DNA of 64,000 bases from Bifidobacterium sp. ESL0745 (GTDB lineage Bacteria > Actinomycetota > Actinomycetes > Actinomycetales > Bifidobacteriaceae): positions 124,001-188,000 of the forward strand of contig NZ_JAQTHX010000003.1 in assembly GCF_029433335.1 (NCBI RefSeq). The letters are read 5' to 3'. Both the position numbers and the translations under genes were made by a program. Within the stretch, counting starts at the first letter, position 1; each line of letters opens with the position of its first letter. The notes beneath the pieces are model-generated. The model had not been told where the DNA came from and made no database searches. It worked only from the letters and a program-made list of their open reading frames with translations. Positions 1 to 64,000 of this stretch are shown in pieces.

Positions 1-391
1 TCGCACCCTTATCGATATGCCCCGAGGACGTTCCGCGCAGCACGCTGACCACCGCGGAGGCGATGACGGCAAGCACAATCAAAACACCTGCCGCAATGAA
101 GGAACGGCTCAAGCCTGCCATGTTCATCTTGGTCAAAATGGCATATTCCTCGTCCCAAACAGCGGCAACGAACCGTCCCAAACCGACCAGTGAGAGCACA
201 AACGGGACATACTCGAGATAGGGAACCTTCGGAAGAAGGATGACAGTGAACTGGATCACGGCCGCCGCAACCATTACCACCGCAATAAGAATGGTGTGGT
301 TGCGGGCGCCACAAAGCACATAGACGATTCCTGCCGCGAATTCCAGTACCGCCGCAACGTACGCGGCTACCGATACCTTACTTACCTTCAT
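1..391 (-). CDS. Small multi-span membrane protein, 3' end outside window
   Basis: About 130 codons are visible, starting at an ATG at 391 and running off the window edge, so the C-terminus is missing. The product is strongly hydrophobic, with about three to four predicted membrane spans separated by short loops. A good ribosome binding site (AAGGAG, 399-404 on the reverse strand) lies 7 bases upstream and inside the end of the preceding GH3 gene; the two genes overlap by 14 bases, which implies translational coupling. The start resembles that of the protein at 15798-16250 (MKxxKxxSVxxYV pattern), which also directly follows a GH3 gene, so the two are probably paralogues. I do not recognise a named family. 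A role as partner or stabiliser of the anchored GH3 is an inference from position alone. Confidence 0.75.
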   Translation of the reverse strand, partial: MKVSKVSVAAYVAAVLEFAAGIVYVLCGARNHTILIAVVMVAAAVIQFTVILLPKVPYLEYVPFVLSLVGLGRFVAAVWDEEYAILTKMNMAGLSRSFIAAGVLIVLAVIASAVVSVLRGTSSGHIDKGA

Positions 392-3329
392 GTTCAGACT
401 CCTTCTCGATGATGGTGACGGACGCCTCGAAACGCTTCCGAACCATGAACACGGCCAAAATCACATCAGCCAAGGCCAACACAGCAATGACGACGTAGGC
501 GATAACCAGCCAGTAAGGCGTGACCTTGACGACACGGGACGTCGACGACAGGCCATTGACACCGATACTGTTGGCAAAATTGAAGAGGATGTAATGGCTT
601 GCCTCTTTGAGATTCGCCAGCATCTTGGCATCCTTTTTGGCCTTTGGCAGTGCAGCGTCATGGAAGGTCGTGGCCGAAGTCGCCCACATGCTGTTGCCGT
701 TTTGAAGACCGGCACCGATACTTTGCAGCGGAGGAATGACGGCCATGTCCGTGTCGATGATGGCGGTGGAACCCCATTCGCCACGTACCACGTCTTTGAG
801 CAGCGGCGAGAACGCTCCCGCCCAAGTGCAGCCGATCCTGTTGAACGATCCCATCGCAGCCTTGGCGTGCCCCTGCGTGAACGGCTTCTCGAATGCCTTG
901 AGATACAGTTCACGAATCGACTGTTCATTGGCGAACGTGCTGACACCCTGCCGGTTAGTTTCCTGCTCGTTCATCATGAAATGCTTGACAAACGCCACGA
1001 TACCGCGGGATTGCAGGCCCTCAACGGTCTCACAGGCCATATCCCCGGCCATCAGTCCGTCTTCGGAATAGTATTCGAAATTCCGGCCTCCATAGGGGGT
1101 GCGATGAATATTCATGGCAGGCGCGTATGCACCCGAGGTACCGGTACGTATCCAATCCTCGCCCATGGCCTTGCCGACACGACGAGCGAGCTCGTGGTTG
1201 AACGTCGAGGCCATAACCGTCTCGCTGCAGTAACCGGTAGGAGTCGTGCCGTCGGCAAGGTACTTACGTACATTCTCTCCGGCAGGACCGTCCTTCATGA
1301 ACAGCGCCGGGTAGGAAATCGAAGGCACAGCCACCTGGCCGGACCTCATCACCAAAGTGACCAGATCGTCCGCGCTCATCTGATCGATGAGCTTGTTCCA
1401 GCGCTTATCGTTGAATTTCGCGCCGGACATCTGCGCAAACGTCAGCCCGTTCTTTTGCTTGGTGACCACTGACGAGACATCCGAAGATCCGGGCTTGTAG
1501 GTGCCATCGGCATTGAGGTTGGCGATCATGGCATCGGTCGCTTCAAGACCGGTATACGGCTTGGGGAACGTGTTCCAGTCGGCACGGGTCAAATAACCCG
1601 CCTGCTTGCCATAGCCCTCCAGCGAGGCCTTGTCAAACCTGTTGGTGACGGATTTACCCGAATAGGATTTGCCGAGCTTGATCAGGCTTTGGTTGTTCCA
1701 TGAGAACACCTTGCTGGCCACTCCGGGTGCATCCATGCCATTGGAGACTGAGCTGCCGGATGCCGCAAGCACGTTGTTGAGGGCATCATGCGCACTGTCG
1801 CCCACCGCGAAACGATAGCTGCCGGGATCGAGCACAAAGGTTTTGGCACCTTGGTAATCGTAAGAGGCATAATCGGCGGGCTTGGCTTTGATGGTCACGC
1901 TCTGGCTTTGGCCGGGCTTAAGTTCTCCGGTCTTGCCGAATCCGACCAGTTGGATGGCGGATTTCTCAATACCTTTTTTGACGTATGGTTGCTGAGCGTA
2001 AAGCTGCACGACGCTTTTGCCTGCAACCTTGCCTGTGTTGGTGACTTGCACTGTGGCCGTGGCTCCGTCGGCATCCGCGTGGGAATCGACGATGCGTTGG
2101 TCGAACGGCTTCCCATCCGACGAACCGTAGCTCAGGCCGTATCCGAACGGATAGACGACCTCGTTATCGTAATTCCAAGCTTTGCCGTCACTGGCTCCGG
2201 CTGCCGAAACGGCATTCGTGCCTTTTGGATCGGTGACCGTATCGGCATAACGCGTTTCGTAATACCGATACCCGACGTAAATGCCTTCCCGATACACCAC
2301 ATATTTCGTGGCCATGGCCGCAGGATTCATCTGCTTGACGATTTTGCCGGCATTGGTATAAGTGAAATCACCGAAATTCTGCATCGCCGGCGACGAGAAC
2401 GAATTGGACGCGTAAGTGTCCACCAAGTGGCCGGAAGGATTGATCGCGCCATCAAGCGCACGCGCGATGGCACGCGATCCGCTCTGTCCCAAGCCGCCGA
2501 CCCAGAGCGCGGCGTCGATGCCGTATTCACGGCCCTGCAACCAGCCGAGTTCCATGGCGTTCGATGTGTTGATCAGGGCAATAATCTTATGGAATTTGCC
2601 GCTTTGCTGAATCTGGCGAAGTAGAGCCTTCTCCTGATCCTGCAGCTTCATGTATTGCGAGCCGTCACCGAACTTCGCGGTCGGCATGTCGCTGCCCTCC
2701 CCGCCTACTCGTGAGAGCACCACAACAGCCGCATCGTCATACTGTCCATAAGACTGTTTGACGGCATCCGTGTAGTCGGAAACAGGAGGCTCCGCAACGT
2801 GGATATCTTTCGGAAGGGCACCCAAAAACGTCCCGTTCGAACGGATATAGCCAGGCTTCCCGCTGTATTTCTTATAAAAATTCCAGAGAGTGGGGTTCAC
2901 CGCGAACCCTTCACCCTCCATGGCCTGCTTGAGGTCGATGGCCTTGGTCGGGTCAACGGTTCCGGCACCAGTGCCGCCGAGGACAAGGTCGGTCGAGGAA
3001 CGACCGAACAACGTCACTTTCGCCCCATGGGCCAGTGGCAACGCCGCGTTGTCGTTCTTGAGCAAGGTTATGCCTTCCCCTGCAACCTCCTGGACCAAGG
3101 AATCGGATTGCTTCTTCCAAGCGTTGAGCGACATACCGTTGTCGCGCGCATAACTGATTGGTTTGGCACCGTTGGTACCAGTGATTTTATAGGGCGAACC
3201 ACCAAGCGCAGTGATGACATAAGCGCTATAGGTCGAGGCGCCAGATGCCATGCCGACCGCCAATGCCAGCAGCGAGCTGACCACAGCGATCGCGACACGT
3301 AGCCCGCCGCTTGTCCGTTGTTTTGCCAT
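378..3329 (-). CDS. Membrane-anchored GH3 beta-glycosidase with permuted domain order
   Basis: Glycoside hydrolase family 3 enzyme of 983 residues, probably a beta-glucosidase or related beta-glycosidase acting outside the cell. The domain order is reversed relative to most GH3 enzymes: a GH3 C-type domain (about 80-400), a fibronectin-like domain (about 415-515), then the GH3 N-type barrel (about 640-900). Visible motifs are GGEGSD (E211, likely acid/base), DGPAG (D680), VKHF (K782-H783), RTPYGGR and EYYSED, and TDM with D861 as likely nucleophile. A hydrophobic N-terminal segment (about 10-32) and a C-terminal one (about 938-963) followed by a charged tail suggest anchoring at both ends. 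The ATG at 3329 was chosen because AGGAGAG sits 7 bases upstream; an in-frame extension further upstream has no such site. The substrate is unknown. It follows the minus-strand LytTR system on the same strand. Confidence 0.9.
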   Translation of the reverse strand: MAKQRTSGGLRVAIAVVSSLLALAVGMASGASTYSAYVITALGGSPYKITGTNGAKPISYARDNGMSLNAWKKQSDSLVQEVAGEGITLLKNDNAALPLAHGAKVTLFGRSSTDLVLGGTGAGTVDPTKAIDLKQAMEGEGFAVNPTLWNFYKKYSGKPGYIRSNGTFLGALPKDIHVAEPPVSDYTDAVKQSYGQYDDAAVVVLSRVGGEGSDMPTAKFGDGSQYMKLQDQEKALLRQIQQSGKFHKIIALINTSNAMELGWLQGREYGIDAALWVGGLGQSGSRAIARALDGAINPSGHLVDTYASNSFSSPAMQNFGDFTYTNAGKIVKQMNPAAMATKYVVYREGIYVGYRYYETRYADTVTDPKGTNAVSAAGASDGKAWNYDNEVVYPFGYGLSYGSSDGKPFDQRIVDSHADADGATATVQVTNTGKVAGKSVVQLYAQQPYVKKGIEKSAIQLVGFGKTGELKPGQSQSVTIKAKPADYASYDYQGAKTFVLDPGSYRFAVGDSAHDALNNVLAASGSSVSNGMDAPGVASKVFSWNNQSLIKLGKSYSGKSVTNRFDKASLEGYGKQAGYLTRADWNTFPKPYTGLEATDAMIANLNADGTYKPGSSDVSSVVTKQKNGLTFAQMSGAKFNDKRWNKLIDQMSADDLVTLVMRSGQVAVPSISYPALFMKDGPAGENVRKYLADGTTPTGYCSETVMASTFNHELARRVGKAMGEDWIRTGTSGAYAPAMNIHRTPYGGRNFEYYSEDGLMAGDMACETVEGLQSRGIVAFVKHFMMNEQETNRQGVSTFANEQSIRELYLKAFEKPFTQGHAKAAMGSFNRIGCTWAGAFSPLLKDVVRGEWGSTAIIDTDMAVIPPLQSIGAGLQNGNSMWATSATTFHDAALPKAKKDAKMLANLKEASHYILFNFANSIGVNGLSSTSRVVKVTPYWLVIAYVVIAVLALADVILAVFMVRKRFEASVTIIEKESEHEGK

Positions 3330-3369
3330 TGTTTTCTCTCCTAACAGCTCGGTTGGATGAGCTGGCACC

Positions 3370-3397
3370 AGCATAAAACCACACGATCTGCGCCAAA
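3370..3397 (-). promoter_or_regulatory. Candidate promoter of the minus-strand GH3 gene
   Basis: On the reverse strand TTTGGC (3397-3392) and TATGCT (3375-3370) are separated by 16 bases, a fair match to a sigma-70-type promoter. Transcription would start near 3363, leaving a leader of roughly 35 bases that contains the AGGAGAG site. The GH3 gene could therefore be transcribed separately from the upstream kinase gene. Confidence 0.45.
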
Positions 3398-3417
3398 CGC
3401 ACTAGGCAAAAATGTCA

Positions 3418-3434
3418 CGTTTTGTGGCAAAACG
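3418..3434. promoter_or_regulatory. Inverted repeat CGTTTTG-N3-CAAAACG upstream of GH3
   Basis: Perfect 7-base arms with a 3-base spacer, centred about 60 bases upstream of the predicted GH3 transcription start. That is a typical activator position. On the reverse strand it is followed by TGACATTTTT, so it could instead be a weak terminator for the kinase gene ending at 3461. The sequence alone does not decide. Confidence 0.35.
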
Positions 3435-3460
3435 GTACGCGACGCAGGTCTAGGCATCAT

Positions 3461-4759
3461 TCATTTCTTCACAAGATTGGATTGGGAGGGGAACAGGATA
3501 TTGGCCACGAAGCAATCATGACTTACTCCCAATTGCAATGTTCCGTCATATTTTCTGACCAGATAGCGCACACTGCGCAATCCGAAGCCGTGGTTGTCAA
3601 TGTCGCCTTTTGTGGTGTGAGGCAAGCCCTCGACCCACGTTTTCTGATTCTTCACATCCGGCGCATAATTCTCCACACTGACGCTGTCCATGGCACCTTT
3701 TGCGCGAATCGACACCGCGATGCTGCGCCTGGAAGCCGGCGAGACCGTGCGCTCATGCTCGATGGCATTGTCGAGCAGATTGCCGAACAACGATGACAAA
3801 TCCGCCGGTTGCAGGAATGAGACCGCCTCTCCCTGGGCGATAACGGTCAGGTTGATGTCACTTTGCTTGCACAACAGCTGCTTTTGACCCAAGACCAAGT
3901 CAAGATCCCTGTTTCCGGTGTCGAATTGGTTTTCGTAACGTGCGACCAGCGCCTCGATATTGTCCAGTTCGGCGTCATCGGTGGAACCGTGGGCACGGAT
4001 TCTGGCAATCTGGTGCTTCAAATCATGAGCTTTCATATTGATCAGGTCCATGCTCTCGCGCTCGATACGATATTGCCGAGCCTCGCCGCGGAGCATCCTT
4101 TCCAGCAACAATCGCTCGTCGGCACCGGTTTTCAGCGCGACCAGACCGGACTGCACGCACAGGCCGGCCAGACAGCACAAAATCAACGGCGGACGCACCA
4201 CCCATATGCGATCGATGCCATAGACCTGGAACGAATACTGCATAAGGTAGGTGAACAGCGCGCACAACACGGCAAACGGATACACGTAGATGCCGTTGAT
4301 GCCTTCGGCACCGTCCATGTTCATCCGCTGGACAAAAACGACAAAGCACACCGAGTACGTCAGGGCCATGCAACCGATGGAAAGGCACAGCCATGGCAAT
4401 GGGGTGAACGCATCCGGGAACAAATGATAAATCAGGCTTTCAATGTTATATGAAAGGTTCTGCATCAGCTGCGCACCGATACAGCAAAACAGCACCTCAC
4501 GGAAACCCCGTCGAAGAACCACTTTCCACATCGCCAAGGTCAGCAGGAATATCGTCAGCGAGAAAAAGCCGGAGACGAACATACTGACGATATTGGGTAC
4601 GACCACCATGCACGGCAAGGCGACCAGCAAGCCTATGATAAGCCGCACCGCAAATCCGTGCGGCTTCTTCAACGGCACCATGAACAGGAATTCGGCGATG
4701 AGGATCTGCAGGATATAGCCGTGCTGCACGCCGATGACGAACAACTGCTTGAAATCCAT
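3461..4759 (-). CDS. AgrC/ComD-like sensor histidine kinase (GHKL)
   Basis: Sensor kinase of 432 residues. The N-terminal half (about 1-210) is polytopic, with around six to seven hydrophobic segments, as in quorum-sensing kinases of the AgrC/ComD type. It is followed by a cytoplasmic coiled region with the sequence KAHDLKHQI, in which the His of HDLK is the likely phosphoacceptor, and a GHKL ATPase domain (LFGNLLDNAIEH as N-box; GFGLRSVRYLV as G-box). Its start codon shares one base with the stop codon of the LytTR regulator upstream (TGATG at 4761-4757), so the two are translationally coupled. The ligand is unknown: AgrC-type kinases usually sense peptides, and no pheromone precursor gene is visible nearby. 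Confidence 0.9.
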   Translation of the reverse strand: MDFKQLFVIGVQHGYILQILIAEFLFMVPLKKPHGFAVRLIIGLLVALPCMVVVPNIVSMFVSGFFSLTIFLLTLAMWKVVLRRGFREVLFCCIGAQLMQNLSYNIESLIYHLFPDAFTPLPWLCLSIGCMALTYSVCFVVFVQRMNMDGAEGINGIYVYPFAVLCALFTYLMQYSFQVYGIDRIWVVRPPLILCCLAGLCVQSGLVALKTGADERLLLERMLRGEARQYRIERESMDLINMKAHDLKHQIARIRAHGSTDDAELDNIEALVARYENQFDTGNRDLDLVLGQKQLLCKQSDINLTVIAQGEAVSFLQPADLSSLFGNLLDNAIEHERTVSPASRRSIAVSIRAKGAMDSVSVENYAPDVKNQKTWVEGLPHTTKGDIDNHGFGLRSVRYLVRKYDGTLQLGVSHDCFVANILFPSQSNLVKK

Positions 4760-5466
4760 CAGGCCCTCCTCGCCACAAACACCGTCAGCGCCTTACGGAA
4801 ATCGGCACGGCAGGTGCGTGAAACCGGCAGCCGTTCGCTGACGCCATCCAATGTCACTCCTGTGGCATCGACGGCAATGACATAGGCCATGTTGACCAGT
4901 ATGGATTTGCGAATCATCGCGAAACCCTGGGCCTTGAACGAATCCACAATCGAGCTGATAGTGCCCCGCATACGCAAGTCGCCTGCAGTGGTATGCAACA
5001 CGATGTAGTGTTTTTGGCTTTCGACATACATGATGGTGGAATAGCGCACTGATTGCATGCCACCGACCTGTTGTATGACAAATGCGGCATCTACGTGCAC
5101 GCTGCTCACCGCGCGATCCATCTTGATCACAAACAAATCGTAATCCAGCGGCTTCACCACATAGTCAAGCGCCGCCACCTCGTAACCATGAATGGCATAC
5201 TGCGACATGCTGGTAATAAAAACAAGACAGACATCCGCATCCTGCCGACGCATGCGTTTGGCGGTCTCAATCCCATTGATATGCGGCATGACGACGTCCA
5301 TAAACACAATCTGGAACTGCCGGTGAAACCCTTCGAGGAAGGCGGCGCCATCTGCAAAACGAACGACATCGATCTTCATATGGCGTTCGGCGGCATACCG
5401 CTTGATATAGCTCTCCAACAACGCGGAGAAAACGACATCATCTTCGACAACCGCGACGCTGAGCAT
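4759..5466 (-). CDS. LytTR-family response regulator (AgrA-like)
   Basis: Response regulator of 235 residues: a receiver domain with acidic pair ED/DD near residue 8-10 and phosphoacceptor D57 in FMDVVMP, then a C-terminal LytTR DNA-binding domain (conserved pattern VESQKHYIVLHT and SRTCRADFRKAL). It forms an operon with the downstream kinase through a one-base overlap. The ATG at 5466 is preferred because GGAAGG lies 7 bases upstream; an in-frame ATG at 5472 would leave almost no spacing. LytTR proteins usually bind paired direct repeats upstream of their targets; the adjacent GH3 gene on the same strand is an obvious candidate target, by position only. Confidence 0.9.
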   Translation of the reverse strand: MLSVAVVEDDVVFSALLESYIKRYAAERHMKIDVVRFADGAAFLEGFHRQFQIVFMDVVMPHINGIETAKRMRRQDADVCLVFITSMSQYAIHGYEVAALDYVVKPLDYDLFVIKMDRAVSSVHVDAAFVIQQVGGMQSVRYSTIMYVESQKHYIVLHTTAGDLRMRGTISSIVDSFKAQGFAMIRKSILVNMAYVIAVDATGVTLDGVSERLPVSRTCRADFRKALTVFVARRA

Positions 5467-5528
5467 GCCCATACCTTCCCGACCATGTCTTGCACTTCTT
5501 TACATGCAACTCTAAATCAATGGATACC

Positions 5529-5542
5529 TTGTTTAGAAACAA
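5529..5542. promoter_or_regulatory. Inverted repeat TTGTTT-N2-AAACAA between the two regulators
   Basis: Six-base perfect arms separated by two bases, about 65 bases upstream of the minus-strand regulator start, in the 274-base divergent intergenic region. Position and symmetry suggest a protein-binding site, but short AT-rich dyads occur by chance. Confidence 0.3.
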
Positions 5543-5593
5543 TTTAGCGGTCCGATGCAAGAATTGATGATTTCCGGCATAAACGTACCATAA

Positions 5594-5636
5594 AGCGATA
5601 TCGTTGCCTAAAAACAGGTAGTGAACCAGCGATATC
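5594..5636. promoter_or_regulatory. Direct repeat AGCGATATC, two copies 34 bases apart
   Basis: Identical nine-base copies at 5594-5602 and 5628-5636 in the intergenic region between the two divergent LytTR regulator genes. The 34-base spacing is close to three helical turns, so both copies face nearly the same side of the DNA. The first copy extends into the palindrome CGATATCG. This is the best candidate for a shared operator for the divergent promoters; it does not match the usual LytTR consensus that I know. Confidence 0.35.
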
Positions 5637-5740
5637 ACCCGCCCGCCCCACAACCAAAGTGAGCCGCGCCGACAGACAGGGGCACACTGCCTAGGATGTA
5701 ATATAAGAAAATACGAAATCCTGAGAGGAAACCGAAAAGG

Positions 5741-6466
5741 ATGATGATAACCGTTGCGCTGATCGAAGATGACGCAACCGCCATGCGCCATTTGCGTGAT
5801 TCCATCGAACGTTTCCAAAACAGCGGGAAATCACAAGGAACCGAATTCAACATCGCCGAATTCAACGAGCCCACGTCGTTCCTCGACCCATATCGCGGCA
5901 GCTACGATATCGTGTTCATGGACATCGAGATGCCCAATATGAACGGCATGGAAGCGGCGCGGCGCCTTCGGCAAATCGACCCGCACACCATCATCATCTT
6001 CGTGACCAACATGGCCCAGTTCGCCGCAAAAGGCTACGAGGTCGACGCACTGGCCTACATCATCAAGCCCTTCACCTACAACGATTTCGAGCAGAAACTT
6101 GAACGCGCGGTCGACCTTTGCCGCAGGAAGTCGGAATCCTTCGCCATCACGCAACGCGGCGAAATGAAAATAGTATTGCTAAGCGACCTGGCCTACATCG
6201 AGGTCAAAGGCCACACCCTCGTCTTTCACACCGATCAGGAAGAGCTCATCGGATCGGGCAGCTTGCAAGAGGTGCAGGCCAAACTGGAGGGCAAGGGGTT
6301 TCTCAGAAGCGGCAAATCGTATCTGGTCAACCAACGATTCATCAAGGAGATACACCGCTCAGAAATCTTCATGTCCGATGGCTCCATACTGCCTATCGGC
6401 CGTTCGTACCATAAGACGTTTCTGACACAGCTGGCGCAAAGTCTGGGCAGCGATCATGTGCTCTGA
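5741..6466 (+). CDS. LytTR-family response regulator (second, divergent copy)
   Basis: Response regulator of 241 residues, similar in layout to the minus-strand regulator at 4759-5466: receiver domain with acidic pair E9-D10-D11 and phosphoacceptor D61 in FMDIEMP, LytTR domain in the C-terminal half ending in GRSYHKTFL. GAGAGG lies about 12 bases upstream of the first of two consecutive ATG codons. The downstream kinase gene starts 11 bases before this gene ends, so they are co-translated. A possible -10 element (TAATAT, 5699-5704) precedes it. It is transcribed toward the GH78/GPH/GH3/GH2 genes, which are plausible targets by position. Confidence 0.9.
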   Translation: MMITVALIEDDATAMRHLRDSIERFQNSGKSQGTEFNIAEFNEPTSFLDPYRGSYDIVFMDIEMPNMNGMEAARRLRQIDPHTIIIFVTNMAQFAAKGYEVDALAYIIKPFTYNDFEQKLERAVDLCRRKSESFAITQRGEMKIVLLSDLAYIEVKGHTLVFHTDQEELIGSGSLQEVQAKLEGKGFLRSGKSYLVNQRFIKEIHRSEIFMSDGSILPIGRSYHKTFLTQLAQSLGSDHVL

Positions 6467-7856
6467 AATCATCGCCGTAGCCGGCGCCACAGTTAATGCC
6501 GCAGCCATCGCCAACACGGTAACCATCGCGGAAAACGCTCAAACAGGTTCGGCAATCAATGGCATCCTATGGTTTTTCAATGCTTGCGGGTTCCTCTTCG
6601 AAATGCTCATCGCCTTGGCAATGTTCGTGTGGAGGCTGGAACGCAAGCGGCATTTCGCGATTCGCTTCACTTGCTCGGCCGCAGTGATGATCGCCATCGC
6701 CATCGCGTGGACGAAATTCATACCCAGTAACGCCTGGACCCTTATCGCGCGCTGCACGCTCTTTTATGCGATGTGTTACATCACACTGCTGGTGTGCATG
6801 GAGCTGAACGCCCGTCAGGCCTTGTTCTATCTCGTCGCAGGCGTGGCCACGCAGCATCTCGCCTATTGCGCGGCGCTAATCGTGGTCATGCTGGTCAATC
6901 CGGGCAACTACAGCATCGGCACATCCATTTCGTCACTGATCTACCCGCTGGCGCTCATACCCTGTTTCGCCATCGCCTACTGGCTTTTCGCCCGCCCGTT
7001 GGCGCACACTGTGCCGGATTCCAGTCTGAGCTCGCATATGCTGCTTCTGTTCATCGGCGTCCTGCTGTGTGTCAACGTCTTCGCCTGCCTGTTCGACGGC
7101 TTCGTGGCCGGCCAGCAACTGCCGTATCTCGCCTACATGATGTGTGTGTTGACACGGTTGGTGACCTGTTCCTTCCTGCTGATGCTGCTGCGTGAAATCG
7201 TCGAACGCAGCCAGGCCGAACGCGACGGCGCGGTGCTCCAGCAGCTGCTCAACCAGCAGAAATCGCAGATGGCCCGCGACAGAGAGACCATCAATCTCAT
7301 CAACGTCAAGACGCACGACCTCAAGAAACAGTTGACAAGTCTGGGAAACAAAATCGGCAAGGATGAAATCACTGGGCTTAACAATCTCGTGGACATCTAC
7401 GACAGCTCCGTGCGCACCGGCAACGAGACGCTTGACATACTGCTGGCACAGAAATCACTGATCTGCGAGCAACGCGGCATCTCGTTCGAACGCCTCATTG
7501 ACGGCCACGCCATCGATTTCATGAAACCGGCCGACATCTACGCCCTGTTCGGCAACGCGATGGACAACGCGTTGGAGGCGCTGAGCCGGCTCGACCAGTC
7601 CGACAAGACGACGCCCCGCACGATACGCATGCAGGTCAAGCACGACAAAGGCGTAACCGTCATCCACATCGCCAATCCGTACCAAGGCACCCTCACTTTC
7701 GACCACGACCTGCCCGTCACCACCAAAAGCGACAGCCGCTACCATGGCTTCGGCATGCGTTCCATTCAGTTGGTCGTGGAGCACTATCACGGGGCGCTGA
7801 GCATCGAGACGCAGCATCAATGGTTCTCGCTCAATATCGTATTGAGTGGCGAATAG
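6456..7856 (+). CDS. AgrC/ComD-like sensor histidine kinase (second copy)
   Basis: Sensor kinase of 466 residues with about six to seven N-terminal membrane spans (roughly 30-245), a linker with KTHDLKKQL (likely phosphoacceptor His) and a GHKL ATPase domain (LFGNAMDNALEAL; GFGMRSIQLVVEHYHG). It is a paralogue of the minus-strand kinase at 3461-4759, sharing the HDLK motif, the LDxxLxQKxLxC segment after it, and the TTK(G/S)D..xHGFGxRS end. The ATG at 6456 overlaps the regulator gene by 11 bases. The signal sensed is unknown; the genetic link to rhamnosidase and GH3 genes argues for a function in glycoside use, but this is inference. Confidence 0.9.
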   Translation: MCSEIIAVAGATVNAAAIANTVTIAENAQTGSAINGILWFFNACGFLFEMLIALAMFVWRLERKRHFAIRFTCSAAVMIAIAIAWTKFIPSNAWTLIARCTLFYAMCYITLLVCMELNARQALFYLVAGVATQHLAYCAALIVVMLVNPGNYSIGTSISSLIYPLALIPCFAIAYWLFARPLAHTVPDSSLSSHMLLLFIGVLLCVNVFACLFDGFVAGQQLPYLAYMMCVLTRLVTCSFLLMLLREIVERSQAERDGAVLQQLLNQQKSQMARDRETINLINVKTHDLKKQLTSLGNKIGKDEITGLNNLVDIYDSSVRTGNETLDILLAQKSLICEQRGISFERLIDGHAIDFMKPADIYALFGNAMDNALEALSRLDQSDKTTPRTIRMQVKHDKGVTVIHIANPYQGTLTFDHDLPVTTKSDSRYHGFGMRSIQLVVEHYHGALSIETQHQWFSLNIVLSGE

Positions 7857-8144
7857 AGCCAAACCACCTGTCGTTCTTGACTATTTTGCTGCGCAGCGTG
7901 ATTGGCCGCAAAACATGTATTACAACATTGTCAAAACCAGAATATCGTCACCGTTTATGTCTGACATCACATCGAAACGTCAGCACGGGCCTTGTCGTTC
8001 GTGACGCAAAAAACGCGTTTCAAGTGGTCGGCATTGATTCGCCATGCCGGCGGATTCACACTGAAGCTGTAGCGCAAAGGAGCGGTCCAATGCGCCGGCA
8101 ATCACAATCGGTTGAGATATGGGAACCTTGGGAGGCTGATGGTC

Positions 8145-10880
8145 ATGCTTTCGATTGACAGGCTGGCTGTGGAAAACCTTGAGCACGGCTGCGTGAGTGA
8201 CAACGAGCACCCACGGATGTCATTCAGCACCAGCAGCGACGTTCCCGGCGAGCGCATCGCACAGGCGACGTTGAGCGTCAACGGCTGGACACACACCGGC
8301 ACGGAGCAGATTGCCATCCCTTACCAAGGCGAGCCTTTGCAGCCTTTCACTGTTTATCCGGTCACGCTTGAGGTCACCGATGCAAGCGGCAATCATGCGA
8401 GCGCCGCCACCACCTTCGAAACCGGACGCCTCGGCACCCCTTGGAAGGGCTCGTGGATCAGCGATCCAAACTATCATTTCACCGCCAAAAAAGTTTCGCC
8501 GACGCCGATGGTCTTCCGCAAACGTCTCGCACCGAAGCAACAACACATCAAGCGGGCCAGGCTTTACGCCACAGCCATGGGCATCTATGAATTTTCGATA
8601 GACGGGCATCGGGTCGGTGACCAATACTTCGTTCCCGGTTTCACTTCCTACGCCACCAATCTGCAATACCAGACATACGATGTGACCGACCTGTTCAAGG
8701 CCGATGGCGACGTAGACGAAAACGGTACACACACCCTCATGGCCACGGTGGCCGGCGGATGGGCCGTGGGTTCATTCGTCTTCACCCGCAAGAACCGCAT
8801 CAGCGCCGACCGACAGGCCCTACTGGCCGAATTACGTCTCGATTTCGAAGACGGCACCAGCGAAACCATCGCCACCGACGAATCCTGGGAGGTCTGCGAA
8901 TCAGGGCCATACCGCATGGCCGACATCTACGACGGCGAGACCTACGATGCCACCATGGAGCTCGGCCCGGACGGGCAACACGGCACGCAATGGCATCCGG
9001 CAGCCGTCGAGACTCTGCGCCATAGCCCCAGCATCACCGCCGATTACGGTTCTCCCGTCCGTGCCCATGAGATATTCGACCCCGTCAGCCGCACGAAAGG
9101 CCCTGACGGCGAAACCATCTATGATATGGGCCAGAACTTCGCAGGCGTGGTCCGCCTGCATATCCGCAAGGCACACCAAGGGCAACGCATCATCGTCCGG
9201 CACGCGGAAATCCTCAACACCAAAGGCGGCCTGAACACGACGTTCCTGCGCACCGCCAAAGCCACAGCCACCTATACCTGCGTCGACGGCGAGCAGACCT
9301 ATATGCCACATTTCACCTATATGGGCTTCCGTTATGTCAGCATCGAGGGCATCGATCCCGCCGACATCGACGTGGAAGGCATGGCACTCTATTCCGATCT
9401 GAGGCGAATCGGCGATTTCGAATGCAGCGATGCCAGACTCAACCAGTTGCAAGACAATATCGTATGGGGCGCGAAATCGAATCTGATGGACATCCCCACC
9501 GACTGCCCGCAACGCGACGAACGAATGGGATGGACGGGCGACATCGCGGTCTTCGCCCCCATCGCCTGCGCCAATTTCGACATGGAACGTTTTCTGGAGA
9601 AATGGCTTCGTGACGTCAAGGCCGAACAGCACAGGGGCGGCGGCATCCCCAACACCGTGCCGGCGCAGGGATATGGCTTCCCGGCGACCATGCCCACCAT
9701 GGCCATCGACTGGTGGGGCGATGCCTGTGTATTGGTGCCATGGGTGCTTTACCAGGCCAACGGCGATGCCACGGTGCTCGAAACGATGTATCCAGTCATG
9801 AAAAAGTATGTGAAAGCCTGCCGTTTCTGGGCCGGTCTGGTTGGCTTCGGCCGTCAACGCTATATCTGGCACACCCCGTCCTCCCTGCATTTCGGCGATT
9901 GGGTGGCGCCGGACGTGCCGAAGATGAGCCAATGGCAGCAGCGCAGCAAGTGGACAGCCACCGCGAGCCTCAACAACACCAGCCGAACCTTGGCAAAAGT
10001 GGCGCATGTGCTCGGCCATCAAGAAGATGCCGACCGGTACAACGCACTGGCCGACAAGGTGGCCGACGCCTATTGCACACTGCTGAGCGACGGCAAAGGG
10101 CGCATGAAGTCGGAGTTCCAGACCGCCTATGTTCTGCCGCTATATCTGCATATGTTCCCGCGCAGGCTGCAGGCCACGGCCGCCGCCAATCTGGCACGCC
10201 TGGTGAAAAGCAACGGCTACCGCATCGGCACCGGCTTCCCTGGAACGCCATATATCCTTTTCGCGCTTGCCGACAACGGCCAGGTCGACACCGCTTACCG
10301 GATGCTGCTCAACACCTCATGCCCCTCATGGCTCTATGAAGTCAAAATGGGGGCGACCACCATCTGGGAACGTTGGGACGGGCTCGACGAAAACGGCGAA
10401 TGCCCCATCGGCGACGACGGCACCGACCTGATGATCTCCTACAACCACTATGCCTCCGGAGCCGTCGGGGACTTCATGTACCGCCGCATCGCCGGCATCG
10501 AGCCGATTGAGGCGGGCTACCGACGTTTTGCCGTCCATCCGGTGCCCGGAGGCGGCCTGACCTACGCACAGGCCCAGTTCACCACGCCTTACGGCACCAT
10601 CCACGTCGAATGGCATATCGATGAAGCCGATGCTGAGACCAGCGGCGAGAACGCCAACAACGAACACCAGCAGCAATTCACCATCGAACTTGACGTCCCG
10701 ATGGGCACCTCGGCCTTGGTAACCCTGCCGGACGAATCAAGCAGGAACGCCGAATCAGGGCATCATCGCTTCAGCTGCGGTTTGACAGACGAAACCGCTG
10801 AAGAAATCACCGAACAGGCAACCGATGCCGTACCTGCCGCTGCCGCAACACAGCCCGAAAACCAACAGCCACGAGACTAA
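8145..10880 (+). CDS. Alpha-L-rhamnosidase, GH78
   Basis: Cytoplasmic (no signal peptide) GH78 enzyme of 911 residues, expected to release L-rhamnose from rhamnosides. The N-terminal beta-sandwich domains cover about 1-400, the (alpha/alpha)6 catalytic barrel follows, and a C-terminal beta domain closes the protein. The catalytic signature DCPQRDERMGWTGD (D453, E459 and D466 as expected catalytic/acidic residues) and the second signature GATTIWERWD (E742, likely base) are intact. The ATG at 8145 is preferred: GGGAGG (8130-8135) lies nine bases upstream, whereas the ATG at 8139 is too close and an in-frame TTG at 8112 has no site. A symporter gene follows 53 bases downstream, making import then hydrolysis of rhamnosides the likely pathway. 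Confidence 0.93.
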   Translation: MLSIDRLAVENLEHGCVSDNEHPRMSFSTSSDVPGERIAQATLSVNGWTHTGTEQIAIPYQGEPLQPFTVYPVTLEVTDASGNHASAATTFETGRLGTPWKGSWISDPNYHFTAKKVSPTPMVFRKRLAPKQQHIKRARLYATAMGIYEFSIDGHRVGDQYFVPGFTSYATNLQYQTYDVTDLFKADGDVDENGTHTLMATVAGGWAVGSFVFTRKNRISADRQALLAELRLDFEDGTSETIATDESWEVCESGPYRMADIYDGETYDATMELGPDGQHGTQWHPAAVETLRHSPSITADYGSPVRAHEIFDPVSRTKGPDGETIYDMGQNFAGVVRLHIRKAHQGQRIIVRHAEILNTKGGLNTTFLRTAKATATYTCVDGEQTYMPHFTYMGFRYVSIEGIDPADIDVEGMALYSDLRRIGDFECSDARLNQLQDNIVWGAKSNLMDIPTDCPQRDERMGWTGDIAVFAPIACANFDMERFLEKWLRDVKAEQHRGGGIPNTVPAQGYGFPATMPTMAIDWWGDACVLVPWVLYQANGDATVLETMYPVMKKYVKACRFWAGLVGFGRQRYIWHTPSSLHFGDWVAPDVPKMSQWQQRSKWTATASLNNTSRTLAKVAHVLGHQEDADRYNALADKVADAYCTLLSDGKGRMKSEFQTAYVLPLYLHMFPRRLQATAAANLARLVKSNGYRIGTGFPGTPYILFALADNGQVDTAYRMLLNTSCPSWLYEVKMGATTIWERWDGLDENGECPIGDDGTDLMISYNHYASGAVGDFMYRRIAGIEPIEAGYRRFAVHPVPGGGLTYAQAQFTTPYGTIHVEWHIDEADAETSGENANNEHQQQFTIELDVPMGTSALVTLPDESSRNAESGHHRFSCGLTDETAEEITEQATDAVPAAAATQPENQQPRD

Positions 10881-10933
10881 AACATCCGCAAACAAGCCAG
10901 ATCCGAACCTTTTAGCAAGAGAAAAGAACTCCA

Positions 10934-12553
10934 ATGAACTCCACCAACAATGACACCGCCAAGACCGCCGAAGCGGGTGAAACGCTCAACGTCAGCGGCA
11001 ACGCTTTCGTCCGCTTCTTCAACCGGCCGATCGTGCGCACGCGCATCACCACCGCCAAGGTCAGGCCACCGGAAATGCTGCTGGGCTATCTGGTCGGGCC
11101 GTTCTGCGCGCTGATCTCCAACGCCATCTTCGGCTCGTATCTCAACCGTTACTATTCCGACGTGCTCGGCTGGACCGATACGTCGAAATTCGGCGCGTTC
11201 TCGGCAATCCTGCCCATTGTTTCAGTCATCGTGGTGGTTATCGGCAACCTCGTCATCGGCCATCTGATCGACAACACGCGTACCGCACAAGGCAAGGCAC
11301 GACCGTTCATGCTGCTGTCAGTGCCGTTTTTGGTGGTCGCCATCGCCCTGCTGTTCCTCACCCCGCGCAACTCCTCGCCGGCAGTGCAGATGGCCTGGAT
11401 CGCGATTTCATACAATCTTTACTACGCCGTGGCCTATCCGCTTTTCTACACGGCGCACAGCTCCATGGTCGGGCTTTCCACACGCGACACCAACCAACGC
11501 GGGCTTCTGGCCACCCTTTCCAACGCCTCGGGCGTTGCCGCGATAGGAATCGGCGCCAGCATCGTGGTGCCCATCGCACTGCAGAGTTTCCTGTTTGTCG
11601 ACAATCAGGGCCACATCGACGCCGCGGCAAGCTACGCCCACTGGCGTGTGCTGATGATCGCGCTGTGTGTGCTCACCGCCGTCGGCATCCTCTGCGAATA
11701 CTATTTCACCCGCGAGCGCATCACCGAAGAGAACCTGAACCTCAACATCGTCGAGGAAAAACTGCCAATCGCCAAGCAGGCCAAGGCGTGCATGTCCGAG
11801 CGCTACTGGTGGCTCATCATCGGCTATTTCCTGCTCTTCCAGCTTTCCGGCATGATCAAGAACGGCTCAATGAGCTATTACAGCCGATGGATGTTCGACG
11901 GCGTCAACACCGAAGCCACGGCCGGCGCGGCCATGAGCACACTCGGTCTGATCGGCGGCATCCCCACGGCTATCGGCATGCTGGTGGCCTGGCCCATCGC
12001 CAACAAGATCGGCAAGCGCAACGCCGTGGGATTCGGCATGATCATCGCCGTGCTCGGCGGATGCGTAAGCCTCTTCAATGTGCATAGCATCGTGATGGTA
12101 TGCATCGGCGTCGTACTCAAAGGCATCGGCTCCATCCCGGCGATGTACGTCACGCTCGCCCTGCTATCCGACGTGCTCGACCATCTCGAGGCCAAGAACG
12201 GCTTCCGCTCCGACGGCTTCACCATGTCGGTTTACGGGGCGATCATGGTCGGCATGTCCGGCCTAGGCAACGGGCTCATCAACCTGCTGCTGACCATGGC
12301 CGGCTACAATCCCACCGCCGCAACCCAGAATGCTGGCGTGCAAAACGTACTCGTCGCCTGCTACCTGGGTGCGGAGCTGGTGTGCTATGCCCTCATCGCA
12401 GTACTCATGGCTTTCCTCAACGTCGAAAAGCACATCAAGGAAGACCAGCAAACCATCGTGGAACATCAAAAGCAAACCGTTCAGGCGCAAGGAGGAACCT
12501 GGGTCGATCCGGAGCAAAAACTGCTGGATGAACAGCAATCGGCACAAGCCTGA
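10934..12553 (+). CDS. GPH-family glycoside:cation symporter
   Basis: Transporter of 539 residues with about twelve membrane spans and the layout of the MelB/GPH branch of the major facilitator superfamily: an early PPEMLLGYLVGP segment in the first helix region, a polar loop after helix 2 (RTAQGKARPF), and a central loop before helix 7. The N-terminal ~45 residues and C-terminal ~35 residues are polar and cytoplasmic. It lies between the GH78 and GH3 genes on the same strand, so an aryl or disaccharide rhamnoside, or the rhamnose-containing product of surface GH3 action, is the expected cargo. AAGAGAAAAG precedes the start by about 7 bases. Confidence 0.9.
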   Translation: MNSTNNDTAKTAEAGETLNVSGNAFVRFFNRPIVRTRITTAKVRPPEMLLGYLVGPFCALISNAIFGSYLNRYYSDVLGWTDTSKFGAFSAILPIVSVIVVVIGNLVIGHLIDNTRTAQGKARPFMLLSVPFLVVAIALLFLTPRNSSPAVQMAWIAISYNLYYAVAYPLFYTAHSSMVGLSTRDTNQRGLLATLSNASGVAAIGIGASIVVPIALQSFLFVDNQGHIDAAASYAHWRVLMIALCVLTAVGILCEYYFTRERITEENLNLNIVEEKLPIAKQAKACMSERYWWLIIGYFLLFQLSGMIKNGSMSYYSRWMFDGVNTEATAGAAMSTLGLIGGIPTAIGMLVAWPIANKIGKRNAVGFGMIIAVLGGCVSLFNVHSIVMVCIGVVLKGIGSIPAMYVTLALLSDVLDHLEAKNGFRSDGFTMSVYGAIMVGMSGLGNGLINLLLTMAGYNPTAATQNAGVQNVLVACYLGAELVCYALIAVLMAFLNVEKHIKEDQQTIVEHQKQTVQAQGGTWVDPEQKLLDEQQSAQA

Positions 12554-12702
12554 TCCACAGGCTCAAAGCCACAACGCTCAACCGGATGTGCCGCCGATGA
12601 CAAAGCGAGTCGGAAGCGGCAATGGAAACGAGAAAGAGACATTTGCGATCCGAATGGCCGATGCCGACCGTCCGGACAACGAACAAGGAAGGAAATATCG
12701 CA

Positions 12703-15700
12703 ATGACACAACACAACAACACAAGGGCGTGGAGAGGGGTTACGACGACATTCGCCGCGTTGCTGGCCTTCTCCTTAGCGGCGACGAGCGCCGTCAGCGG
12801 TTTCCGCACCGACATCGACAAGTTCCTCGGGACCAAGAGCAGCGAATTCGTCACCGCCGCGAAGGACCCGGCCAAGACCTTCACCTATCACTCGGATTAC
12901 AAGGACACCAAGCAATTGGTGCAATCCATCCGCGATCTCGGCGAGCAGATGAGCGCGGAGGGCTCGGTACTGCTGAAAAACAACGGCGCGCTGCCGCTGA
13001 GCAAAAACGAGACACAGGAGGTCTCCCTGCTCGGTTTCTCGAGCTACTACCCCGCCGCAGGCGGTGATATGGGCTCCAGCGCCGCAACCAACACGGGCAC
13101 CGACGCCGATTCCGTGGATATGGTGGCCGCGTTCAAGGCCCGCGGTTTCGCCATCAACGGGACCCTGGCCAAGATGTATGGGGCGCTCAAGAACGACGTG
13201 TCAACCGAAGTCAATAATTTCGGCCACAAAAGCGTGCTCACCCACATCACCGCGCCGATGATCGGCAAGCCATTCTCCAGCAAGGAACCTTCCCAAAGCA
13301 AGCTGGACGCCACTCAACCGGACTGGAAGGCAAGTCTGAACCAGAACAACGTCATGGTCGTCACCCTGGCGCGAGCGGCCGGTGAGAACCGTGCCTATCT
13401 GCCCGGCAAAGCAGGCGTCGACCCCACGCAGAACCTCAACCAGACCGATCCGCTCGGGCTTTCCAATGACGAACGCGATTTGGTCAATACGGCCATCAAC
13501 GTCAAGAAGGCCAACGGCGGCAAAGTCGTCGTGCTGCTCAACAACGCCAATCCGATGCAGGTCAAAGAACTACAGGACAACGCAGGGGTGGACGCCATGC
13601 TGCAAATCGGCATGCCGGGCAGCTATGGCTTCTACGGTGTGGCCGATCTGCTCACGGGCAACGCGAACCCGTCCGGACGTCTCGCCGACACCTGGGCCGT
13701 CAACAACGCCAGCGCACCGGCAGTACGCAATTATGGCGACCTCAAGTGGAAGAACCCCAACCAAAAGCACACCATCAATTCGGAAATCGTGCAGGCCGAG
13801 GGCATCTATACAGGCTATAAGTATTACGAAACCCGCTATGCGGACACCGTCACCAAATCCGGCAACGCGGACGGCACTGCCGGCAGCACTGATGGCAAGG
13901 CCTGGAACTATAACAACGAGGTGCTCTACCCGTTCGGTTACGGACTGAGCTACACCACCTTCAAGCAGAAGCTTGACAGCGTCAATGTCGATCTCAAGGC
14001 CAAGACCGTCACTTCCAAGGTGACGGTGAGCAACACCGGCAAGGTCGCGGGCAAGGATGTGGTCGAGCTCTACTCCTCCGCCCCCTATACCTCCTACGAC
14101 GCCAAACACGGGGTCGAAAAGCCCGCGGTACAGCTTTTCGACTATGCCAAGACCGGTAAAATCGAACCGGGCCAGTCACAGACCGTCACCATCAAGTCGG
14201 ACGCGCAGTACCTGGCCAGCTGGGATTCGACCCTGCGCGACAATTCCGGCGGCTACAGGCTTGACGCTGGTGACTATACCTTCGCCATCGGCTCCGACGC
14301 CCACAACGCCACCGACAACATGCTCGCCATGACCGGCGCAAACACCAAGGGCGACAAGACCCAGGCCGCCAGCTGGAAGCTCGGCAGCGACGATACCACC
14401 ACCTTCGAGAAATCGAAGAACGGCACGGTCGTCAAGAACCAGCTGCAGGACGCGGACCTCAACCACTGGATGAAGGGCACCGTCACCTATCTGACCCGCT
14501 CCGACTGGCAGGGCACATGGCCCAAGACCTACGAGAACCTGACCGCGAGCGATGCGATGCTCAAGGCCGGGCTGGAGAACCAGACCTACACCATCAAGCC
14601 CAACAACGATGCCAAGGCCACGAAGTTCGGTGCCAGCAACAACATGTCGCTGGCCAACCTCAAGGGTGTCAAGAACATCAAGGACCCGCGCTACAAGAAG
14701 CTGATGGACCAGATCACCCTGCCCGAAGCCATGATCCGCACCGCATTCGGCGGCACTTCCACCAAGCCGATCACCTCGATCAACTCCCCTGAAGTGGTCC
14801 AGAACGACGGCCCGAACGGTTTCGGCTCCTATCCTCTCGGCCAGTACGCCAACAAGGACAAGTCCTCCGGCGACCCGTACGCGATCTCCAAAGATGACAA
14901 GAACATGAAGTTCAAGATGAACGTCATGGCCACCGACTCGGTGATCGGCCAGACCTTCAGCAAGGATCTGGCGAAGCAGTGGGGCAAGGCCCTCGGCAAC
15001 TACTCCATCTGGGCGAACACCACGCTGCTGTGGGGTGTGGGCACGAATCTGCACCGCACGCCGTACAACGCCCGCAACCACGAGTACTATTCCGAAGACC
15101 CGATCCTGACCGCCTATGAAGGCTCCGCTACCGTCAAAGAGGCTCTGAAGTACGGCTGCATCATCGCGCCCAAGCATTTCGCGTTCAACGACACGGAAAT
15201 CAACCGCACCGGCGTGGCCACATTCGTCAGTGAGCAGAAGGCACGCGAAGGCGAGCTGAGGGCTACACAGCCCGTCGTCGAGGACGCGGGAACGCTGGGC
15301 ATCATGACCGGTTTCAACCGCGTCGGCGTGCAGAGCGTCAACGCGAACACCCCGCTGCTCATCAACATCCTGCGCGATGAGTGGGGCTTCAAGGGCTTGG
15401 TCTCCCAGGACTTCATCATGGATCCGGAATACCAGAACCTCCCGGCGTTCGCCCACAACGGCGGCACCATGCTCACCACGACCGGCGACGACAACCTCAA
15501 CGCGGTAGCCAAGCACTGGCCCTTCTGGACGCAGAAGAACGTGAGCAGCGACAGCACCATGTGCGCGGACCTCAAGCGCAACATGACCTGGCAGAATTAC
15601 GCGTACGCCAACTCCAACGCCATGGACGGCATGAACTCGAGTTCGCACTTCGTCCATCTGCGCACCTGGTATGACAACGTGCTGCTGGCCGCTTCCATCC

Positions 15701-15786
15701 TCACCGGACTGCTGACGCTGCTTGGCGCGGTGATGTATGTGCGCTCAAGCCGCAAGGCCCAAACCTCAAACGAACAAAGCAAGTAG
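12703..15786 (+). CDS. Membrane-anchored GH3-type glycosidase, permuted, divergent motifs
   Basis: Second GH3 protein, 1027 residues, with the same permuted order as the one at 378-3329: C-type domain (about 70-415), fibronectin-like domain (about 430-535), N-type barrel (about 660-930). One hydrophobic segment is N-terminal (about 12-32) and one C-terminal (about 985-1008) with a short basic tail, so it is probably a surface enzyme anchored at both ends. KHF (K824-H825), RTPYNAR and YYSED are recognisable; the likely nucleophile is D903 in SQDF. Several positions differ from usual GH3 enzymes: AGEN instead of GEGxD near E228, and DGPNG without the following Arg. It may have altered specificity or reduced activity. 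The ATG at 12703 has AAGGAAGG about ten bases upstream. Confidence 0.88.
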   Translation: MTQHNNTRAWRGVTTTFAALLAFSLAATSAVSGFRTDIDKFLGTKSSEFVTAAKDPAKTFTYHSDYKDTKQLVQSIRDLGEQMSAEGSVLLKNNGALPLSKNETQEVSLLGFSSYYPAAGGDMGSSAATNTGTDADSVDMVAAFKARGFAINGTLAKMYGALKNDVSTEVNNFGHKSVLTHITAPMIGKPFSSKEPSQSKLDATQPDWKASLNQNNVMVVTLARAAGENRAYLPGKAGVDPTQNLNQTDPLGLSNDERDLVNTAINVKKANGGKVVVLLNNANPMQVKELQDNAGVDAMLQIGMPGSYGFYGVADLLTGNANPSGRLADTWAVNNASAPAVRNYGDLKWKNPNQKHTINSEIVQAEGIYTGYKYYETRYADTVTKSGNADGTAGSTDGKAWNYNNEVLYPFGYGLSYTTFKQKLDSVNVDLKAKTVTSKVTVSNTGKVAGKDVVELYSSAPYTSYDAKHGVEKPAVQLFDYAKTGKIEPGQSQTVTIKSDAQYLASWDSTLRDNSGGYRLDAGDYTFAIGSDAHNATDNMLAMTGANTKGDKTQAASWKLGSDDTTTFEKSKNGTVVKNQLQDADLNHWMKGTVTYLTRSDWQGTWPKTYENLTASDAMLKAGLENQTYTIKPNNDAKATKFGASNNMSLANLKGVKNIKDPRYKKLMDQITLPEAMIRTAFGGTSTKPITSINSPEVVQNDGPNGFGSYPLGQYANKDKSSGDPYAISKDDKNMKFKMNVMATDSVIGQTFSKDLAKQWGKALGNYSIWANTTLLWGVGTNLHRTPYNARNHEYYSEDPILTAYEGSATVKEALKYGCIIAPKHFAFNDTEINRTGVATFVSEQKAREGELRATQPVVEDAGTLGIMTGFNRVGVQSVNANTPLLINILRDEWGFKGLVSQDFIMDPEYQNLPAFAHNGGTMLTTTGDDNLNAVAKHWPFWTQKNVSSDSTMCADLKRNMTWQNYAYANSNAMDGMNSSSHFVHLRTWYDNVLLAASILTGLLTLLGAVMYVRSSRKAQTSNEQSK

Positions 15787-15797
15787 GGAGAACTGCC

Positions 15798-16250
15798 ATG
15801 AAATTCATCAAACAACAATCGGTCGGTTTCTACGTCAACGCCCTCGCGCTCATCGTCGGTATCGCGGCCGTCGCCTATTACCTGGTCAACGCCCACACCG
15901 ACACCTTCACCAACATCGGCACCAGCGCATTGGTCATGGCATTGACCGTCCTCGCCCTGCTCATGCTGGTCGCGGTGCTCGTCATCCGACAGATGCCGAT
16001 CGCACGCGGATTTGCGGCGAACACCCTGCTGGATGTGTGCTCGCTGGCCGCTCCGGTGCTGCTCATCGTTTCGGTGGTGTCGATCATCGCGAGCCGGGTC
16101 GACACGTTCGCGAGCATTCTGACGTTCCAGCAGAACGCCCACACCACCGCCGACATGCACAGCGCCATAGTCGCAATCGTGGCGTATTTTGTCGCGGCAC
16201 TGCTTGCGGTCATCGCCTCGTTCTTCAAAGTCAACAAGAACGAGCAGTGA
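15798..16250 (+). CDS. Small four-span membrane protein paired with GH3
   Basis: Protein of 150 residues with four predicted membrane spans and a short charged tail (KVNKNEQ). It begins 11 bases after the GH3 stop codon, with GGGAG just upstream, so it is almost certainly in the same transcript. It appears to be a paralogue of the partial protein at 1-391, which follows the other GH3 gene in the same way. No named family is recognised. Repeated pairing with double-anchored GH3 proteins suggests a dedicated partner, perhaps for membrane insertion or assembly; this is inference. Confidence 0.8.
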   Translation: MKFIKQQSVGFYVNALALIVGIAAVAYYLVNAHTDTFTNIGTSALVMALTVLALLMLVAVLVIRQMPIARGFAANTLLDVCSLAAPVLLIVSVVSIIASRVDTFASILTFQQNAHTTADMHSAIVAIVAYFVAALLAVIASFFKVNKNEQ

Positions 16251-16281
16251 TAACGCCACTGCACTGAAGGAACAGTAAAGG

Positions 16282-16330
16282 CGAGATGTGAAGTATCGTT
16301 ATTACAAAGATTGCTTCACATCTCGTTTTT
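16282..16330 (+). terminator. Rho-independent terminator after the GH3 / membrane protein genes
   Basis: Perfect 12-base stem (CGAGATGTGAAG at 16282-16293 with its complement at 16314-16325), a 20-base loop and a run of five T. It ends the plus-strand transcript before the GH2 gene, which therefore needs its own promoter. Confidence 0.85.
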
Positions 16331-16355
16331 GCCTCAGACGTGTCTTGGATATGTC

Positions 16356-16375
16356 TTGCGAACATGCAGTCGCAA
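16356..16375. promoter_or_regulatory. Inverted repeat TTGCGA-N8-TCGCAA upstream of GH2
   Basis: Perfect 6-base arms in a 20-base window, about 80 bases upstream of the GH2 start and just after the previous terminator. Size and position fit an operator for a LacI- or GntR-type sugar repressor, but no such regulator is encoded here. Confidence 0.35.
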
Positions 16376-16454
16376 CGGTTTCACGACGGGACGTCCATTG
16401 CATGAACGCAATACAACGAAAACCGATGAATACAATCAAACGAAGGGGCAACCG

Positions 16455-19271
16455 ATGAAAGCCATAGCCTGCAACGACGGATGGGCGTACCGCCATCTCG
16501 ACAGCACAGAGGCGTTCACACCGGTCGATCTGCCCCATGACGCGATGCTGTACGAACCGCGTTTCAAGGATGCCCCGGGCGGCACTAACACCGGCTGGTT
16601 CGAAGGCCGCGATTACGAATACGTCCGCCGATTCACCCCGGGAACAGTGCTTGCAGGCAAGACGCTTCTGTTGGAATTCGAAGGCGTCTACGAACACGCA
16701 CAGGTTTTTGTCAACGACCTCGAAGTCGGCTCCTGCGCATACGGATACACCGGTTTCACCGTCGACATCACCGATGCCGTCAACAGCGATCCGAACCAAT
16801 CCAACGAAATCCGCGTCATCGCCCGCAACGCCGACCAGCCCAACAGCCGCTGGTATTCGGGGGCCGGCATCTACCGTCCGGTGACCCTCTGGGTGGGGCC
16901 ACGCCGCCATATCGAGCACGAAGGCATTCGCATCCGCACATTGTCGGTCAATCCCGCGAAAGCGGAAATCACCGTCAAAGCAAGCGCCGCCGGCAATATC
17001 CATATCGATATCTTCGAATTGCCTGACACATCCTGCGATTCCAATACTTCTCATACCGTCGATATCTCCAATACTTCTGACGGTTCCCAAAACTCAAGAC
17101 ACAAACCCCAAGCCACACCAGTGGTGAGCGCAGACGCCGACACCGACGCATTGGGCACGGCAACGTTCACCATCAGCATCCCCAATGCCAAGCTGTGGAG
17201 CCCCGAAAATCCTCACCTGTACACCTGCCGCGCCTATTACAAGGCGGCAGACAACGGAAACACCACTCCACCACACTCCACCAATGCCAATGGCAACGTC
17301 ACAGACAACACCGCTAGCATACGACCTCTTGATGGTGCCAATGATGCACTCAACGATACCGACAGCACGACTTTCGGCATCCGTACCCTCGAATGGGGAC
17401 GAAACGGCTTCCTCATCAACGGCAAGCGCACCATCATCCAAGGCGCATGCGTACACCACACCAACGGAATCCTCGGCGCGGCCGCGTTCGAGGAAGCGGA
17501 GGAACGCAAGGTGCAGAGCCTCAAAGCGCAAGGCTACAATGCCATCCGTTCGTCCCACAATCCCTGCTCCAAAGCCATGCTGGATGTTTGCGACCGTCTG
17601 GGAATGCTGGTGCTCGACGAATATATCGACCACTGGTACATCCACAAAACCCTCAACGACTATGTCCGCTATTTCGATGACAACTGGCGCAACGATCTCT
17701 CGGCCATGGTGGCCAAAGACCGCAACCACCCCAGCGTGGTGATGTATTCCATCGGCAACGAGGTCAGCGAGACCGCCGAAGAACGCGGCATCAGGCTGAC
17801 CGGCATCATGACCGATTCCCTCCATCGCCTCGACCCCACACGCCCGGTGACCTGCGGCATCAACATCTTCTTCAACTTCCTGAGCTCCATCGGTTTCGGC
17901 GTCTACTCCGACGAAAAAGCACGCAAGGAGGTCGAAGCCGCGCATAGGAACCAAAGATCTTTAAATGCGAACGGCGATGCCATGTTGCCGTCTTCTGCAA
18001 AACATTCCGCTCCCGCAATCGTGCCCGGAGCCTGTGTTATCAATTCTGAAGAATCTGCGGCGGAAAAGCCGGCGAAACGGGGCAAACACAAGGCTGTGGG
18101 CAGCGAGTTCTTCAACACCATGGCAGGCCTTTTAGGCGCCGGATTCATGAAAACCGGCGCGACACTGCACGCATGCGATGTAAAAACGCGCGATGCATTC
18201 GCCAAACTCGACATCGCCGGCTACAACTACGGCATCAAGCGCTATGCCAAGGATCTGCGCCATTATCCAGACAGGCTCATTCTCGGCTCGGAAACCTTCT
18301 GCTCGGATGCCTACCGGTTCCGCGAAATGGCGAAAAGGAACCCGCGTCTCATCGGCGATTTCGTTTGGGCCGGCATGGACTATATGGGCGAAACCAGCGT
18401 CGGCGCTTGGGAATATGCCGATTACGCACCGCGTTCCAACGGGTTCGGATGGCTTACCGCCGGGTCCGGCCGCCTTGATCTGACCGGTCGCGCCACCGGC
18501 GAGGCGCTTTACACGCGCGTCGCCCTTGAGCAATCGGCCGGCCCTTACATCGCCGTGCGTCCCGTCAACCACACCGGCGACAAGCACTCCCCCAGCGCCT
18601 GGAAAATGACCGATGCATTGCCCTCATGGAGTTGGGAAGACTGTGAAGGGCGGAAAGCCCGGATCGAGGTCTATGCGCGGGCCGATACCGTATCATTGCT
18701 GCTCAATGGACGCGAAGTCGGCAGGAAACGGCTCGGCGATGGCTGTACCGCGAATTTCTCCTGCGCCTACCATCCCGGAATGCTGGAAGCCGTCTCATAT
18801 AATCGGCAAGGCGAGGAAATCGGGCGTTGCACCATGCACAGCGCACAAGGACCGACCATGCTGACGGCAAGCATCGAGGCGCCCGAAGGCTTCGATGGCC
18901 ATGGAATCGACTGGCAATCGAGCGCGGACACGCTGCCGGAGGGTTCTTTGTCTGCGAGCGCTTTGACAGCCCGCAAATCCAAGCGACATCTGGCCTATGT
19001 ACGAGTGCGTTATACCGACAGCGAAGGCATCACCAAACCTCTTGAGCGGGGAACGCTACGTGCCACCGTCACCGGGGCAAAATTGATGGCTTTCGGCTGT
19101 GCCGCACCCTACAACACCGGCAGTTTCGTCACCGACACCACCGACACCTATTATGGTGAGGCGCTGGCAATCATCGAACTGACCGGCAAAGCCGGGACCC
19201 AGCCGTTTCAACCGGTGACGTTGGAAATCACCGACGGAACGCTCAGCGCAAGCCTCGTTATATCCGATTAA
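16455..19271 (+). CDS. GH2-family glycoside hydrolase (beta-galactosidase-like)
   Basis: Cytoplasmic GH2 enzyme of 938 residues: jelly-roll sugar-binding domain (about 1-150), immunoglobulin-like domain (about 155-315), TIM barrel (about 316-690) with acid/base E436 in SIGNEVSET and nucleophile E613 in LGSETF, then a C-terminal Ig-like domain of the DUF4982 kind (SWSWEDCEG, LLLNGREVG). Three stretches look inserted: Ser/Asn-rich residues about 192-232, Asn/Thr-rich 266-305, and a polar segment about 495-550 inside the barrel. GH2 members cleave beta-galactosides, beta-glucuronides and others, so the substrate is left open. The ATG at 16455 was chosen for AAGGGG seven bases upstream; an in-frame extension to 16311 overlaps the terminator. 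Confidence 0.88.
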   Translation: MKAIACNDGWAYRHLDSTEAFTPVDLPHDAMLYEPRFKDAPGGTNTGWFEGRDYEYVRRFTPGTVLAGKTLLLEFEGVYEHAQVFVNDLEVGSCAYGYTGFTVDITDAVNSDPNQSNEIRVIARNADQPNSRWYSGAGIYRPVTLWVGPRRHIEHEGIRIRTLSVNPAKAEITVKASAAGNIHIDIFELPDTSCDSNTSHTVDISNTSDGSQNSRHKPQATPVVSADADTDALGTATFTISIPNAKLWSPENPHLYTCRAYYKAADNGNTTPPHSTNANGNVTDNTASIRPLDGANDALNDTDSTTFGIRTLEWGRNGFLINGKRTIIQGACVHHTNGILGAAAFEEAEERKVQSLKAQGYNAIRSSHNPCSKAMLDVCDRLGMLVLDEYIDHWYIHKTLNDYVRYFDDNWRNDLSAMVAKDRNHPSVVMYSIGNEVSETAEERGIRLTGIMTDSLHRLDPTRPVTCGINIFFNFLSSIGFGVYSDEKARKEVEAAHRNQRSLNANGDAMLPSSAKHSAPAIVPGACVINSEESAAEKPAKRGKHKAVGSEFFNTMAGLLGAGFMKTGATLHACDVKTRDAFAKLDIAGYNYGIKRYAKDLRHYPDRLILGSETFCSDAYRFREMAKRNPRLIGDFVWAGMDYMGETSVGAWEYADYAPRSNGFGWLTAGSGRLDLTGRATGEALYTRVALEQSAGPYIAVRPVNHTGDKHSPSAWKMTDALPSWSWEDCEGRKARIEVYARADTVSLLLNGREVGRKRLGDGCTANFSCAYHPGMLEAVSYNRQGEEIGRCTMHSAQGPTMLTASIEAPEGFDGHGIDWQSSADTLPEGSLSASALTARKSKRHLAYVRVRYTDSEGITKPLERGTLRATVTGAKLMAFGCAAPYNTGSFVTDTTDTYYGEALAIIELTGKAGTQPFQPVTLEITDGTLSASLVISD

Positions 19272-19480
19272 AACCATCCATACTGTCGATTCGCCTCATT
19301 CATTGCCGCCGGTTCAATCGATTGCTGAGATTCATGTGTTTGAAGTTGGTCTGTCTCGATATTTTCGGCTAAGCTTAAGAACGTATGTAAGGCGGTATAT
19401 TTGCCATTTGGCTGAATAACGTGAATATTACAGTTATCGAAGCACGCATAGAGAACAATCCGCTCCATGAAAGGAAATCG

Positions 19481-20812
19481 ATGAACGACACCAACCCCGA
19501 GGCCAACGAAGACTACGCTAATCCGCAACAGGGTGCAGACAACGGTCAGGCTCCGGACACCTCTCAATATCATGGCTACAACACGCCGGACCCCGCGTCT
19601 ACAGGCGGTTCCAGCGCACAGGGCGAAATCCCCCAGACTGCCGCTGCGCCGCAATACCAGAACCCGCAACATGACGCTCCACAATACATCGCGCCTCAGC
19701 AGCCACAGGCCAACATTCCTCCGCAAAATATGGGCTACCAGAATGCCGGTTATCAAAACAACGGCTATCAAAACGCGGCGCCAATGGGCCAGGGCGGCGC
19801 ACCGACATTCCCGACCGGCACACCCGGCCAACCATATGGCGCGCCAAATCCCAACGGTTTCGGCGCCTCGCCGGCCGTTCCGCTCAACATGCCCGATTAC
19901 GGGTGCTCGTTCGTTGACGCCATCAAACGTTTCTTCCTGAAATATGTCAAGTTCTCCGGTCGCGCCAGCCGCAGCGAATACTGGTGGGCAGTGCTTTTCC
20001 TTTTCATCGTCGCCATCGTTCTGAACTTCATCGACCAAGCCCTGTTCCAGAAGAACCACACCATCCTTGATACCATCTGGAGCCTGGCCATATTCGTGCC
20101 GAGCATCTCCATCGCCGTCCGCCGCTTGCACGATTCGAACAAATCCGGTTGGTGGCTGCTGCTGCCGATCGGCTTGATTGTGGTCGGTACGGTGATTCTC
20201 ATTGTCATCGCAGTCAGCGGAGGCTTGACCATCTCGGCCATGGCCCAATGGGGCGCAACCACGAAGCTGCAAAACGCATTCGGCGCGACCATGGTCTTTG
20301 CTCTGTTCCTGTTTATGCTGTGCTATCTTGCCGCAGGAATTCTGCAAATCGTCTTCATGGTGCTTGGTCCGGATCCGCAGGGCGCCCGCTTCGACGAAAG
20401 CCTCCCGCCACAAGCCTATGCCAACGGCCAATACATGCCGCCGATGAATCAAGAGGCCCCAATGAGCGGGCAATATGGCCAGCCGATGCAGCAGAATCCG
20501 GCAAACCCCGCCTATCGTCCGCAGGCCGACCAGTCGGCTTCTATGGGCACGTATACACAAACGACAAACCAGCAATATCCTGGCAATTACCAGTTTGGAC
20601 AGCCAGGAGGGCAAGGAACTTCTGCGGGAAACCAGTATGGGCAAACGGGAAACCGGCAAGCCTTCACCGACCAGTCTGAGTACGCTGCCGGTCAGACGAG
20701 CCAAAGCCAGGCTCGATACGGTCACGATTCCGCAGGATTCGGCGGCGAGAATGGGAACAATGGCAACGCCGACGCCAACCGCGATGGTAGCGCCGACAAC
20801 AACGCCATTTGA
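19481..20812 (+). CDS. DUF805-family membrane protein with Gln/Asn/Pro/Tyr-rich arms
   Basis: Protein of 443 residues. A DUF805 domain sits in the middle (about 130-300), recognised by the sequence KYVKFSGRASRSEYWW and by RRLHDSNKSGWW, with about four membrane spans. The flanking N-terminal ~125 residues and C-terminal ~130 residues are low-complexity, rich in Gln, Asn, Pro, Tyr and Gly with short near repeats (GYQN). DUF805 proteins are membrane proteins of unknown role. The ATG at 19481 follows AAAGGAA by a few bases and is preferred over an upstream in-frame ATG at 19421. A terminator follows. Confidence 0.85.
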   Translation: MNDTNPEANEDYANPQQGADNGQAPDTSQYHGYNTPDPASTGGSSAQGEIPQTAAAPQYQNPQHDAPQYIAPQQPQANIPPQNMGYQNAGYQNNGYQNAAPMGQGGAPTFPTGTPGQPYGAPNPNGFGASPAVPLNMPDYGCSFVDAIKRFFLKYVKFSGRASRSEYWWAVLFLFIVAIVLNFIDQALFQKNHTILDTIWSLAIFVPSISIAVRRLHDSNKSGWWLLLPIGLIVVGTVILIVIAVSGGLTISAMAQWGATTKLQNAFGATMVFALFLFMLCYLAAGILQIVFMVLGPDPQGARFDESLPPQAYANGQYMPPMNQEAPMSGQYGQPMQQNPANPAYRPQADQSASMGTYTQTTNQQYPGNYQFGQPGGQGTSAGNQYGQTGNRQAFTDQSEYAAGQTSQSQARYGHDSAGFGGENGNNGNADANRDGSADNNAI

Positions 20813-21128
20813 TAAACACTGACCTTCATAGCGGAAGGCTCTTCGGATACGCCCGGGAAGCCTTCCTCTTTGATATTCAAACGAACTAATGTTTTCCGGA
20901 CAACCGCATTCGAGACGGAATTATATCGATTTAAACGCGCTTCAAGGCCATGTTCACAACCGCCTCATGCAAAAAAAGAATTCACAACGCGGAAAACGAA
21001 ATCTCACACACAAAAGTTTGCCGAATGTACTACTATAATAGTCATAACAAGTTCATATGTACGGCAGCACTTGTTGGAGCCAGATCGGCGCACCGCGATG
21101 TGTGAGCCTGCCAGAAAGAAAGAGCAAG
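20813..21128. other. Intergenic region, 316 bases
   Basis: Holds the DUF805 terminator and then an AT-rich stretch with TACTACTATAATAG near 21029-21042, which contains TATAAT and probably serves as the promoter region of the small gene at 21129. No further coding sequence is convincing. Confidence 0.5.
20833..20871 (+). terminator. Terminator after the DUF805 gene
   Basis: Stem GGAAGGCT (20833-20840) pairs with AGCCTTCC (20859-20866), followed by TCTTT. It lies 20 bases after the DUF805 stop codon. Confidence 0.75.
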
Positions 21129-21311
21129 ATGAGCATAGCTGATTCAACCAACAATGCAGAAAATATGAATCTCAAAGAGCCTCCATTCGATGCAAATACT
21201 CGTCCCGGTGGCGGTCATGACGGCAAGACGAAGCTCCCCGGTTCCGGCGGGGAACCGGCGCAGGGATACATGGGTCCGACGGATATGGGTCCCGACGACG
21301 AGAAACAATAA
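21129..21311 (+). CDS. Small hypothetical hydrophilic protein
   Basis: A 60-residue, Gly/Pro/Asp-rich, uncharged-to-acidic protein starting MSIADSTNN and ending GPDDEKQ, with no membrane span or cysteine. AAAGAG lies about 7 bases upstream of the ATG at 21129, TATAAT is found some 95 bases upstream, and a strong hairpin follows the stop codon, so it looks like a free-standing expressed gene. The composition suggests an unstructured protein. Family and function are not recognised. Confidence 0.6.
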   Translation: MSIADSTNNAENMNLKEPPFDANTRPGGGHDGKTKLPGSGGEPAQGYMGPTDMGPDDEKQ

Positions 21312-21687
21312 AAAAAACATCCTATACGCTATGAAACGTGCGTTACCGCAATGTCGCTGGTAACGCACGTTTCGTGTATATGGACCATTCGTCTTCAGGG
21401 TTATAGGCCAAAATGTGCATCCGAAATCAGATCTGAGACATTACAAGAGTAACGGGATAAGGGGTTGGGATCTCTCCATCCAAATCTTAAACAGCTTTTA
21501 TTCAATATGACGGAACATTTTGAAGTTTCTGAGGGACACACATTTTGGCCGTACCCCAATTTTGCTGAGGTATATCATCCGGCGCTCAGAAAACGAAAAA
21601 CTCTGATCAGGCCTAATCCGGGGCATACGCCACCACACTCATCGAAGAGTCGCAACGTTGCGCATGCCCCGGCTTTGGCCTTTGCGA
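21312..21687. other. Intergenic region between convergent genes
   Basis: Between the convergent small gene and the 321-residue gene. Contains the hairpin at 21334-21372 and one at 21648-21689. The stretch 21375-21645 is AT-rich and shows no gene or repeat that I can support. Confidence 0.5.
21334..21372. terminator. Strong hairpin after the small gene
   Basis: Perfect 14-base stem AAACGTGCGTTACC (21334-21347) with its complement (21359-21372) and an 11-base loop. There is no long T run on the plus side, but an A8 run lies 14 bases before it, which would read as a T run on the minus strand. It may act in both directions. Confidence 0.65.
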
Positions 21688-21689
21688 CT
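21648..21689 (-). terminator. Candidate terminator of the 321-residue gene
   Basis: AGTCGCAA (21648-21655) pairs with TTGCGACT (21682-21689) around a 26-base loop, starting at the stop codon. There is no clear T run, so this is only a likely terminator. Confidence 0.45.
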
Positions 21690-22653
21690 ACAGCTCCACC
21701 GGCGGCTTGTTTTTGTCCTCGGGAATGTCCTTGAACTTCTCGGCCAGCTTGGCCTTCTTGATCTGCTCTTCCTTTTCCTTTTCGGCCTTCTTCACCGCTA
21801 CCGGATCGAAAACGACATCGTTATGATGCTTCTCCCACTCGGCCTTCGCCAACGGAGCCACAAACTTGGCAACCGCGTCCAGACCGTGCTCGCTGTCACC
21901 AGAATCCGACGCTTCACGGTACCTGGCCACCAGATCCTTGAATTGCTGGCTGGTCAGGTACATGCGCGGAATCGCCATGCGCTCGCACAGCTCGTTGATG
22001 TAAAGCATGATCGGCGTCGCGTTACGCGCGGCGGCATCGGCGTCGCCAGAAACGTCAGTACTGCTTTCAACCAAGCCGAACAGACCATCAATCGCAGCCA
22101 ATACCACTGCCAGACGCTGGGCCACGCTCTCGACATCCGCCCCCTGCGGCGCCGAAGCGTCATCGCTCGACTCGTTTTCGCCCGACGCGGTGCTGGCGCC
22201 CGCCGCGTCTTCAATCTCTTCAAGCGCGGCGGCAACATCCTTCACCGTTTTCTCATTCCATCCCACGTTCAGATCGCCGGCACCGGCCATCACCAGCGTT
22301 GTGTCACCATTGCGGGAATAGTCTTCCATCTGCTCGTACGCGTCGTTGACGTCAATCAGCGCGTCCACCATCGATTGCGGACGACCAGGAATATTAACCG
22401 CACCTTCGTATACAAATTCGGCATCAGCCATCGGAATTTCGCCGCCTGTGATGACTTCCGCCACCGCACGACAAACCAGGACCTGCAGGTCCTCCGCGTA
22501 TTTCGCGTCGTTGCCCAACTTCTGAGCGGTGTCCAGCGGCCAAAGTTTGATGAGATCGACACCGGTCTGCGCCGCATCCCGTACTTCAGGCATCAAAGCC
22601 AGACGCGCCAATTCACCATCTTTGATGATGCCGCCCTCAATATCAACCGTCAT
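21688..22653 (-). CDS. Conserved-type hypothetical protein, 321 residues
   Basis: Soluble, acidic protein with no signal peptide or membrane span. It has an ordered N-terminal part (about 1-140), a short Ser/Ala/Asp-rich linker (about 150-170, ASTASGENESSDD), a helical middle with MLYINELCERM, and a highly charged Lys/Glu C-terminus (about 280-321) likely to form an extended helix. I do not recognise the family. It is separated from the histidine phosphatase gene upstream by about 90 bases and is transcribed in the same direction. Confidence 0.8.
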   Translation of the reverse strand: MTVDIEGGIIKDGELARLALMPEVRDAAQTGVDLIKLWPLDTAQKLGNDAKYAEDLQVLVCRAVAEVITGGEIPMADAEFVYEGAVNIPGRPQSMVDALIDVNDAYEQMEDYSRNGDTTLVMAGAGDLNVGWNEKTVKDVAAALEEIEDAAGASTASGENESSDDASAPQGADVESVAQRLAVVLAAIDGLFGLVESSTDVSGDADAAARNATPIMLYINELCERMAIPRMYLTSQQFKDLVARYREASDSGDSEHGLDAVAKFVAPLAKAEWEKHHNDVVFDPVAVKKAEKEKEEQIKKAKLAEKFKDIPEDKNKPPVEL

Positions 22654-22743
22654 TTTCGCTCCTTTGCCCTTACTGCCAATTGCCGGTTTTACTCTATCGT
22701 AATCCCTGCACGGTTACGACACCGATGGCCCCGATCGGTTATG

Positions 22744-23415
22744 CTATTGCACGTCCTTGGCAGGGTCGACGTAGGCAATGTGCAGCATTTTGCCGGTTGC
22801 GCTGTCGTAGGTAATCGACGTGATCGAAGCAAGCGCGGTGTGTCGCAACAGCATGTTGTGTTCGGGATGACCGGTTTCCAGCATATGCCGATAGCTCCAG
22901 ATCGGTGATTCGTGGCTGACGATGATAACCTGCGCTCCAGGGTAATTACGCACCGTTTCCTGCGCGAAATCGCTGACACGCGCGGCGATATGCTGATAAC
23001 TCTCGCCCCAGCTCGGCCGCCAAAGGTTGCGCAACAGCTTGAGGCTTCTAGGCCTCCACAGCGCTGCCTTGCCATAGCCGACGCGCAGGCCGCGAAACTC
23101 GTTGCCCGCCTCGATAAGCCGAGGGTCGGTTTCGATGGAAAGTTCCGCTTCCCTACGCGTGACACGTACCGGATTGAGTTCGGCGGCAATCGCCTGGGCC
23201 GTCTCGCGCGTACGGTCCAACGGCGAGGAATACAGCGCCACCGCCTGGTTCATATCTGCATCATTTGCGATATACCGCGCGCTGGCCTGAGCCATGCGCA
23301 ACCCAAGCGCCGAAAGATGGAAGCCGGGAAGACGCTCATAAAGCAGATGATCGGGATTCTCGACCTTGCCATGACGTACGAAATGCAACGTGGTCTGCAA
23401 AGCGGTTGACGACAT
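22744..23415 (-). CDS. Histidine phosphatase (phosphoglycerate-mutase-like)
   Basis: Protein of 223 residues of the histidine phosphatase superfamily, probably a phosphatase for small phosphorylated metabolites. The phospho-histidine motif VRHGKV is near residue 13, the SSPLDRTRETA segment follows near 65, and the second catalytic histidine is in VSHESPIW. The ATG at 23415 is supported by AAAGG seven bases upstream; the open frame extends a further 29 codons upstream without a comparable site. The insertion after the second motif is short, so it is not a classic glycolytic mutase. The substrate cannot be read from the sequence. Confidence 0.85.
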   Translation of the reverse strand: MSSTALQTTLHFVRHGKVENPDHLLYERLPGFHLSALGLRMAQASARYIANDADMNQAVALYSSPLDRTRETAQAIAAELNPVRVTRREAELSIETDPRLIEAGNEFRGLRVGYGKAALWRPRSLKLLRNLWRPSWGESYQHIAARVSDFAQETVRNYPGAQVIIVSHESPIWSYRHMLETGHPEHNMLLRHTALASITSITYDSATGKMLHIAYVDPAKDVQ

Positions 23416-24007
23416 GGATGGCCTTTCATCGTGACAATGAATCTGTTTGGATAGGGCATATCGCAACCCGTACCAATTCATAGGGTACCAGCGGCTCAGC
23501 ACGCGCGCCGTCCTGACGATGTATTGCTCGTAGTGCCTCTGCCTATAGCCTATTTTTATATTACAAACGGCCGGAAACCTTCAGATTTGCAAAGTCCACA
23601 CCACCGGCTTCGGTCTTTACCGACTACTTGACCTACCGCTACTCAAGCGGTTCGAATCCGAATTTTCCGGTTCCTTCAGGCGCTATTTCATTCTGGTATT
23701 AGTATTACATTTTCCGGCATTCCCATCCATTTTCAATGCACAACAAGACGGATGAATACGTTTGCAAAAGATTTACGTTTTTGGCCTCGGTCTTCCGCAT
23801 AATTCCCGCGTGTTGGGGCGTATGACCGCTAAAGTAGCGAGACTGAGAGTAGAGAAAAAGGAACAACGCCGTTGTTCCCTCCGAATCCACAAAACCGGTT
23901 CGACAAACGGATCATTTTCGATCCGCTCGGCCGCGAACCAACTGATTCCCCTTTGCTTGCCACCGACCAAACTTCCGCCACGTTTTTTGAAAGGAATCCG
24001 CAAAGCC
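23416..24007. other. Divergent promoter region between phosphatase and MFS genes
   Basis: 592 bases containing the outward promoters of both neighbours. Several AT-rich -10-like hexamers (for example around 23558 and 23700) are visible, but none with a convincing -35 partner. The reading frame of the MFS gene is open upstream to about 23762, but that extension is basic, polar and unlike a transporter N-terminus. Confidence 0.4.
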
Positions 24008-25366
24008 ATGCGCTTTATCCCCGTCTCTGGAATCAAAGACGCCACCCATCATCTCTTCGGCGGCTACGCCGAACTCTTGCGAATGCCGCACACCGCACGT
24101 TTCTCCATCGGCTCGGTCATCGCCTGCATGCCCTTCCCCATGGTCGGCATGACCATCACCATTTCGGTGCAGCATTACTACGGCAACTACACGCTGGCCG
24201 GGGCGCTGAGTGCGGTGCAGGCCATCGCGCTGGCGATCGTGACGCCGATACTTGGCAGGCTGGTCGACAAATTCGGACAGCGGCAGGTTTCAATCCCCAC
24301 CATCATCGTATGGGTCGTGGCCGCCACCGCGCTGGTCACCTGCATCACTTCACGGGTCCCGTCCTGGATATTGTTCATTATCGTGCCGTTCATGGCCGCC
24401 ATTCCGCCGTGGGGCGCGATGTCCCGCAGCCGCTGGACGCACCTGCTGCGTGGCGACCGCCTACGCACTGACCGGGCACTGTCGCTTTCCGGCGTTTTCG
24501 ACGAGGCGATGTGGGTCATCGGCAACCCGCTGTCCTCGACCTTGGCCGTGATTTCCGGTGTGCTCGCCTTTTCCGTGACCGGCATGTGCGTGATCGTGGG
24601 CGCGCTGATGTTCCTGACTGAACTGTCCACGGAACCGCCTTCGCAAACGCAACTGGCCCGCAAAGCCGGCATCTCGCGCAAGGAGTACCGCCAGCGGGAG
24701 GCGCTTAAAGCCGCGAAACTGCGTGGGCAAGAGGAAGAAGCGGAAGAGAAGGCCGGCCTGTTCAAAAAGGGCCAGTCCATCTGGGGACCGGGGCTAATCG
24801 TCATGTGCATCACATGGTTCGGGCTTGGCGCCTTCCAGTCGGCCGCCTCCATTTCGATCATCTCGTTCGCCACCGAGCAGAACGTCAAGCAGTACACGGG
24901 CTTCGTCTTCGCGTGCTTCTCGTTCTCCTCGATGATCGGTGCGATTTTCTACGGCGCGAAGAACTGGACGATTCCGCTGTGGAAACGTTTCTACTTCTGC
25001 ATTATCGTGGTCGATTTGGGGACGAGTCTGTTTATGTTCACCCACAATCTCTGGTCGATTATGCTCATTTATCTGATCATCGGCGTCTGCCAGGCCCCGA
25101 CGTGGATCAACGGCAACCAGCTGATGCTGCACCTCGTGCCCCCGACCCGCTTCACCGAAGGCATGGCGTGGACCAGCGCCATGAACTCGATCGGCGGTTC
25201 CGCGGGTTCGGCCATCGCCGGCGTGTTCATCGATCGGATGGGTTCGCATGGCGGCTTCCTCGTCGTCACGGCACTCGCGCTGACTTCGCTGGTGCTCTCC
25301 TTCACCGGCTTCAAGCAGATCAAGGGAAGCACCGAAACCCCGACACTCACCCAGGTCGAGGTGTGA
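24008..25366 (+). CDS. MFS transporter
   Basis: Major facilitator of 452 residues with about twelve membrane spans. The loop after helix 2 carries GRLVDKFGQRQV, a good match to the MFS signature, and a charged cytoplasmic loop (SRKEYRQREALKAAKLRGQEEEAEEK) lies between the two six-helix halves. The ATG at 24008 was chosen because the protein then begins just before the first helix; AAAGGAA is about 12 bases upstream, a rather long spacing. The substrate is not evident; similar proteins are annotated as drug or sugar efflux carriers. A polar C-terminal tail follows the last helix. Confidence 0.85.
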   Translation: MRFIPVSGIKDATHHLFGGYAELLRMPHTARFSIGSVIACMPFPMVGMTITISVQHYYGNYTLAGALSAVQAIALAIVTPILGRLVDKFGQRQVSIPTIIVWVVAATALVTCITSRVPSWILFIIVPFMAAIPPWGAMSRSRWTHLLRGDRLRTDRALSLSGVFDEAMWVIGNPLSSTLAVISGVLAFSVTGMCVIVGALMFLTELSTEPPSQTQLARKAGISRKEYRQREALKAAKLRGQEEEAEEKAGLFKKGQSIWGPGLIVMCITWFGLGAFQSAASISIISFATEQNVKQYTGFVFACFSFSSMIGAIFYGAKNWTIPLWKRFYFCIIVVDLGTSLFMFTHNLWSIMLIYLIIGVCQAPTWINGNQLMLHLVPPTRFTEGMAWTSAMNSIGGSAGSAIAGVFIDRMGSHGGFLVVTALALTSLVLSFTGFKQIKGSTETPTLTQVEV

Positions 25367-25464
25367 AATACTGCGTAAAGGCATGAGACATGGGGTCGGA
25401 AGGCGCGAGACTCATCAATCCATGAGCTGCACGACACGTGTTTGCCGATACCCCATAGATCTCT

Positions 25465-25580
25465 AAATGCGACTTTTCCAGCACTCCACACACATTTGTG
25501 CTGGAAAAGTCCTAATTAATCGCGCTAAATGCGACTTTTCCGGCACCTATACCCTACTTAGTGCTGGAAAAGACGCATTT
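25465..25580. repeat. Tandem palindromic repeat, two stem-loops with shared sequence
   Basis: Two near-identical 20-base units (25465-25484 and 25527-25546, 19/20 identical, starting AAATGCGACTTTTCC) each pair with a downstream complement. Stem 1 is 14 bases and perfect (25471-25484 with 25498-25511); stem 2 is 18/20 (25527-25546 with 25561-25580). The unit spacing is 62 bases. It lies between the convergent MFS and gtrA-like genes, where bidirectional termination would be useful, but the shared sequence suggests a mobile or amplified REP-like element. Confidence 0.75.
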
Positions 25581-25623
25581 TGCTGTTATCACGAACTAAT
25601 TATTCATATAATGCAAAAAGCTT

Positions 25624-26211
25624 TTACTGCCAGCCTTTAGGGGTATGGGCGATCGACCATTCACCGAGCTTTTGGGCGAAGGTCTTGCGCTTAGCAGCCG
25701 AGTTTGTAGAAGCGGCTGCCGAAGTGGTCGCGCCAGAGGACACGCCAGATCCCGATTCGGCCTGTTGCTTGGTGCCGCCATTCTGCCCGGAACGGTCGTC
25801 GAGCAGCCATTTGCGGATGACGAAGTTCCAGATGGCGACCACCACGGTGGCGACGATCTTGCCGATATTGGTACGCAGGACGTACATCGCATGTTGCGCG
25901 ACGGCCGCATTGGCCGCCATTCCCAGCGTGCTTCCCCAGATAATCAGATCGTTGATACCAAGCCCGACGACCGCAGCCGCCAGGAAAATCGTGCCTTCCA
26001 TCCAGCGTGCCATGTCGGCGCGGCGCTTGAACACATATTTCATGCTCGCCCAGTAATTGAACGCCAGAGAAACCAGGAACGAAATCGTGCTTGCCACCAC
26101 GTTGTTCATATGGAAGGCGGCTACAAGAATGTTAAGCACACCAAAATCAATAACGGCAGCGATAACGCCGACAATACCGAATTTCACGAGTTGTTCAATA
26201 AGCTTTTTCAC
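25624..26211 (-). CDS. GtrA-family membrane protein
   Basis: Protein of 195 residues with four membrane spans in the first ~135 residues and the GtrA pattern (KFGIVGVIAAVIDFGVLNIL, FNYWASMKYVF, FVIRKWLLDD). GtrA-like proteins are thought to move lipid-linked sugars or support glycosyltransferases in cell-envelope glycan synthesis. An unusual Ser/Ala/Gly/Gln-rich tail (about 140-180) follows, ending in a helical segment with WSIAHTPKGW. It lies downstream of the mevalonate genes on the same strand, and near the polysaccharide locus at 29.6-46.7 kb. Confidence 0.85.
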   Translation of the reverse strand: MKKLIEQLVKFGIVGVIAAVIDFGVLNILVAAFHMNNVVASTISFLVSLAFNYWASMKYVFKRRADMARWMEGTIFLAAAVVGLGINDLIIWGSTLGMAANAAVAQHAMYVLRTNIGKIVATVVVAIWNFVIRKWLLDDRSGQNGGTKQQAESGSGVSSGATTSAAASTNSAAKRKTFAQKLGEWSIAHTPKGWQ

Positions 26212-26473
26212 AAGAAACCATTTAACTCCCAGCGTCTGCCAAATAGCTGCAAGAATGCGTAATTACCACTGATTCATCGCATGGAATCGCACAAATAATG
26301 ATATTGAATGCCAAATATCGTTATCACAAAGACAAGTGAACATAATTCCCCCAGCCTTCTCTGGGACGAAAGTTGCGACATTCAAAATTCATCGAAAACT
26401 TTTAAACGGCACAACCGCACCTCGAAGCAAACGCCGGAAACCGGGAAAGCACCCATCAAGCGATATTCAAGGC

Positions 26474-27589
26474 CTAGGCCTCAAAGCGCACGCCGGAACC
26501 TGGCCGATGCACCGAAATCTCACAACCTGGCAGACGATTTCGTAATTCTTCAGCGACGTTTTCGGCGTCGCGGCCTTCGGTGAGCACTTTGACATTGGGG
26601 CCGGCATCCATCGTCGACCACGCACCCAAGCCTGCCTTGCGAATCGAAGCGACGGCATTGAGCGCGGCGACGGTCTGCGGAAGCCAGTAAAAAATAGGAG
26701 GGCGGGAAGCCATCATCGCCGCGTGCATACCCAACGCATTGGCCTCGGTGATTTCGCCCAGACGCCGTACGTCGCCCATATGAATCGCCGCAAGGGCATC
26801 GTCCAGATCCTGCCTGCAGGAATCAATCCACGCATCATAAAGCGGCGAGGTCGTGATGGTGCGGCGCATGGCTCGACGGCTGGAAATTGGCTTCTTGTCC
26901 CCAGAAATCAGAATCACGACAATAGCCAGGTCCATATTGTCGGAATCCACCGGCTCCGCGTAGGAACTCTCGTCGTTGTGCCCCGCGTTCCATTTCACCA
27001 ACCCGCCGAAAACCGAACGGCAGGCCGAGCCTGAACCTCGCCGCGCCAAACGAGACAAATCGCGCGGGCTCAAATCAAGTCCTGCAGCTTTGGAAGCCGC
27101 AGCCGCAAGTGCCGCAAACGCAGACGCCGAACTCGCCAATCCCGCGCCAAACGGCACCGTATTGGTCGATACCACGCGCGCAGGCAGGGTGATTTCAGCC
27201 TTTGCGCGGACGATATCAAGGAATTTAGAGACACGAGTCAATGCCGAACCTTGTTGCTGCTTCCCGTCAATCGTCAGGGAATCGGCAGTCAGCGGCGTAT
27301 TCGGCTCGCTAAATTCGACCATAGTACGGGTGGAAAGACCGTCAAGTGTCAGCGAAAGGCTTGAGGCACGGGGAATAATCAGGCGTTCGTCCACTTTGCC
27401 CCAATACTTAATCAGTGCGATATTGGCGTTGGCGACAGCAGTGGCGGAATGTGCGTCAGATTTCTTGCCGCCGTTGACCATGGATGGCGACGACGAAACG
27501 GCATCCGCAATATGTGCCGGCGAGGTAATATCACCACACGAGCGCCCCGACTCCTGCGTTCTCGCCATATCTTCTGTACTGACCTTCAC
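26474..27589 (-). CDS. mvaD: Diphosphomevalonate decarboxylase
   Basis: GHMP-superfamily enzyme converting mevalonate 5-diphosphate to isopentenyl diphosphate. Diagnostic features are ANIALIKYWGK near residue 55, the ATP loop GAGLASSASAFAAL, the SGSACRSVFGG segment, and the catalytic aspartate in TMDAGPNVKVL. Length is 371 residues if the GTG at 27589 is used, giving about 48 residues before the family's normal start; ATG codons at 27568 and 27481 are alternatives and none has a clear ribosome site. A mevalonate kinase gene lies upstream on the same strand, 314 bases away. Phosphomevalonate kinase, normally between these steps, is not in this window. Confidence 0.9.
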   Translation of the reverse strand: MKVSTEDMARTQESGRSCGDITSPAHIADAVSSSPSMVNGGKKSDAHSATAVANANIALIKYWGKVDERLIIPRASSLSLTLDGLSTRTMVEFSEPNTPLTADSLTIDGKQQQGSALTRVSKFLDIVRAKAEITLPARVVSTNTVPFGAGLASSASAFAALAAAASKAAGLDLSPRDLSRLARRGSGSACRSVFGGLVKWNAGHNDESSYAEPVDSDNMDLAIVVILISGDKKPISSRRAMRRTITTSPLYDAWIDSCRQDLDDALAAIHMGDVRRLGEITEANALGMHAAMMASRPPIFYWLPQTVAALNAVASIRKAGLGAWSTMDAGPNVKVLTEGRDAENVAEELRNRLPGCEISVHRPGSGVRFEA

Positions 27590-27903
27590 AGTTCCATGAG
27601 TCTAACGCTTCGGCGTCCACACAGATACGCAAAACCGAGACTATCCACCAAACCCGCAGAATCCACGATATTTCGTATACGGATCCGTCACAGTCGTGCG
27701 AACTTCCCAGCATCCTGTGGGTTTTCTGCAATTTTTGACATCATAATCAAAGATAATTATCGGATTCAATCAGAAACGAATGCTAAAAGTGTACGAGCCA
27801 TCGGACACGAACGCCATCCATCGAAGTCCCGACCTACGGCAACCCCAATGAGCATCGGTCAGAATGATGAGAGTATTACGATGAAAGTATTACGATGAGA
27901 GTA
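27590..27903. other. Gap between mevalonate kinase and decarboxylase genes
   Basis: 314 bases with no convincing gene. It holds most of the triple 14-base repeat at 27866-27907. Its presence means the two mevalonate genes are not tightly coupled. Confidence 0.5.
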
Positions 27904-27907
27904 TTAC
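27866..27907. repeat. Three tandem 14-base repeats at the end of mevalonate kinase
   Basis: Units at 27866-27879, 27880-27893 and 27894-27907 read GATGAGAGTATTAC, with a single base change in the middle copy (GATGAAAGTATTAC). The kinase stop codon lies inside the last unit, so repeat number changes would alter only the 3' untranslated region. Confidence 0.9.
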
Positions 27908-29037
27908 GCAACGACGAACGATCCGTCAGAAACAACATGGTGAGCGGCAACGGCGCCTTCGTTGTCAAAACCACGGTTGGCATCGGCAGCAAACGAATGA
28001 ATCCAGACCTCGCGGGCACCCTCACGCAATAACGCGCGTTTGACATTTTTCGCCGTTTCGGCATCGCCAGCCAACGCGATCAGGCATCCGCCCAAACCAC
28101 CGCCGGTCATTTTCGCGCCGCTGGCACCTGCCACGCGTGCCGCCTCGACCAAATGATTGACCAGGGGGTGGCTGACGTTGAGCTCGTTCAGCAATCCATG
28201 CGCCCGATTCATCCGCTTGCCTAGCATGGCAACGGTGCCGAATTCAAGATCGGTTTCGGAAGCACGCGCCAGTTCGCCAAGCTCGTCCATAATGGATTTG
28301 ACGCGCATATGATCCTGCTCGTCCTCTTTGTGGACGTTGCCCACGGCCTCACGTGTGCTGCCGGCGATGCCGGAATCCGCGATGACCAAGTATGCCGGCA
28401 TATCAACGCTCATGTGCTGCATCTCGCCGGATTCGAACGCCACCAAATCACGCGAGCACGTCGTCACCGCGTCGAGGCCCGACGGATTGCCGTGCGTAAT
28501 GACTTCGGCCTCATTGGTGAGACGCAGAATCTCCTGCTCGCTGGTTTTGACATCGCAGGCATCAAGAATCGCGCGAATCACGGCACCAGCACTGGCCGCC
28601 GACGAACCCATGCCGCGACCGGCCGGGAACGAACTATCCGTGACCACGTCGAACGCGAGGCCGGGGCATCCGGCGAATTGCGTGGCGACCTTGACCGCAC
28701 GCTCCAACCCGCCAAAACGGCTTCCCGCCTCGGAAAGCGAGCCTTCATAATTCAACGCCTTAAGCGTTCCGCAAGGCGATTGTGAGGAATCCATGGAATG
28801 ACGAAAATCACTGATAACCGTACGCGAAGGCTGCGGACCTACAGCATGACGACTTGCCTTTTCCGAAGTGTCATAAATAGTCCCGACGTCATTTTGGGCC
28901 TGTCCGACCGGCGTGACCCAGGCCCGCATCTTCAGGGAAAGCAGCGGGGCGGCGAGTGCAGGGTACCCATAAACCACGGAATGTTCACCCATGAGAATGA
29001 CCTTCGCCCAGGTCTCGCCATACCCCATGTGCACCAT
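27904..29037 (-). CDS. mvk: Mevalonate kinase
   Basis: GHMP kinase of 377 residues that phosphorylates mevalonate in the mevalonate route to isoprenoids. It shows KVILMGEHSVVYGYPALA at the N-terminus, the ATP-binding loop PAGRGMGSSAASAGA near residue 140, and the third motif GAKMTGGGLGGCLIAL. The ATG at 29037 has GAAGG six bases upstream. The length is somewhat over the usual 310-350 because of extra sequence around residues 45-100. It lies upstream of diphosphomevalonate decarboxylase on the same strand. Confidence 0.9.
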   Translation of the reverse strand: MVHMGYGETWAKVILMGEHSVVYGYPALAAPLLSLKMRAWVTPVGQAQNDVGTIYDTSEKASRHAVGPQPSRTVISDFRHSMDSSQSPCGTLKALNYEGSLSEAGSRFGGLERAVKVATQFAGCPGLAFDVVTDSSFPAGRGMGSSAASAGAVIRAILDACDVKTSEQEILRLTNEAEVITHGNPSGLDAVTTCSRDLVAFESGEMQHMSVDMPAYLVIADSGIAGSTREAVGNVHKEDEQDHMRVKSIMDELGELARASETDLEFGTVAMLGKRMNRAHGLLNELNVSHPLVNHLVEAARVAGASGAKMTGGGLGGCLIALAGDAETAKNVKRALLREGAREVWIHSFAADANRGFDNEGAVAAHHVVSDGSFVVA

Positions 29038-29576
29038 TTAGCGCCTTCACCTTCCGCACGCATACAGCAAAGAGGGTTCCGACGCGCTTTCCGGCACGTT
29101 TCCATAGGTCTGTCTTCGCTGCGTTGCATATCCACTAACGCATCAACAATGCCCAAACCGGCGATAAACCCCGCACATTTTTGTTCGCGCATATTGCTTG
29201 GCGCAACCAAACCGTCGCGCTGCAATCGCCAACTGTTATGGCCGATATCGTCGAAATTCGGGCATCAACTTGTCTACTAGTTCCTGAGTCTAGAAATCCA
29301 TTTGTGAATCCTGCGCGAACGCAAGTAAAGATACTGCGAAGACCGATGAGGAATTACGAAGATAACAACACCGAACATTCGGCTGAAATTCTGCGTTACA
29401 GCTGGAAACGCATGATAAAGCGCAACGCAGTGTACACTACAGACGCTAACATGCACCGGCACACACAGCGTGCGCTGACGCACACAATGCAAAACTAAAC
29501 CGGAACACACCCGTGTACCAATCAACAAGACAATCAGCCAATAAGACGGCAAACGAATCGGCATTCGGACTATTTT
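29038..29576. other. Intergenic region, 539 bases
   Basis: Upstream of mevalonate kinase and downstream of the first GlfT2-like gene (both minus strand). Must hold the kinase promoter. No RNA gene, repeat or convincing reading frame is seen; an open frame at 29181-29498 has no ribosome site and atypical composition. Confidence 0.45.
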
Positions 29577-31634
29577 CTAATCCTGCTTCTGCAAGGATGC
29601 CAATATCGCGCGCCACGAATCGGGGCTTGACAGATCAGCAGAACGATAGGAGTCGGCAAGTTCATCCCAGTGACGTACCAGCGACGTGGCAATCCGGTAG
29701 CATTCACGCAGATTGCGCCGGTAGAGCTTGCTGTCGCGTTTCAGCCACGCCGCGCCATTGCCGTCGGAAGTGGTGACCAACGCCGAGCTCACCCCGTCAA
29801 ACGACGGCCAGAGCGCGTCCTTGGACTTCATCTCCAGCTGCGGAACAGCATCGTGAGACCCGTCCTGCCGCGAGAACACCGCCTTCACAACCTCTTTCGC
29901 GGCACGTTTGGCCAGCTCGCCGCTCGAAAGCGCAGGCCGCCGGTTCTCGAACATCGCCGCTGGCGCCGGGAAAGATTCGACGTCATCACTTACCTCGCTG
30001 TCGGCAAATCCTTCACGGGCCGCACGCACTTCGGGGAGCTTGGTCGAAAGCGTGTCGACGAGATGAGCAGGTCCCCGCATCACGTCGCGCAAAGCCATAT
30101 GATGCAGTTTCATGCCCGAATACATCAGTTTGACCCCGAGGTGAGCATCCTCGTACATCATGCGGAACACGTAGCTTTTACCGGCGTTCGGGAAGTGGAG
30201 CAGCGTGCAAATCCAGCGGTTGCGCTGGGCGTAGTATTCCTCCCACGTACGCGAAATGTCCTTGTCGTGCCAGCCTTGATGCCAAACAGCGACCCCCGGA
30301 AGCCCAACTGTCGGGTAGCCGTGTTCGCGAGCGCGCAAACCGTATTCCACGTCGTCGTATTTGATGAACAGCGGCAGCGACAGGCCGATCTCACGGATGA
30401 CCGAGTTGGGGATCAAGCACATCCACCATCCGCTGTAATCGCAATCGAACCGGGCATGCAGTTCCGGCGAATCGCGCAGCGGCGAGACGGCAAAATCGTG
30501 GTTATAACTGGCTCCGGCAGGCGGGCATGGTTTCAGCGTGCCGCGGTCGAAACGCTCGCCTTGCACGTGCAGCATCGTCCGGTCGTCGAGATGGAACATG
30601 CCGCCGCCCACCAAAACGGGACGTTTGGCGTAATCCTCGAACTGGATGGAACGCAGCAACGATTCCGGCTCCATGATGGCATCGTCGTCCAGCAAAATCG
30701 TGTAGGCGCTTCTGCCCGCATCGATCGACTCGAGCATGCCGCGCGAGAACCCGCCGGACCCGCCGATATTGCCTTGTTGAATATAGGTGAGCTGGCCGCC
30801 CAAATCCTTTGAAATCTCGTCAAACCCATCGTGATCACAGACCTTGTCGTTGCCCTGGTCGACGCAATAAACGGTGTCGAGCCGCTTGCGCAGCCCGGTT
30901 TCACCCGCGATGGCCTTGAGCTGACGCAGGCAATATGGAGTGCGGTTGTAAGTGGTGATGGCTATGGAACAAGTGGGAAGACGGTCTGAGCCATCGGCAA
31001 AATCGCCAGCCGGAACCTGCCATCCGGCGTCGCGAATGGACAAGCCTGCCATAGCGCCATCGGCAGCGTTCTTTTTCGATGTGCAGGAGGCATCGAACCA
31101 GAAATACCCGCCATCCAACAGGCCGGAAAGCGGAATTTCGACGGCTATCTGCGTCCAGCCGTCGCTACAAACCTCAAGCGTCTTTACCATCGAAAACAGA
31201 CCGCGCGCCGTGGATTTGAACACGCTGATTTCGCCTTCGCCGCGCACTTGCATTACAATTCGGACGCAACGCACATTCGTCCAGCGCTGCCAATACGACG
31301 CAGGAAAAGCATTGAAATACGTGCAGAAAGAAATATGCGCCCCAGGCTCAAGACTGGCGGAACGACGCGAAAGCACAGTGAAATCCGAAAGTTCGTCACC
31401 GGCAGCGCCGGCATCCGCAGTCGCTTCGCGCATGGTTTCATCGAAGCCGATTGCGTTTAACGCGTCGACATCGGCACGTTTGAGCTGGGAGACGCCGTCA
31501 AACACCGATTCGGGAACATGGGGCCTCGTCCAACGAACCGCATACAGCGGCATGACGGACTCCTGATCGTCGACCGGGAACACCACACGGTTCACCGTTT
31601 CCCATTGCTTGTGCGCGGAACTTTCTTGACCCAT
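29577..31634 (-). CDS. GlfT2-like galactofuranosyltransferase (first copy)
   Basis: Glycosyltransferase of 685 residues with the GlfT2 layout: an N-terminal beta-sandwich (about 15-215, with CTYFNAFPASYWQRW and DGGYFWFDA), a GT-A catalytic domain (about 220-470, starting CSIAITTYNR) with the metal-binding LLDDDA, the NIGGSGGFSRG segment, the FIKYDDVEYGLRAREHGY acceptor motif and the catalytic-region WHQGWHDKD, then a helical C-terminal region. In mycobacteria GlfT2 polymerises UDP-galactofuranose into galactan at the inner membrane face. The start ATG at 31634 has no ribosome site but lies 8 bases after a TATACT box, pointing to a leaderless mRNA. It is divergent from a close paralogue at 31756. 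Confidence 0.88.
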   Translation of the reverse strand: MGQESSAHKQWETVNRVVFPVDDQESVMPLYAVRWTRPHVPESVFDGVSQLKRADVDALNAIGFDETMREATADAGAAGDELSDFTVLSRRSASLEPGAHISFCTYFNAFPASYWQRWTNVRCVRIVMQVRGEGEISVFKSTARGLFSMVKTLEVCSDGWTQIAVEIPLSGLLDGGYFWFDASCTSKKNAADGAMAGLSIRDAGWQVPAGDFADGSDRLPTCSIAITTYNRTPYCLRQLKAIAGETGLRKRLDTVYCVDQGNDKVCDHDGFDEISKDLGGQLTYIQQGNIGGSGGFSRGMLESIDAGRSAYTILLDDDAIMEPESLLRSIQFEDYAKRPVLVGGGMFHLDDRTMLHVQGERFDRGTLKPCPPAGASYNHDFAVSPLRDSPELHARFDCDYSGWWMCLIPNSVIREIGLSLPLFIKYDDVEYGLRAREHGYPTVGLPGVAVWHQGWHDKDISRTWEEYYAQRNRWICTLLHFPNAGKSYVFRMMYEDAHLGVKLMYSGMKLHHMALRDVMRGPAHLVDTLSTKLPEVRAAREGFADSEVSDDVESFPAPAAMFENRRPALSSGELAKRAAKEVVKAVFSRQDGSHDAVPQLEMKSKDALWPSFDGVSSALVTTSDGNGAAWLKRDSKLYRRNLRECYRIATSLVRHWDELADSYRSADLSSPDSWRAILASLQKQD

Positions 31635-31642
31635 AGTTCTTA

Positions 31643-31648
31643 AGTATA
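31643..31648 (-). promoter_or_regulatory. -10 box for a leaderless transcript (minus strand)
   Basis: TATACT on the reverse strand ends 8 bases before the ATG at 31634, placing the transcription start at or next to the start codon. No clear -35 box is seen. Confidence 0.5.
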
Positions 31649-31742
31649 ACGACGCCAAATCAACAGAGTGCGTAATTCCAGCGAAACCACACAAGTCGCG
31701 CAAGAGCGCCGACGACGCCAGCCCGCTGAACATACATCACTC

Positions 31743-31748
31743 TATAAT
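31743..31748 (+). promoter_or_regulatory. -10 box for a leaderless transcript (plus strand)
   Basis: Perfect TATAAT ends 7 bases before the ATG at 31756, so transcription should start at the start codon itself. No ribosome binding site is present between them. Confidence 0.6.
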
Positions 31749-31755
31749 CGTGGCT

Positions 31756-33795
31756 ATGCAACAGAATCCGAACTCATCTGAAGACTGGGAAACGGTCAAC
31801 CGAATCGTCTACCCCATCACCGACCAAGATGTCACCTTGCCTCTGTATGCCATCGAATGGACGCGTCCCCACATCACCGACACCGTCATCGATCCACGCC
31901 TCAAAATGCAAAGCCTGCCGTTCGGGCAGATGAACAAGGATTCGTTCGAGCATCTCATCGACGAAAGCGTTCACCGGCATTCCGATGAATCCGGAAAAGA
32001 CCCGTTCAAGGTCGACAACCGCGATCAGATCACCGTTTCCCCCAAAGGCCATATCTCACTGTGCACGTTCTTCAACGCGTTTCCGGCCTCATATTGGAAG
32101 CGTTGGACCAACGTGAGCCAAGTTCGCCTTAGCGCCAAGGTGCAAGGCAAAGGCACCATTACGGTTTTCAAATCAACGGGTCGCGGCCTTTTCTCGCCGG
32201 TTTCGACCATTTCCGTGGACACGACCAGCGGTGATGAAGGTAGCCAGGAAATCGAAACCATAATCCCGATGACCGGCCTCATCGACGGAGGTTATTTCTG
32301 GTTCGATGCCGAAGCGAGTGAGGTGCAAGAGCTCACCATCGCAGACGCCGGCTGGGCGGTGCCCGCAAAGGAAAGAGTTGCGAAACCGAATTCCACGCTT
32401 TCCATCGCCATCACCACCTACAATCGCCCGATATACTGCCTCAACCAACTGAAAACCATCGCCAAAGACCAACGACTCAGGAACCGGCTCGATACCATCT
32501 ACTGCATCGACCAAGGCGACCAATTGGTGCGGGAACAGGCTGAATTCCCGGCAGTATCGTCGCAACTTGGCCCACAACTCACCTATCTGCGCCAGAACAA
32601 CATGGGCGGTTCCGCCGGCTTCTCGCGAGGCATGTATGAGACCATCAAGGCGGGCAAAAGCGCCTACACCCTGCTGCTCGACGACGATGCCATCACCGAA
32701 CCCGAATCACTGCTCCGCGCCCTGCAATTCGCGGACTACGCCGCGAAGCCCACGATCGTCGGCGGCGGCATGCTCCACCTCGACAACCGCACCGTCCTCT
32801 ACACCCAGGGGGAACGTTGGGACTATACCCGCATGTGGATGAAGCCCAGCCAAGGACTCAAGTACAACCACGATTTCGCGCGCTTCCCGCTGCGCGACTC
32901 CCCTGAGCGCCACCAGCGCGTCGACATCGATTTCAACGGGTGGTGGATGTGCCTCATCCCCGTGAAAATCATGAAGGAAATCGGCCTTTCCCTGCCGTTC
33001 TTCATCAAGTTCGACGACGCGGAATACGCCTTGCGCGCCCGTGAACACGGCTACCCCACGGTCAGTCTGCCGGGGGTCGCCGTCTGGCATCAAGCCTGGC
33101 ACGACAAGGACCCTGCGCGAACCTGGGAAGAGTATTTCTCGCAACGCAACCGCTGGATTCTGGGGCTGCTGCATTGCCCGAAACCGAATTCGCGCTTCGC
33201 TTACGAAATCCTTTACGGCGACGCGGAACTGGGAATGAAATTCATCTATTCGGCGCTCAAGCTGCGGCAGATGGGCCTTAACGACATCCTCAAAGGCCCG
33301 CAATACATTGTGGAATCGATGCCCAATAAAATCGCCGAAGTCCGCGCCGCCCGAAAAGGATTCAACGACACCGCCCTGTCGACGTCGGCGGCCGATTTCC
33401 CCGAACCCAAACGCGAATTCGTCGGATTCAGCCGCACCGTCGACCGGCGTCAGGACCGCAAGGCCGGCGCAAAGGCGCTGCTGCACGCACTGACGACCAA
33501 AGACAACGGGCTGAAAGACAAGCGCCCGGATATCGCGGTGCCGAGCGACCAGAACATCTGGGAATCGTTCGTCGGAGTCAACTCCGCCCTGGTCACCTCC
33601 CCCGACGGCAACTCTCTAGCCTGGTGCAGAAGGGACAGCAAACTGTTCCGGAAGCAAATGAAACGCGGCGTACGGCTGGTGCGCACGCTGATGAAAAACT
33701 GGGAAAAGCTTTCGCAACGGTATCGCGCCTACGACATGGCAAGCCTCAAGGTCTGGAGCAAGGTATTTGCCGAAAATTCCATCAACGAAGAGTAG
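31756..33795 (+). CDS. GlfT2-like galactofuranosyltransferase (second copy)
   Basis: Glycosyltransferase of 679 residues, clearly paralogous over its whole length to the divergent gene at 29577-31634. It has the N-terminal beta-sandwich with LCTFFNAFPASYWKRW, the GT-A domain starting LSIAITTYNRPIYCL, the metal site LLDDDA, NMGGSAGFSRG, FIKFDDAEYALRAREHGY and WHQAWHDKD, and a helical C-terminus. The ATG at 31756 is chosen over the GTG at 31750 because a TATAAT box places the transcript start there. Two such enzymes in tandem may share initiation and elongation of a galactofuranan, or make different linkages; the sequence does not say which. Confidence 0.88.
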   Translation: MQQNPNSSEDWETVNRIVYPITDQDVTLPLYAIEWTRPHITDTVIDPRLKMQSLPFGQMNKDSFEHLIDESVHRHSDESGKDPFKVDNRDQITVSPKGHISLCTFFNAFPASYWKRWTNVSQVRLSAKVQGKGTITVFKSTGRGLFSPVSTISVDTTSGDEGSQEIETIIPMTGLIDGGYFWFDAEASEVQELTIADAGWAVPAKERVAKPNSTLSIAITTYNRPIYCLNQLKTIAKDQRLRNRLDTIYCIDQGDQLVREQAEFPAVSSQLGPQLTYLRQNNMGGSAGFSRGMYETIKAGKSAYTLLLDDDAITEPESLLRALQFADYAAKPTIVGGGMLHLDNRTVLYTQGERWDYTRMWMKPSQGLKYNHDFARFPLRDSPERHQRVDIDFNGWWMCLIPVKIMKEIGLSLPFFIKFDDAEYALRAREHGYPTVSLPGVAVWHQAWHDKDPARTWEEYFSQRNRWILGLLHCPKPNSRFAYEILYGDAELGMKFIYSALKLRQMGLNDILKGPQYIVESMPNKIAEVRAARKGFNDTALSTSAADFPEPKREFVGFSRTVDRRQDRKAGAKALLHALTTKDNGLKDKRPDIAVPSDQNIWESFVGVNSALVTSPDGNSLAWCRRDSKLFRKQMKRGVRLVRTLMKNWEKLSQRYRAYDMASLKVWSKVFAENSINEE

Positions 33796-34086
33796 CGCTA
33801 GCTAATAACGATATTTTCTACTACTTTTCAATATGGGTCCATTGGTCGTGAAGGAAAGCCCGGGTATCAACCTCTCTCACAGCTTTGAAATCTGAATGGG
33901 CGAACGGCACCATATAAATTGGCCTTGTGCTTGTCAAAACCAAAACGAGCGCGAGGCCAATCGTTATTAAAAACCTTTTCTGAAACCACCAGCGGATAGC
34001 AGGCGGCGGGTAACAGTCAGTAGGAACCGATCAGCAGAAACCGGCCGATCCGAAACGATGCCGTTGCCTGGCTTGCAGCCGATACC

Positions 34087-35388
34087 CTACTGCTTCACAA
34101 TGGTGACCAGCGAGGTATCGAGAGGCCGGATCTTCATCGCACGATCGCTCAACAGCGCATATTCGCCATTCCGTTCGTTTCTGATGACGAAACTGCAGGC
34201 ATTGTCATCGACCGCGACCCCGACCGCATCCGTAGCCCCGGCGTCGCCCGGATGGGCGATACGCAACGAGGTGACCAGCCGGAACTCGCCGTTGTTGAGC
34301 AGGCTGAGAGGGACCTCAAACCGCACCTTCTGGTGACCGTGCTTGGTCATCTTGAAGACCTTGGGGCCGGAATCGTAGGTGATGCCGCCACGCCTCAAAT
34401 CGTGCATGGCGATCGCGAGATAGAAGTCGCCCGGATCGTCGTACTGGTATTCCACGTCAAACACAAACGGCTTCGTACCGTCGACGACCTGCGGCGACAC
34501 CGGAATGGTGCACAGGACGGGGCAATGCTCGTTGAGGCCGTTGGGATAGCCCACGCTGGTCTCGTCGGCCACTGTCGCACCAATCTGCTGGGCCTTGAGA
34601 TTGGCCAGCGTGTATTGCTGGGAAACGGTTTCGGGATCGCCCACGGCCTCGACCTCGCCATCGGCGATCATCATGGCCCTCGTGCAATACTTCTTGACGG
34701 AACCCATATCGTGCGTCACCAAAATGACCGTCTTGGTGGGATCCTTTTTGATTTCGGTGAAGAAATCGTCACACTTGCGCTGGAACGCCTCATCACCGAC
34801 GGCAAGCACCTCATCGAGCACGAGAATGTCGCCCTGGGCCTTGATGGCCACGGAGAACGCAAGACGCACCTGCATGCCGGAAGAATAGTTCTTGAGCTTC
34901 TGGTCCATGAACTCGTCAAGTTCGGCGAAATCAACGATATCGTCATACATCGCGTCGACCTGATCGTGCGTGAAACCAAGCAACGCCCCGTTAAGGTAGA
35001 CATTCTCGCGGCCCGTAAGCTCCGGGTTGAAGCCGACGCCAAGCTCGATGAAGGGAACCAGCTTGCCCTGAACTTCGATGGTGCCGTGCTCAGGATAGTA
35101 AATCTGCGAAATAAGCTTCAGCAATGTCGACTTGCCGCCGCCATTGCGGCCAACGATGCCAAAGAACTCGCCCTGATGAACCTGGAAGCTGATGTCTTTG
35201 AGGACGTTGAGCTGCCTGTAGCCCTTGATGCCGCGGGTCCAGTTGATAAAAGCCTGTTTCAGACCGGTCGCCTGCTCGGTCGGCAGCTTGAAGCTTTTGG
35301 AAACATGGTCGACCGAAAGCACTACCGGAGCCTTCATATAATCGCGCTTTTCGATGGAGGATTTCGCTGTGGAATCTTGCTTTACCAT
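34087..35388 (-). CDS. Polysaccharide ABC exporter, ATP-binding subunit (Wzt-like)
   Basis: ABC ATPase of 433 residues energising export of a lipid-linked polysaccharide. Residues about 20-245 form the nucleotide-binding domain: Walker A GRNGGGKST, signature YSSGMQVRLAF, Walker B DILVLDEVLAVGDE and the switch VTHD. The last ~150 residues form a beta-rich extension like the carbohydrate-binding C-terminal domain of Wzt. The ATG at 35388 has a perfect GGAGGT nine bases upstream; a GTG at 35394 overlaps the permease stop but is too close to that site. The permease gene is immediately upstream. With the neighbouring GlfT2-like genes, the cargo is probably a galactofuranose-containing glycan. Confidence 0.9.
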   Translation of the reverse strand: MVKQDSTAKSSIEKRDYMKAPVVLSVDHVSKSFKLPTEQATGLKQAFINWTRGIKGYRQLNVLKDISFQVHQGEFFGIVGRNGGGKSTLLKLISQIYYPEHGTIEVQGKLVPFIELGVGFNPELTGRENVYLNGALLGFTHDQVDAMYDDIVDFAELDEFMDQKLKNYSSGMQVRLAFSVAIKAQGDILVLDEVLAVGDEAFQRKCDDFFTEIKKDPTKTVILVTHDMGSVKKYCTRAMMIADGEVEAVGDPETVSQQYTLANLKAQQIGATVADETSVGYPNGLNEHCPVLCTIPVSPQVVDGTKPFVFDVEYQYDDPGDFYLAIAMHDLRRGGITYDSGPKVFKMTKHGHQKVRFEVPLSLLNNGEFRLVTSLRIAHPGDAGATDAVGVAVDDNACSFVIRNERNGEYALLSDRAMKIRPLDTSLVTIVKQ

Positions 35389-35390
35389 TC

Positions 35391-36227
35391 TCACATCACC
35401 TCCGCGAACTTGCGGCTATTGCGCCTGAAGACATAAACACTCAGCACGAAGAGAACCACAGTCAGCACCACCGGGAACAGGCGGATGCCCCAGTTGGTGT
35501 ACTGGTTCCAGATCGTGGGCTGGGTCATCGGTGCGATGAGATTGTGCCGGATGTCCTGAATGCACTGGGCGATCGGGTTCAACAGCTCCATACGGGCCAG
35601 TTTCGCCAGAATGCCGCCGCGATCGGTGACATATTTCAACGGATACACAATAGGCATCGCATAGAAGATGACCTGCTGCAGCACTTCCCAGATATGGCCG
35701 ATATCGCGGAAATAAACATACATGGTCGCCATCAGCAACGTGATGGCAAGCGTGACGATATACAACTCGATAATGTTTATCGGCACCAGCACCACACGCC
35801 AAGTGAACTGCACCCGCGTGAACAACGCAAAGACCAACACCACGACCAAATTGATGACATAGCTGATCATGGCGCCCATAGTGGCCGAAACCACGACAAT
35901 ATAGTTGGGGAAATGGATCTTACGAAGCAAATCACCGCGATCCACTACGGAGCGCAACCCAACCGTGGTCGATTCGGTGACGAACTGCCAAGAGCTGATG
36001 CCGAGGAGTAGCACGACGGGATAGGTCGGCGTGCCGTCGGACATACGCAGGAATTTGCCGAACACGACGTACATGACGCAGAACAACATCAATGGCTTGA
36101 GGACAGACCAGGCTACGCCAAGGAACGAGCCTTGGTAGCGTAGCTTGAAATCTGTCTTTACCAACCCACGTAATACGGTTAATGCGTAACCATAGCGAGA
36201 TTTGAGTTTTGCCGCCAATTGATTCAC
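35391..36227 (-). CDS. Polysaccharide ABC exporter, permease subunit (Wzm-like)
   Basis: Integral membrane protein of 278 residues of the ABC-2 type with six predicted spans and the amphipathic N-terminal segment (LVKTDFKLRYQGSFLGVAWSVLKP) typical of Wzm/TagG exporters. It pairs with the Wzt-like ATPase just downstream. Its ATG at 36227 lies downstream of a 423-base gap, so the two exporter genes probably form their own transcript. The gene pair resembles the mycobacterial galactan exporter in family and context. Confidence 0.9.
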   Translation of the reverse strand: MNQLAAKLKSRYGYALTVLRGLVKTDFKLRYQGSFLGVAWSVLKPLMLFCVMYVVFGKFLRMSDGTPTYPVVLLLGISSWQFVTESTTVGLRSVVDRGDLLRKIHFPNYIVVVSATMGAMISYVINLVVVLVFALFTRVQFTWRVVLVPINIIELYIVTLAITLLMATMYVYFRDIGHIWEVLQQVIFYAMPIVYPLKYVTDRGGILAKLARMELLNPIAQCIQDIRHNLIAPMTQPTIWNQYTNWGIRLFPVVLTVVLFVLSVYVFRRNSRKFAEVM

Positions 36228-36650
36228 AAAAGGTCATTTTATCAGTGTCCCATAACTTCAATTGCGATTCGAGCAATCTGCAAAATAGAAGCACATAATA
36301 CGTAAGGCGTAAATGCCGTAATGTACAACGCAAAAGCGTTGATGTTGCAGGCATTTGGGCTATTGTCTGCTTGCTTTTGGATCCAAAAATTATCGATTTT
36401 AATAAATAACATCAGAACGCACAGCCTACTTTTCAATCGCTGCGCAGAAAACAATATGCAATACAGACAGACCTGCGCCCTTGCAGACTTAAACCCTTGC
36501 GCCCGTGCACCTTTGCCTGGAATAATGGCGAGATTATCAATTTGGCCGGGAACATCTGCAATCAATCAGACAGCAGACGCTCCCGGCCAACAAGACAGCG
36601 AACAATATCCTCAGGGGTCAATCCCTTTCAAGGGCTATCCCCTTAACGGA
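36228..36650. other. Intergenic region, 423 bases
   Basis: Between the Wzm-like gene and the third glycosyltransferase gene, both minus strand. AT-rich. It holds a nested hairpin just after the glycosyltransferase stop (36613-36643) and a 10-base GC-rich inverted repeat (36542-36551 with 36581-36590, TTGGCCGGGA). No gene is supported. Confidence 0.5.
36613..36643 (-). terminator. Candidate terminator of the third glycosyltransferase gene
   Basis: AGGGG (36613-36617) pairs with CCCCT (36639-36643) around an inner CCCTT/AAGGG pair, 8 bases past the stop codon on the reverse strand. The T-rich tail is weak. Confidence 0.4.
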
Positions 36651-38528
36651 TTAATCCATCTTGAGGTAATGCCTCCAGTACTTTTCGCTGGTCAAGGTCG
36701 GACGCACCGAGGCGTATTCGCTACGAATCCGCTGGATGTTGGCCTTGTAATAGCGCAGGTCATTGTGATAGCGCTTCTCGATTTCGGCATAGCGTTGCGG
36801 ATCCTTGGTACGGATGGCGCCCTTGCGGTTGTACCAATCCATGATGATGAGCTTGTGCTTGCCGCGAATCACGCCGGCGGGGTACGCCCAACCCAAAAGC
36901 GGAATGACGGCATAACCCTTGCCGGAGCTCTTGATGATACGCTGGCCGTTGTCGGTGATCAGGTCTTCCAACCGCTGCGGAAGGGTACGGGCCTTGTCGC
37001 CGTCGATGAGCTGGCGGTCCACCTTCTTGATGCTGAATCCACGCAATTCGGGGTCGGCATCGGCCTGACGCTGCAACGTATCGAAATCGACAAGCTTTTC
37101 TTTGTTCTTGTTGGCAGCCATAAAAGTCTTCTCGGCGAATCCGGGCTGGCTGAAACGCTTCGGGCCACGCAGGAAGTCCTCGAAAGCGTCAAGGCAGAGC
37201 TCGGCGTTCTCATAGCCGAACTTCTTGAGTTCCAAACGGATATTGTTTTTCAGCTCGTACATGAAGTCGGACTTCGGGGCCATGCCGCAGACGGCCTGGG
37301 CGACCATGGTATTGCGCGTGGTCTGGTAACGCTCGACGGCCGCGTTGTACCGCTCGTGGAAGGACATGTGCCAGACACAAAGGCCATTCATGGTAATGAA
37401 CTTCGTCTTGCAACGAATGCCATACTCGGCATCATCGCAGCGCACGAACACCGGCAGCGGCAAGCCGTTCTTCTTGATCACGGAAATCGGGATGCAGCAA
37501 TACCACCATGCCGCATACATGTTATTTTTCATTTGCTTGGTCGGCTCGAAGGTCTCGTTGTAGACAAGGTCTTCGAACTTGGTCATGCGCAGCGGCGGCT
37601 TGCAGGGAGCAAAGGTGCCTTCCTTGGTCATGTGGCCGATGTCTTCCCACTGATCCTCGCCGATCTCGTAGTTGAGCATCGCACCGCTGATCATCGCCTC
37701 GGAATACGCGGGCTTCAGGATACGCAGCAGATTGTAGGTGCGCTTGATGGACTCTGGAGAAACCGCCACATCGTCATCCATAAGCAGGACGTTCGTGGCC
37801 TGTGGCTTCTGATCCATCGCCGCCAGCATGCCGCGCGTAAAGCCGCCGGCACCGCCGACATTGTCGTTGGGAATGATGGTGACCTTGTTGCCGTTCAGCG
37901 CATTGACACCGAGCGTACGGCCGTTGTCCATCACATACATGTGGAAATGGTCGGCAATCTCATCGCCGGAATGGACAATCTGATCCTTGATCAGCTTGAC
38001 GTTGCCGATGATATAACTTTCCTTCTTGAACGTCGTGGTCGCAATCGCAAGCTCGACGTCGCGCAGCTGGCTTTCATCCTTATAATCGATGGAATAATAG
38101 CTGTTGCGGATATCGACACGGCCGTCGGTCTCAATCGTGAAGCCGACAATGATCATGTCATTATTGACGGTCAAAGGCATGTCGATGCTCTGCCATTCAT
38201 CGGAAGCATCAAGGGAATGTTCCGTGCCCTCGACCGGAATCGAATGCGCGGCAAAGGCGTCACCCATTGTCTGCTGCACCCGGCAAGCCGCACCGCGCAG
38301 CTCAAGATGCAAGGAAAAACCGGTCGCAACCGTATAACGCTTCAGTTTCATCAATGAAAGCGAATTGAAATACGTCGTGAAATCAAACGAACCCGCAGCG
38401 CTTAACGCCCATGCATCGGCCTGTTCATCAAAAACAAAAGGCTGGTCCGCGCGGCAATACATGCCGGGATAGGCAACGGATCTCGGATTCGTCTCAAGCA
38501 ATACATTCGCGAATTTGAAACTTGGCAT
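36651..38528 (-). CDS. GlfT2-like glycosyltransferase (third, divergent copy)
   Basis: Glycosyltransferase of 625 residues with the GlfT2 architecture: N-terminal beta-sandwich with FDFTTYFNSLSLMKLKRY, GT-A domain with LAIATTTFKKESY, NVGGAGGFTRG, the metal site LLMDDDV, FVRCDDAEYGIRCKTK, and WHMSFHERY, then a long helical C-terminus. It differs from the two copies at 29.6-33.8 kb in the region after the catalytic motif (HERY instead of HDKD) and is shorter. It could be the initiating (GlfT1-like) or a differently specific transferase. The start at 38528 has no strong ribosome site. A homologous-looking acceptor motif and context support galactofuranose transfer, but the donor sugar is inferred. 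Confidence 0.85.
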   Translation of the reverse strand: MPSFKFANVLLETNPRSVAYPGMYCRADQPFVFDEQADAWALSAAGSFDFTTYFNSLSLMKLKRYTVATGFSLHLELRGAACRVQQTMGDAFAAHSIPVEGTEHSLDASDEWQSIDMPLTVNNDMIIVGFTIETDGRVDIRNSYYSIDYKDESQLRDVELAIATTTFKKESYIIGNVKLIKDQIVHSGDEIADHFHMYVMDNGRTLGVNALNGNKVTIIPNDNVGGAGGFTRGMLAAMDQKPQATNVLLMDDDVAVSPESIKRTYNLLRILKPAYSEAMISGAMLNYEIGEDQWEDIGHMTKEGTFAPCKPPLRMTKFEDLVYNETFEPTKQMKNNMYAAWWYCCIPISVIKKNGLPLPVFVRCDDAEYGIRCKTKFITMNGLCVWHMSFHERYNAAVERYQTTRNTMVAQAVCGMAPKSDFMYELKNNIRLELKKFGYENAELCLDAFEDFLRGPKRFSQPGFAEKTFMAANKNKEKLVDFDTLQRQADADPELRGFSIKKVDRQLIDGDKARTLPQRLEDLITDNGQRIIKSSGKGYAVIPLLGWAYPAGVIRGKHKLIIMDWYNRKGAIRTKDPQRYAEIEKRYHNDLRYYKANIQRIRSEYASVRPTLTSEKYWRHYLKMD

Positions 38529-38822
38529 TCTTTGGCACCTCGATTTTTCAATTTATTCCTGCATTTATCTTAGTCTTAAACCGCACAAACTCCTTGCGAG
38601 CTTGCGATATCTCCACTACTCAAACAATAACAAGAAGTATATTTCCCTCTCACCACGCTTGGCAAAGAAACAACGATCAATCTCGCAGAAACCGCAGCAA
38701 ATTCCGTTATGAAATTAACCGACAGAGACTATCACAGGGGTTCTTCCCTACAATGTACAAAAAATTTCATTCCCTATCCATATACTAATCCTTGTAAATA
38801 CGAGTATAGACAAGGATAATTG

Positions 38823-39896
38823 ATGGCTGCACGAATCAAATATTTCGATATCGCAAAAGGAATCGCAATAATATGCGTTCCCCTTGGCCACAGTATCCTC
38901 ATTGTCAATGATTCTCACCCTGTCGGCATGGGATCGATGTTGCTTTATGGCATCATCTTCACCTTCCATATGCCGCTTTTCTTCGTTCTTTCCGGCTATT
39001 TTATGCATCCAAAACATGAATTCAGATGGCGCAGGGAATCCCAGGAGATGCTCGCAACGTATGCGATAACTGCGACAGCGGTTGTATTAATGAATACTTG
39101 CATCGCTTTCGCACGCCGAACGGGAACCAAGGCCGCGTTTGCCAACTGGGCGGCAGCAGCGTTTTACGGAGCCGGGGATTTTTCCCCGAACTATCTGTGG
39201 CCTGTGCCCATGCGCATCGGGGCAATCTGGTTTCTGCTCGCACTGTTCTGGGGTCACCTATTCATGACTTGGGCTGCAAAACACAAATACACGCCAGTCT
39301 GGGTTGCAGCGATTTGCCTCATCGGATATTTCAGCGGCAAAGTCTTCTGGTTCCCGCTGAGCATTCAGTCCGGTATGACCGCCACTGGATTTATATACCT
39401 CGGCTATCTCGCAAAACAATATAATCTGCTCGATTTCCTAAAACGGCATCTTTACTATTGGGCTATCCCCGCCATTATCTGGGTGTTGTTCGCCTGGAAA
39501 TTCACCGGATTCAGCATCGCTATGAACAGTTATGGGAAATATCCGGTCTTGGATCTGATCGGTTCCTTGGCCGCAACACTATGCGTTGTGGGAATCTCTA
39601 TGATCATTGATCGATGGATACCAAGTGTTGGCAAGCTGCTGGCACTTGCCGGACAATATACGCTTCCCCTGCTCTGCACGCATCTTTTGGAGGATGATAC
39701 GACCCCCTGGCCGGATGCGGTATCGCTGGCCGTTTCCGCCGTCGGCTTGCAAGCGGCGCCGTATCTTATCTTCGTTCTCCGCTTTGCAGTCGACTGCCTG
39801 CTGGCTTGGCTGCTTTACTATATTCCAAAGATCAATGTCCTGTTTTTCCCGTCTTTGAAGAAACAGGAAATCAAACAAACAGGAACCACGAATTGA
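38823..39896 (+). CDS. Acyltransferase family 3 membrane protein
   Basis: Integral membrane protein of 357 residues with about ten spans of the acyltransferase-3 (OafA/WecH-like) family, starting KYFDIAKGIAIICVPLGHS, where the His in the first span is the likely catalytic residue, followed by FHMPLFFVLSGYF. Such enzymes add acetyl or other acyl groups to cell-surface sugars. The ATG at 38823 has AAGGA upstream with normal spacing. Its 3' end overlaps the convergent membrane-protein gene by 26 bases. It probably decorates the glycan made by this locus. Base composition is lower in G+C than that of the flanking glycosyltransferases. Confidence 0.85.
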   Translation: MAARIKYFDIAKGIAIICVPLGHSILIVNDSHPVGMGSMLLYGIIFTFHMPLFFVLSGYFMHPKHEFRWRRESQEMLATYAITATAVVLMNTCIAFARRTGTKAAFANWAAAAFYGAGDFSPNYLWPVPMRIGAIWFLLALFWGHLFMTWAAKHKYTPVWVAAICLIGYFSGKVFWFPLSIQSGMTATGFIYLGYLAKQYNLLDFLKRHLYYWAIPAIIWVLFAWKFTGFSIAMNSYGKYPVLDLIGSLAATLCVVGISMIIDRWIPSVGKLLALAGQYTLPLLCTHLLEDDTTPWPDAVSLAVSAVGLQAAPYLIFVLRFAVDCLLAWLLYYIPKINVLFFPSLKKQEIKQTGTTN

Positions 39897-42090
39897 CGTC
39901 CCACCACAATTTGGCAATCGACTCAGCGGGGGTGCTGAAGAACATACCAAAGAACTGGTTGAAGCATGCCACAACCAGGCCGACCATCACTATGATGACC
40001 ATAAGACGTGCCTGCCCAGATAGCGGAGGATTCCTCTGGATTTGCCCATACTCAGGAATAAGAAAATCATTTGCCGGCCATTGCCTACCATGATCGACTG
40101 CGAAAAGCAGCAAGACGAACGCGATCATAAGCAGCCAACCGAAATCAAGCATATAGCGCATATCGAAACCGGCGATATGCGAATCGAATATGGCCAAAAT
40201 AACTGACAGTACCAGGGCCAGTACGCTCAATCCGAAAACCCTGAGCCTTTTCATCGTTGTCTTCCATACCGGCAAAAGCAGCAGTGCCAGAGCAAACGGA
40301 GCTATGAACAACAGCAAGCTGCCGTGGCTGGCATGCAAAGGGAACCAAGGAGAGACGACTTGCGGCGCATCTTCGAAGAACGGGAATTCATTGGAAACAG
40401 AGGGAGGCTGCAGAAAATAGGTGAAAAGGAACGGCAAGACCTGTGTCCACGCCTGCTTGTTATTCGGAAGGTCAAAAACGGTCAAATTATAGTTTGAACC
40501 GAAATCAAGCAGAGATCCAAAACGCACTTTGTTGTAAAGCAGAGCAGGAATGAACGCAACGATGAATGGCAGCAAGGCCGACAGCCATGTACCGATTTCT
40601 TTCAACAACCCCTGACGACTTTCAAGACCTTGCCTCCAAAGTCCCCTAATCTGCTCAGCAAACAGCGGAAGCGCCAGCAAACTGGCGAAAATGAACTGAG
40701 GCCTAGAAGCGAAAGTCAATCCCATCAGCAGCGACCCTGCCGCCAACCACGCCTTATTGAGCCCGCGAAGTTTCGACTCCACCCAACAAGAAAGCGCCAA
40801 AACCGCAAACAACATCGCACAGACCTGCGGTATCTGATAGAACTGCATGAGATTTTGCACATTGAGCACAGTTGTCCCCAAGAACATACAAGAAGAAGCC
40901 AATAGAACGGTTCCAAGGCTCACCTTACGACGTTTGTTGGAGCACAGACGAGCAAGCTGTACCACAAAAACCATCAAGGCTATGGTAGCCAACATCGCAA
41001 AAATCTCTACCGCGACGGGAGTCGACAAATCTCTTCCGGTCAACAACTTATAGGGCACGAATAGGACAACCGCCGGCAGCACACCGAAATACACATAATA
41101 CTTACTGTCTTTGAATGCCGTATCAAAAAATACCGGAGCCGGATCGTTTGAGCTCATGGCGACCCGATACCGACCGAAGGCATCATAGGGATTCTGCATT
41201 GTCGCCAAATCATTGTTGAGCGGGACATTCAAAGCAACATGGCCATGAATCAACGCATCCGCCAATTCATCATACTGATCGAAATTGGCGTAAGTGCCGT
41301 TGTCCATTTTCATGAAACCTGAAGATTGGACGCCGACGCTGCAGGTCGCGGCCAAACATACCAATTGCACCGCCAGCAGTACAAGCAACGAGGAAACACA
41401 CACACCACTGGTCAAGCTGAATTTACGCCGATAAACCGACGAGCCTGGTCTGAAAACAATAACCAGACAGGCAAACAGCACCTCCAACAAAAGGCGAATC
41501 GGCGATATATGAAACGCCATTTTCGGATTGATGGTAAATGAATTTGCGGGAAGCGTACTGTTACGTTGCGCCAAATACTTTATCTTTACACTGTCGGCCT
41601 TGCTGCCAACATGGAAATATCTCGATTCCTCAAATTGAGGCGAATAGCGCTTTGTATCGGTGGCCTCGTAAAACCCGCCATCAGTGGTTTTACGCGTGTA
41701 CATTTTCCACTCGATACCCGCAGTTTTGCTGTTTTCCTCAGAGGCGGCATGCAATTTCATGTCGTCTGGGGAATACCGCATAACATACTCATGATTGACA
41801 TGATTGAAATAAAGATAGTCGATATGAGCGTCACTCGAGGAAGAGACTTCAACCCATGCTTCGTCGGGATCCGTGACCTGAAGCCTGCCATTGTCAAGTC
41901 GCTTAAGACCCGGCCCAACGACGACATCGGACACCTGCTGAGGTGTGGCATTCCTTGTTCGCCAGTAAGGCATATTGAATACAAATAATTCGGCGACAAT
42001 CATTACCACAATCATGCCAATGGCCACGGCATACTTACGACATAACCGTTTCAACTTATGTATTCCGTCATGAGAATCCATAGAAATCAT
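39871..42090 (-). CDS. Large polytopic membrane protein, probable GT-C-type glycosyltransferase
   Basis: Protein of 739 residues. One N-terminal span (about 18-40) precedes an extracytoplasmic domain (about 45-190), followed by some twelve to thirteen further spans. It has no named motif that I can identify with certainty, but the size, topology and locus resemble polyprenyl-phosphate-sugar-dependent GT-C transferases. Short acidic loops after spans (for example FDQYDELADAL and NDPAPVFFDT) could hold catalytic residues. The ATG at 42090 has GAGG about 11 bases upstream. A role in adding side-chain sugars to the exported glycan is an inference. Confidence 0.75.
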   Translation of the reverse strand: MISMDSHDGIHKLKRLCRKYAVAIGMIVVMIVAELFVFNMPYWRTRNATPQQVSDVVVGPGLKRLDNGRLQVTDPDEAWVEVSSSSDAHIDYLYFNHVNHEYVMRYSPDDMKLHAASEENSKTAGIEWKMYTRKTTDGGFYEATDTKRYSPQFEESRYFHVGSKADSVKIKYLAQRNSTLPANSFTINPKMAFHISPIRLLLEVLFACLVIVFRPGSSVYRRKFSLTSGVCVSSLLVLLAVQLVCLAATCSVGVQSSGFMKMDNGTYANFDQYDELADALIHGHVALNVPLNNDLATMQNPYDAFGRYRVAMSSNDPAPVFFDTAFKDSKYYVYFGVLPAVVLFVPYKLLTGRDLSTPVAVEIFAMLATIALMVFVVQLARLCSNKRRKVSLGTVLLASSCMFLGTTVLNVQNLMQFYQIPQVCAMLFAVLALSCWVESKLRGLNKAWLAAGSLLMGLTFASRPQFIFASLLALPLFAEQIRGLWRQGLESRQGLLKEIGTWLSALLPFIVAFIPALLYNKVRFGSLLDFGSNYNLTVFDLPNNKQAWTQVLPFLFTYFLQPPSVSNEFPFFEDAPQVVSPWFPLHASHGSLLLFIAPFALALLLLPVWKTTMKRLRVFGLSVLALVLSVILAIFDSHIAGFDMRYMLDFGWLLMIAFVLLLFAVDHGRQWPANDFLIPEYGQIQRNPPLSGQARLMVIIVMVGLVVACFNQFFGMFFSTPAESIAKLWWDVNSWFLFV

Positions 42091-42169
42091 GTGTATTAAA
42101 ACCTCATCACTGCCACATCGTAGCTTGAACCAGCAAAAAGACAGTCCTCATACTTTTAAGAAAGTTTTC

Positions 42170-42214
42170 GTACTTGCACGTCGATACCCTTGCACGAAAG
42201 GTGTTTGCAAGTAC
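42170..42214. promoter_or_regulatory. Inverted repeat GTACTTGCA / TGCAAGTAC
   Basis: Perfect 9-base arms at 42170-42178 and 42206-42214 with a 27-base spacer, in the 172-base gap upstream of the large membrane-protein gene. May be an operator or a stem of a leader RNA. Confidence 0.35.
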
Positions 42215-42216
42215 TA

Positions 42217-42255
42217 GAGATGGGGAATAACCAAACCATGGTCATTCCCCATCTC
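42217..42255 (-). terminator. Hairpin after the flavoprotein gene
   Basis: Perfect 12-base stem (GAGATGGGGAAT at 42217-42228 with its complement at 42244-42255), 15-base loop, 7 bases past the flavoprotein stop. No long T tail, but the strength and place fit a terminator. Confidence 0.65.
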
Positions 42256-42262
42256 AACGCCG

Positions 42263-43909
42263 TTATTTCTCTTCGTGGTACGACTTCTCGGTATTGACCG
42301 ACCAGACATTCTTTTTGTCTTCACGTCCGGATTTGATATTCGACACCGCCTCCATGGCAGTAGCCATGGAATGATCCTGATTATTGTAGCGGTGCTGGCC
42401 GTTGCGGCCGACGCAATACAAATTACCGAACGAATCAAGATAATCGATCAACTCCGGCATTTGCGTATAGGTATCGAAGTAGGCCGGGTAGGCCTTCTTG
42501 ACATGCTCGCGGTGGGAATCAAGCACTTCATCCGGACCATTGATTACGCGCATACGAGTCAATTCCTTGATGGCAAGATCGGTGGCTTCCTCATCGGTCA
42601 TGTTCCAGAAATCGTCGCCTTCCTCGCAGAAGTACTCGAGGCCGATCCACACGGTGTCGTCGACGTCCTTGACCAGATACGGGCTCCAGTTGTTGAAGAT
42701 CTGGATACGGCCGACCTTGTAGCCCGGATCCTGCACATAGATCCAGCAGTCCGGCACAATCGGCGGATTGCCCAACGTCGGGGTGTCCGTGGTGTTCTTC
42801 AGGCGCAGGTGCTTGACCAGCAGGCCGACGGTGACAAAGTCGCGGTACGGCAAACCGTTGGCAACCTTGACCATTTCGGCAGGCACAGCAGCCGGCTTAG
42901 CAGCAACACCCTGCGCAGGGACATCATCATCCTTGGCGGCCTTGTTAATAGCATTAACCAGATCCTTGACCGGCATGGACGAGATGAACTGATCCGCGGC
43001 GAGCTCCACACGCTGGCCGTTGCCATCGATGTATACGACCGAAGCAATGCTGCCGTCATCCTTCTGGCGCAGCTCGACCACGTTAGCATCGGTCAAAACC
43101 TTGCCGCCATTGTCGACGACCTGGCTTTCGACGGTCTCCCAGAGCTGGCCCGGACCGAGCTTCGGGTACCAGAATTCCTCGATCAGCGAGGTCTCCACCT
43201 CACTTGAGTCACGCTTCTTCGGCATCAGTTTCTGGATGGCGTTCTTCAATACCGCTACCACGCTCAGGCCTTTGACGCGCTGCGCGCCCCAATCCGCGCT
43301 TATCTCACGCGGATGCCTGCCCCAAAGCTTCTCGGTGTAGCCTTCAAAAAACATCGAATAGAGCTGACGGCCGAAACGGTTGATATAGAAGTTCTCCAGA
43401 TTGTCCTCAGGAAGCTTGTGAATCATCGACCACAGATAGCTGAACCCGGCCTTCATTGTCAGTTTGAAGCCCAACGCCTTGAACAGGCTCGGAGACAGCG
43501 AAATCGGGTAATCAAGGAAATGCTGGTTCCAGAAAATACGCGAGACGCGGTGGCGCTTGAGCATGACCTTGTCGGTCTTCTCCGGATCCGGCCCGCCGGG
43601 CTCGAGGTCGTGATGGCGTCCGAGCCTCTTGTCGTCATAGGACGGCGCGCCCTGCAATGGAAGAATGTTCTTCCACCAGTCCATGATCCGGTCGTCCTTG
43701 GAGAAGAAGCGGTGGCCGCCGATGTCCATGCGGTTGCCGTTGTGCTTGACGGTGCGGCTGATACCGCCGAACTCGCGCGTCGCCTCCAGCACGGTCACGT
43801 CATACTTGTCGGCGCCACCGTCTTTCAACAGCTCCCAAGCAGCCGTCAACCCCGCAGGTCCGCCACCAATGATTGCCACTGACTTCTTCTCAGCCTTGCC
43901 ATCGCTCAC
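42263..43909 (-). CDS. FAD-dependent oxidoreductase, UDP-galactopyranose mutase/HemY-like
   Basis: Flavoprotein of 548 residues. The N-terminus has the dinucleotide fold [18 protein letters not shown] with a conserved Glu after the second strand, then [21 protein letters not shown], and a C-terminal FAD contact region [17 protein letters not shown]. This pattern is typical of amine-oxidase/protoporphyrinogen-oxidase-like flavoproteins found in exopolysaccharide loci, related to UDP-galactopyranose mutase. It has an Ala/Pro/Lys-rich insertion near residue 330. Its place next to GlfT2-like genes suggests that it makes the UDP-galactofuranose donor, but it is not a classic Glf sequence. The GTG at 43909 is supported by AGGAGGT. 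Confidence 0.85.
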
Positions 43910-43990
43910 AGCGACCTCCTATTGCAAAATACGAATAACACACTTAGAACAATTTAACTTTACACACAGATGAGAATATACGGCCACTCA

Positions 43991-46702
43991 TCAGCGTGCG
44001 ATCCAACGCTGTGCAGAGTTTCCGTTCTCTGTATAAAGTTGGACTTTCGCGCCCGGCATCACCGACCCAAAGCCAACTTCAAGATTCAGGCTGGGATTCA
44101 GCGCGGAAACCAGCTTATATGAGTTCCCATCCCTTATCGCTACCCACTTCTGTGCGTATCCGCCGCCCAACTGGTTAGGGGTGAAAAGCTCGAGACTTGC
44201 GCCTGGGAATGCACGCCCTGCAGGAACGTCAAGCGCCTTGCCTGATACGGGATTGACAAAGCTGACATATCCAGCTGCATCATGGCGGACCTTCCACTGC
44301 TGAGTCCACAGACCGTTGCTGTACCACGTCGATATTCTCGCGCCATTCGCGGTTGAACCGCCGGCCACATCAAGCATCTTCGTGCCATCGTTACGCATGG
44401 CGAAATTATATGTTCCGTCAGGAAGGTCATTGCGGTACTGGGCCGCGAGATTGTTCAGCTCTTCGCGAGGAGAACGCATGTTGTTCACTATCCATTGCTG
44501 AGCAGGAGCCCCATTACCACCCCAAAGACGTAGACGGGCACCGTTGAACGCATTTCCGGCGGGCAGATCCAATGCAAGATCTGCGGCGCAGGCGGAATAG
44601 AAGGCATATTGGCCATTAGGTCCTTGCCGCACAGCCCAATGCTGAGCCAATCCCCCTATCGCGTCGAATTGCTGCACCGAAGCGTCATAGACGGCGTTAC
44701 CCGACGGGACATCCAAAGCCTTGCCTGAATTGACATTGATGATCTGGTAAATCGCGTTTCCTACCTCGCGGAATTCATAGCGCTGGGCCCCGCTCCCGTT
44801 CCAGGAGAAAACCTGAAGCCTGGCACCATTATCCCAAGTCGAATTAGGCATGTCAAAAACCATATTCCCGTTCATTGCGGTGGCCACACGCACCGATCCG
44901 GAAGGCACACTGGTGACGGAACTCAAAATATACTGCTGAGCGGTAGCCATCGTAGGCTCCCACAATTGCATCCGGGTACCGGCGTTGGAATTACCGCCAG
45001 GAACATCGAGCATCCAATTGCCCATAGCGGACTGGATATACACTCCACCTTTACCGGTATCCCGAAGGAACCAATGCTGCGCGGCACCGCCAATCGGCTG
45101 GAATTGCTGCACGGGCGCACCGTTATAAGTCCGTCCGCTCGGCACATCCAAAGCCTTGCCCGAAGCGACATTCCTGATTTCATAACTACCATCGGACTGC
45201 CTTGTCAACTGATATTGCTGGGCAATCGCCCTGTTCCCTGGCCAAATCCGTGGTCTTGCGCCATTCGCGCCGGTACCGCTGGGAATGTCCAATGCGGAGG
45301 AATCACGAAGCGTCGTATTGATGAAATACCGACCATCAGGGATATTCATCATACGGTATTGGGAAATATTCGGTGCGAAGCTGACATAATTCAGATTGCC
45401 GAACGCGTTGATATCGACGTTGCCGATGCCGTTAATCCAGCCGTTGTCGGCGTACTGCCAACCGCGGTAGTTCGCGAAGAAGGGGAAATTAGTCCGTGCG
45501 CCGTAGCTCGCCACCCAGCGGGTATTGTTGCGCACGTCCGGCGTATTGAGAGCCGTGTTCAGATAATAGGTATATGAATAAACCGACAGGTTGTGGTAAC
45601 CACCCTGCAGCAAGGCAACCCACCATGTTTTCACTATGTCGTCATTCACCCATGGGTTGGTCGCTGGAGAATGGCCGGTCCATGTCCAGTTTTCAAGATC
45701 ATAGAAAACCGGGTAGCTCAAATCGCCGGGGCTTACTCCTGCCGCACGAAGCTTGTTGACCGTGTCAGCACCTTCGGCCCATGCCGAATTATGGTCATAC
45801 GCATACGAATAGAGGTAAATGCCGAAGGGAATGCCCAAACGCTTGCATTCGTTGATATTGCGCAAAGCCTGATAATCGTAACGATTGTTCCAGCCGAAAG
45901 CGATACGAATGATGGCGCCCTCGACACCGGAGTTCTTGGCAGCCTGCCAATCGATAACGCCCTGGTGCTCGGAAACATCGACGACACCCTTGGCTTGCTG
46001 GGCAAAGAGATTGCCACCGCGTTCGAAGAACGCCGGAGTGTTGTTCCACCAGCCCCAATAAGCGCCATACTGGTTGTTCTGCAAAGCCACGTTGCGCACT
46101 GTGCCGCTCGTCGATTTTGAAGCAACCTCGACGTCAGAGGCACCACTCACTTTGGAAGACGACAAGCCATTCGAACTGCCGCTATCCGTGGCATTGGCAT
46201 CGCCGCCGTTCTTCTGGACGGCCTGTTTCACCTCACTGGCTTCGACGGGGATGAACCGCTTGCCGCCGGTTTTGGCCAATGGATCGGGCTGCTGGTCTTG
46301 CGTGCCGACCAACTTGGGATCGGTCACCGGCTTACCGGTTTGAAGATTCTTCACCTGGCCGTCGGCGGTCACCGCCAGGTTCTTGGAAACCACCGTCGCA
46401 TCATCGGGAACCGCAGCGCTCACCTTGTCGGGGAGCTTCTGACTGGGGTTATCCGGCATTGCACCCTTCGACGCAGCAGCGGTTGATACGCTCTGATTGC
46501 CGATCGTCTTGCTCAGGGGCGCAATTTGCTGCCCGCCAATAGCGTTACCGGAAGTGGCGGAACCAATACCGGCCTGGTTGAAACCACTCAGGTTCGTGTC
46601 CGTAGCCGCTTGAGCCGGCACAGCAGTCAACGCCAACCCTAACGCTGGAGACGCCAAAATCGCCGCCACTTTGGCAGCCAACTCCTTCACCTTATTTGTC
46701 AT
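43991..46702 (-). CDS. Secreted GH25 muramidase with nine ricin-type repeats
   Basis: Secreted protein of 903 residues. A signal peptide (1-32, ending PAQA) is followed by a Ser/Ala/Asn-rich linker (about 33-235), a GH25 lysozyme domain (about 238-445) with GVVDVSEHQG (D242), FYDLEN (D335, E337) and GNVDINAFG, then about 450 residues of ricin-B-like lectin repeats. Nine QxW/QxY repeat ends can be counted (AQQYQL, AQHWFL, AQQYIL, AQRYEF, AQHWAV, AQQWIV, TQQWKV, AQKWVA, AQRWIA), enough for three beta-trefoils. It probably cleaves peptidoglycan while bound to wall glycans. The ATG at 46702 has GAAGG nine bases upstream and opens the signal peptide; an in-frame ATG at 46789 would bury it. Confidence 0.92.
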   Translation of the reverse strand: MTNKVKELAAKVAAILASPALGLALTAVPAQAATDTNLSGFNQAGIGSATSGNAIGGQQIAPLSKTIGNQSVSTAAASKGAMPDNPSQKLPDKVSAAVPDDATVVSKNLAVTADGQVKNLQTGKPVTDPKLVGTQDQQPDPLAKTGGKRFIPVEASEVKQAVQKNGGDANATDSGSSNGLSSSKVSGASDVEVASKSTSGTVRNVALQNNQYGAYWGWWNNTPAFFERGGNLFAQQAKGVVDVSEHQGVIDWQAAKNSGVEGAIIRIAFGWNNRYDYQALRNINECKRLGIPFGIYLYSYAYDHNSAWAEGADTVNKLRAAGVSPGDLSYPVFYDLENWTWTGHSPATNPWVNDDIVKTWWVALLQGGYHNLSVYSYTYYLNTALNTPDVRNNTRWVASYGARTNFPFFANYRGWQYADNGWINGIGNVDINAFGNLNYVSFAPNISQYRMMNIPDGRYFINTTLRDSSALDIPSGTGANGARPRIWPGNRAIAQQYQLTRQSDGSYEIRNVASGKALDVPSGRTYNGAPVQQFQPIGGAAQHWFLRDTGKGGVYIQSAMGNWMLDVPGGNSNAGTRMQLWEPTMATAQQYILSSVTSVPSGSVRVATAMNGNMVFDMPNSTWDNGARLQVFSWNGSGAQRYEFREVGNAIYQIINVNSGKALDVPSGNAVYDASVQQFDAIGGLAQHWAVRQGPNGQYAFYSACAADLALDLPAGNAFNGARLRLWGGNGAPAQQWIVNNMRSPREELNNLAAQYRNDLPDGTYNFAMRNDGTKMLDVAGGSTANGARISTWYSNGLWTQQWKVRHDAAGYVSFVNPVSGKALDVPAGRAFPGASLELFTPNQLGGGYAQKWVAIRDGNSYKLVSALNPSLNLEVGFGSVMPGAKVQLYTENGNSAQRWIAR

Positions 46703-47479
46703 CTTCTTGCCCTTCAATAGGTCTTGCTGCTCGGAACCCAACTCGCCGGCATCTGATGGCGCCCGCTGACCGATGGATACTGTTGGCACAGTTCCTATTT
46801 TTTTATCTTCAAATTTGTTCTTTTCGAGTTGAACAGACCACTATCTATTGAAAAATGAGAGCAGCTTCATCCAATCTAGTGCAAATAGTAATGCCAGCTG
46901 AAAAAATACTACCAAACGAGGCAAAAATATTAGCGAAATCATAACAGTTGATTAGAATCGATTGAAAATCAGCACAATATACTTGCATTGAGATTTATTC
47001 CGTTGGATACGTCAGGTTCGGGTACAACATAACTCAACGAAGTTCTGTGTATAATCCGTGAGCCCGACAACAATGCCAACGGTAAAACAGAATCGGCGAC
47101 AACGGTCTGTATCTAATCGATTTTCCTTATAAACGCAACAGCGAATTTATGTCCCCAAAATTATCAAATTTACTATCTTTAAATCCATTTTGATTAAACT
47201 TAACAATTTTAATGTTAAGTTGAACATAATATCTCTTCAATAATCCATAGATTTGCCAAATTTTGTCGGGAACATAACAAAAAAATGATATCGCGTCACG
47301 TTCTGCGAAATCAAGGCTCTTGCGCCATTATCGATGTGCTACACTAAACGGGTCGGCACACCAAAGTGTCGGAAATATCTAAATGGGTTATCCTTGCTAA
47401 AAGGGTGTTCGCTGTAACATCTAATGAACAAAATAGTCCATTGTCTATTGGCAACAAAGCTGATAGGAAGGAATACATC
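46703..47479. other. Long AT-rich intergenic region, 777 bases
   Basis: Divergent region between the muramidase and the gene at 47480; the longest non-coding stretch in the window and far lower in G+C than its surroundings. It contains the inverted repeat at 47198-47220 and must hold both promoters. No RNA gene or open frame is convincing. Confidence 0.6.
47198..47220. promoter_or_regulatory. Inverted repeat ACTTAACA-N7-TGTTAAGT
   Basis: Perfect 8-base arms within the AT-rich divergent region, about 260 bases upstream of the gene at 47480. Size and symmetry suggest a regulator-binding site. Confidence 0.35.
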
Positions 47480-47881
47480 ATGGCAGATGACAAAACCATC
47501 GTCGTTGATCCAGCACTTTATGGCGAGACCGCAGCCGAGAAAACCGCAGAAGCCAACAAGGTAGCCCGTAAATTCGGTATCGGAGACGACGCCCTCGCCA
47601 AAGTCGAGGATTTCAAAAAAGAACTGACCGACCATAATGCTTGGGATCTGCCGTTTATGGGCTATGTCGACGAAGATGGCTACGGCTACGCCTACGTTCC
47701 AAACAAGGCCATCGCGCCGCCGAACTGGGATGCACATGCAGCTTTCAAAGCGCTTCCTTACGATGCACAGACCGCCTTCGCGATTCGCATGCTTTTCACC
47801 CACCGCGATGTCGACCGCTATGGCGCCACGATGTTCCTTCATTATGAGCGTAACTTCGACATCAAATTCAAGGAAGACTGA
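47480..47881 (+). CDS. Hypothetical acidic protein, 133 residues
   Basis: Soluble, acidic protein (MADDKTIVVD at the start, HYERNFDIKFKED at the end), with aromatic-rich segments such as YVDEDGYGYAYVP and no signal peptide or membrane span. AGGAAGG lies eight bases upstream of the ATG at 47480, and a perfect hairpin terminator follows 20 bases after the stop codon, so this is a well-formed single-gene transcript. I do not recognise the family. An in-frame upstream extension to 47366 lacks a ribosome site. Confidence 0.75.
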   Translation: MADDKTIVVDPALYGETAAEKTAEANKVARKFGIGDDALAKVEDFKKELTDHNAWDLPFMGYVDEDGYGYAYVPNKAIAPPNWDAHAAFKALPYDAQTAFAIRMLFTHRDVDRYGATMFLHYERNFDIKFKED

Positions 47882-47901
47882 ACTTCGATCACCTATATGC
47901 C

Positions 47902-47957
47902 AACGGCACGTTATGAGCAGGAATGGTATGTTTCTGTTCATAACGTGCCGTTGTTTT
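47902..47957 (+). terminator. Rho-independent terminator
   Basis: Perfect 15-base stem AACGGCACGTTATGA (47902-47916) with its complement (47938-47952), 21-base loop and a following GTTTTG. Confidence 0.85.
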
Positions 47958-48150
47958 GTCTGAACCTCACAGTTGCCCGGTGCACTCGTAAAACCAGTTA
48001 AATCCTTCGCGACGCTTACCAGCACATGCGCTTTATGCAGTAGACGGCAAACCGGCTTCCCAATAAGGTCGAAGTATTCTCCAACCGAATCGTTGTTCCT
48101 TGTGACTCCTGCCGATTACCGATCCGACCGCCACGCCGACGCTCGATTGC

Positions 48151-48179
48151 TTGCGAAGCTCGCGGGCTCATGGTATCTT
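48151..48179 (+). promoter_or_regulatory. Candidate promoter of tRNA-Ser
   Basis: TTGCGA (48151-48156) and TATCTT (48174-48179) are 17 bases apart, about 55 bases upstream of the mature tRNA. Confidence 0.5.
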
Positions 48180-48232
48180 ATTTAAGTTGTGTGTTGACTG
48201 GTCTGCCTGTCAGGCTTGTTGATGTGCATGCT

Positions 48233-48320
48233 GGAGAATTCGCCTAGTGGTCTATGGCGCACGCTTGGAAAGCGTGTTGGTGTAACAGCCTCACGAGTTC
48301 GAATCTCGTATTCTCCGCCA
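48233..48320 (+). tRNA. tRNA-Ser (anticodon GGA), CCA encoded
   Basis: Acceptor arms GGAGAAT and ATTCTCC pair, followed by G and an encoded CCA. The anticodon stem CACGC/GCGTG encloses TTGGAAA with anticodon GGA (reads UCC and UCU). A long variable arm of class II type and the T-arm sequence CGAGTTCGAATCTCG are present. A terminator follows 4 bases later. Confidence 0.95.
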
Positions 48321-48324
48321 GTAG

Positions 48325-48364
48325 CCCGGAAACGTTGAAATATCAAGGTTTCCGGGATTTTTTT
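48325..48364 (+). terminator. Terminator after tRNA-Ser
   Basis: CCCGGAAAC (48325-48333) pairs with GTTTCCGGG (48348-48356), followed by ATTTTTTTA. Confidence 0.9.
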
Positions 48365-48557
48365 ATGCCTAAAATTGCATCCCCCCTCCGGAAAACGGTT
48401 CTATGTTATTACCATGTTATTAAAAAGATATTCCTATAACCCCATCATTCTCGCCTCTTATAAAATCGATTACTCTGTTTAATAACCAAATCATCCCTGC
48501 TTTTTTGTCCATTTAACTTGCAAAAATGTTAATACAAAGAGGATAAGGAAAATCAAA

Positions 48558-49751
48558 GTGGACGATGAAGTACAAGCAGTCGAATCGGAAGACGACGACT
48601 TAGAAAACGATCCCGAAAATAATAGTTCGAAAAATGATAAGTCGGAGAACTCAGAGCACAACGATGCCGCCGACGATAAAGAAATTCAGCACGCTTCCTC
48701 AAACGATTTAAAACCCAAAAGCCACAAGAAAATTTATGCATTGTCCATAGGAATTTTGGTCATGGTATTTGCGGTTGCAGGATATTCGATAGCGGCTTAT
48801 CAAGACAACAATTCCTACAACAACAGTGTAACAGAATCGAAATCTCTTGCAGGAAAATTCAATATTTCGTACGATACCGCTATGAAAACAGCGACTTCGA
48901 CAGATCCAAACCAATTGTCGGACGCAAAAACGCTTACTCGACTGAAAAAAGAACTACGTGATGTAAAAAAGCTTAAGAAATCTCCCGATACGACTCCGGA
49001 CAGCATATTGCTTTGGGAAACTTTATCCGCGCGAAATGAGCAACAGAATTACGTTTCACGGATTAAAACAGAAATGCCGAAACTCGTGACACTCCAGAAA
49101 GCCGTGATAAAAAGTCGCGACGCCAAAGCTCTGGAAGATGCACAGGCTGCACTTAAAACTTCTCTAGCAACCGCCAATGCTTTGTACACGTCATCCGATG
49201 GACAGGTTGCCGACAACGCAACCCGCGATTCGCTGAAGCAAACCATCGACGCAGCCACACAGCTCAGCGGTCAAAAAGCAGCTAAGAACCCAGAAAATCT
49301 GACGAAACAATTGACCGATATGAAGGCAAAGCTGAATGCTGCCTGCAAATGTGTGACCGATTCGCAAGGACAGAAACAGCAGGCGGACGCACAAGCTGCC
49401 GCTCGGGCCCAAGCTGCCGCTCAGGCCCAAACCGCCGCAGTAAACCAAAGAAGGAAAACCCAACGCTCAACAACCCCCGGCTCTACTTCCAGATACAGCT
49501 CAGGCCAACGCGGTCCTACCGGACAAAGCGGTCAGGAGAACGCTAATTCGGGTTCAGTTTCCACTCCCGAATGGAACGGTGAACTGGATCTAGGCGATAT
49601 CCTCGGTACAGGCGGACCCTTGGGACCAGATATCGACCACGATAAAAGCCATTGGAAATGGGACGGCAAGACCCATTGGGCTCCGGTCTATATTCCTGGG
49701 ACCGAGTGTAGTTCGCCAGACCATTGCGACCTGTCAAAAATCACATGGTAG
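48558..49751 (+). CDS. Membrane-anchored hypothetical protein with coiled-coil-type exterior
   Basis: Protein of 397 residues starting at a GTG (48558) with AAGGA nine bases upstream. A very acidic Asn/Asp/Glu-rich cytoplasmic head (1-50) is followed by one membrane span (about 58-80), then a helical Lys/Glu/Ala-rich region (about 90-270) with an Ala/Gln-rich stretch (QAAARAQAAAQAQ), a Thr/Ser/Gly linker, and a C-terminal segment rich in Trp, His and Asp with a Cys pair (GTECSSPDHCDL). The topology implies an extracellular C-terminus. No named domain is recognised. Base composition is lower in G+C than the neighbours, and it follows a tRNA gene, so it may be acquired DNA. Confidence 0.75.
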   Translation: MDDEVQAVESEDDDLENDPENNSSKNDKSENSEHNDAADDKEIQHASSNDLKPKSHKKIYALSIGILVMVFAVAGYSIAAYQDNNSYNNSVTESKSLAGKFNISYDTAMKTATSTDPNQLSDAKTLTRLKKELRDVKKLKKSPDTTPDSILLWETLSARNEQQNYVSRIKTEMPKLVTLQKAVIKSRDAKALEDAQAALKTSLATANALYTSSDGQVADNATRDSLKQTIDAATQLSGQKAAKNPENLTKQLTDMKAKLNAACKCVTDSQGQKQQADAQAAARAQAAAQAQTAAVNQRRKTQRSTTPGSTSRYSSGQRGPTGQSGQENANSGSVSTPEWNGELDLGDILGTGGPLGPDIDHDKSHWKWDGKTHWAPVYIPGTECSSPDHCDLSKITW

Positions 49752-49873
49752 ATACAAGCACATTATGACACCACATGCTAGGAATTAGCATAAATCCAAA
49801 ACAGAGGATTTTGGTCTACGACAACGTCTCCGATAATTTCCGAATGATCTCTGAGTTCTGGTTCTTTGTGGAA

Positions 49874-50893
49874 TCAGTACAGGATATTCTGTGGATCGAT
49901 TGAGCCTTTCCCGTGTCCTTTCAACTTCCGATATTCAGAATCGACATGTCGGTGACGGGCGGAAATAAGGGCGCTGCGACGCGTGAGCTTTACGGCGATG
50001 ATGCCGATGGCGAGAACACCGAGAGCGACAATGATGGCGATAGGCAATGGGTCTCCTTTGGAGTTGTCGGGATTGGGAATCGGGTCGGGAATGGACTGGC
50101 GGGTTCCGGTGATGACAAGGCGCTGCGTGTTGATGGCGTAGGGCGTGCAGGTCATCAGCGTGACCAAATCGCGGCCCGGTACCACACGATAAAAGCGCGT
50201 ATCCTGCGGGTCGATGACGTGGATACCAATCACGCGATAACCCATTGTGTGGTCGAGAGTCTGAACGTAGAAAATGTCGCCGTGCTTGAGCTCGTTAAGA
50301 CGAGTGAAAAGCAAGGCGCTGCTCAACCCGCGATGGCCGCTCAAAACGGCGTTGGTGGATTTGCCGCCAACAGGCAGGCTCGTACCGTAAAGGTGGCCGG
50401 CGCCATGAAGCAGCGCATTGTCGGAAGTTCCGTGGTAAATCGGCATATTCACTGAAATCTTGGGGATACGGATACTACCCATCACACCGCCGCCGACGTT
50501 CAGAAGATTTTGGTATTCGCGGTCGTCCTCGCTTTGCGTTTTCGGCTTGGATGACGGCGAACCGCCGTCCGCAAACGGATCAACGAACTCCCCCAGCGTC
50601 TTCTGGCCGGAGGCTGCTATACGACGGTTATAGGCCTGCGCCCGGCGATATTCGTTGACAACCTTGCCTTGAGGCCAGTGCTCAACGCGCCTTACGGAAT
50701 CATCGACAAGCTGGCTTTGCCGATATGTCTGAACCATCCAAACCGTGGGGAACCACGCGACAGCCACGATCAACGAGACGGCGCAGCATGCAAGCAGCAC
50801 GTCAACGATACGGATGACAACTTTGCGAGCACAGCTCGGTTCGACGGCTTTGTCACGTAGAATCGCGTCGAAATCAAGGAATGGCAAGACCAA
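49874..50893 (-). CDS. srtC: Class C (pilin-polymerising) sortase
   Basis: Sortase of 339 residues that links pilin subunits by their LPXTG signals. An N-terminal span (about 28-55), a polar linker with the lid-type segment FVDPF, and the sortase beta-barrel are present. Catalytic residues are His in LSGHRG, Cys in LMTCTPY and Arg in NTQRLVI. A second span (about 283-302) and a basic tail follow, the two-anchor layout of class C enzymes. The start is a TTG; 50893 or 50887 are both possible, the latter better spaced from AGGGG. It lies downstream of the backbone pilin gene on the same strand. Confidence 0.93.
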   Translation of the reverse strand: MVLPFLDFDAILRDKAVEPSCARKVVIRIVDVLLACCAVSLIVAVAWFPTVWMVQTYRQSQLVDDSVRRVEHWPQGKVVNEYRRAQAYNRRIAASGQKTLGEFVDPFADGGSPSSKPKTQSEDDREYQNLLNVGGGVMGSIRIPKISVNMPIYHGTSDNALLHGAGHLYGTSLPVGGKSTNAVLSGHRGLSSALLFTRLNELKHGDIFYVQTLDHTMGYRVIGIHVIDPQDTRFYRVVPGRDLVTLMTCTPYAINTQRLVITGTRQSIPDPIPNPDNSKGDPLPIAIIVALGVLAIGIIAVKLTRRSALISARHRHVDSEYRKLKGHGKGSIDPQNILY

Positions 50894-51008
50894 CCCCTAA
50901 CCGTTTCTGTCAATTATTTTTAAATGAAAGCATTTAATATGAAAAATCAGGAGAGCCGAATCCGTAATGGCAGCATTCCGGTTTCGACTCTGACTGATTG
51001 CTTTGGCG

Positions 51009-53126
51009 TTACTCCTGACGCAGGCGGCTACGGGTCAACACCAACAGACCCGTGAGCACCAGCAGCACCACGATGACAAGCAAGGCAAGGATCACACCTG
51101 CACCACCGGTCAGTGGCAGCTGCGAAATCGCGGTGACGGCGAGCACCACGATCGGCTTGTCGCCCGAGACGGCCTGGGTGTGCGCCTCGACTAAGTGCCA
51201 GATGTCGCTTTCGTTGGTATAGGCGGATTTTGCGGCATCGGCTGCATCGGCTTGAACATGCACCTTGAATGTGGGCATGAAGACGTCGGAGAAACCGGCC
51301 GGGGCTGCGACCTCCTTGACGGTGTAATCGCCTGCGCCCAAGCCATCGAAGGTAAGCATGCCGTCGGGCCCGACTTCGAGGTCCTCAACGAAGGCTGCGT
51401 TCTCGGCACTTTGCGCGGCGACCAATTTGAAATGCCCGTCTGCAAGTTTGATGAACTTAAGCGCGGCAACGCCGGCTCCGGCATTTGTCGACGCCTCGTC
51501 AGATTTGGCTTTGGAAGAAGCGGAAACATCAGCAGATAGGCGATATTTCACGCCAGCAAGTCCGGCGACTGCATTCTGCCCAGCCTCGCCTTTGGCATCG
51601 TCCCACGCGGTCTTGGGCTTGGTAATCACCGAGAATTTCCGGAAGCTTGCCACCGAGGCGGGGTTTTGCGGACTGGTGGCATTGGAAGCGATGGAACCGT
51701 TGTTTGCGCCGCTCACATCGCCGGTGGCTGGGTCAATGGTGGCTTCGGTGGGGTCGGTCGGGTTCGCAGCAGTGGGCTGCTTGTTGGTATCGCTCGAATA
51801 GCTGAGTTTTACGCCGTTTTGTAGCGGGCCACCGTCGGCGTCATCAGTGATTGACATGGTGTAGGTGATGACAACCGAATCCCGATAATGGAACCTCAGA
51901 ATGCTCGGCGAAAGATCAAAGACCACATAATCGGTGGAATCGTCGCCCGCGATGTCTTGGAATCGGCCAGCGGCCGCAGCGTGGGCGGTCACCTTGTAAT
52001 CGCCGTCTTCGGCGTGAAGCTGAGTGGTGCCGATCATCACTTTTTCAGAATTAACAACATAATGCAAACCAAGCTGCGCCGGGCGATCGACCATGGTATA
52101 GATATAGCGTCGGAAACCGGTGGTCAACGGGACGCCGCCGGTGAGCTTGTAATGAAGGTTGCCACCGATGGAGGCGTTGTTGGGCCGGGAAGTGTCAAGT
52201 TCCTTGCCGACGATCGGCGTATCGTTTTTCATATCGACCAAACCGAGCGTTTCGTTGGAACCGATCTTGTTGTAAGTCACGCCGCCGGAAGTGATGGCAG
52301 TGCTTACCAGCATCGGAATGGAGTTGCCAGCGGCCGTCGGTTCGGTTGCCGCTTTGTCGGCCATGACTGAAACCGCCGGCTCAGCCACATCTGCTTCACC
52401 GGTCACTCCAGACCTTTTTGTCAATCCAACAATGTCTGCCGCGCCGCTGACGCCAGCTGCCCCGGTGACATCATCGACAATGTAGATGCCCGGAAGCAGG
52501 CCGGAAATGCTCACGGTCATCTTGCCGTCGCCCGTAACCGTGGTGGCGCTTGGAGGATCGGCGGGCTGTGCCTCAACCGCGCCCAACAATTCCTTGAATT
52601 TTTCGCTGTAGAAGACGTTGCTGACGAACTGGCGCAACTTGCCGTCCCAAGCGTTTTCGGTGCTGCCACTGTTGGAAGTAGTGTCCTCGTTGATTGTGCC
52701 ATCGTTCGCTTTGCCTGGGAAACCAAGCCACTTGGCCGCGACTTCGCCTACGGGGTTGCCTTGATAATGTTCATCGGAATCAGTGCCTTTAACAGCTTTC
52801 AGCGCGCTTGTGGCCTCGTCGCGAAGCTGCGGGTCGGTACCGACGGACACCGCATTCAGCACGCCTGTCTTGCCGTCCTCGTTCACGGCACCTTTGGCAT
52901 TCACGTACGTGCCGATACGCACGGCCTTGAACCGGTGGCCTTCGATCATCGATTTGTCGCCCTGAATGGTGACGGTTTCACCAGCGTACGCCCCCGCGAT
53001 TGCGGTGGGAATAGAGACGAACCCGTCCCCTGCGGCGTTCGCGGCTCCAAGAGGCGCCATCGCCAGCAACGTGGCGGCGGTGAGCGCAACCCCGGCGAAT
53101 CTGTGTATGGTGGTTTCGAAACTCAT
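51009..53126 (-). CDS. fimA: Sortase-dependent backbone pilin
   Basis: Surface protein of 705 residues with a signal peptide (about 1-31, ending ANA), several Ig-like/Cna-B-type domains and a C-terminal cell-wall sorting signal LPLTGG, a hydrophobic span and a basic tail. The E-box YTVKEVAAPAGF in the last domain is typical of pilins that form internal isopeptide bonds, and FSVITKPKTAW offers a Lys for subunit linkage. Position directly upstream of the class C sortase gene and downstream of a larger LPXTG protein marks it as the major shaft subunit. AGGTAG precedes the ATG at 53126. Confidence 0.9.
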   Translation of the reverse strand: MSFETTIHRFAGVALTAATLLAMAPLGAANAAGDGFVSIPTAIAGAYAGETVTIQGDKSMIEGHRFKAVRIGTYVNAKGAVNEDGKTGVLNAVSVGTDPQLRDEATSALKAVKGTDSDEHYQGNPVGEVAAKWLGFPGKANDGTINEDTTSNSGSTENAWDGKLRQFVSNVFYSEKFKELLGAVEAQPADPPSATTVTGDGKMTVSISGLLPGIYIVDDVTGAAGVSGAADIVGLTKRSGVTGEADVAEPAVSVMADKAATEPTAAGNSIPMLVSTAITSGGVTYNKIGSNETLGLVDMKNDTPIVGKELDTSRPNNASIGGNLHYKLTGGVPLTTGFRRYIYTMVDRPAQLGLHYVVNSEKVMIGTTQLHAEDGDYKVTAHAAAAGRFQDIAGDDSTDYVVFDLSPSILRFHYRDSVVITYTMSITDDADGGPLQNGVKLSYSSDTNKQPTAANPTDPTEATIDPATGDVSGANNGSIASNATSPQNPASVASFRKFSVITKPKTAWDDAKGEAGQNAVAGLAGVKYRLSADVSASSKAKSDEASTNAGAGVAALKFIKLADGHFKLVAAQSAENAAFVEDLEVGPDGMLTFDGLGAGDYTVKEVAAPAGFSDVFMPTFKVHVQADAADAAKSAYTNESDIWHLVEAHTQAVSGDKPIVVLAVTAISQLPLTGGAGVILALLVIVVLLVLTGLLVLTRSRLRQE

Positions 53127-53509
53127 ATATTTGCTACCTGTATCTTTCTTTTTCTCAACTGGTACGGATATTGGTTATCGGCCCGTGTCGCCCTTGTCTC
53201 CAAAGGTTCCGTCAGGTCAAATCTTTACATTATGCATTACGTCCATTGCGTTCGGCGATAGCCAGCCACCGAATCACAGGCCTTCCGACTCGTAAATCCG
53301 CAAGCCGGCAAAATCGGCAACGGGCCAACAAGCCAAACGTCGGATCACAAACCTTCCAAATGCTGGCCGGCATACAAGCAGACCGACAAATCATCAGGGC
53401 TGCCTGCAGATTTCTCTCTTACCACTTGATCGGCCTTGCCTATGCGTCACATTTGTTCAGCCTTGGCAATGCTCGATCCCCCGGCCGGACGCCCTGTTTC
53501 ACAATGAAC
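53127..53509. other. Gap between pilus tip and backbone genes, 383 bases
   Basis: Long for genes of one operon. No gene is convincing. It may hold a separate promoter for the backbone gene or a processing/attenuation element that raises shaft over tip expression; no clear hairpin with a T run was found. Confidence 0.4.
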
Positions 53510-56500
53510 TCAACGTCTGGCATGCGCCCCTGCTTTCTTTTTGAATGTGGTGCGTGCACTGATTTTCTTTTTGAACTTGACGAGGCCAGCGAATCCCGCC
53601 GCGCTGGCGATCGCGACCGCTGCTACAACAACCAACAACCACCAACGACGCCAACCGGTGAACGGCAGCGACGAAACCGGCTCGGGCGAGGTCAGATCCC
53701 ACGTAATGGCGTCGGACTGATTGCCCGGCTCGTTGCCGGAAATCTCGGCGAGCGTGTTGATGTTGTAGACGAAGTCGAGCGTTCCAGAGCGGTCCATCGA
53801 GGTGATAGTGAGCCGTCCGGGTGGCATAAACGTGGGAACATCGACATGCCATTTCGCGTCCTTGTCCGTTGTAGTGCTGGTTTCGCTGCCGTCCGGCCAT
53901 GTCACCGTGACGTGGTTGCCCTCCATCCCCGTGAGGTTGCTGGCCGGCGACGGGTCGAGGCCCGTGTGGGCGGTGTCGGTCACCGTGCCGAAAATACCGT
54001 CCTGTCTGCTGCCCGAAGTGACCTGGACAGCCGTCGGGTACGTGTCGATCAGCTGGTTGCGCACCTGGCCGAAGGTCAACGCGTGCGTGTCCGAGTTTTC
54101 GAGCACCGCGACGATGGTGAAAAGGATCTTTCCTGCGTTGGCACCCTGTGTGAAGGTGCTTACCGGCCCCTGCCAGACCCAATCAGAGAACCAATGGCTG
54201 CTACTGGTCTGCGCCGGGTCTTGTTGCTGTGCCGACTGTTGGCCCAACTCCGCCCAATGTTCCGACTGCCGTTCTCCCTGTTGTTGCGCCGACGCTTCCT
54301 GTGTCTGTTCCTGTGCCGACTGTTGTCCCGGCTCCCCCCGCTGCGCCGACCGCTGTTCCTGTTGCTGTTCCTCCTGTTGGGACGAACGCACCGACTTCTT
54401 CTGTTCCGCCTCCTTTCTCCCTTGCGTTTGGTGCACTTGACCCTTCTGCTGTGCGGCATCGAGCGGGCCGAAATCCTCCAGCAGATACGTGCCGGCCGGC
54501 GGCTGCGGGTTACTCGGATCGTCGTAAGGCTGGCCGGTTATCGTATCGTGATGAATCGGTTGTGACTGCGGCACCGCGTAAAGCCTGAGGCTGTCGTTCG
54601 AGTGCAGCGTCTGTGCGGACCCCTTGATGCTTACCTTCGCATCGGCGGGCATCTCGCTTTTGCCCGCGCTGTTGCGCACGGTATGCGGTACCGTAAGCTG
54701 CTTGATTTCGGGGTTCTTGTTCATCTCAAGCTGAAAATTGCCCTGCACGACATTCGAGAACAGCGAGGCTATTTTGAAATCGCTGCTATCGGTTTGCCAA
54801 GCGTGATAGCGGATGGAATGCTGCAGGTTGGTGTCGATTTTGCGTGAGTCGGCGATGGACCATGTCCCGTCAGCACCGACCTCGGCAGAACCGATTCTGA
54901 TGCCGCGCGTTTCGGGATTGTTTGGTTTGTTGAGATCGATGATATGGGACTGGTCCTCGGCGAACAGCGTGACCGTGTCTCCAGGAATGCCGGTGCCTGT
55001 GACCGTACGCGACGAGGTCGGCACATAACCGCTGAATTGATCGATCACGGGCGCATCCGGCCGCGGGATGTTGTAGCTGGCAAAGGCGGTGTCGATGGTC
55101 CAGCCGGTCGCCAGCAGCTTGTTGGTATCTTCCTGCGACATACCGGCCTTGACGGTCAGCGGATGGCTCGGATCGGCGTTGTTGTAAAGCGGATTGTAAG
55201 CGTCGTGGACGCTCAACGTCTGCCCGCCTGTCGGCGTGTTCTGCACCACACAGCCCTCATAGGCCGCGGCGCTGTTCTGATCCCTGACGCCGGGGTTGGT
55301 GGTGATCGGCCAGGTCACGAGCTTGAAGTAGCCATCGAGACCTTCCTTTTTCTTGATCGCGCCGAAATCGATATTGCCCTGGGCGTCCTGCAGAATGTTC
55401 GGGTCGGTGCCGGCACCGGGAACCATCAGGTGGTTCGGCGTGCTGTTGTACCCCCTGTTGTTCGGGCTGTTGAACGCCGAATACCAATCGTTGCCGCCGT
55501 AATTGTTGTACGACTGCTGCCCGTCGACGCGCACGGCAGTGGGGGTCAGCGACTGCACCGGCACCCAGTCCTTGCCGCCTTTCAGCGCAAGCCACTGGTA
55601 GTAGAACGAGGTGACCTGCGAGCAGGGGTAAAGCGAGTTCCAGCGGCTGGCGATGTTGTACCAGAAAACAAAGAACGAGTTGGCCGGAGCCACCCCCGCG
55701 CCGGTTCCTTGGCTCGGGAAGCCGTAGTCGGTCACCAGACCCCAGTTGGCCTGGCCGCTGCTCCACAGGTTGGGGTGCGCGTCAAAGCCGATATGGGAGG
55801 TCGGGCCGTTGCACTGCTGTACCTTGTCGGCGTTCGTACCGGTGCCCGACCACCAATTGCACTGGTTCGCGTACATGTATGACGGAACGCCCTCGCTGAT
55901 ATTGGTGACGTAGCGCGGATCGAGCGACGAATAGTAATACTTATTATTGTTATTGACCGGCGTTTTGCCGCTCATCTGCCGGCCGGGCGCCGCCACCGCG
56001 TAGACGTACTGGTCGTATTCGGTGCCGCCGACGTTGGTCGGGTCCAGCGTCTTGCCGGTGTAGCTGATGTTGCCCTCGATCGAGATGGTGAGGTAATCGT
56101 AATCGCCGGAAACCAGCACGTTGTGGATCGTGTAGAACTCGCCCTGGTTGCGCGCCCAATTGAGGGCGGCCTGCTGCGCGTTCGCGACCGAGGCACGGTC
56201 GCTGTCGCCGCCGTAGGTGTTGAGATAGGGGAAGCTCGTCAGCTGCGTGTTCGGGTCGGTGCCGCGCGCGCCGGACTGCGAGACCAGCATTTGCATGCCG
56301 CAATCGACCCTCGGGTTGTCGCCGGGTGCGTACTTCGGCTTGTTGTCGCCGTTGCCGCCATAATCCGAGACGGCTCCCACCGCCACACAGCTTGGATTCA
56401 CCATCCCGTGCGGCATGCGCAGCACGAAGTCGATGCGTAGCTCGTCGTCGACGTCCTCCCCCTGCATCCTGTTGTTGTTCGCGAGGAACTTGTACAGCCG

Positions 56501-56803
56501 CGGTTTGCAGTCCACGCGTTTACTCGCGTCGGGGGTGGCGACGTTCATGCTGGCCGTATCCTGAACGCACAACGCCGGATAATCGTCAACGGTCACATCT
56601 TCGTCTGTGCCATCCTCCGCCGCGACGGTTTGCGCGAACGTATTGAGGTTGCCGGAAACCGCGACGGCGATATCCGGATTCAGCGCGCACCCTCCCACCA
56701 GCAGGGACATCGCGACGGTCACCGCGAAAAGCAGGTGGCCGAGGCGCGAGATCCCCATCGGCTTTGAGGTCAGATCATTATTACTAAAATCGTTCGACTT
56801 CAT
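53510..56803 (-). CDS. fimB: Large LPXTG surface protein, probable pilus tip adhesin
   Basis: Surface protein of 1097 residues. The hydrophobic N-terminal signal (about 20-45) contains LLVGGC, close to a lipobox. A long Asn/Tyr/Trp/Gly-rich region (about 80-580) follows, then an Ig-like domain (VTGTGIPGDTVTLFAE, about 600-680), a Gln/Glu/Ser-rich low-complexity stretch (about 785-870), another Ig-like domain with PPGRLTITSMD, and LPFTGW plus a span and a very basic tail as sorting signal. Size and gene order (first in a tip-backbone-sortase set) suggest the tip adhesin. The ATG at 56803 has GGAGG eight bases upstream. The ligand cannot be inferred. The symbol reflects gene order only. Confidence 0.85.
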   Translation of the reverse strand: MKSNDFSNNDLTSKPMGISRLGHLLFAVTVAMSLLVGGCALNPDIAVAVSGNLNTFAQTVAAEDGTDEDVTVDDYPALCVQDTASMNVATPDASKRVDCKPRLYKFLANNNRMQGEDVDDELRIDFVLRMPHGMVNPSCVAVGAVSDYGGNGDNKPKYAPGDNPRVDCGMQMLVSQSGARGTDPNTQLTSFPYLNTYGGDSDRASVANAQQAALNWARNQGEFYTIHNVLVSGDYDYLTISIEGNISYTGKTLDPTNVGGTEYDQYVYAVAAPGRQMSGKTPVNNNNKYYYSSLDPRYVTNISEGVPSYMYANQCNWWSGTGTNADKVQQCNGPTSHIGFDAHPNLWSSGQANWGLVTDYGFPSQGTGAGVAPANSFFVFWYNIASRWNSLYPCSQVTSFYYQWLALKGGKDWVPVQSLTPTAVRVDGQQSYNNYGGNDWYSAFNSPNNRGYNSTPNHLMVPGAGTDPNILQDAQGNIDFGAIKKKEGLDGYFKLVTWPITTNPGVRDQNSAAAYEGCVVQNTPTGGQTLSVHDAYNPLYNNADPSHPLTVKAGMSQEDTNKLLATGWTIDTAFASYNIPRPDAPVIDQFSGYVPTSSRTVTGTGIPGDTVTLFAEDQSHIIDLNKPNNPETRGIRIGSAEVGADGTWSIADSRKIDTNLQHSIRYHAWQTDSSDFKIASLFSNVVQGNFQLEMNKNPEIKQLTVPHTVRNSAGKSEMPADAKVSIKGSAQTLHSNDSLRLYAVPQSQPIHHDTITGQPYDDPSNPQPPAGTYLLEDFGPLDAAQQKGQVHQTQGRKEAEQKKSVRSSQQEEQQQEQRSAQRGEPGQQSAQEQTQEASAQQQGERQSEHWAELGQQSAQQQDPAQTSSSHWFSDWVWQGPVSTFTQGANAGKILFTIVAVLENSDTHALTFGQVRNQLIDTYPTAVQVTSGSRQDGIFGTVTDTAHTGLDPSPASNLTGMEGNHVTVTWPDGSETSTTTDKDAKWHVDVPTFMPPGRLTITSMDRSGTLDFVYNINTLAEISGNEPGNQSDAITWDLTSPEPVSSLPFTGWRRWWLLVVVAAVAIASAAGFAGLVKFKKKISARTTFKKKAGAHARR
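54215..54440. repeat. Low-complexity tract encoding a Gln/Glu/Ser-rich segment
   Basis: Repetitive CTGTTG/TGTTCC-type DNA within the tip adhesin gene encodes runs such as QQEEQQQEQ and GQQSAQ. Such DNA can change length by slippage, in frame or out of frame. Confidence 0.7.
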
Positions 56804-57360
56804 CACAATCACCTCCCGACGTCAGATAGATCGAAATTTAAAGTTCTATATTCATTCGTCAATATGTATAAATGTTGTTTTGTATAGGTTCATGTCCATC
56901 AGATTGTCTTTTCAGGCAACAGGTGCGTCCCCTAGTAGACACCTTGCGAAGGAGATAAACGGGTACAAGTGTGCGACTCACATTAGACAGGTAAATTCAG
57001 GGAAAATTAGACAAATCTCAACATCGATATGATATCCGTCTCATTTCAAACCAGCACTTCACAACGCTGTTATTTATGCAAACACGTCATGTTTGTATAC
57101 GAATCCAATTTTTTTCAATGAATATCTATGATGAATAAAATCCCCAAAGCCACAAAATATGTAACTACTTGTGCACTTCCGAAATGTGACATTCCAAACA
57201 CTACATCAAACGTTTTATAGCTGACAGAAATATAAAGCTCCGCCGTCCGCCCTGATTCAAACCGTACACAATAATGCCTGGATTCCAAAGTGAAATTATT
57301 GCGAAATATTGCCGAAAAGGGTACTATTGTACCTATTCATACACAAAAGAGGTAATTAAT
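56804..57360. other. Divergent AT-rich region between pilus and toxin-antitoxin genes
   Basis: 557 bases with the pilus operon promoter on one side and the antitoxin promoter on the other. Contains two copies of ATTAGACA (56982-56989, 57006-57013) and the dyad at 57320-57333. No homopolymer G tract of the kind linked to phase variation is seen. Confidence 0.5.
57320..57333. promoter_or_regulatory. Dyad GGTAC-N4-GTACC upstream of the antitoxin
   Basis: Perfect 5-base arms about 30 bases upstream of the antitoxin start, where antitoxins of this type normally bind to repress their own operon. Confidence 0.45.
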
Positions 57361-57621
57361 TTGGTAACATCAGCAAAAACACGAATGCAGATTCGAATCG
57401 ATCCCAAACTCAAGGAACAAGGCGAACAACTGTTCCGTTCAATGGGAACCGACCTGTCAAGCGCGGTGAGCATGTTCGTGGCGCAGGCCGTACATGAAGG
57501 GGGTTTCCCGTTCCGGCCGGTCGCCGACCCACTCGCCATGGCGGTGAAGAAAGCCGAGGCCGAACCCGCCGAATATGTAGGCAGCGCGCAGGACGTAAAG
57601 GACATGATCGATGCCCTATAA
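57361..57621 (+). CDS. RelB/DinJ-family antitoxin
   Basis: Antitoxin of 86 residues. The N-terminal ribbon-helix-helix part reads TRMQIRIDPKLKEQGEQLFRSMGTDLSSAVSMFVAQAVHEGGFPF, a clear RelB/DinJ pattern; the C-terminal third would wrap the toxin. The TTG at 57361 is preferred because GAGG sits nine bases upstream; the ATG at 57385 would remove the first strand residues. Its end overlaps the toxin gene by 11 bases, giving coupled translation. A dyad just upstream fits autoregulation. Confidence 0.9.
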   Translation: MVTSAKTRMQIRIDPKLKEQGEQLFRSMGTDLSSAVSMFVAQAVHEGGFPFRPVADPLAMAVKKAEAEPAEYVGSAQDVKDMIDAL

Positions 57622-57892
57622 CTTCGAGGTCAGTCCTCAATTCAAGCGCAACGTGAAGGCGATGAAGCAACGTCACCGAAATATGACAGAGCTGGAAAGG
57701 GCAATCGACGCACTGGCTGTTAACGATATCGATTTACTCTCTGGCCATTTCCGCGACCATAAACTCACCGGAGATTTATCTGGCTGCCGCGAGCTTCATA
57801 TCGAAGCCGACTGGTTATTGGTTTATAAGAAACAAAAGTCAACGGTGACTATCATCCTGCTACGTACCGGAACCCACGACCAATTGTTATAA
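57611..57892 (+). CDS. YafQ/RelE-family mRNA interferase toxin
   Basis: Toxin of 93 residues of the YafQ branch of the RelE superfamily, a ribosome-dependent endoribonuclease. The conserved segments DHKLTGDLSGCRELHIEADWLLVYK and LLRTGTHDQLL are present, with the His and Asp residues expected for catalysis. It is translated from an ATG 11 bases before the antitoxin stop. A 20-base perfect hairpin follows the stop codon. Confidence 0.92.
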   Translation: MPYNFEVSPQFKRNVKAMKQRHRNMTELERAIDALAVNDIDLLSGHFRDHKLTGDLSGCRELHIEADWLLVYKKQKSTVTIILLRTGTHDQLL

Positions 57893-57899
57893 GACTGCT

Positions 57900-57950
57900 T
57901 ACTAAAGTCGGTTAGCCTGGTATTCCCTATCAGGCTAACCGACTTTAGTA
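57900..57950. terminator. Bidirectional terminator between toxin and glnB
   Basis: Perfect 20-base stem (57900-57919 with 57931-57950) and an 11-base loop between convergent genes. It is one of the strongest hairpins in the window. Confidence 0.85.
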
Positions 57951-57961
57951 ATTAGATAGCG

Positions 57962-59595
<1,634 letters not shown>

Positions 59596-59749
59596 TTCGT
59601 GTTTCCTCTCCTCCGGCTTTCCCGCGCGCCGGCGTCCGACGCGTCCTGAACCGTATGTGGCTATAAAACACGCGAAACGTAAGGAGAAGTTTGACGCGAG
59701 ATTACGGCGGTGTAAAGCTCGCGCCCCTATCGAAACATAATGGTTACTT

Positions 59750-59796
59750 ATTAAAAAGCAAACCGCGCATCAATCCTCAAAGGACAATGCGCGGTT
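59750..59796 (-). terminator. Terminator of ftsY
   Basis: Perfect 10-base stem (AACCGCGCAT at 59761-59770 with its complement at 59787-59796); on the reverse strand it is followed by TTTGCTTTTTAA. It separates ftsY from amtB. Confidence 0.88.
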
Positions 59797-59819
59797 GAGA
59801 AAATAGCACTTATTACGAC

Positions 59820-61253
59820 TCAGGCGAGAATGCCGTCGACGAAACCTTCCGGATCGAAGGGGGCGAGGTCGTCAGGGCCTTCGCCGAGGCCGACGAGCTT
59901 GACCGGAACGCCCAGCTCCTGCTGCACGGAGATGACGATGCCGCCCTTGGCCGAACCATCGAGCTTGGAGAGCACCACGCCGGTGATGCCGATGGCCTGC
60001 GCGAAAACCTTGGCCTGTGCCATGCCGTTCTGGCCGGTCACGGCGTCGAGCACAAGCAGCACTTCGTCGACCGGCAGATTCTTTTCGGTCACTCGGCGGA
60101 TCTTGCCAAGCTCGTCCATGAGGTTCGCCTTGTTCTGCAGACGGCCTGCAGTGTCGATAATCAACACGTCAACGCCCTGCTCCTTGGCCTGCTTGGAGGC
60201 ATCGAACGCCACGGACGCCGGGTCGCCACCCTCTTTTTCACTGCGCACGACCGGCACACCGACCTTCTGCCCCCAGGTTTCGAGCTGGTCGGCCGCGGCG
60301 GCACGGAAGGTATCGGCGGCGGCGAGCATCACGCTCTTACCTTCGGAGACAAAGAGACGCGCGAGCTTGCCGGCGGTTGTGGTCTTGCCAGTGCCGTTGA
60401 CACCGACCATGATGATGACGCTCGGCTTCTTGGCACCTGGCTTTTCGGCGTTGAGCGCACGGTCGGGTTGGGAATTGACAAGGTCGAGAAGCTTGGAACG
60501 CAGGGCCTCGCGCACGGCCTTCGGGTCGGAAGTTCCGGTGATGCGAGCGTCGTTGCGCAGCTCGTCCACCAGCTTTTCGCTGGCCTCGCTGCCGACATCG
60601 GCCAATAGCAACGTATCTTCGACGTCTTCCCAGTCAGATTCGGAAAGCTGGTCCTTGGCCAAGATGTTGAACAGCGCCCGTCCGAACGGGTTCGAGGACT
60701 TGCTGAGCTTCTCCTTGAGGCGAACAGTGCGGGAGGCCTTGGGTTCCGGCGTTTCGACACTCGACGAAGAAGCGGCGACGCCACTGGCTGAACCCTCTGC
60801 GGAAGAATCGGAAGCAGTCGACTCGTCATGGGTACTTTCAGCTGAGGAATCGGAAATGACTTCGTTGTCGGCAGAACCTTCAGCGGACGCATTTGGCCGA
60901 GCTTCGTTCTTTTCGGTTACCCCAGATTCTCGCTGGGACGAAGATTTTCCGTCAGAACCCTTGTTATTCTGCTCATTTTTCGATGTAGATTCCGCTTGTC
61001 CTGACCTGTCGCGATTTGAAGCATTCGTCTTCCCGACGCTGCCAGCGGCTTCAGCCGATTCCTTATTATCATCGACAGCACTGCTCGATGCGTTGGGACC
61101 AGCACCCTGTGCGCTCTTGGAAACGTTGGTATTCTGCACATTCGTGCTGTTTTTCTTATGCGAATGCACAATCAGCGCGACCACGGCAATAAGCACGACG
61201 GCGACAACAACCAGCGCCAGAACAATCAGCATGGGATTCATAGTAAGACTCAT
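59820..61253 (-). CDS. ftsY: Signal recognition particle receptor FtsY
   Basis: SRP receptor GTPase of 477 residues that docks translating ribosomes at the membrane. It has an N-terminal span (about 8-30), a long Ser/Asn/Glu-rich disordered A-domain (about 35-170), the helical N domain (about 175-270) and the G domain with GVNGTGKTTT, DTFRAAA, DTAGR and SKLDGSAKGG. The span at the N-terminus is common in actinobacterial FtsY. The ATG at 61253 is used; the ATG at 61241 is also possible. AATAAT ends 8 bases before the start, so the transcript may be leaderless or nearly so. A divergent TetR gene shares the upstream region. Confidence 0.96.
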   Translation of the reverse strand: MSLTMNPMLIVLALVVVAVVLIAVVALIVHSHKKNSTNVQNTNVSKSAQGAGPNASSSAVDDNKESAEAAGSVGKTNASNRDRSGQAESTSKNEQNNKGSDGKSSSQRESGVTEKNEARPNASAEGSADNEVISDSSAESTHDESTASDSSAEGSASGVAASSSSVETPEPKASRTVRLKEKLSKSSNPFGRALFNILAKDQLSESDWEDVEDTLLLADVGSEASEKLVDELRNDARITGTSDPKAVREALRSKLLDLVNSQPDRALNAEKPGAKKPSVIIMVGVNGTGKTTTAGKLARLFVSEGKSVMLAAADTFRAAAADQLETWGQKVGVPVVRSEKEGGDPASVAFDASKQAKEQGVDVLIIDTAGRLQNKANLMDELGKIRRVTEKNLPVDEVLLVLDAVTGQNGMAQAKVFAQAIGITGVVLSKLDGSAKGGIVISVQQELGVPVKLVGLGEGPDDLAPFDPEGFVDGILA

Positions 61254-61298
61254 GCTTCAAGATTATTGGCGAGACCCGACGCAGGGTACTCGGCACAC

Positions 61299-61378
61299 GC
61301 TCACACCAACCCATGGTTATCAAAAGATACTGTACGTATTCCCATGGTTTCTTTTGGTAACCATGGGTTGGTGTGAGC
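61299..61378. promoter_or_regulatory. Long inverted repeat in the ftsY / tetR-like divergent region
   Basis: Two 29-base arms (61299-61327 and 61350-61378) match at 28 of 29 positions with a 22-base spacer; a third copy of CCCATGGTT lies in the spacer (61341-61349). Each arm also carries the palindrome CCATGG. The right arm covers the likely -35 region of the TetR gene and the left arm lies about 45 bases upstream of ftsY. It is probably an operator array for the TetR protein, or a cruciform-forming element. Confidence 0.7.
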
Positions 61379-61395
61379 CTTGGGCGTGCGTCATT

Positions 61396-61401
61396 TACAA
61401 T
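61396..61401 (+). promoter_or_regulatory. -10 box of the TetR gene (leaderless)
   Basis: TACAAT ends 6 bases before the ATG at 61408 and there is no ribosome binding site, suggesting that transcription starts at the start codon. Confidence 0.45.
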
Positions 61402-61407
61402 ATAACT

Positions 61408-62232
61408 ATGTCGAATGCTTCCAGAATGACCTCGTACCAGCGCCGCGAACAGCTCATCGCCATCGGGCGCGGGCTTTTCGCAGCGAAGGGCTACGAGGCA
61501 GTGAGCGTCGAGGAAATCGCGGCCGCCGCAAAGGTTTCGAAGCCGATCGTCTACGAGCATTTCGGAGGCAAGGAAGGGCTTTACGCCGTCATCGTCGATC
61601 GTGAAATGCAGAAATTGACCAGTACATTAATCGATGCGCTTTCCGCCGGTGACACTCATCCGCGCCAGATCGTGGAACGCACAGCACTTGCCTTACTCAC
61701 TTATATAGAAGAGAACTCGGAGGGCTTCAACGTACTTGTACGCGACTCCCCCACCACAGACCCGGCTGGCTCATTCAGTTCGCTTTTGGGTGACGTCAGT
61801 CTTCGCGTCGAGGAGATCCTCACCAAAGCGTTCAAACAGCACAAGCTGCCGGCAAAAGGCGTGCCGTATTACGCGCAGATGCTCGTCGGCATGACCGTTT
61901 TCACCGGCCAGTATTGGGCAGCGAACCAAAAGAAAATCAGCAAGGAACAGCTTGCCGCGCACATCGTCAATCTCGCCTGGCACGGACTTTCGCGCCTTGA
62001 AGCCAAGCCGAAGCTGCAGTTCGAAGGCGATTTGAAAGCCACGGCTGACGACCGGAGCCGCAAAAGCCATAAGAACGATAACAACCGCGAAAACGATGAC
62101 ACCAAAGCGAACGCCGGCAATGACGATGCGGACGATAATGACGGTGACAGCGACAGCAAAGACGGCACCAATAAGACGAGCACCGACAAGCACTCCAATA
62201 ATGGCGATAATTCAAGCGACGCCGAATCCTAA
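61408..62232 (+). CDS. TetR-family transcriptional regulator with acidic tail
   Basis: Regulator of 274 residues. The N-terminal helix-turn-helix (about 10-57) reads QRREQLIAIGRGLFAAKGYEAVSVEEIAAAAKVSKPIVYEHFGGKEGLY, typical of TetR proteins, followed by an all-helical ligand and dimer domain up to about residue 200. The last ~65 residues are very rich in Asp, Asn, Lys and Ser (NDDADDNDGDSDSK) and are unusual for the family. The open frame runs far upstream antisense to ftsY; the ATG at 61408 is chosen from domain limits and a nearby -10 box. It is divergent from ftsY across a 29-base inverted repeat and probably represses itself. The ligand is unknown. Confidence 0.88.
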   Translation: MSNASRMTSYQRREQLIAIGRGLFAAKGYEAVSVEEIAAAAKVSKPIVYEHFGGKEGLYAVIVDREMQKLTSTLIDALSAGDTHPRQIVERTALALLTYIEENSEGFNVLVRDSPTTDPAGSFSSLLGDVSLRVEEILTKAFKQHKLPAKGVPYYAQMLVGMTVFTGQYWAANQKKISKEQLAAHIVNLAWHGLSRLEAKPKLQFEGDLKATADDRSRKSHKNDNNRENDDTKANAGNDDADDNDGDSDSKDGTNKTSTDKHSNNGDNSSDAES

Positions 62233-62414
62233 AATCTTCAAAAGACACAAAGCCGTAAAAATAGACAATCGCAAAATCAAACCACTAACGCTTTTGCGCA
62301 ACTTACGTCGGGAGCAACGCAATTCATGCGCCCGCGCCCGCCATTCTCAGGCTTACATGGTAAGTTGGGCTTGTTTCGCCGCACCAACGCCGCGAATACC
62401 CATAACGAGGAACC

Positions 62415-63452
62415 ATGCCGCAAACAAGCTCGAAAATGCTCACCTTCGTAGTGCCCACATTCAATATGGACACCTACCTTGAGCGTTGCGTCTCGTCGCT
62501 GACCGCGAATCCCGACAGCGACGACATCGAGGTGCTGATCATCGACGACGGCTCGTCCGACGGCACCCCGGAACTTGCGGATCGGCTTGCGGCGGCAAAA
62601 CCCGGAATCATTCGCGTCATCCACCAGACCAACAAGGGCCACGGCGGTGCGGTCAATACCGGGGTCGCCAACGCGAAAGGCATGTATCTCAAAGTCGTCG
62701 ACGCCGACGATTGGGTGGGTCAGGGATCCCTCAAACAGCTCATGGATGTAATATATCAACAGCGCGACGCCAGCGACCCGATCGACATGTTTGTCACCGA
62801 TTACGTCTACGACAAGATTGGCAAACGGCGCAAGCACGTCGTGAAATTCGACAATGTGATGGTTGCGGACCGGCGCCTCGGCTGGGACAATCTCAAACGC
62901 TTCGGTATCGCGCAATACATGATCATGCATGCGCTGATTTTCCGCACGGAGGTGTTGCGGCAAGCCAAGACCAAGCTGCCCGAGCACACGTTCTACGTCG
63001 ATTTCATCTACGCCTACCAGCCATTCCCCTGGGTCAAATCGCTGATGTACATAAGCACGCCGCTTTACCACTACTTCATCGGCCGCGACGGGCAAAGCGT
63101 GCAGACCGACGTGATGATCCGTCGCGTGGACCAGCTTGTGCGCGTCAACCGCGCGATGGTTGCCGCCACTCCCGAGCACGGCACCGTTTCTGACGGCCTT
63201 TATCGCTATATGATTCATTTCCTTTCGATCGAGTCTGTGGTGGCCAGCGTCTTCCTCATCCTTTCACGCAAACCGGCGAACTACCAGATCAAGCAGGAGT
63301 TGTGGGAAAACCAGCGCAACGTTTCGCCCCAAATCGCGCGCGATGTCCGGAGGCAGCTGCCGTCCCGCGCTATCAATCTACCCGGCTCAGTCGGTCGCTG
63401 GATTATCCGCATGGGTTATCATATAGCTGAAAATATTATCGGATTTAACTAA
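62415..63452 (+). CDS. Family 2 glycosyltransferase
   Basis: Glycosyltransferase of 345 residues. The GT-A domain opens with LTFVVPTFNMDTYLERCVSSL, followed by VLIIDDGSSDGT and VVDADDW (metal-binding Asp residues), and NKGHGGAVNTGV; these place it in GT2. A C-terminal helical part without an obvious membrane span follows. GAGGA precedes the ATG at 62415 with short spacing; an ATG at 62436, directly before the first strand, is an alternative. The product is unknown, probably a cell-surface glycan or glycolipid. Confidence 0.88.
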   Translation: MPQTSSKMLTFVVPTFNMDTYLERCVSSLTANPDSDDIEVLIIDDGSSDGTPELADRLAAAKPGIIRVIHQTNKGHGGAVNTGVANAKGMYLKVVDADDWVGQGSLKQLMDVIYQQRDASDPIDMFVTDYVYDKIGKRRKHVVKFDNVMVADRRLGWDNLKRFGIAQYMIMHALIFRTEVLRQAKTKLPEHTFYVDFIYAYQPFPWVKSLMYISTPLYHYFIGRDGQSVQTDVMIRRVDQLVRVNRAMVAATPEHGTVSDGLYRYMIHFLSIESVVASVFLILSRKPANYQIKQELWENQRNVSPQIARDVRRQLPSRAINLPGSVGRWIIRMGYHIAENIIGFN

Positions 63453-63461
63453 ATCGTATAG

Positions 63462-63490
63462 GCCAAAGGCTCACGGTCTTTGGTCTTTCC
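63462..63490 (+). terminator. Terminator after the GT2 gene
   Basis: GCCAAAG (63462-63468) pairs with CTTTGGT (63478-63484), followed by CTTTCC. A short stem, 10 bases after the stop codon. Confidence 0.5.
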
Positions 63491-63570
63491 GCCCACGTTT
63501 TATCGCTTATCGCCAGATACGCCAATAACCAAGCCGGAAAGACATACGATTGCTCAAAAGGAACACAGTC

Positions 63571-63834
63571 ATGGCAGACTCAAATAGCGCAACCATTGAA
63601 ATCTACGGAGCCGACTGGTGCGGCGACTGCAGGCGTGCGAAGGCGGCGCTCGACCGTTTCGGCATCACCTACAACTGGCACGATATCGAGCACGATGACG
63701 GAGCCGAGGCCAAAGCCATCGAAATCAGCGGCCAAAAGCACATCCCGGTCGTCGTATTCCGTGACGGCAGTTTCGAGGTCGAACCCAGCGCCACCGATCT
63801 CAAGACAAAGCTCGAAGCGCTCGGGCAGTTCTGA
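63571..63834 (+). CDS. Glutaredoxin-like (mycoredoxin-type) protein
   Basis: Thioredoxin-fold protein of 87 residues with the dithiol site DWCGDC near residue 20, the cis-Pro segment KHIPVVVF and the GSFEVEPSATDLKTKL end. It probably reduces mixed disulfides or acts as an electron donor. The middle residues Gly-Asp differ from the Pro-Tyr of classic glutaredoxins and the Gly-Tyr of mycoredoxin-1. The ATG at 63571 has AAAGGAA eight bases upstream; an in-frame TTG at 63550 is less likely. A strong terminator follows. Confidence 0.88.
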   Translation: MADSNSATIEIYGADWCGDCRRAKAALDRFGITYNWHDIEHDDGAEAKAIEISGQKHIPVVVFRDGSFEVEPSATDLKTKLEALGQF

Positions 63835-63851
63835 AACCGGGAGCACAAAAG

Positions 63852-63898
63852 ACACGGGGCTCGTGGCGGGTTGCATCACGAGCCCCGTGTTCCGTTTT
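63852..63898. terminator. Terminator after the glutaredoxin-like gene
   Basis: Perfect 14-base GC-rich stem (ACACGGGGCTCGTG at 63852-63865 with its complement at 63877-63890), 11-base loop, then TCCGTTTTG. It may also end a minus-strand gene entering from the right edge. Confidence 0.85.
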
Positions 63899-63936
63899 GT
63901 CCAGGGCTATCCTGCCAGGACCTACTCACCAGCCAC

Positions 63937-64000
63937 TCACTGAGCCGTTTCCGGCGCGCGATGCTGAACGACCACGAAGCCATTGTGTCGCCTTATAACC
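63937..64000 (-). CDS. Possible 3' end of a gene entering from the right edge
   Basis: The last 64 bases read on the reverse strand give an open frame of about 20 codons ending FVVVQHRAPETAQ and a TGA at 63939-63937, followed by the strong hairpin. This fits the end of a convergent gene, but the stretch is too short to identify it. Confidence 0.3.
   Translation of the reverse strand, partial: VIRRHNGFVVVQHRAPETAQ

Follow-up and report, generated by a model that had tools for sequence, protein, structure and literature searches.

Two divergent LytTR/GHKL regulator-kinase pairs in Bifidobacterium sp. ESL0745 raise the questions of which genes they serve and of whether the mirror-image arms that they head are copies of one another. 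A stretch of 64,000 nt (the window; assembly GCF_029433335.1, contig NZ_JAQTHX010000003.1, positions 124,001-188,000, forward strand) was analysed. The region is probably best read as a pair of distinct cassettes that belong to a single widespread class of glycoside-use module; in this class, the LytTR/GHKL pair would control a membrane-tethered permuted GH3 and its neighbours. Features are given below with their positions in the window, their strand and the method of assignment.

1-391, minus strand: arm A small membrane protein, 143 aa, four predicted transmembrane (TM) helices (hydropathy)
378-3374, minus strand: GH3-A, permuted GH3, helix predicted at each end (Pfam, hydropathy, catalytic columns)
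3405-3436, minus strand: direct repeat ACCGTTTTGCC / ACATTTTTGCC, 21 bp apart, in the gap between kinase and GH3; candidate LytTR box
3461-4759, minus strand: arm A GHKL sensor kinase, 432 aa, membrane N-terminal half (Pfam, hydropathy)
4759-5472, minus strand: arm A response regulator, REC and LytTR domains (Pfam)
5473-5740, no strand: divergent gap between both regulators, 268 bases (ORF and repeat inspection)
5741-6466, plus strand: arm B response regulator, REC and LytTR domains (Pfam)
6456-7856, plus strand: arm B GHKL sensor kinase, 466 aa, about seven predicted TM helices (Pfam, hydropathy)
8112-10880, plus strand: GH78 alpha-L-rhamnosidase, no TM helix predicted (Pfam; NCBIfam models matched below their cut-offs)
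10934-12553, plus strand: GPH-type sugar symporter, MFS_2 (Pfam; TIGR00792, E 8e-44, below its cut-off)
12622-15786, plus strand: GH3-B, permuted GH3, helix predicted at each end (Pfam, hydropathy; best solved match 5k6l, GlyA1)
15798-16250, plus strand: arm B small membrane protein, 150 aa, four predicted TM helices (hydropathy; homologue family aligned)
16311-19271, plus strand: GH2 enzyme, last gene of arm B (Pfam)

Arm layout: The arm A small protein starts at 391, with an overlap of 14 bases between its start and the stop of GH3-A, and extends 40 bases beyond the left edge of the window; arm A continues past this edge with a membrane esterase (PF00756), and its cassette is without a transporter. 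GH3-A likely starts at the ATG at 3329, which has a Shine-Dalgarno-like stretch ahead of it. In arm B, GH78, GPH, GH3 and GH2 genes are clustered with the regulator and kinase genes as in a Gram-positive polysaccharide utilisation locus; judged from the GH78 and GPH genes, a rhamnoside is a plausible substrate of this arm. Both regulators carry a receiver and a LytTR domain above the Pfam cut-offs, and both kinases carry HATPase_c_5 above its cut-off and several TM helices, with no large extracellular domain visible by hydropathy. Of the preliminary description, which had noted paralogous LytTR regulator-kinase pairs facing away from each other, the divergent arrangement was borne out by Pfam; the pairs are paralogous only as wide family kin, and their local duplication was rejected by AU tests (see below).

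The GH3 enzymes: Both GH3 proteins show the order GH3_C, Fn3-like, GH3_N (Pfam) of the permuted, GlyA1-type subfamily, and a protein with four helices (hydropathy) lies directly beside each of them, so that the permuted GH3 and the small multi-span partner described earlier for each side were both recovered. Helices were predicted near residues 25 and 957 of GH3-A and near residues 40 and 1020 of GH3-B (hydropathy); the enzymes would probably face outward. Helices at both ends were found in 51 of 55 permuted GH3 frames from loci of the genus, and in 83/101 permuted versus 0/18 canonical GH3s from the wider scan described below. Among the scan loci, double anchoring did not predict a LytTR gene within 5 kb (28 of 71 double-anchored versus 17 of 33 other GH3s; Fisher P 0.29). 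The nucleophile D930, with which Asp709 of GlyA1 aligns, was kept in 152 of 154 GH3 sequences, the other two having gaps, and E255 in 153 of 154; the latter was assigned as acid/base by motif, because the pairwise GlyA1 alignment skips it.

The small partners: The arm A protein gave no Pfam match at E 0.1, and the arm B protein no Pfam or NCBIfam match. PF04138 (GtrA) was absent among the 25 families listed for 34 four-TM proteins of this type, and a comparison with a GtrA set by hhalign gave a probability of 0.2; membership of the GtrA family was therefore ruled out. A second type of four-TM partner is GtrA itself (PF04138 matched by 31/31); locus L152 carries a protein of this type. Gene trees were calculated for 90 modules, chosen by nearness from 97 regulator-kinase-GH3 trios (the kinase of L088 is split into two ORFs, one of which was used). 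On these trees the partner type changes three times (regulator), twice (kinase) and twice (GH3), against about 16 changes in shuffles (parsimony), and it follows the kinase clade. Neither type adjoins 42 of the 90 modules.

Pairing of GH3 and LytTR genes: Other genomes were searched for the same neighbourhood, as the preliminary description had proposed, and permuted GH3 and LytTR genes were found together far beyond chance in the genus and more widely. In 101 genomes of the genus, at least 77 of 121 permuted GH3 places had a listed LytTR domain no more than 10 kb away, versus about 4.1 expected by random placement (computed with rounded genome sizes). The 121 places were obtained from 127 rows by omitting six second pieces of genes already counted, with at most seven GH3 candidates scored per genome; LytTR domains were taken among 150 matches listed, so the pairing counts are lower bounds, and 29 of the 121 places lay on contigs without any LytTR among these matches. 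In the ESL0745 genome itself, all four permuted GH3 places have one of the four full-length LytTR regulators at a distance of at most 10.2 kb, and three short LytTR proteins lie elsewhere. As controls, a listed LytTR was found within 10 kb of none of at least 150 GH36 places, among the matches listed, and of 2/63 places of one canonical GH3 group (relatives of L091:294-2645 at E 1e-80, split pieces merged), both beside a permuted GH3; since canonical GH3s of GtrA-type loci also lie near LytTR genes (8/16 within 5 kb), this control represents a single canonical group.

Species genomes, mostly of Bacillota, were scanned by GH3 similarity alone; no related loci were found with a single-protein query, and a GH3 alignment query succeeded. 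Among the best 80 of 592 confirmed relatives, 46 loci held a LytTR gene (about 3.5 expected by density in 23 genomes) and 44 a GHKL gene besides LytTR; the 34 loci without LytTR include some on short contigs. Two of the 80 (L100 and L116) come from Bifidobacterium asteroides; strain ESL0199 of this species has cassettes of both kinds, and these two loci lie apart from each other in it. A Demequina genome (3.2 Mb) and an Oscillospiraceae genome (1.7 Mb) have a single LytTR each, and in both a LytTR is present in the GH3 locus. The pairing of GH3 with LytTR/GHKL is general, and it occurs in both Actinomycetota and Bacillota.

Direct repeats: Scanning with a LytTR-box consensus gave no excess over shuffles, and a consensus-free spacing test was therefore applied. 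Repeats ahead of GH3 genes were in excess at lag 21 (z 6.5) and lag 20 (z 3.1), with none of the other lags from 11 to 44 above z 2.1. Lag 21 was also raised in the control region after GH3 stops (z 2.6) and in random windows (n=148; z 7.2, with lags 12, 15 and 42 raised as well), because of codon rhythm in coding DNA, which limits the repeat claim. The arm A repeat gave a shuffle P of 0.025, a value for a single sequence, uncorrected for the several regions looked at; no clear repeat was found in arm B, and none of 20-22 bp stood out in the divergent gap.

Proposed working: The paired LytTR/GHKL system would control the permuted GH3 beta-glycosidase and the adjoining genes. At the cell surface, the GH3 would trim terminal beta-linked sugars off plant glycosides or oligosaccharides; the polytopic kinase might read the action or the product of the GH3 within the membrane, and the LytTR regulator would then bind the repeats that precede the GH3 gene and raise its expression. 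The products would be imported and finished inside. The preliminary description of a duplicated, membrane-based glycoside system keeps its second half, to which the general pairing, the kept catalytic residues, the repeats ahead of GH3, the lack of an AgrB match in the genome and the lack of a supported peptide gene between the regulators all point; "duplicated" has to be dropped.

The double-anchored GH3 and its four-TM partner could be more than target products, namely the input subunit of the kinase in a membrane complex of enzyme and sensor. We regard this as possible, although on the unlikely side. The kinases are without a large extracellular domain, the paired GH3s carry helices at both ends, the partner type goes with the kinase clade, and the GH3 is tracked more closely by the membrane (sensor) half of the kinase than by the catalytic half (partial correlations 0.22 and 0.07; bootstrap range of the difference, 0.009 to 0.289); the catalytic half, for its part, covaries with the receiver domain, as it should. 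However, the covariation of sensor half and GH3 is a small effect near its limit, and it may reflect, together with the clustering of partner labels, plain co-inheritance. Moreover, the Lachnospiraceae locus L099 holds arm B's genes except GH2, its enzymes standing with a kinase of another clade than that of arm B, so partners can be swapped. The covariation of sensor and GH3 leans weakly towards the earlier suggestion, in which preparing or presenting the signal falls to the GH3 and its small partner. In its widest form, the idea would cover glycosidase-gated two-component systems of several phyla as one class: an AgrC-like kinase, itself without a large extracellular domain, would receive its input outside the cell from a catalytically active GH3, tethered at both ends and accompanied by a four-TM partner (of the unnamed family or GtrA), and enzyme turnover at the surface would itself be the signal. 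This wider reading is rather doubtful.

Ordinary peptide quorum-sensing pairs that drive glycosidase genes by cell density are improbable. Both pairs are AgrC/AgrA-like in make-up, and the arm B regulator hit the AgrA model with E 6e-9, a match well short of the cut-off. Against this, AgrB (PF04647) gave no match in the genome, by a model that matched only one of 14 control genomes, below its cut-off; the 268-base gap between the regulators holds only small unsupported ORFs (25-126 aa); and the pairing is tied to one enzyme class across several phyla. That one module was duplicated locally and inverted to give the two arms, as the mirror-like arrangement and the matching gene types of the two sides might suggest, is hardly credible and is ruled out at gene level, because AU tests exclude the arms as sisters (sister-pair p 2.8e-42 for the kinase, 1.2e-62 for the regulator and 2.5e-50 for GH3; 19 rows each) and the nearest kin of each arm in the 90-module trees are other cassettes. 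L094 and L116 were nearest to the arm A trio in all three trees, and arm-to-arm nearness ranked 24th to 78th of 89. The two arms are separate cassettes with their closest kin elsewhere, and the trees of kinase, regulator and GH3 speak against the duplication in the very way that the preliminary description had named.

Relation to known systems: A membrane kinase with a LytTR regulator is found in AgrC/AgrA quorum sensing and in pyruvate sensing by BtsSR and YpdAB; input and gene content differ from those of both arms, and no AgrB match was found in the genome. In RsgI-type anti-sigma factors, a glycosidase-like ectodomain outside the cell senses polysaccharide for the control of enzyme genes; these are sigma/anti-sigma systems with one fused protein, the arms are two-component systems, and the likeness is an analogy only. 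Bifidobacterial glycan loci have mostly been described with LacI or AraC regulators. The same regulators are those mostly described for Gram-positive gut glycan loci of the Roseburia group, according to the sections available of a study in which glycosidases, a GPH or ABC transporter and regulators share one cluster in Roseburia/Eubacterium rectale (PMC5320581); its Ros-7 cluster lists RR[LytTR], as here, but no GH3. In Butyrivibrio proteoclasticus B316, LytTR regulators adjoin secreted GH3s with a C-terminal TM helix (PMC2914790, 2010). The available part of that report gives one sentence on one genome, without the N-terminal helix, domain order, four-TM partner, other phyla, controls or mechanism; within the accessible open-licence literature, the breadth with controls, double anchoring, four-TM partners and cassette history are new beyond it. 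GlyA1 (PMC5104943) and BrGH3A (PMC11233000) have the same order of sandwich, Fn3 and barrel as the GH3s here, but their main texts, as available, are without the words transmembrane or regulator, whereas the present enzymes are predicted to be anchored at both ends and are linked to LytTR/GHKL genes. The words transmembrane, membrane and regulator are likewise absent from the accessible text on a bee amygdalin GH3 (PMC9897726). A LytTR gene of Cellulosilyticum ruminicola was up 1.5-fold on filter paper and 11.5-fold on xylan versus cellobiose; in the sections available, it adjoins endoglucanase and cellobiohydrolase genes, not GH3 (PMC5733062).

In Actinomycetota and Bacillota, a single class of LytTR/GHKL system goes with a single class of enzyme, and the recurrence of the pairing in other gut bacteria suggests a little-studied form of plant-sugar sensing. 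Should the pairing prove functional, inducers of many orphan LytTR systems could be suggested by their neighbouring genes, the two families of four-TM partners would gain a role, and the locus would offer a testable case of a surface enzyme that reports to a kinase through the membrane.

The left end of the window, part of contig C3 of the 2.36 Mb genome, carries two cassettes, arm A and arm B, and a gap of 268 bases is the point from which both pairs of LytTR regulator (RR) and GHKL kinase (HK) diverge. The genes are as follows:

5472-4759, minus strand: arm A RR
4759-3461, minus strand: arm A HK
3374-378, minus strand: GH3-A, permuted domain order (Pfam), helix predicted at each end (hydropathy)
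from 391 leftwards past the window edge, minus strand: arm A 4-TM protein, 143 aa
beyond the 4-TM protein, outside the window, minus strand: arm A membrane esterase
plus strand, arm B in gene order: RR, HK, GH78, GPH transporter, GH3-B, 150-aa 4-TM protein, GH2

GH3-A and GH3-B both have the permuted order GH3_C, Fn3, GH3_N, with a helix predicted at both termini. The preliminary description, made from the sequence alone, had reported divergent RR/HK pairs, each arm with a permuted double-anchored GH3 and a small membrane protein, and this was confirmed by Pfam and hydropathy. A surface-type protein of 1132 aa that contains repeated segments (L008:12073-15471) is encoded some 4.5 kb to the left of the window.

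The pairing recurred when other genomes were searched: among 101 same-genus genomes, at least 77 of 121 permuted GH3 places were within 10 kb of a LytTR domain, against about 4.1 expected from random placement at the observed density. In one group of canonical GH3s (usual order) used as a control, 2 of 63 places were this close to a listed LytTR, both adjoining a permuted GH3 (Fisher P 2e-17 for permuted versus canonical group); for GH36, the figure was 0 of 150 listed places. The four permuted GH3 places of the own genome pair with four full-length LytTR regulators at 10.2 kb or less. GH3-LytTR pairing is general in the genus. Helices at both ends were predicted in 51 of 55 permuted GH3 frames longer than 900 aa (40 genus loci and the island); the other four have a helix at one end only, one of them being truncated by the locus end. 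Also encoded in the own genome are three short-frame LytTR proteins (173-188 aa; C3:111657-111962, locus L004; C1:30888-32976, loci L005 and L006), none near its permuted GH3 places, and further short frames occur among the genus LytTR matches listed.

The pairing also crosses phyla. Species genomes were scanned with a GH3 alignment, and the best 80 of 592 confirmed relatives, i.e. those nearest to the query, comprised 64 loci from Bacillota, 11 from Actinomycetota (two from B. asteroides), one from Spirochaetota and four unplaced. A LytTR gene was present in 46 of these 80 loci, which gives no rate for permuted GH3s at large because the best 80 are the most query-like, and 44 had a GHKL kinase as well; about 3.5 LytTR loci were expected from the LytTR density in 23 of the genomes. 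In the same best 80 loci, both-end helices were predicted in 83 of 101 permuted frames versus 0 of 18 canonical ones. The double anchor did not predict a LytTR within 5 kb in this set (28/71 double-anchored versus 17/33 others), because soluble canonical GH3s share the same loci; this null counts against a simple reading of an anchor-LytTR tie.

Two module types were distinguished. In the arm type, the gene after the permuted GH3 encodes a small 4-TM protein (129-176 aa; 34 aligned), with no Pfam family common to more than two of the 34 members. Public records give relatives of the arm B 4-TM protein (15798-16250), from B. lemurum and B. ramosum, the name 'sodium:proton antiporter', a name backed by no shared family match. 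The GtrA type places a GtrA-family protein (PF04138 match in 31/31) after a soluble canonical GH3, and a permuted GH3 and RR/HK genes lie close by; numerous same-genus genomes carry this type, as do Lachnospiraceae, Cellulomonas, Cellulosimicrobium, Demequina and Fusibacter. The two partner families gave no match to one another (hhalign probability 0.2). Among 90 modules, the short 4-TM partner accompanies 25 and the GtrA partner 23, leaving 42 with neither alongside. Across the 48 carrying modules, partner type shows three changes on the RR tree and two on each of the HK and GH3 trees, versus about 16 in shuffles; this clustering shows co-inheritance, and contact is not shown by clustering alone. 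The own genome holds a GtrA-type module too (L071:3337-17000, contig 2), made up of one permuted and one canonical GH3, a protein of 1098 aa containing a GH106 rhamnosidase domain, a GtrA-type 4-TM protein and HK/RR.

The arms had been read as a possibly duplicated module, with kinase and GH3 trees proposed as the test. A sister pair was rejected by AU tests (19 rows each, quick trees; p 2.8e-42 for HK, 1.2e-62 for RR, 2.5e-50 for GH3), and on trees of the 90 modules the nearest kin of each arm are other cassettes: for all three arm A genes L094 (same genus) and L116 (B. asteroides), and for arm B L087 and L088 (RR and HK) or L100 and L078 (GH3). L116 has the arm A order (RR, HK, GH3, 4-TM, esterase) and L100 the arm B order as far as the 4-TM protein; they are separate places in one B. 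asteroides genome. In L088, a locus of the genus, the GHKL kinase (57-1429) is spread over two open frames with fragments of GH3 close by, so this copy looks decayed. A Lachnospiraceae locus (L099:3689-13476, assembly RUI004) has RR, HK, GH78, GPH, GH3 and 4-TM in arm B order without GH2, and its order and identities to the window (GH3 57 percent, GH78 59 percent) point to transfer between phyla. Its GH3 groups with that of arm B and its RR and HK with L082, not arm B, so that enzyme sets appear to spread between phyla and to be able to switch regulator lineage yet keep regulator type.

The kinases are membrane proteins in which no large extracellular domain was seen by hydropathy. Over the 90 modules, the kinase membrane half covaries with GH3 after correction for the catalytic half (partial rank r 0.22; reached by 0/500 permutations), versus 0.07 (29/500) in reverse; bootstrapping puts the difference at 0.009 to 0.289, and the opposite pattern expected for the receiver domain holds. 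This would fit a match between kinase input and GH3 action, through a shared ligand or contact; the effect is small, and something else, for instance unequal evolutionary rates, could produce it.

LytTR domains bind box pairs about two helical turns apart. In 38 gaps ahead of GH3 genes, self-similarity peaked at lags 21 (z 6.5) and 20 (z 3.1), and all remaining lags between 11 and 44 stayed at or below 2.1. On rerunning, the lag-21 peak held in genus gaps (z 6.4, n=22); gaps from other genera (n=15) showed it more weakly, with z 3.2 at lag 20 as well as lag 21, and in the nonredundant set lag 29 came to 2.5. Controls limit this result: at lag 21, z was 2.6 in regions past GH3 stops and 7.2 in random windows (n=148). 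The random windows also peaked at lags 12, 15 and 42, the mark of codon rhythm; these three lags are missing from the GH3-upstream gaps. Arm A has a repeat pair, ACCGTTTTGCC and ACATTTTTGCC (3405-3436, minus strand, 21 bp apart), as candidate LytTR boxes. The repeats are support, not proof, of LytTR control, because a scan with a LytTR box consensus gave no excess and arm B has no clear pair.

In 154 permuted GH3s (loci L058-L177 and the island), nucleophile D930 is present in 152 (the other two are gaps) and acid/base candidate E255 in 153. D930 aligns with GlyA1 residue 709, named as nucleophile in PMC5104943; E255 rests on motif only, since the pairwise alignment with GlyA1 skips it. From these kept residues, the permuted GH3s look like functional enzymes.

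The permuted subfamily was already known (PMC5104943, PMC11233000), and the words 'transmembrane' and 'regulator' are absent from the main texts of both. Nor is the LytTR-GH3 association first seen here, given an earlier passage in PMC2914790 that places LytTR regulators next to GH3s bearing a C-terminal helix in one Butyrivibrio genome; no further report was found among the open-licence papers searched. The earlier interpretation is partly right: it stands as to LytTR/GHKL systems paired with anchored GH3s and falls as to duplication (AU tests). The island probably combines two cassettes that were acquired separately and belong to a widespread but little-studied kind of module, whose LytTR/GHKL system serves a GH3 anchored at both ends; the interest of the module lies in whether the GH3 enzyme itself acts as a sensor.
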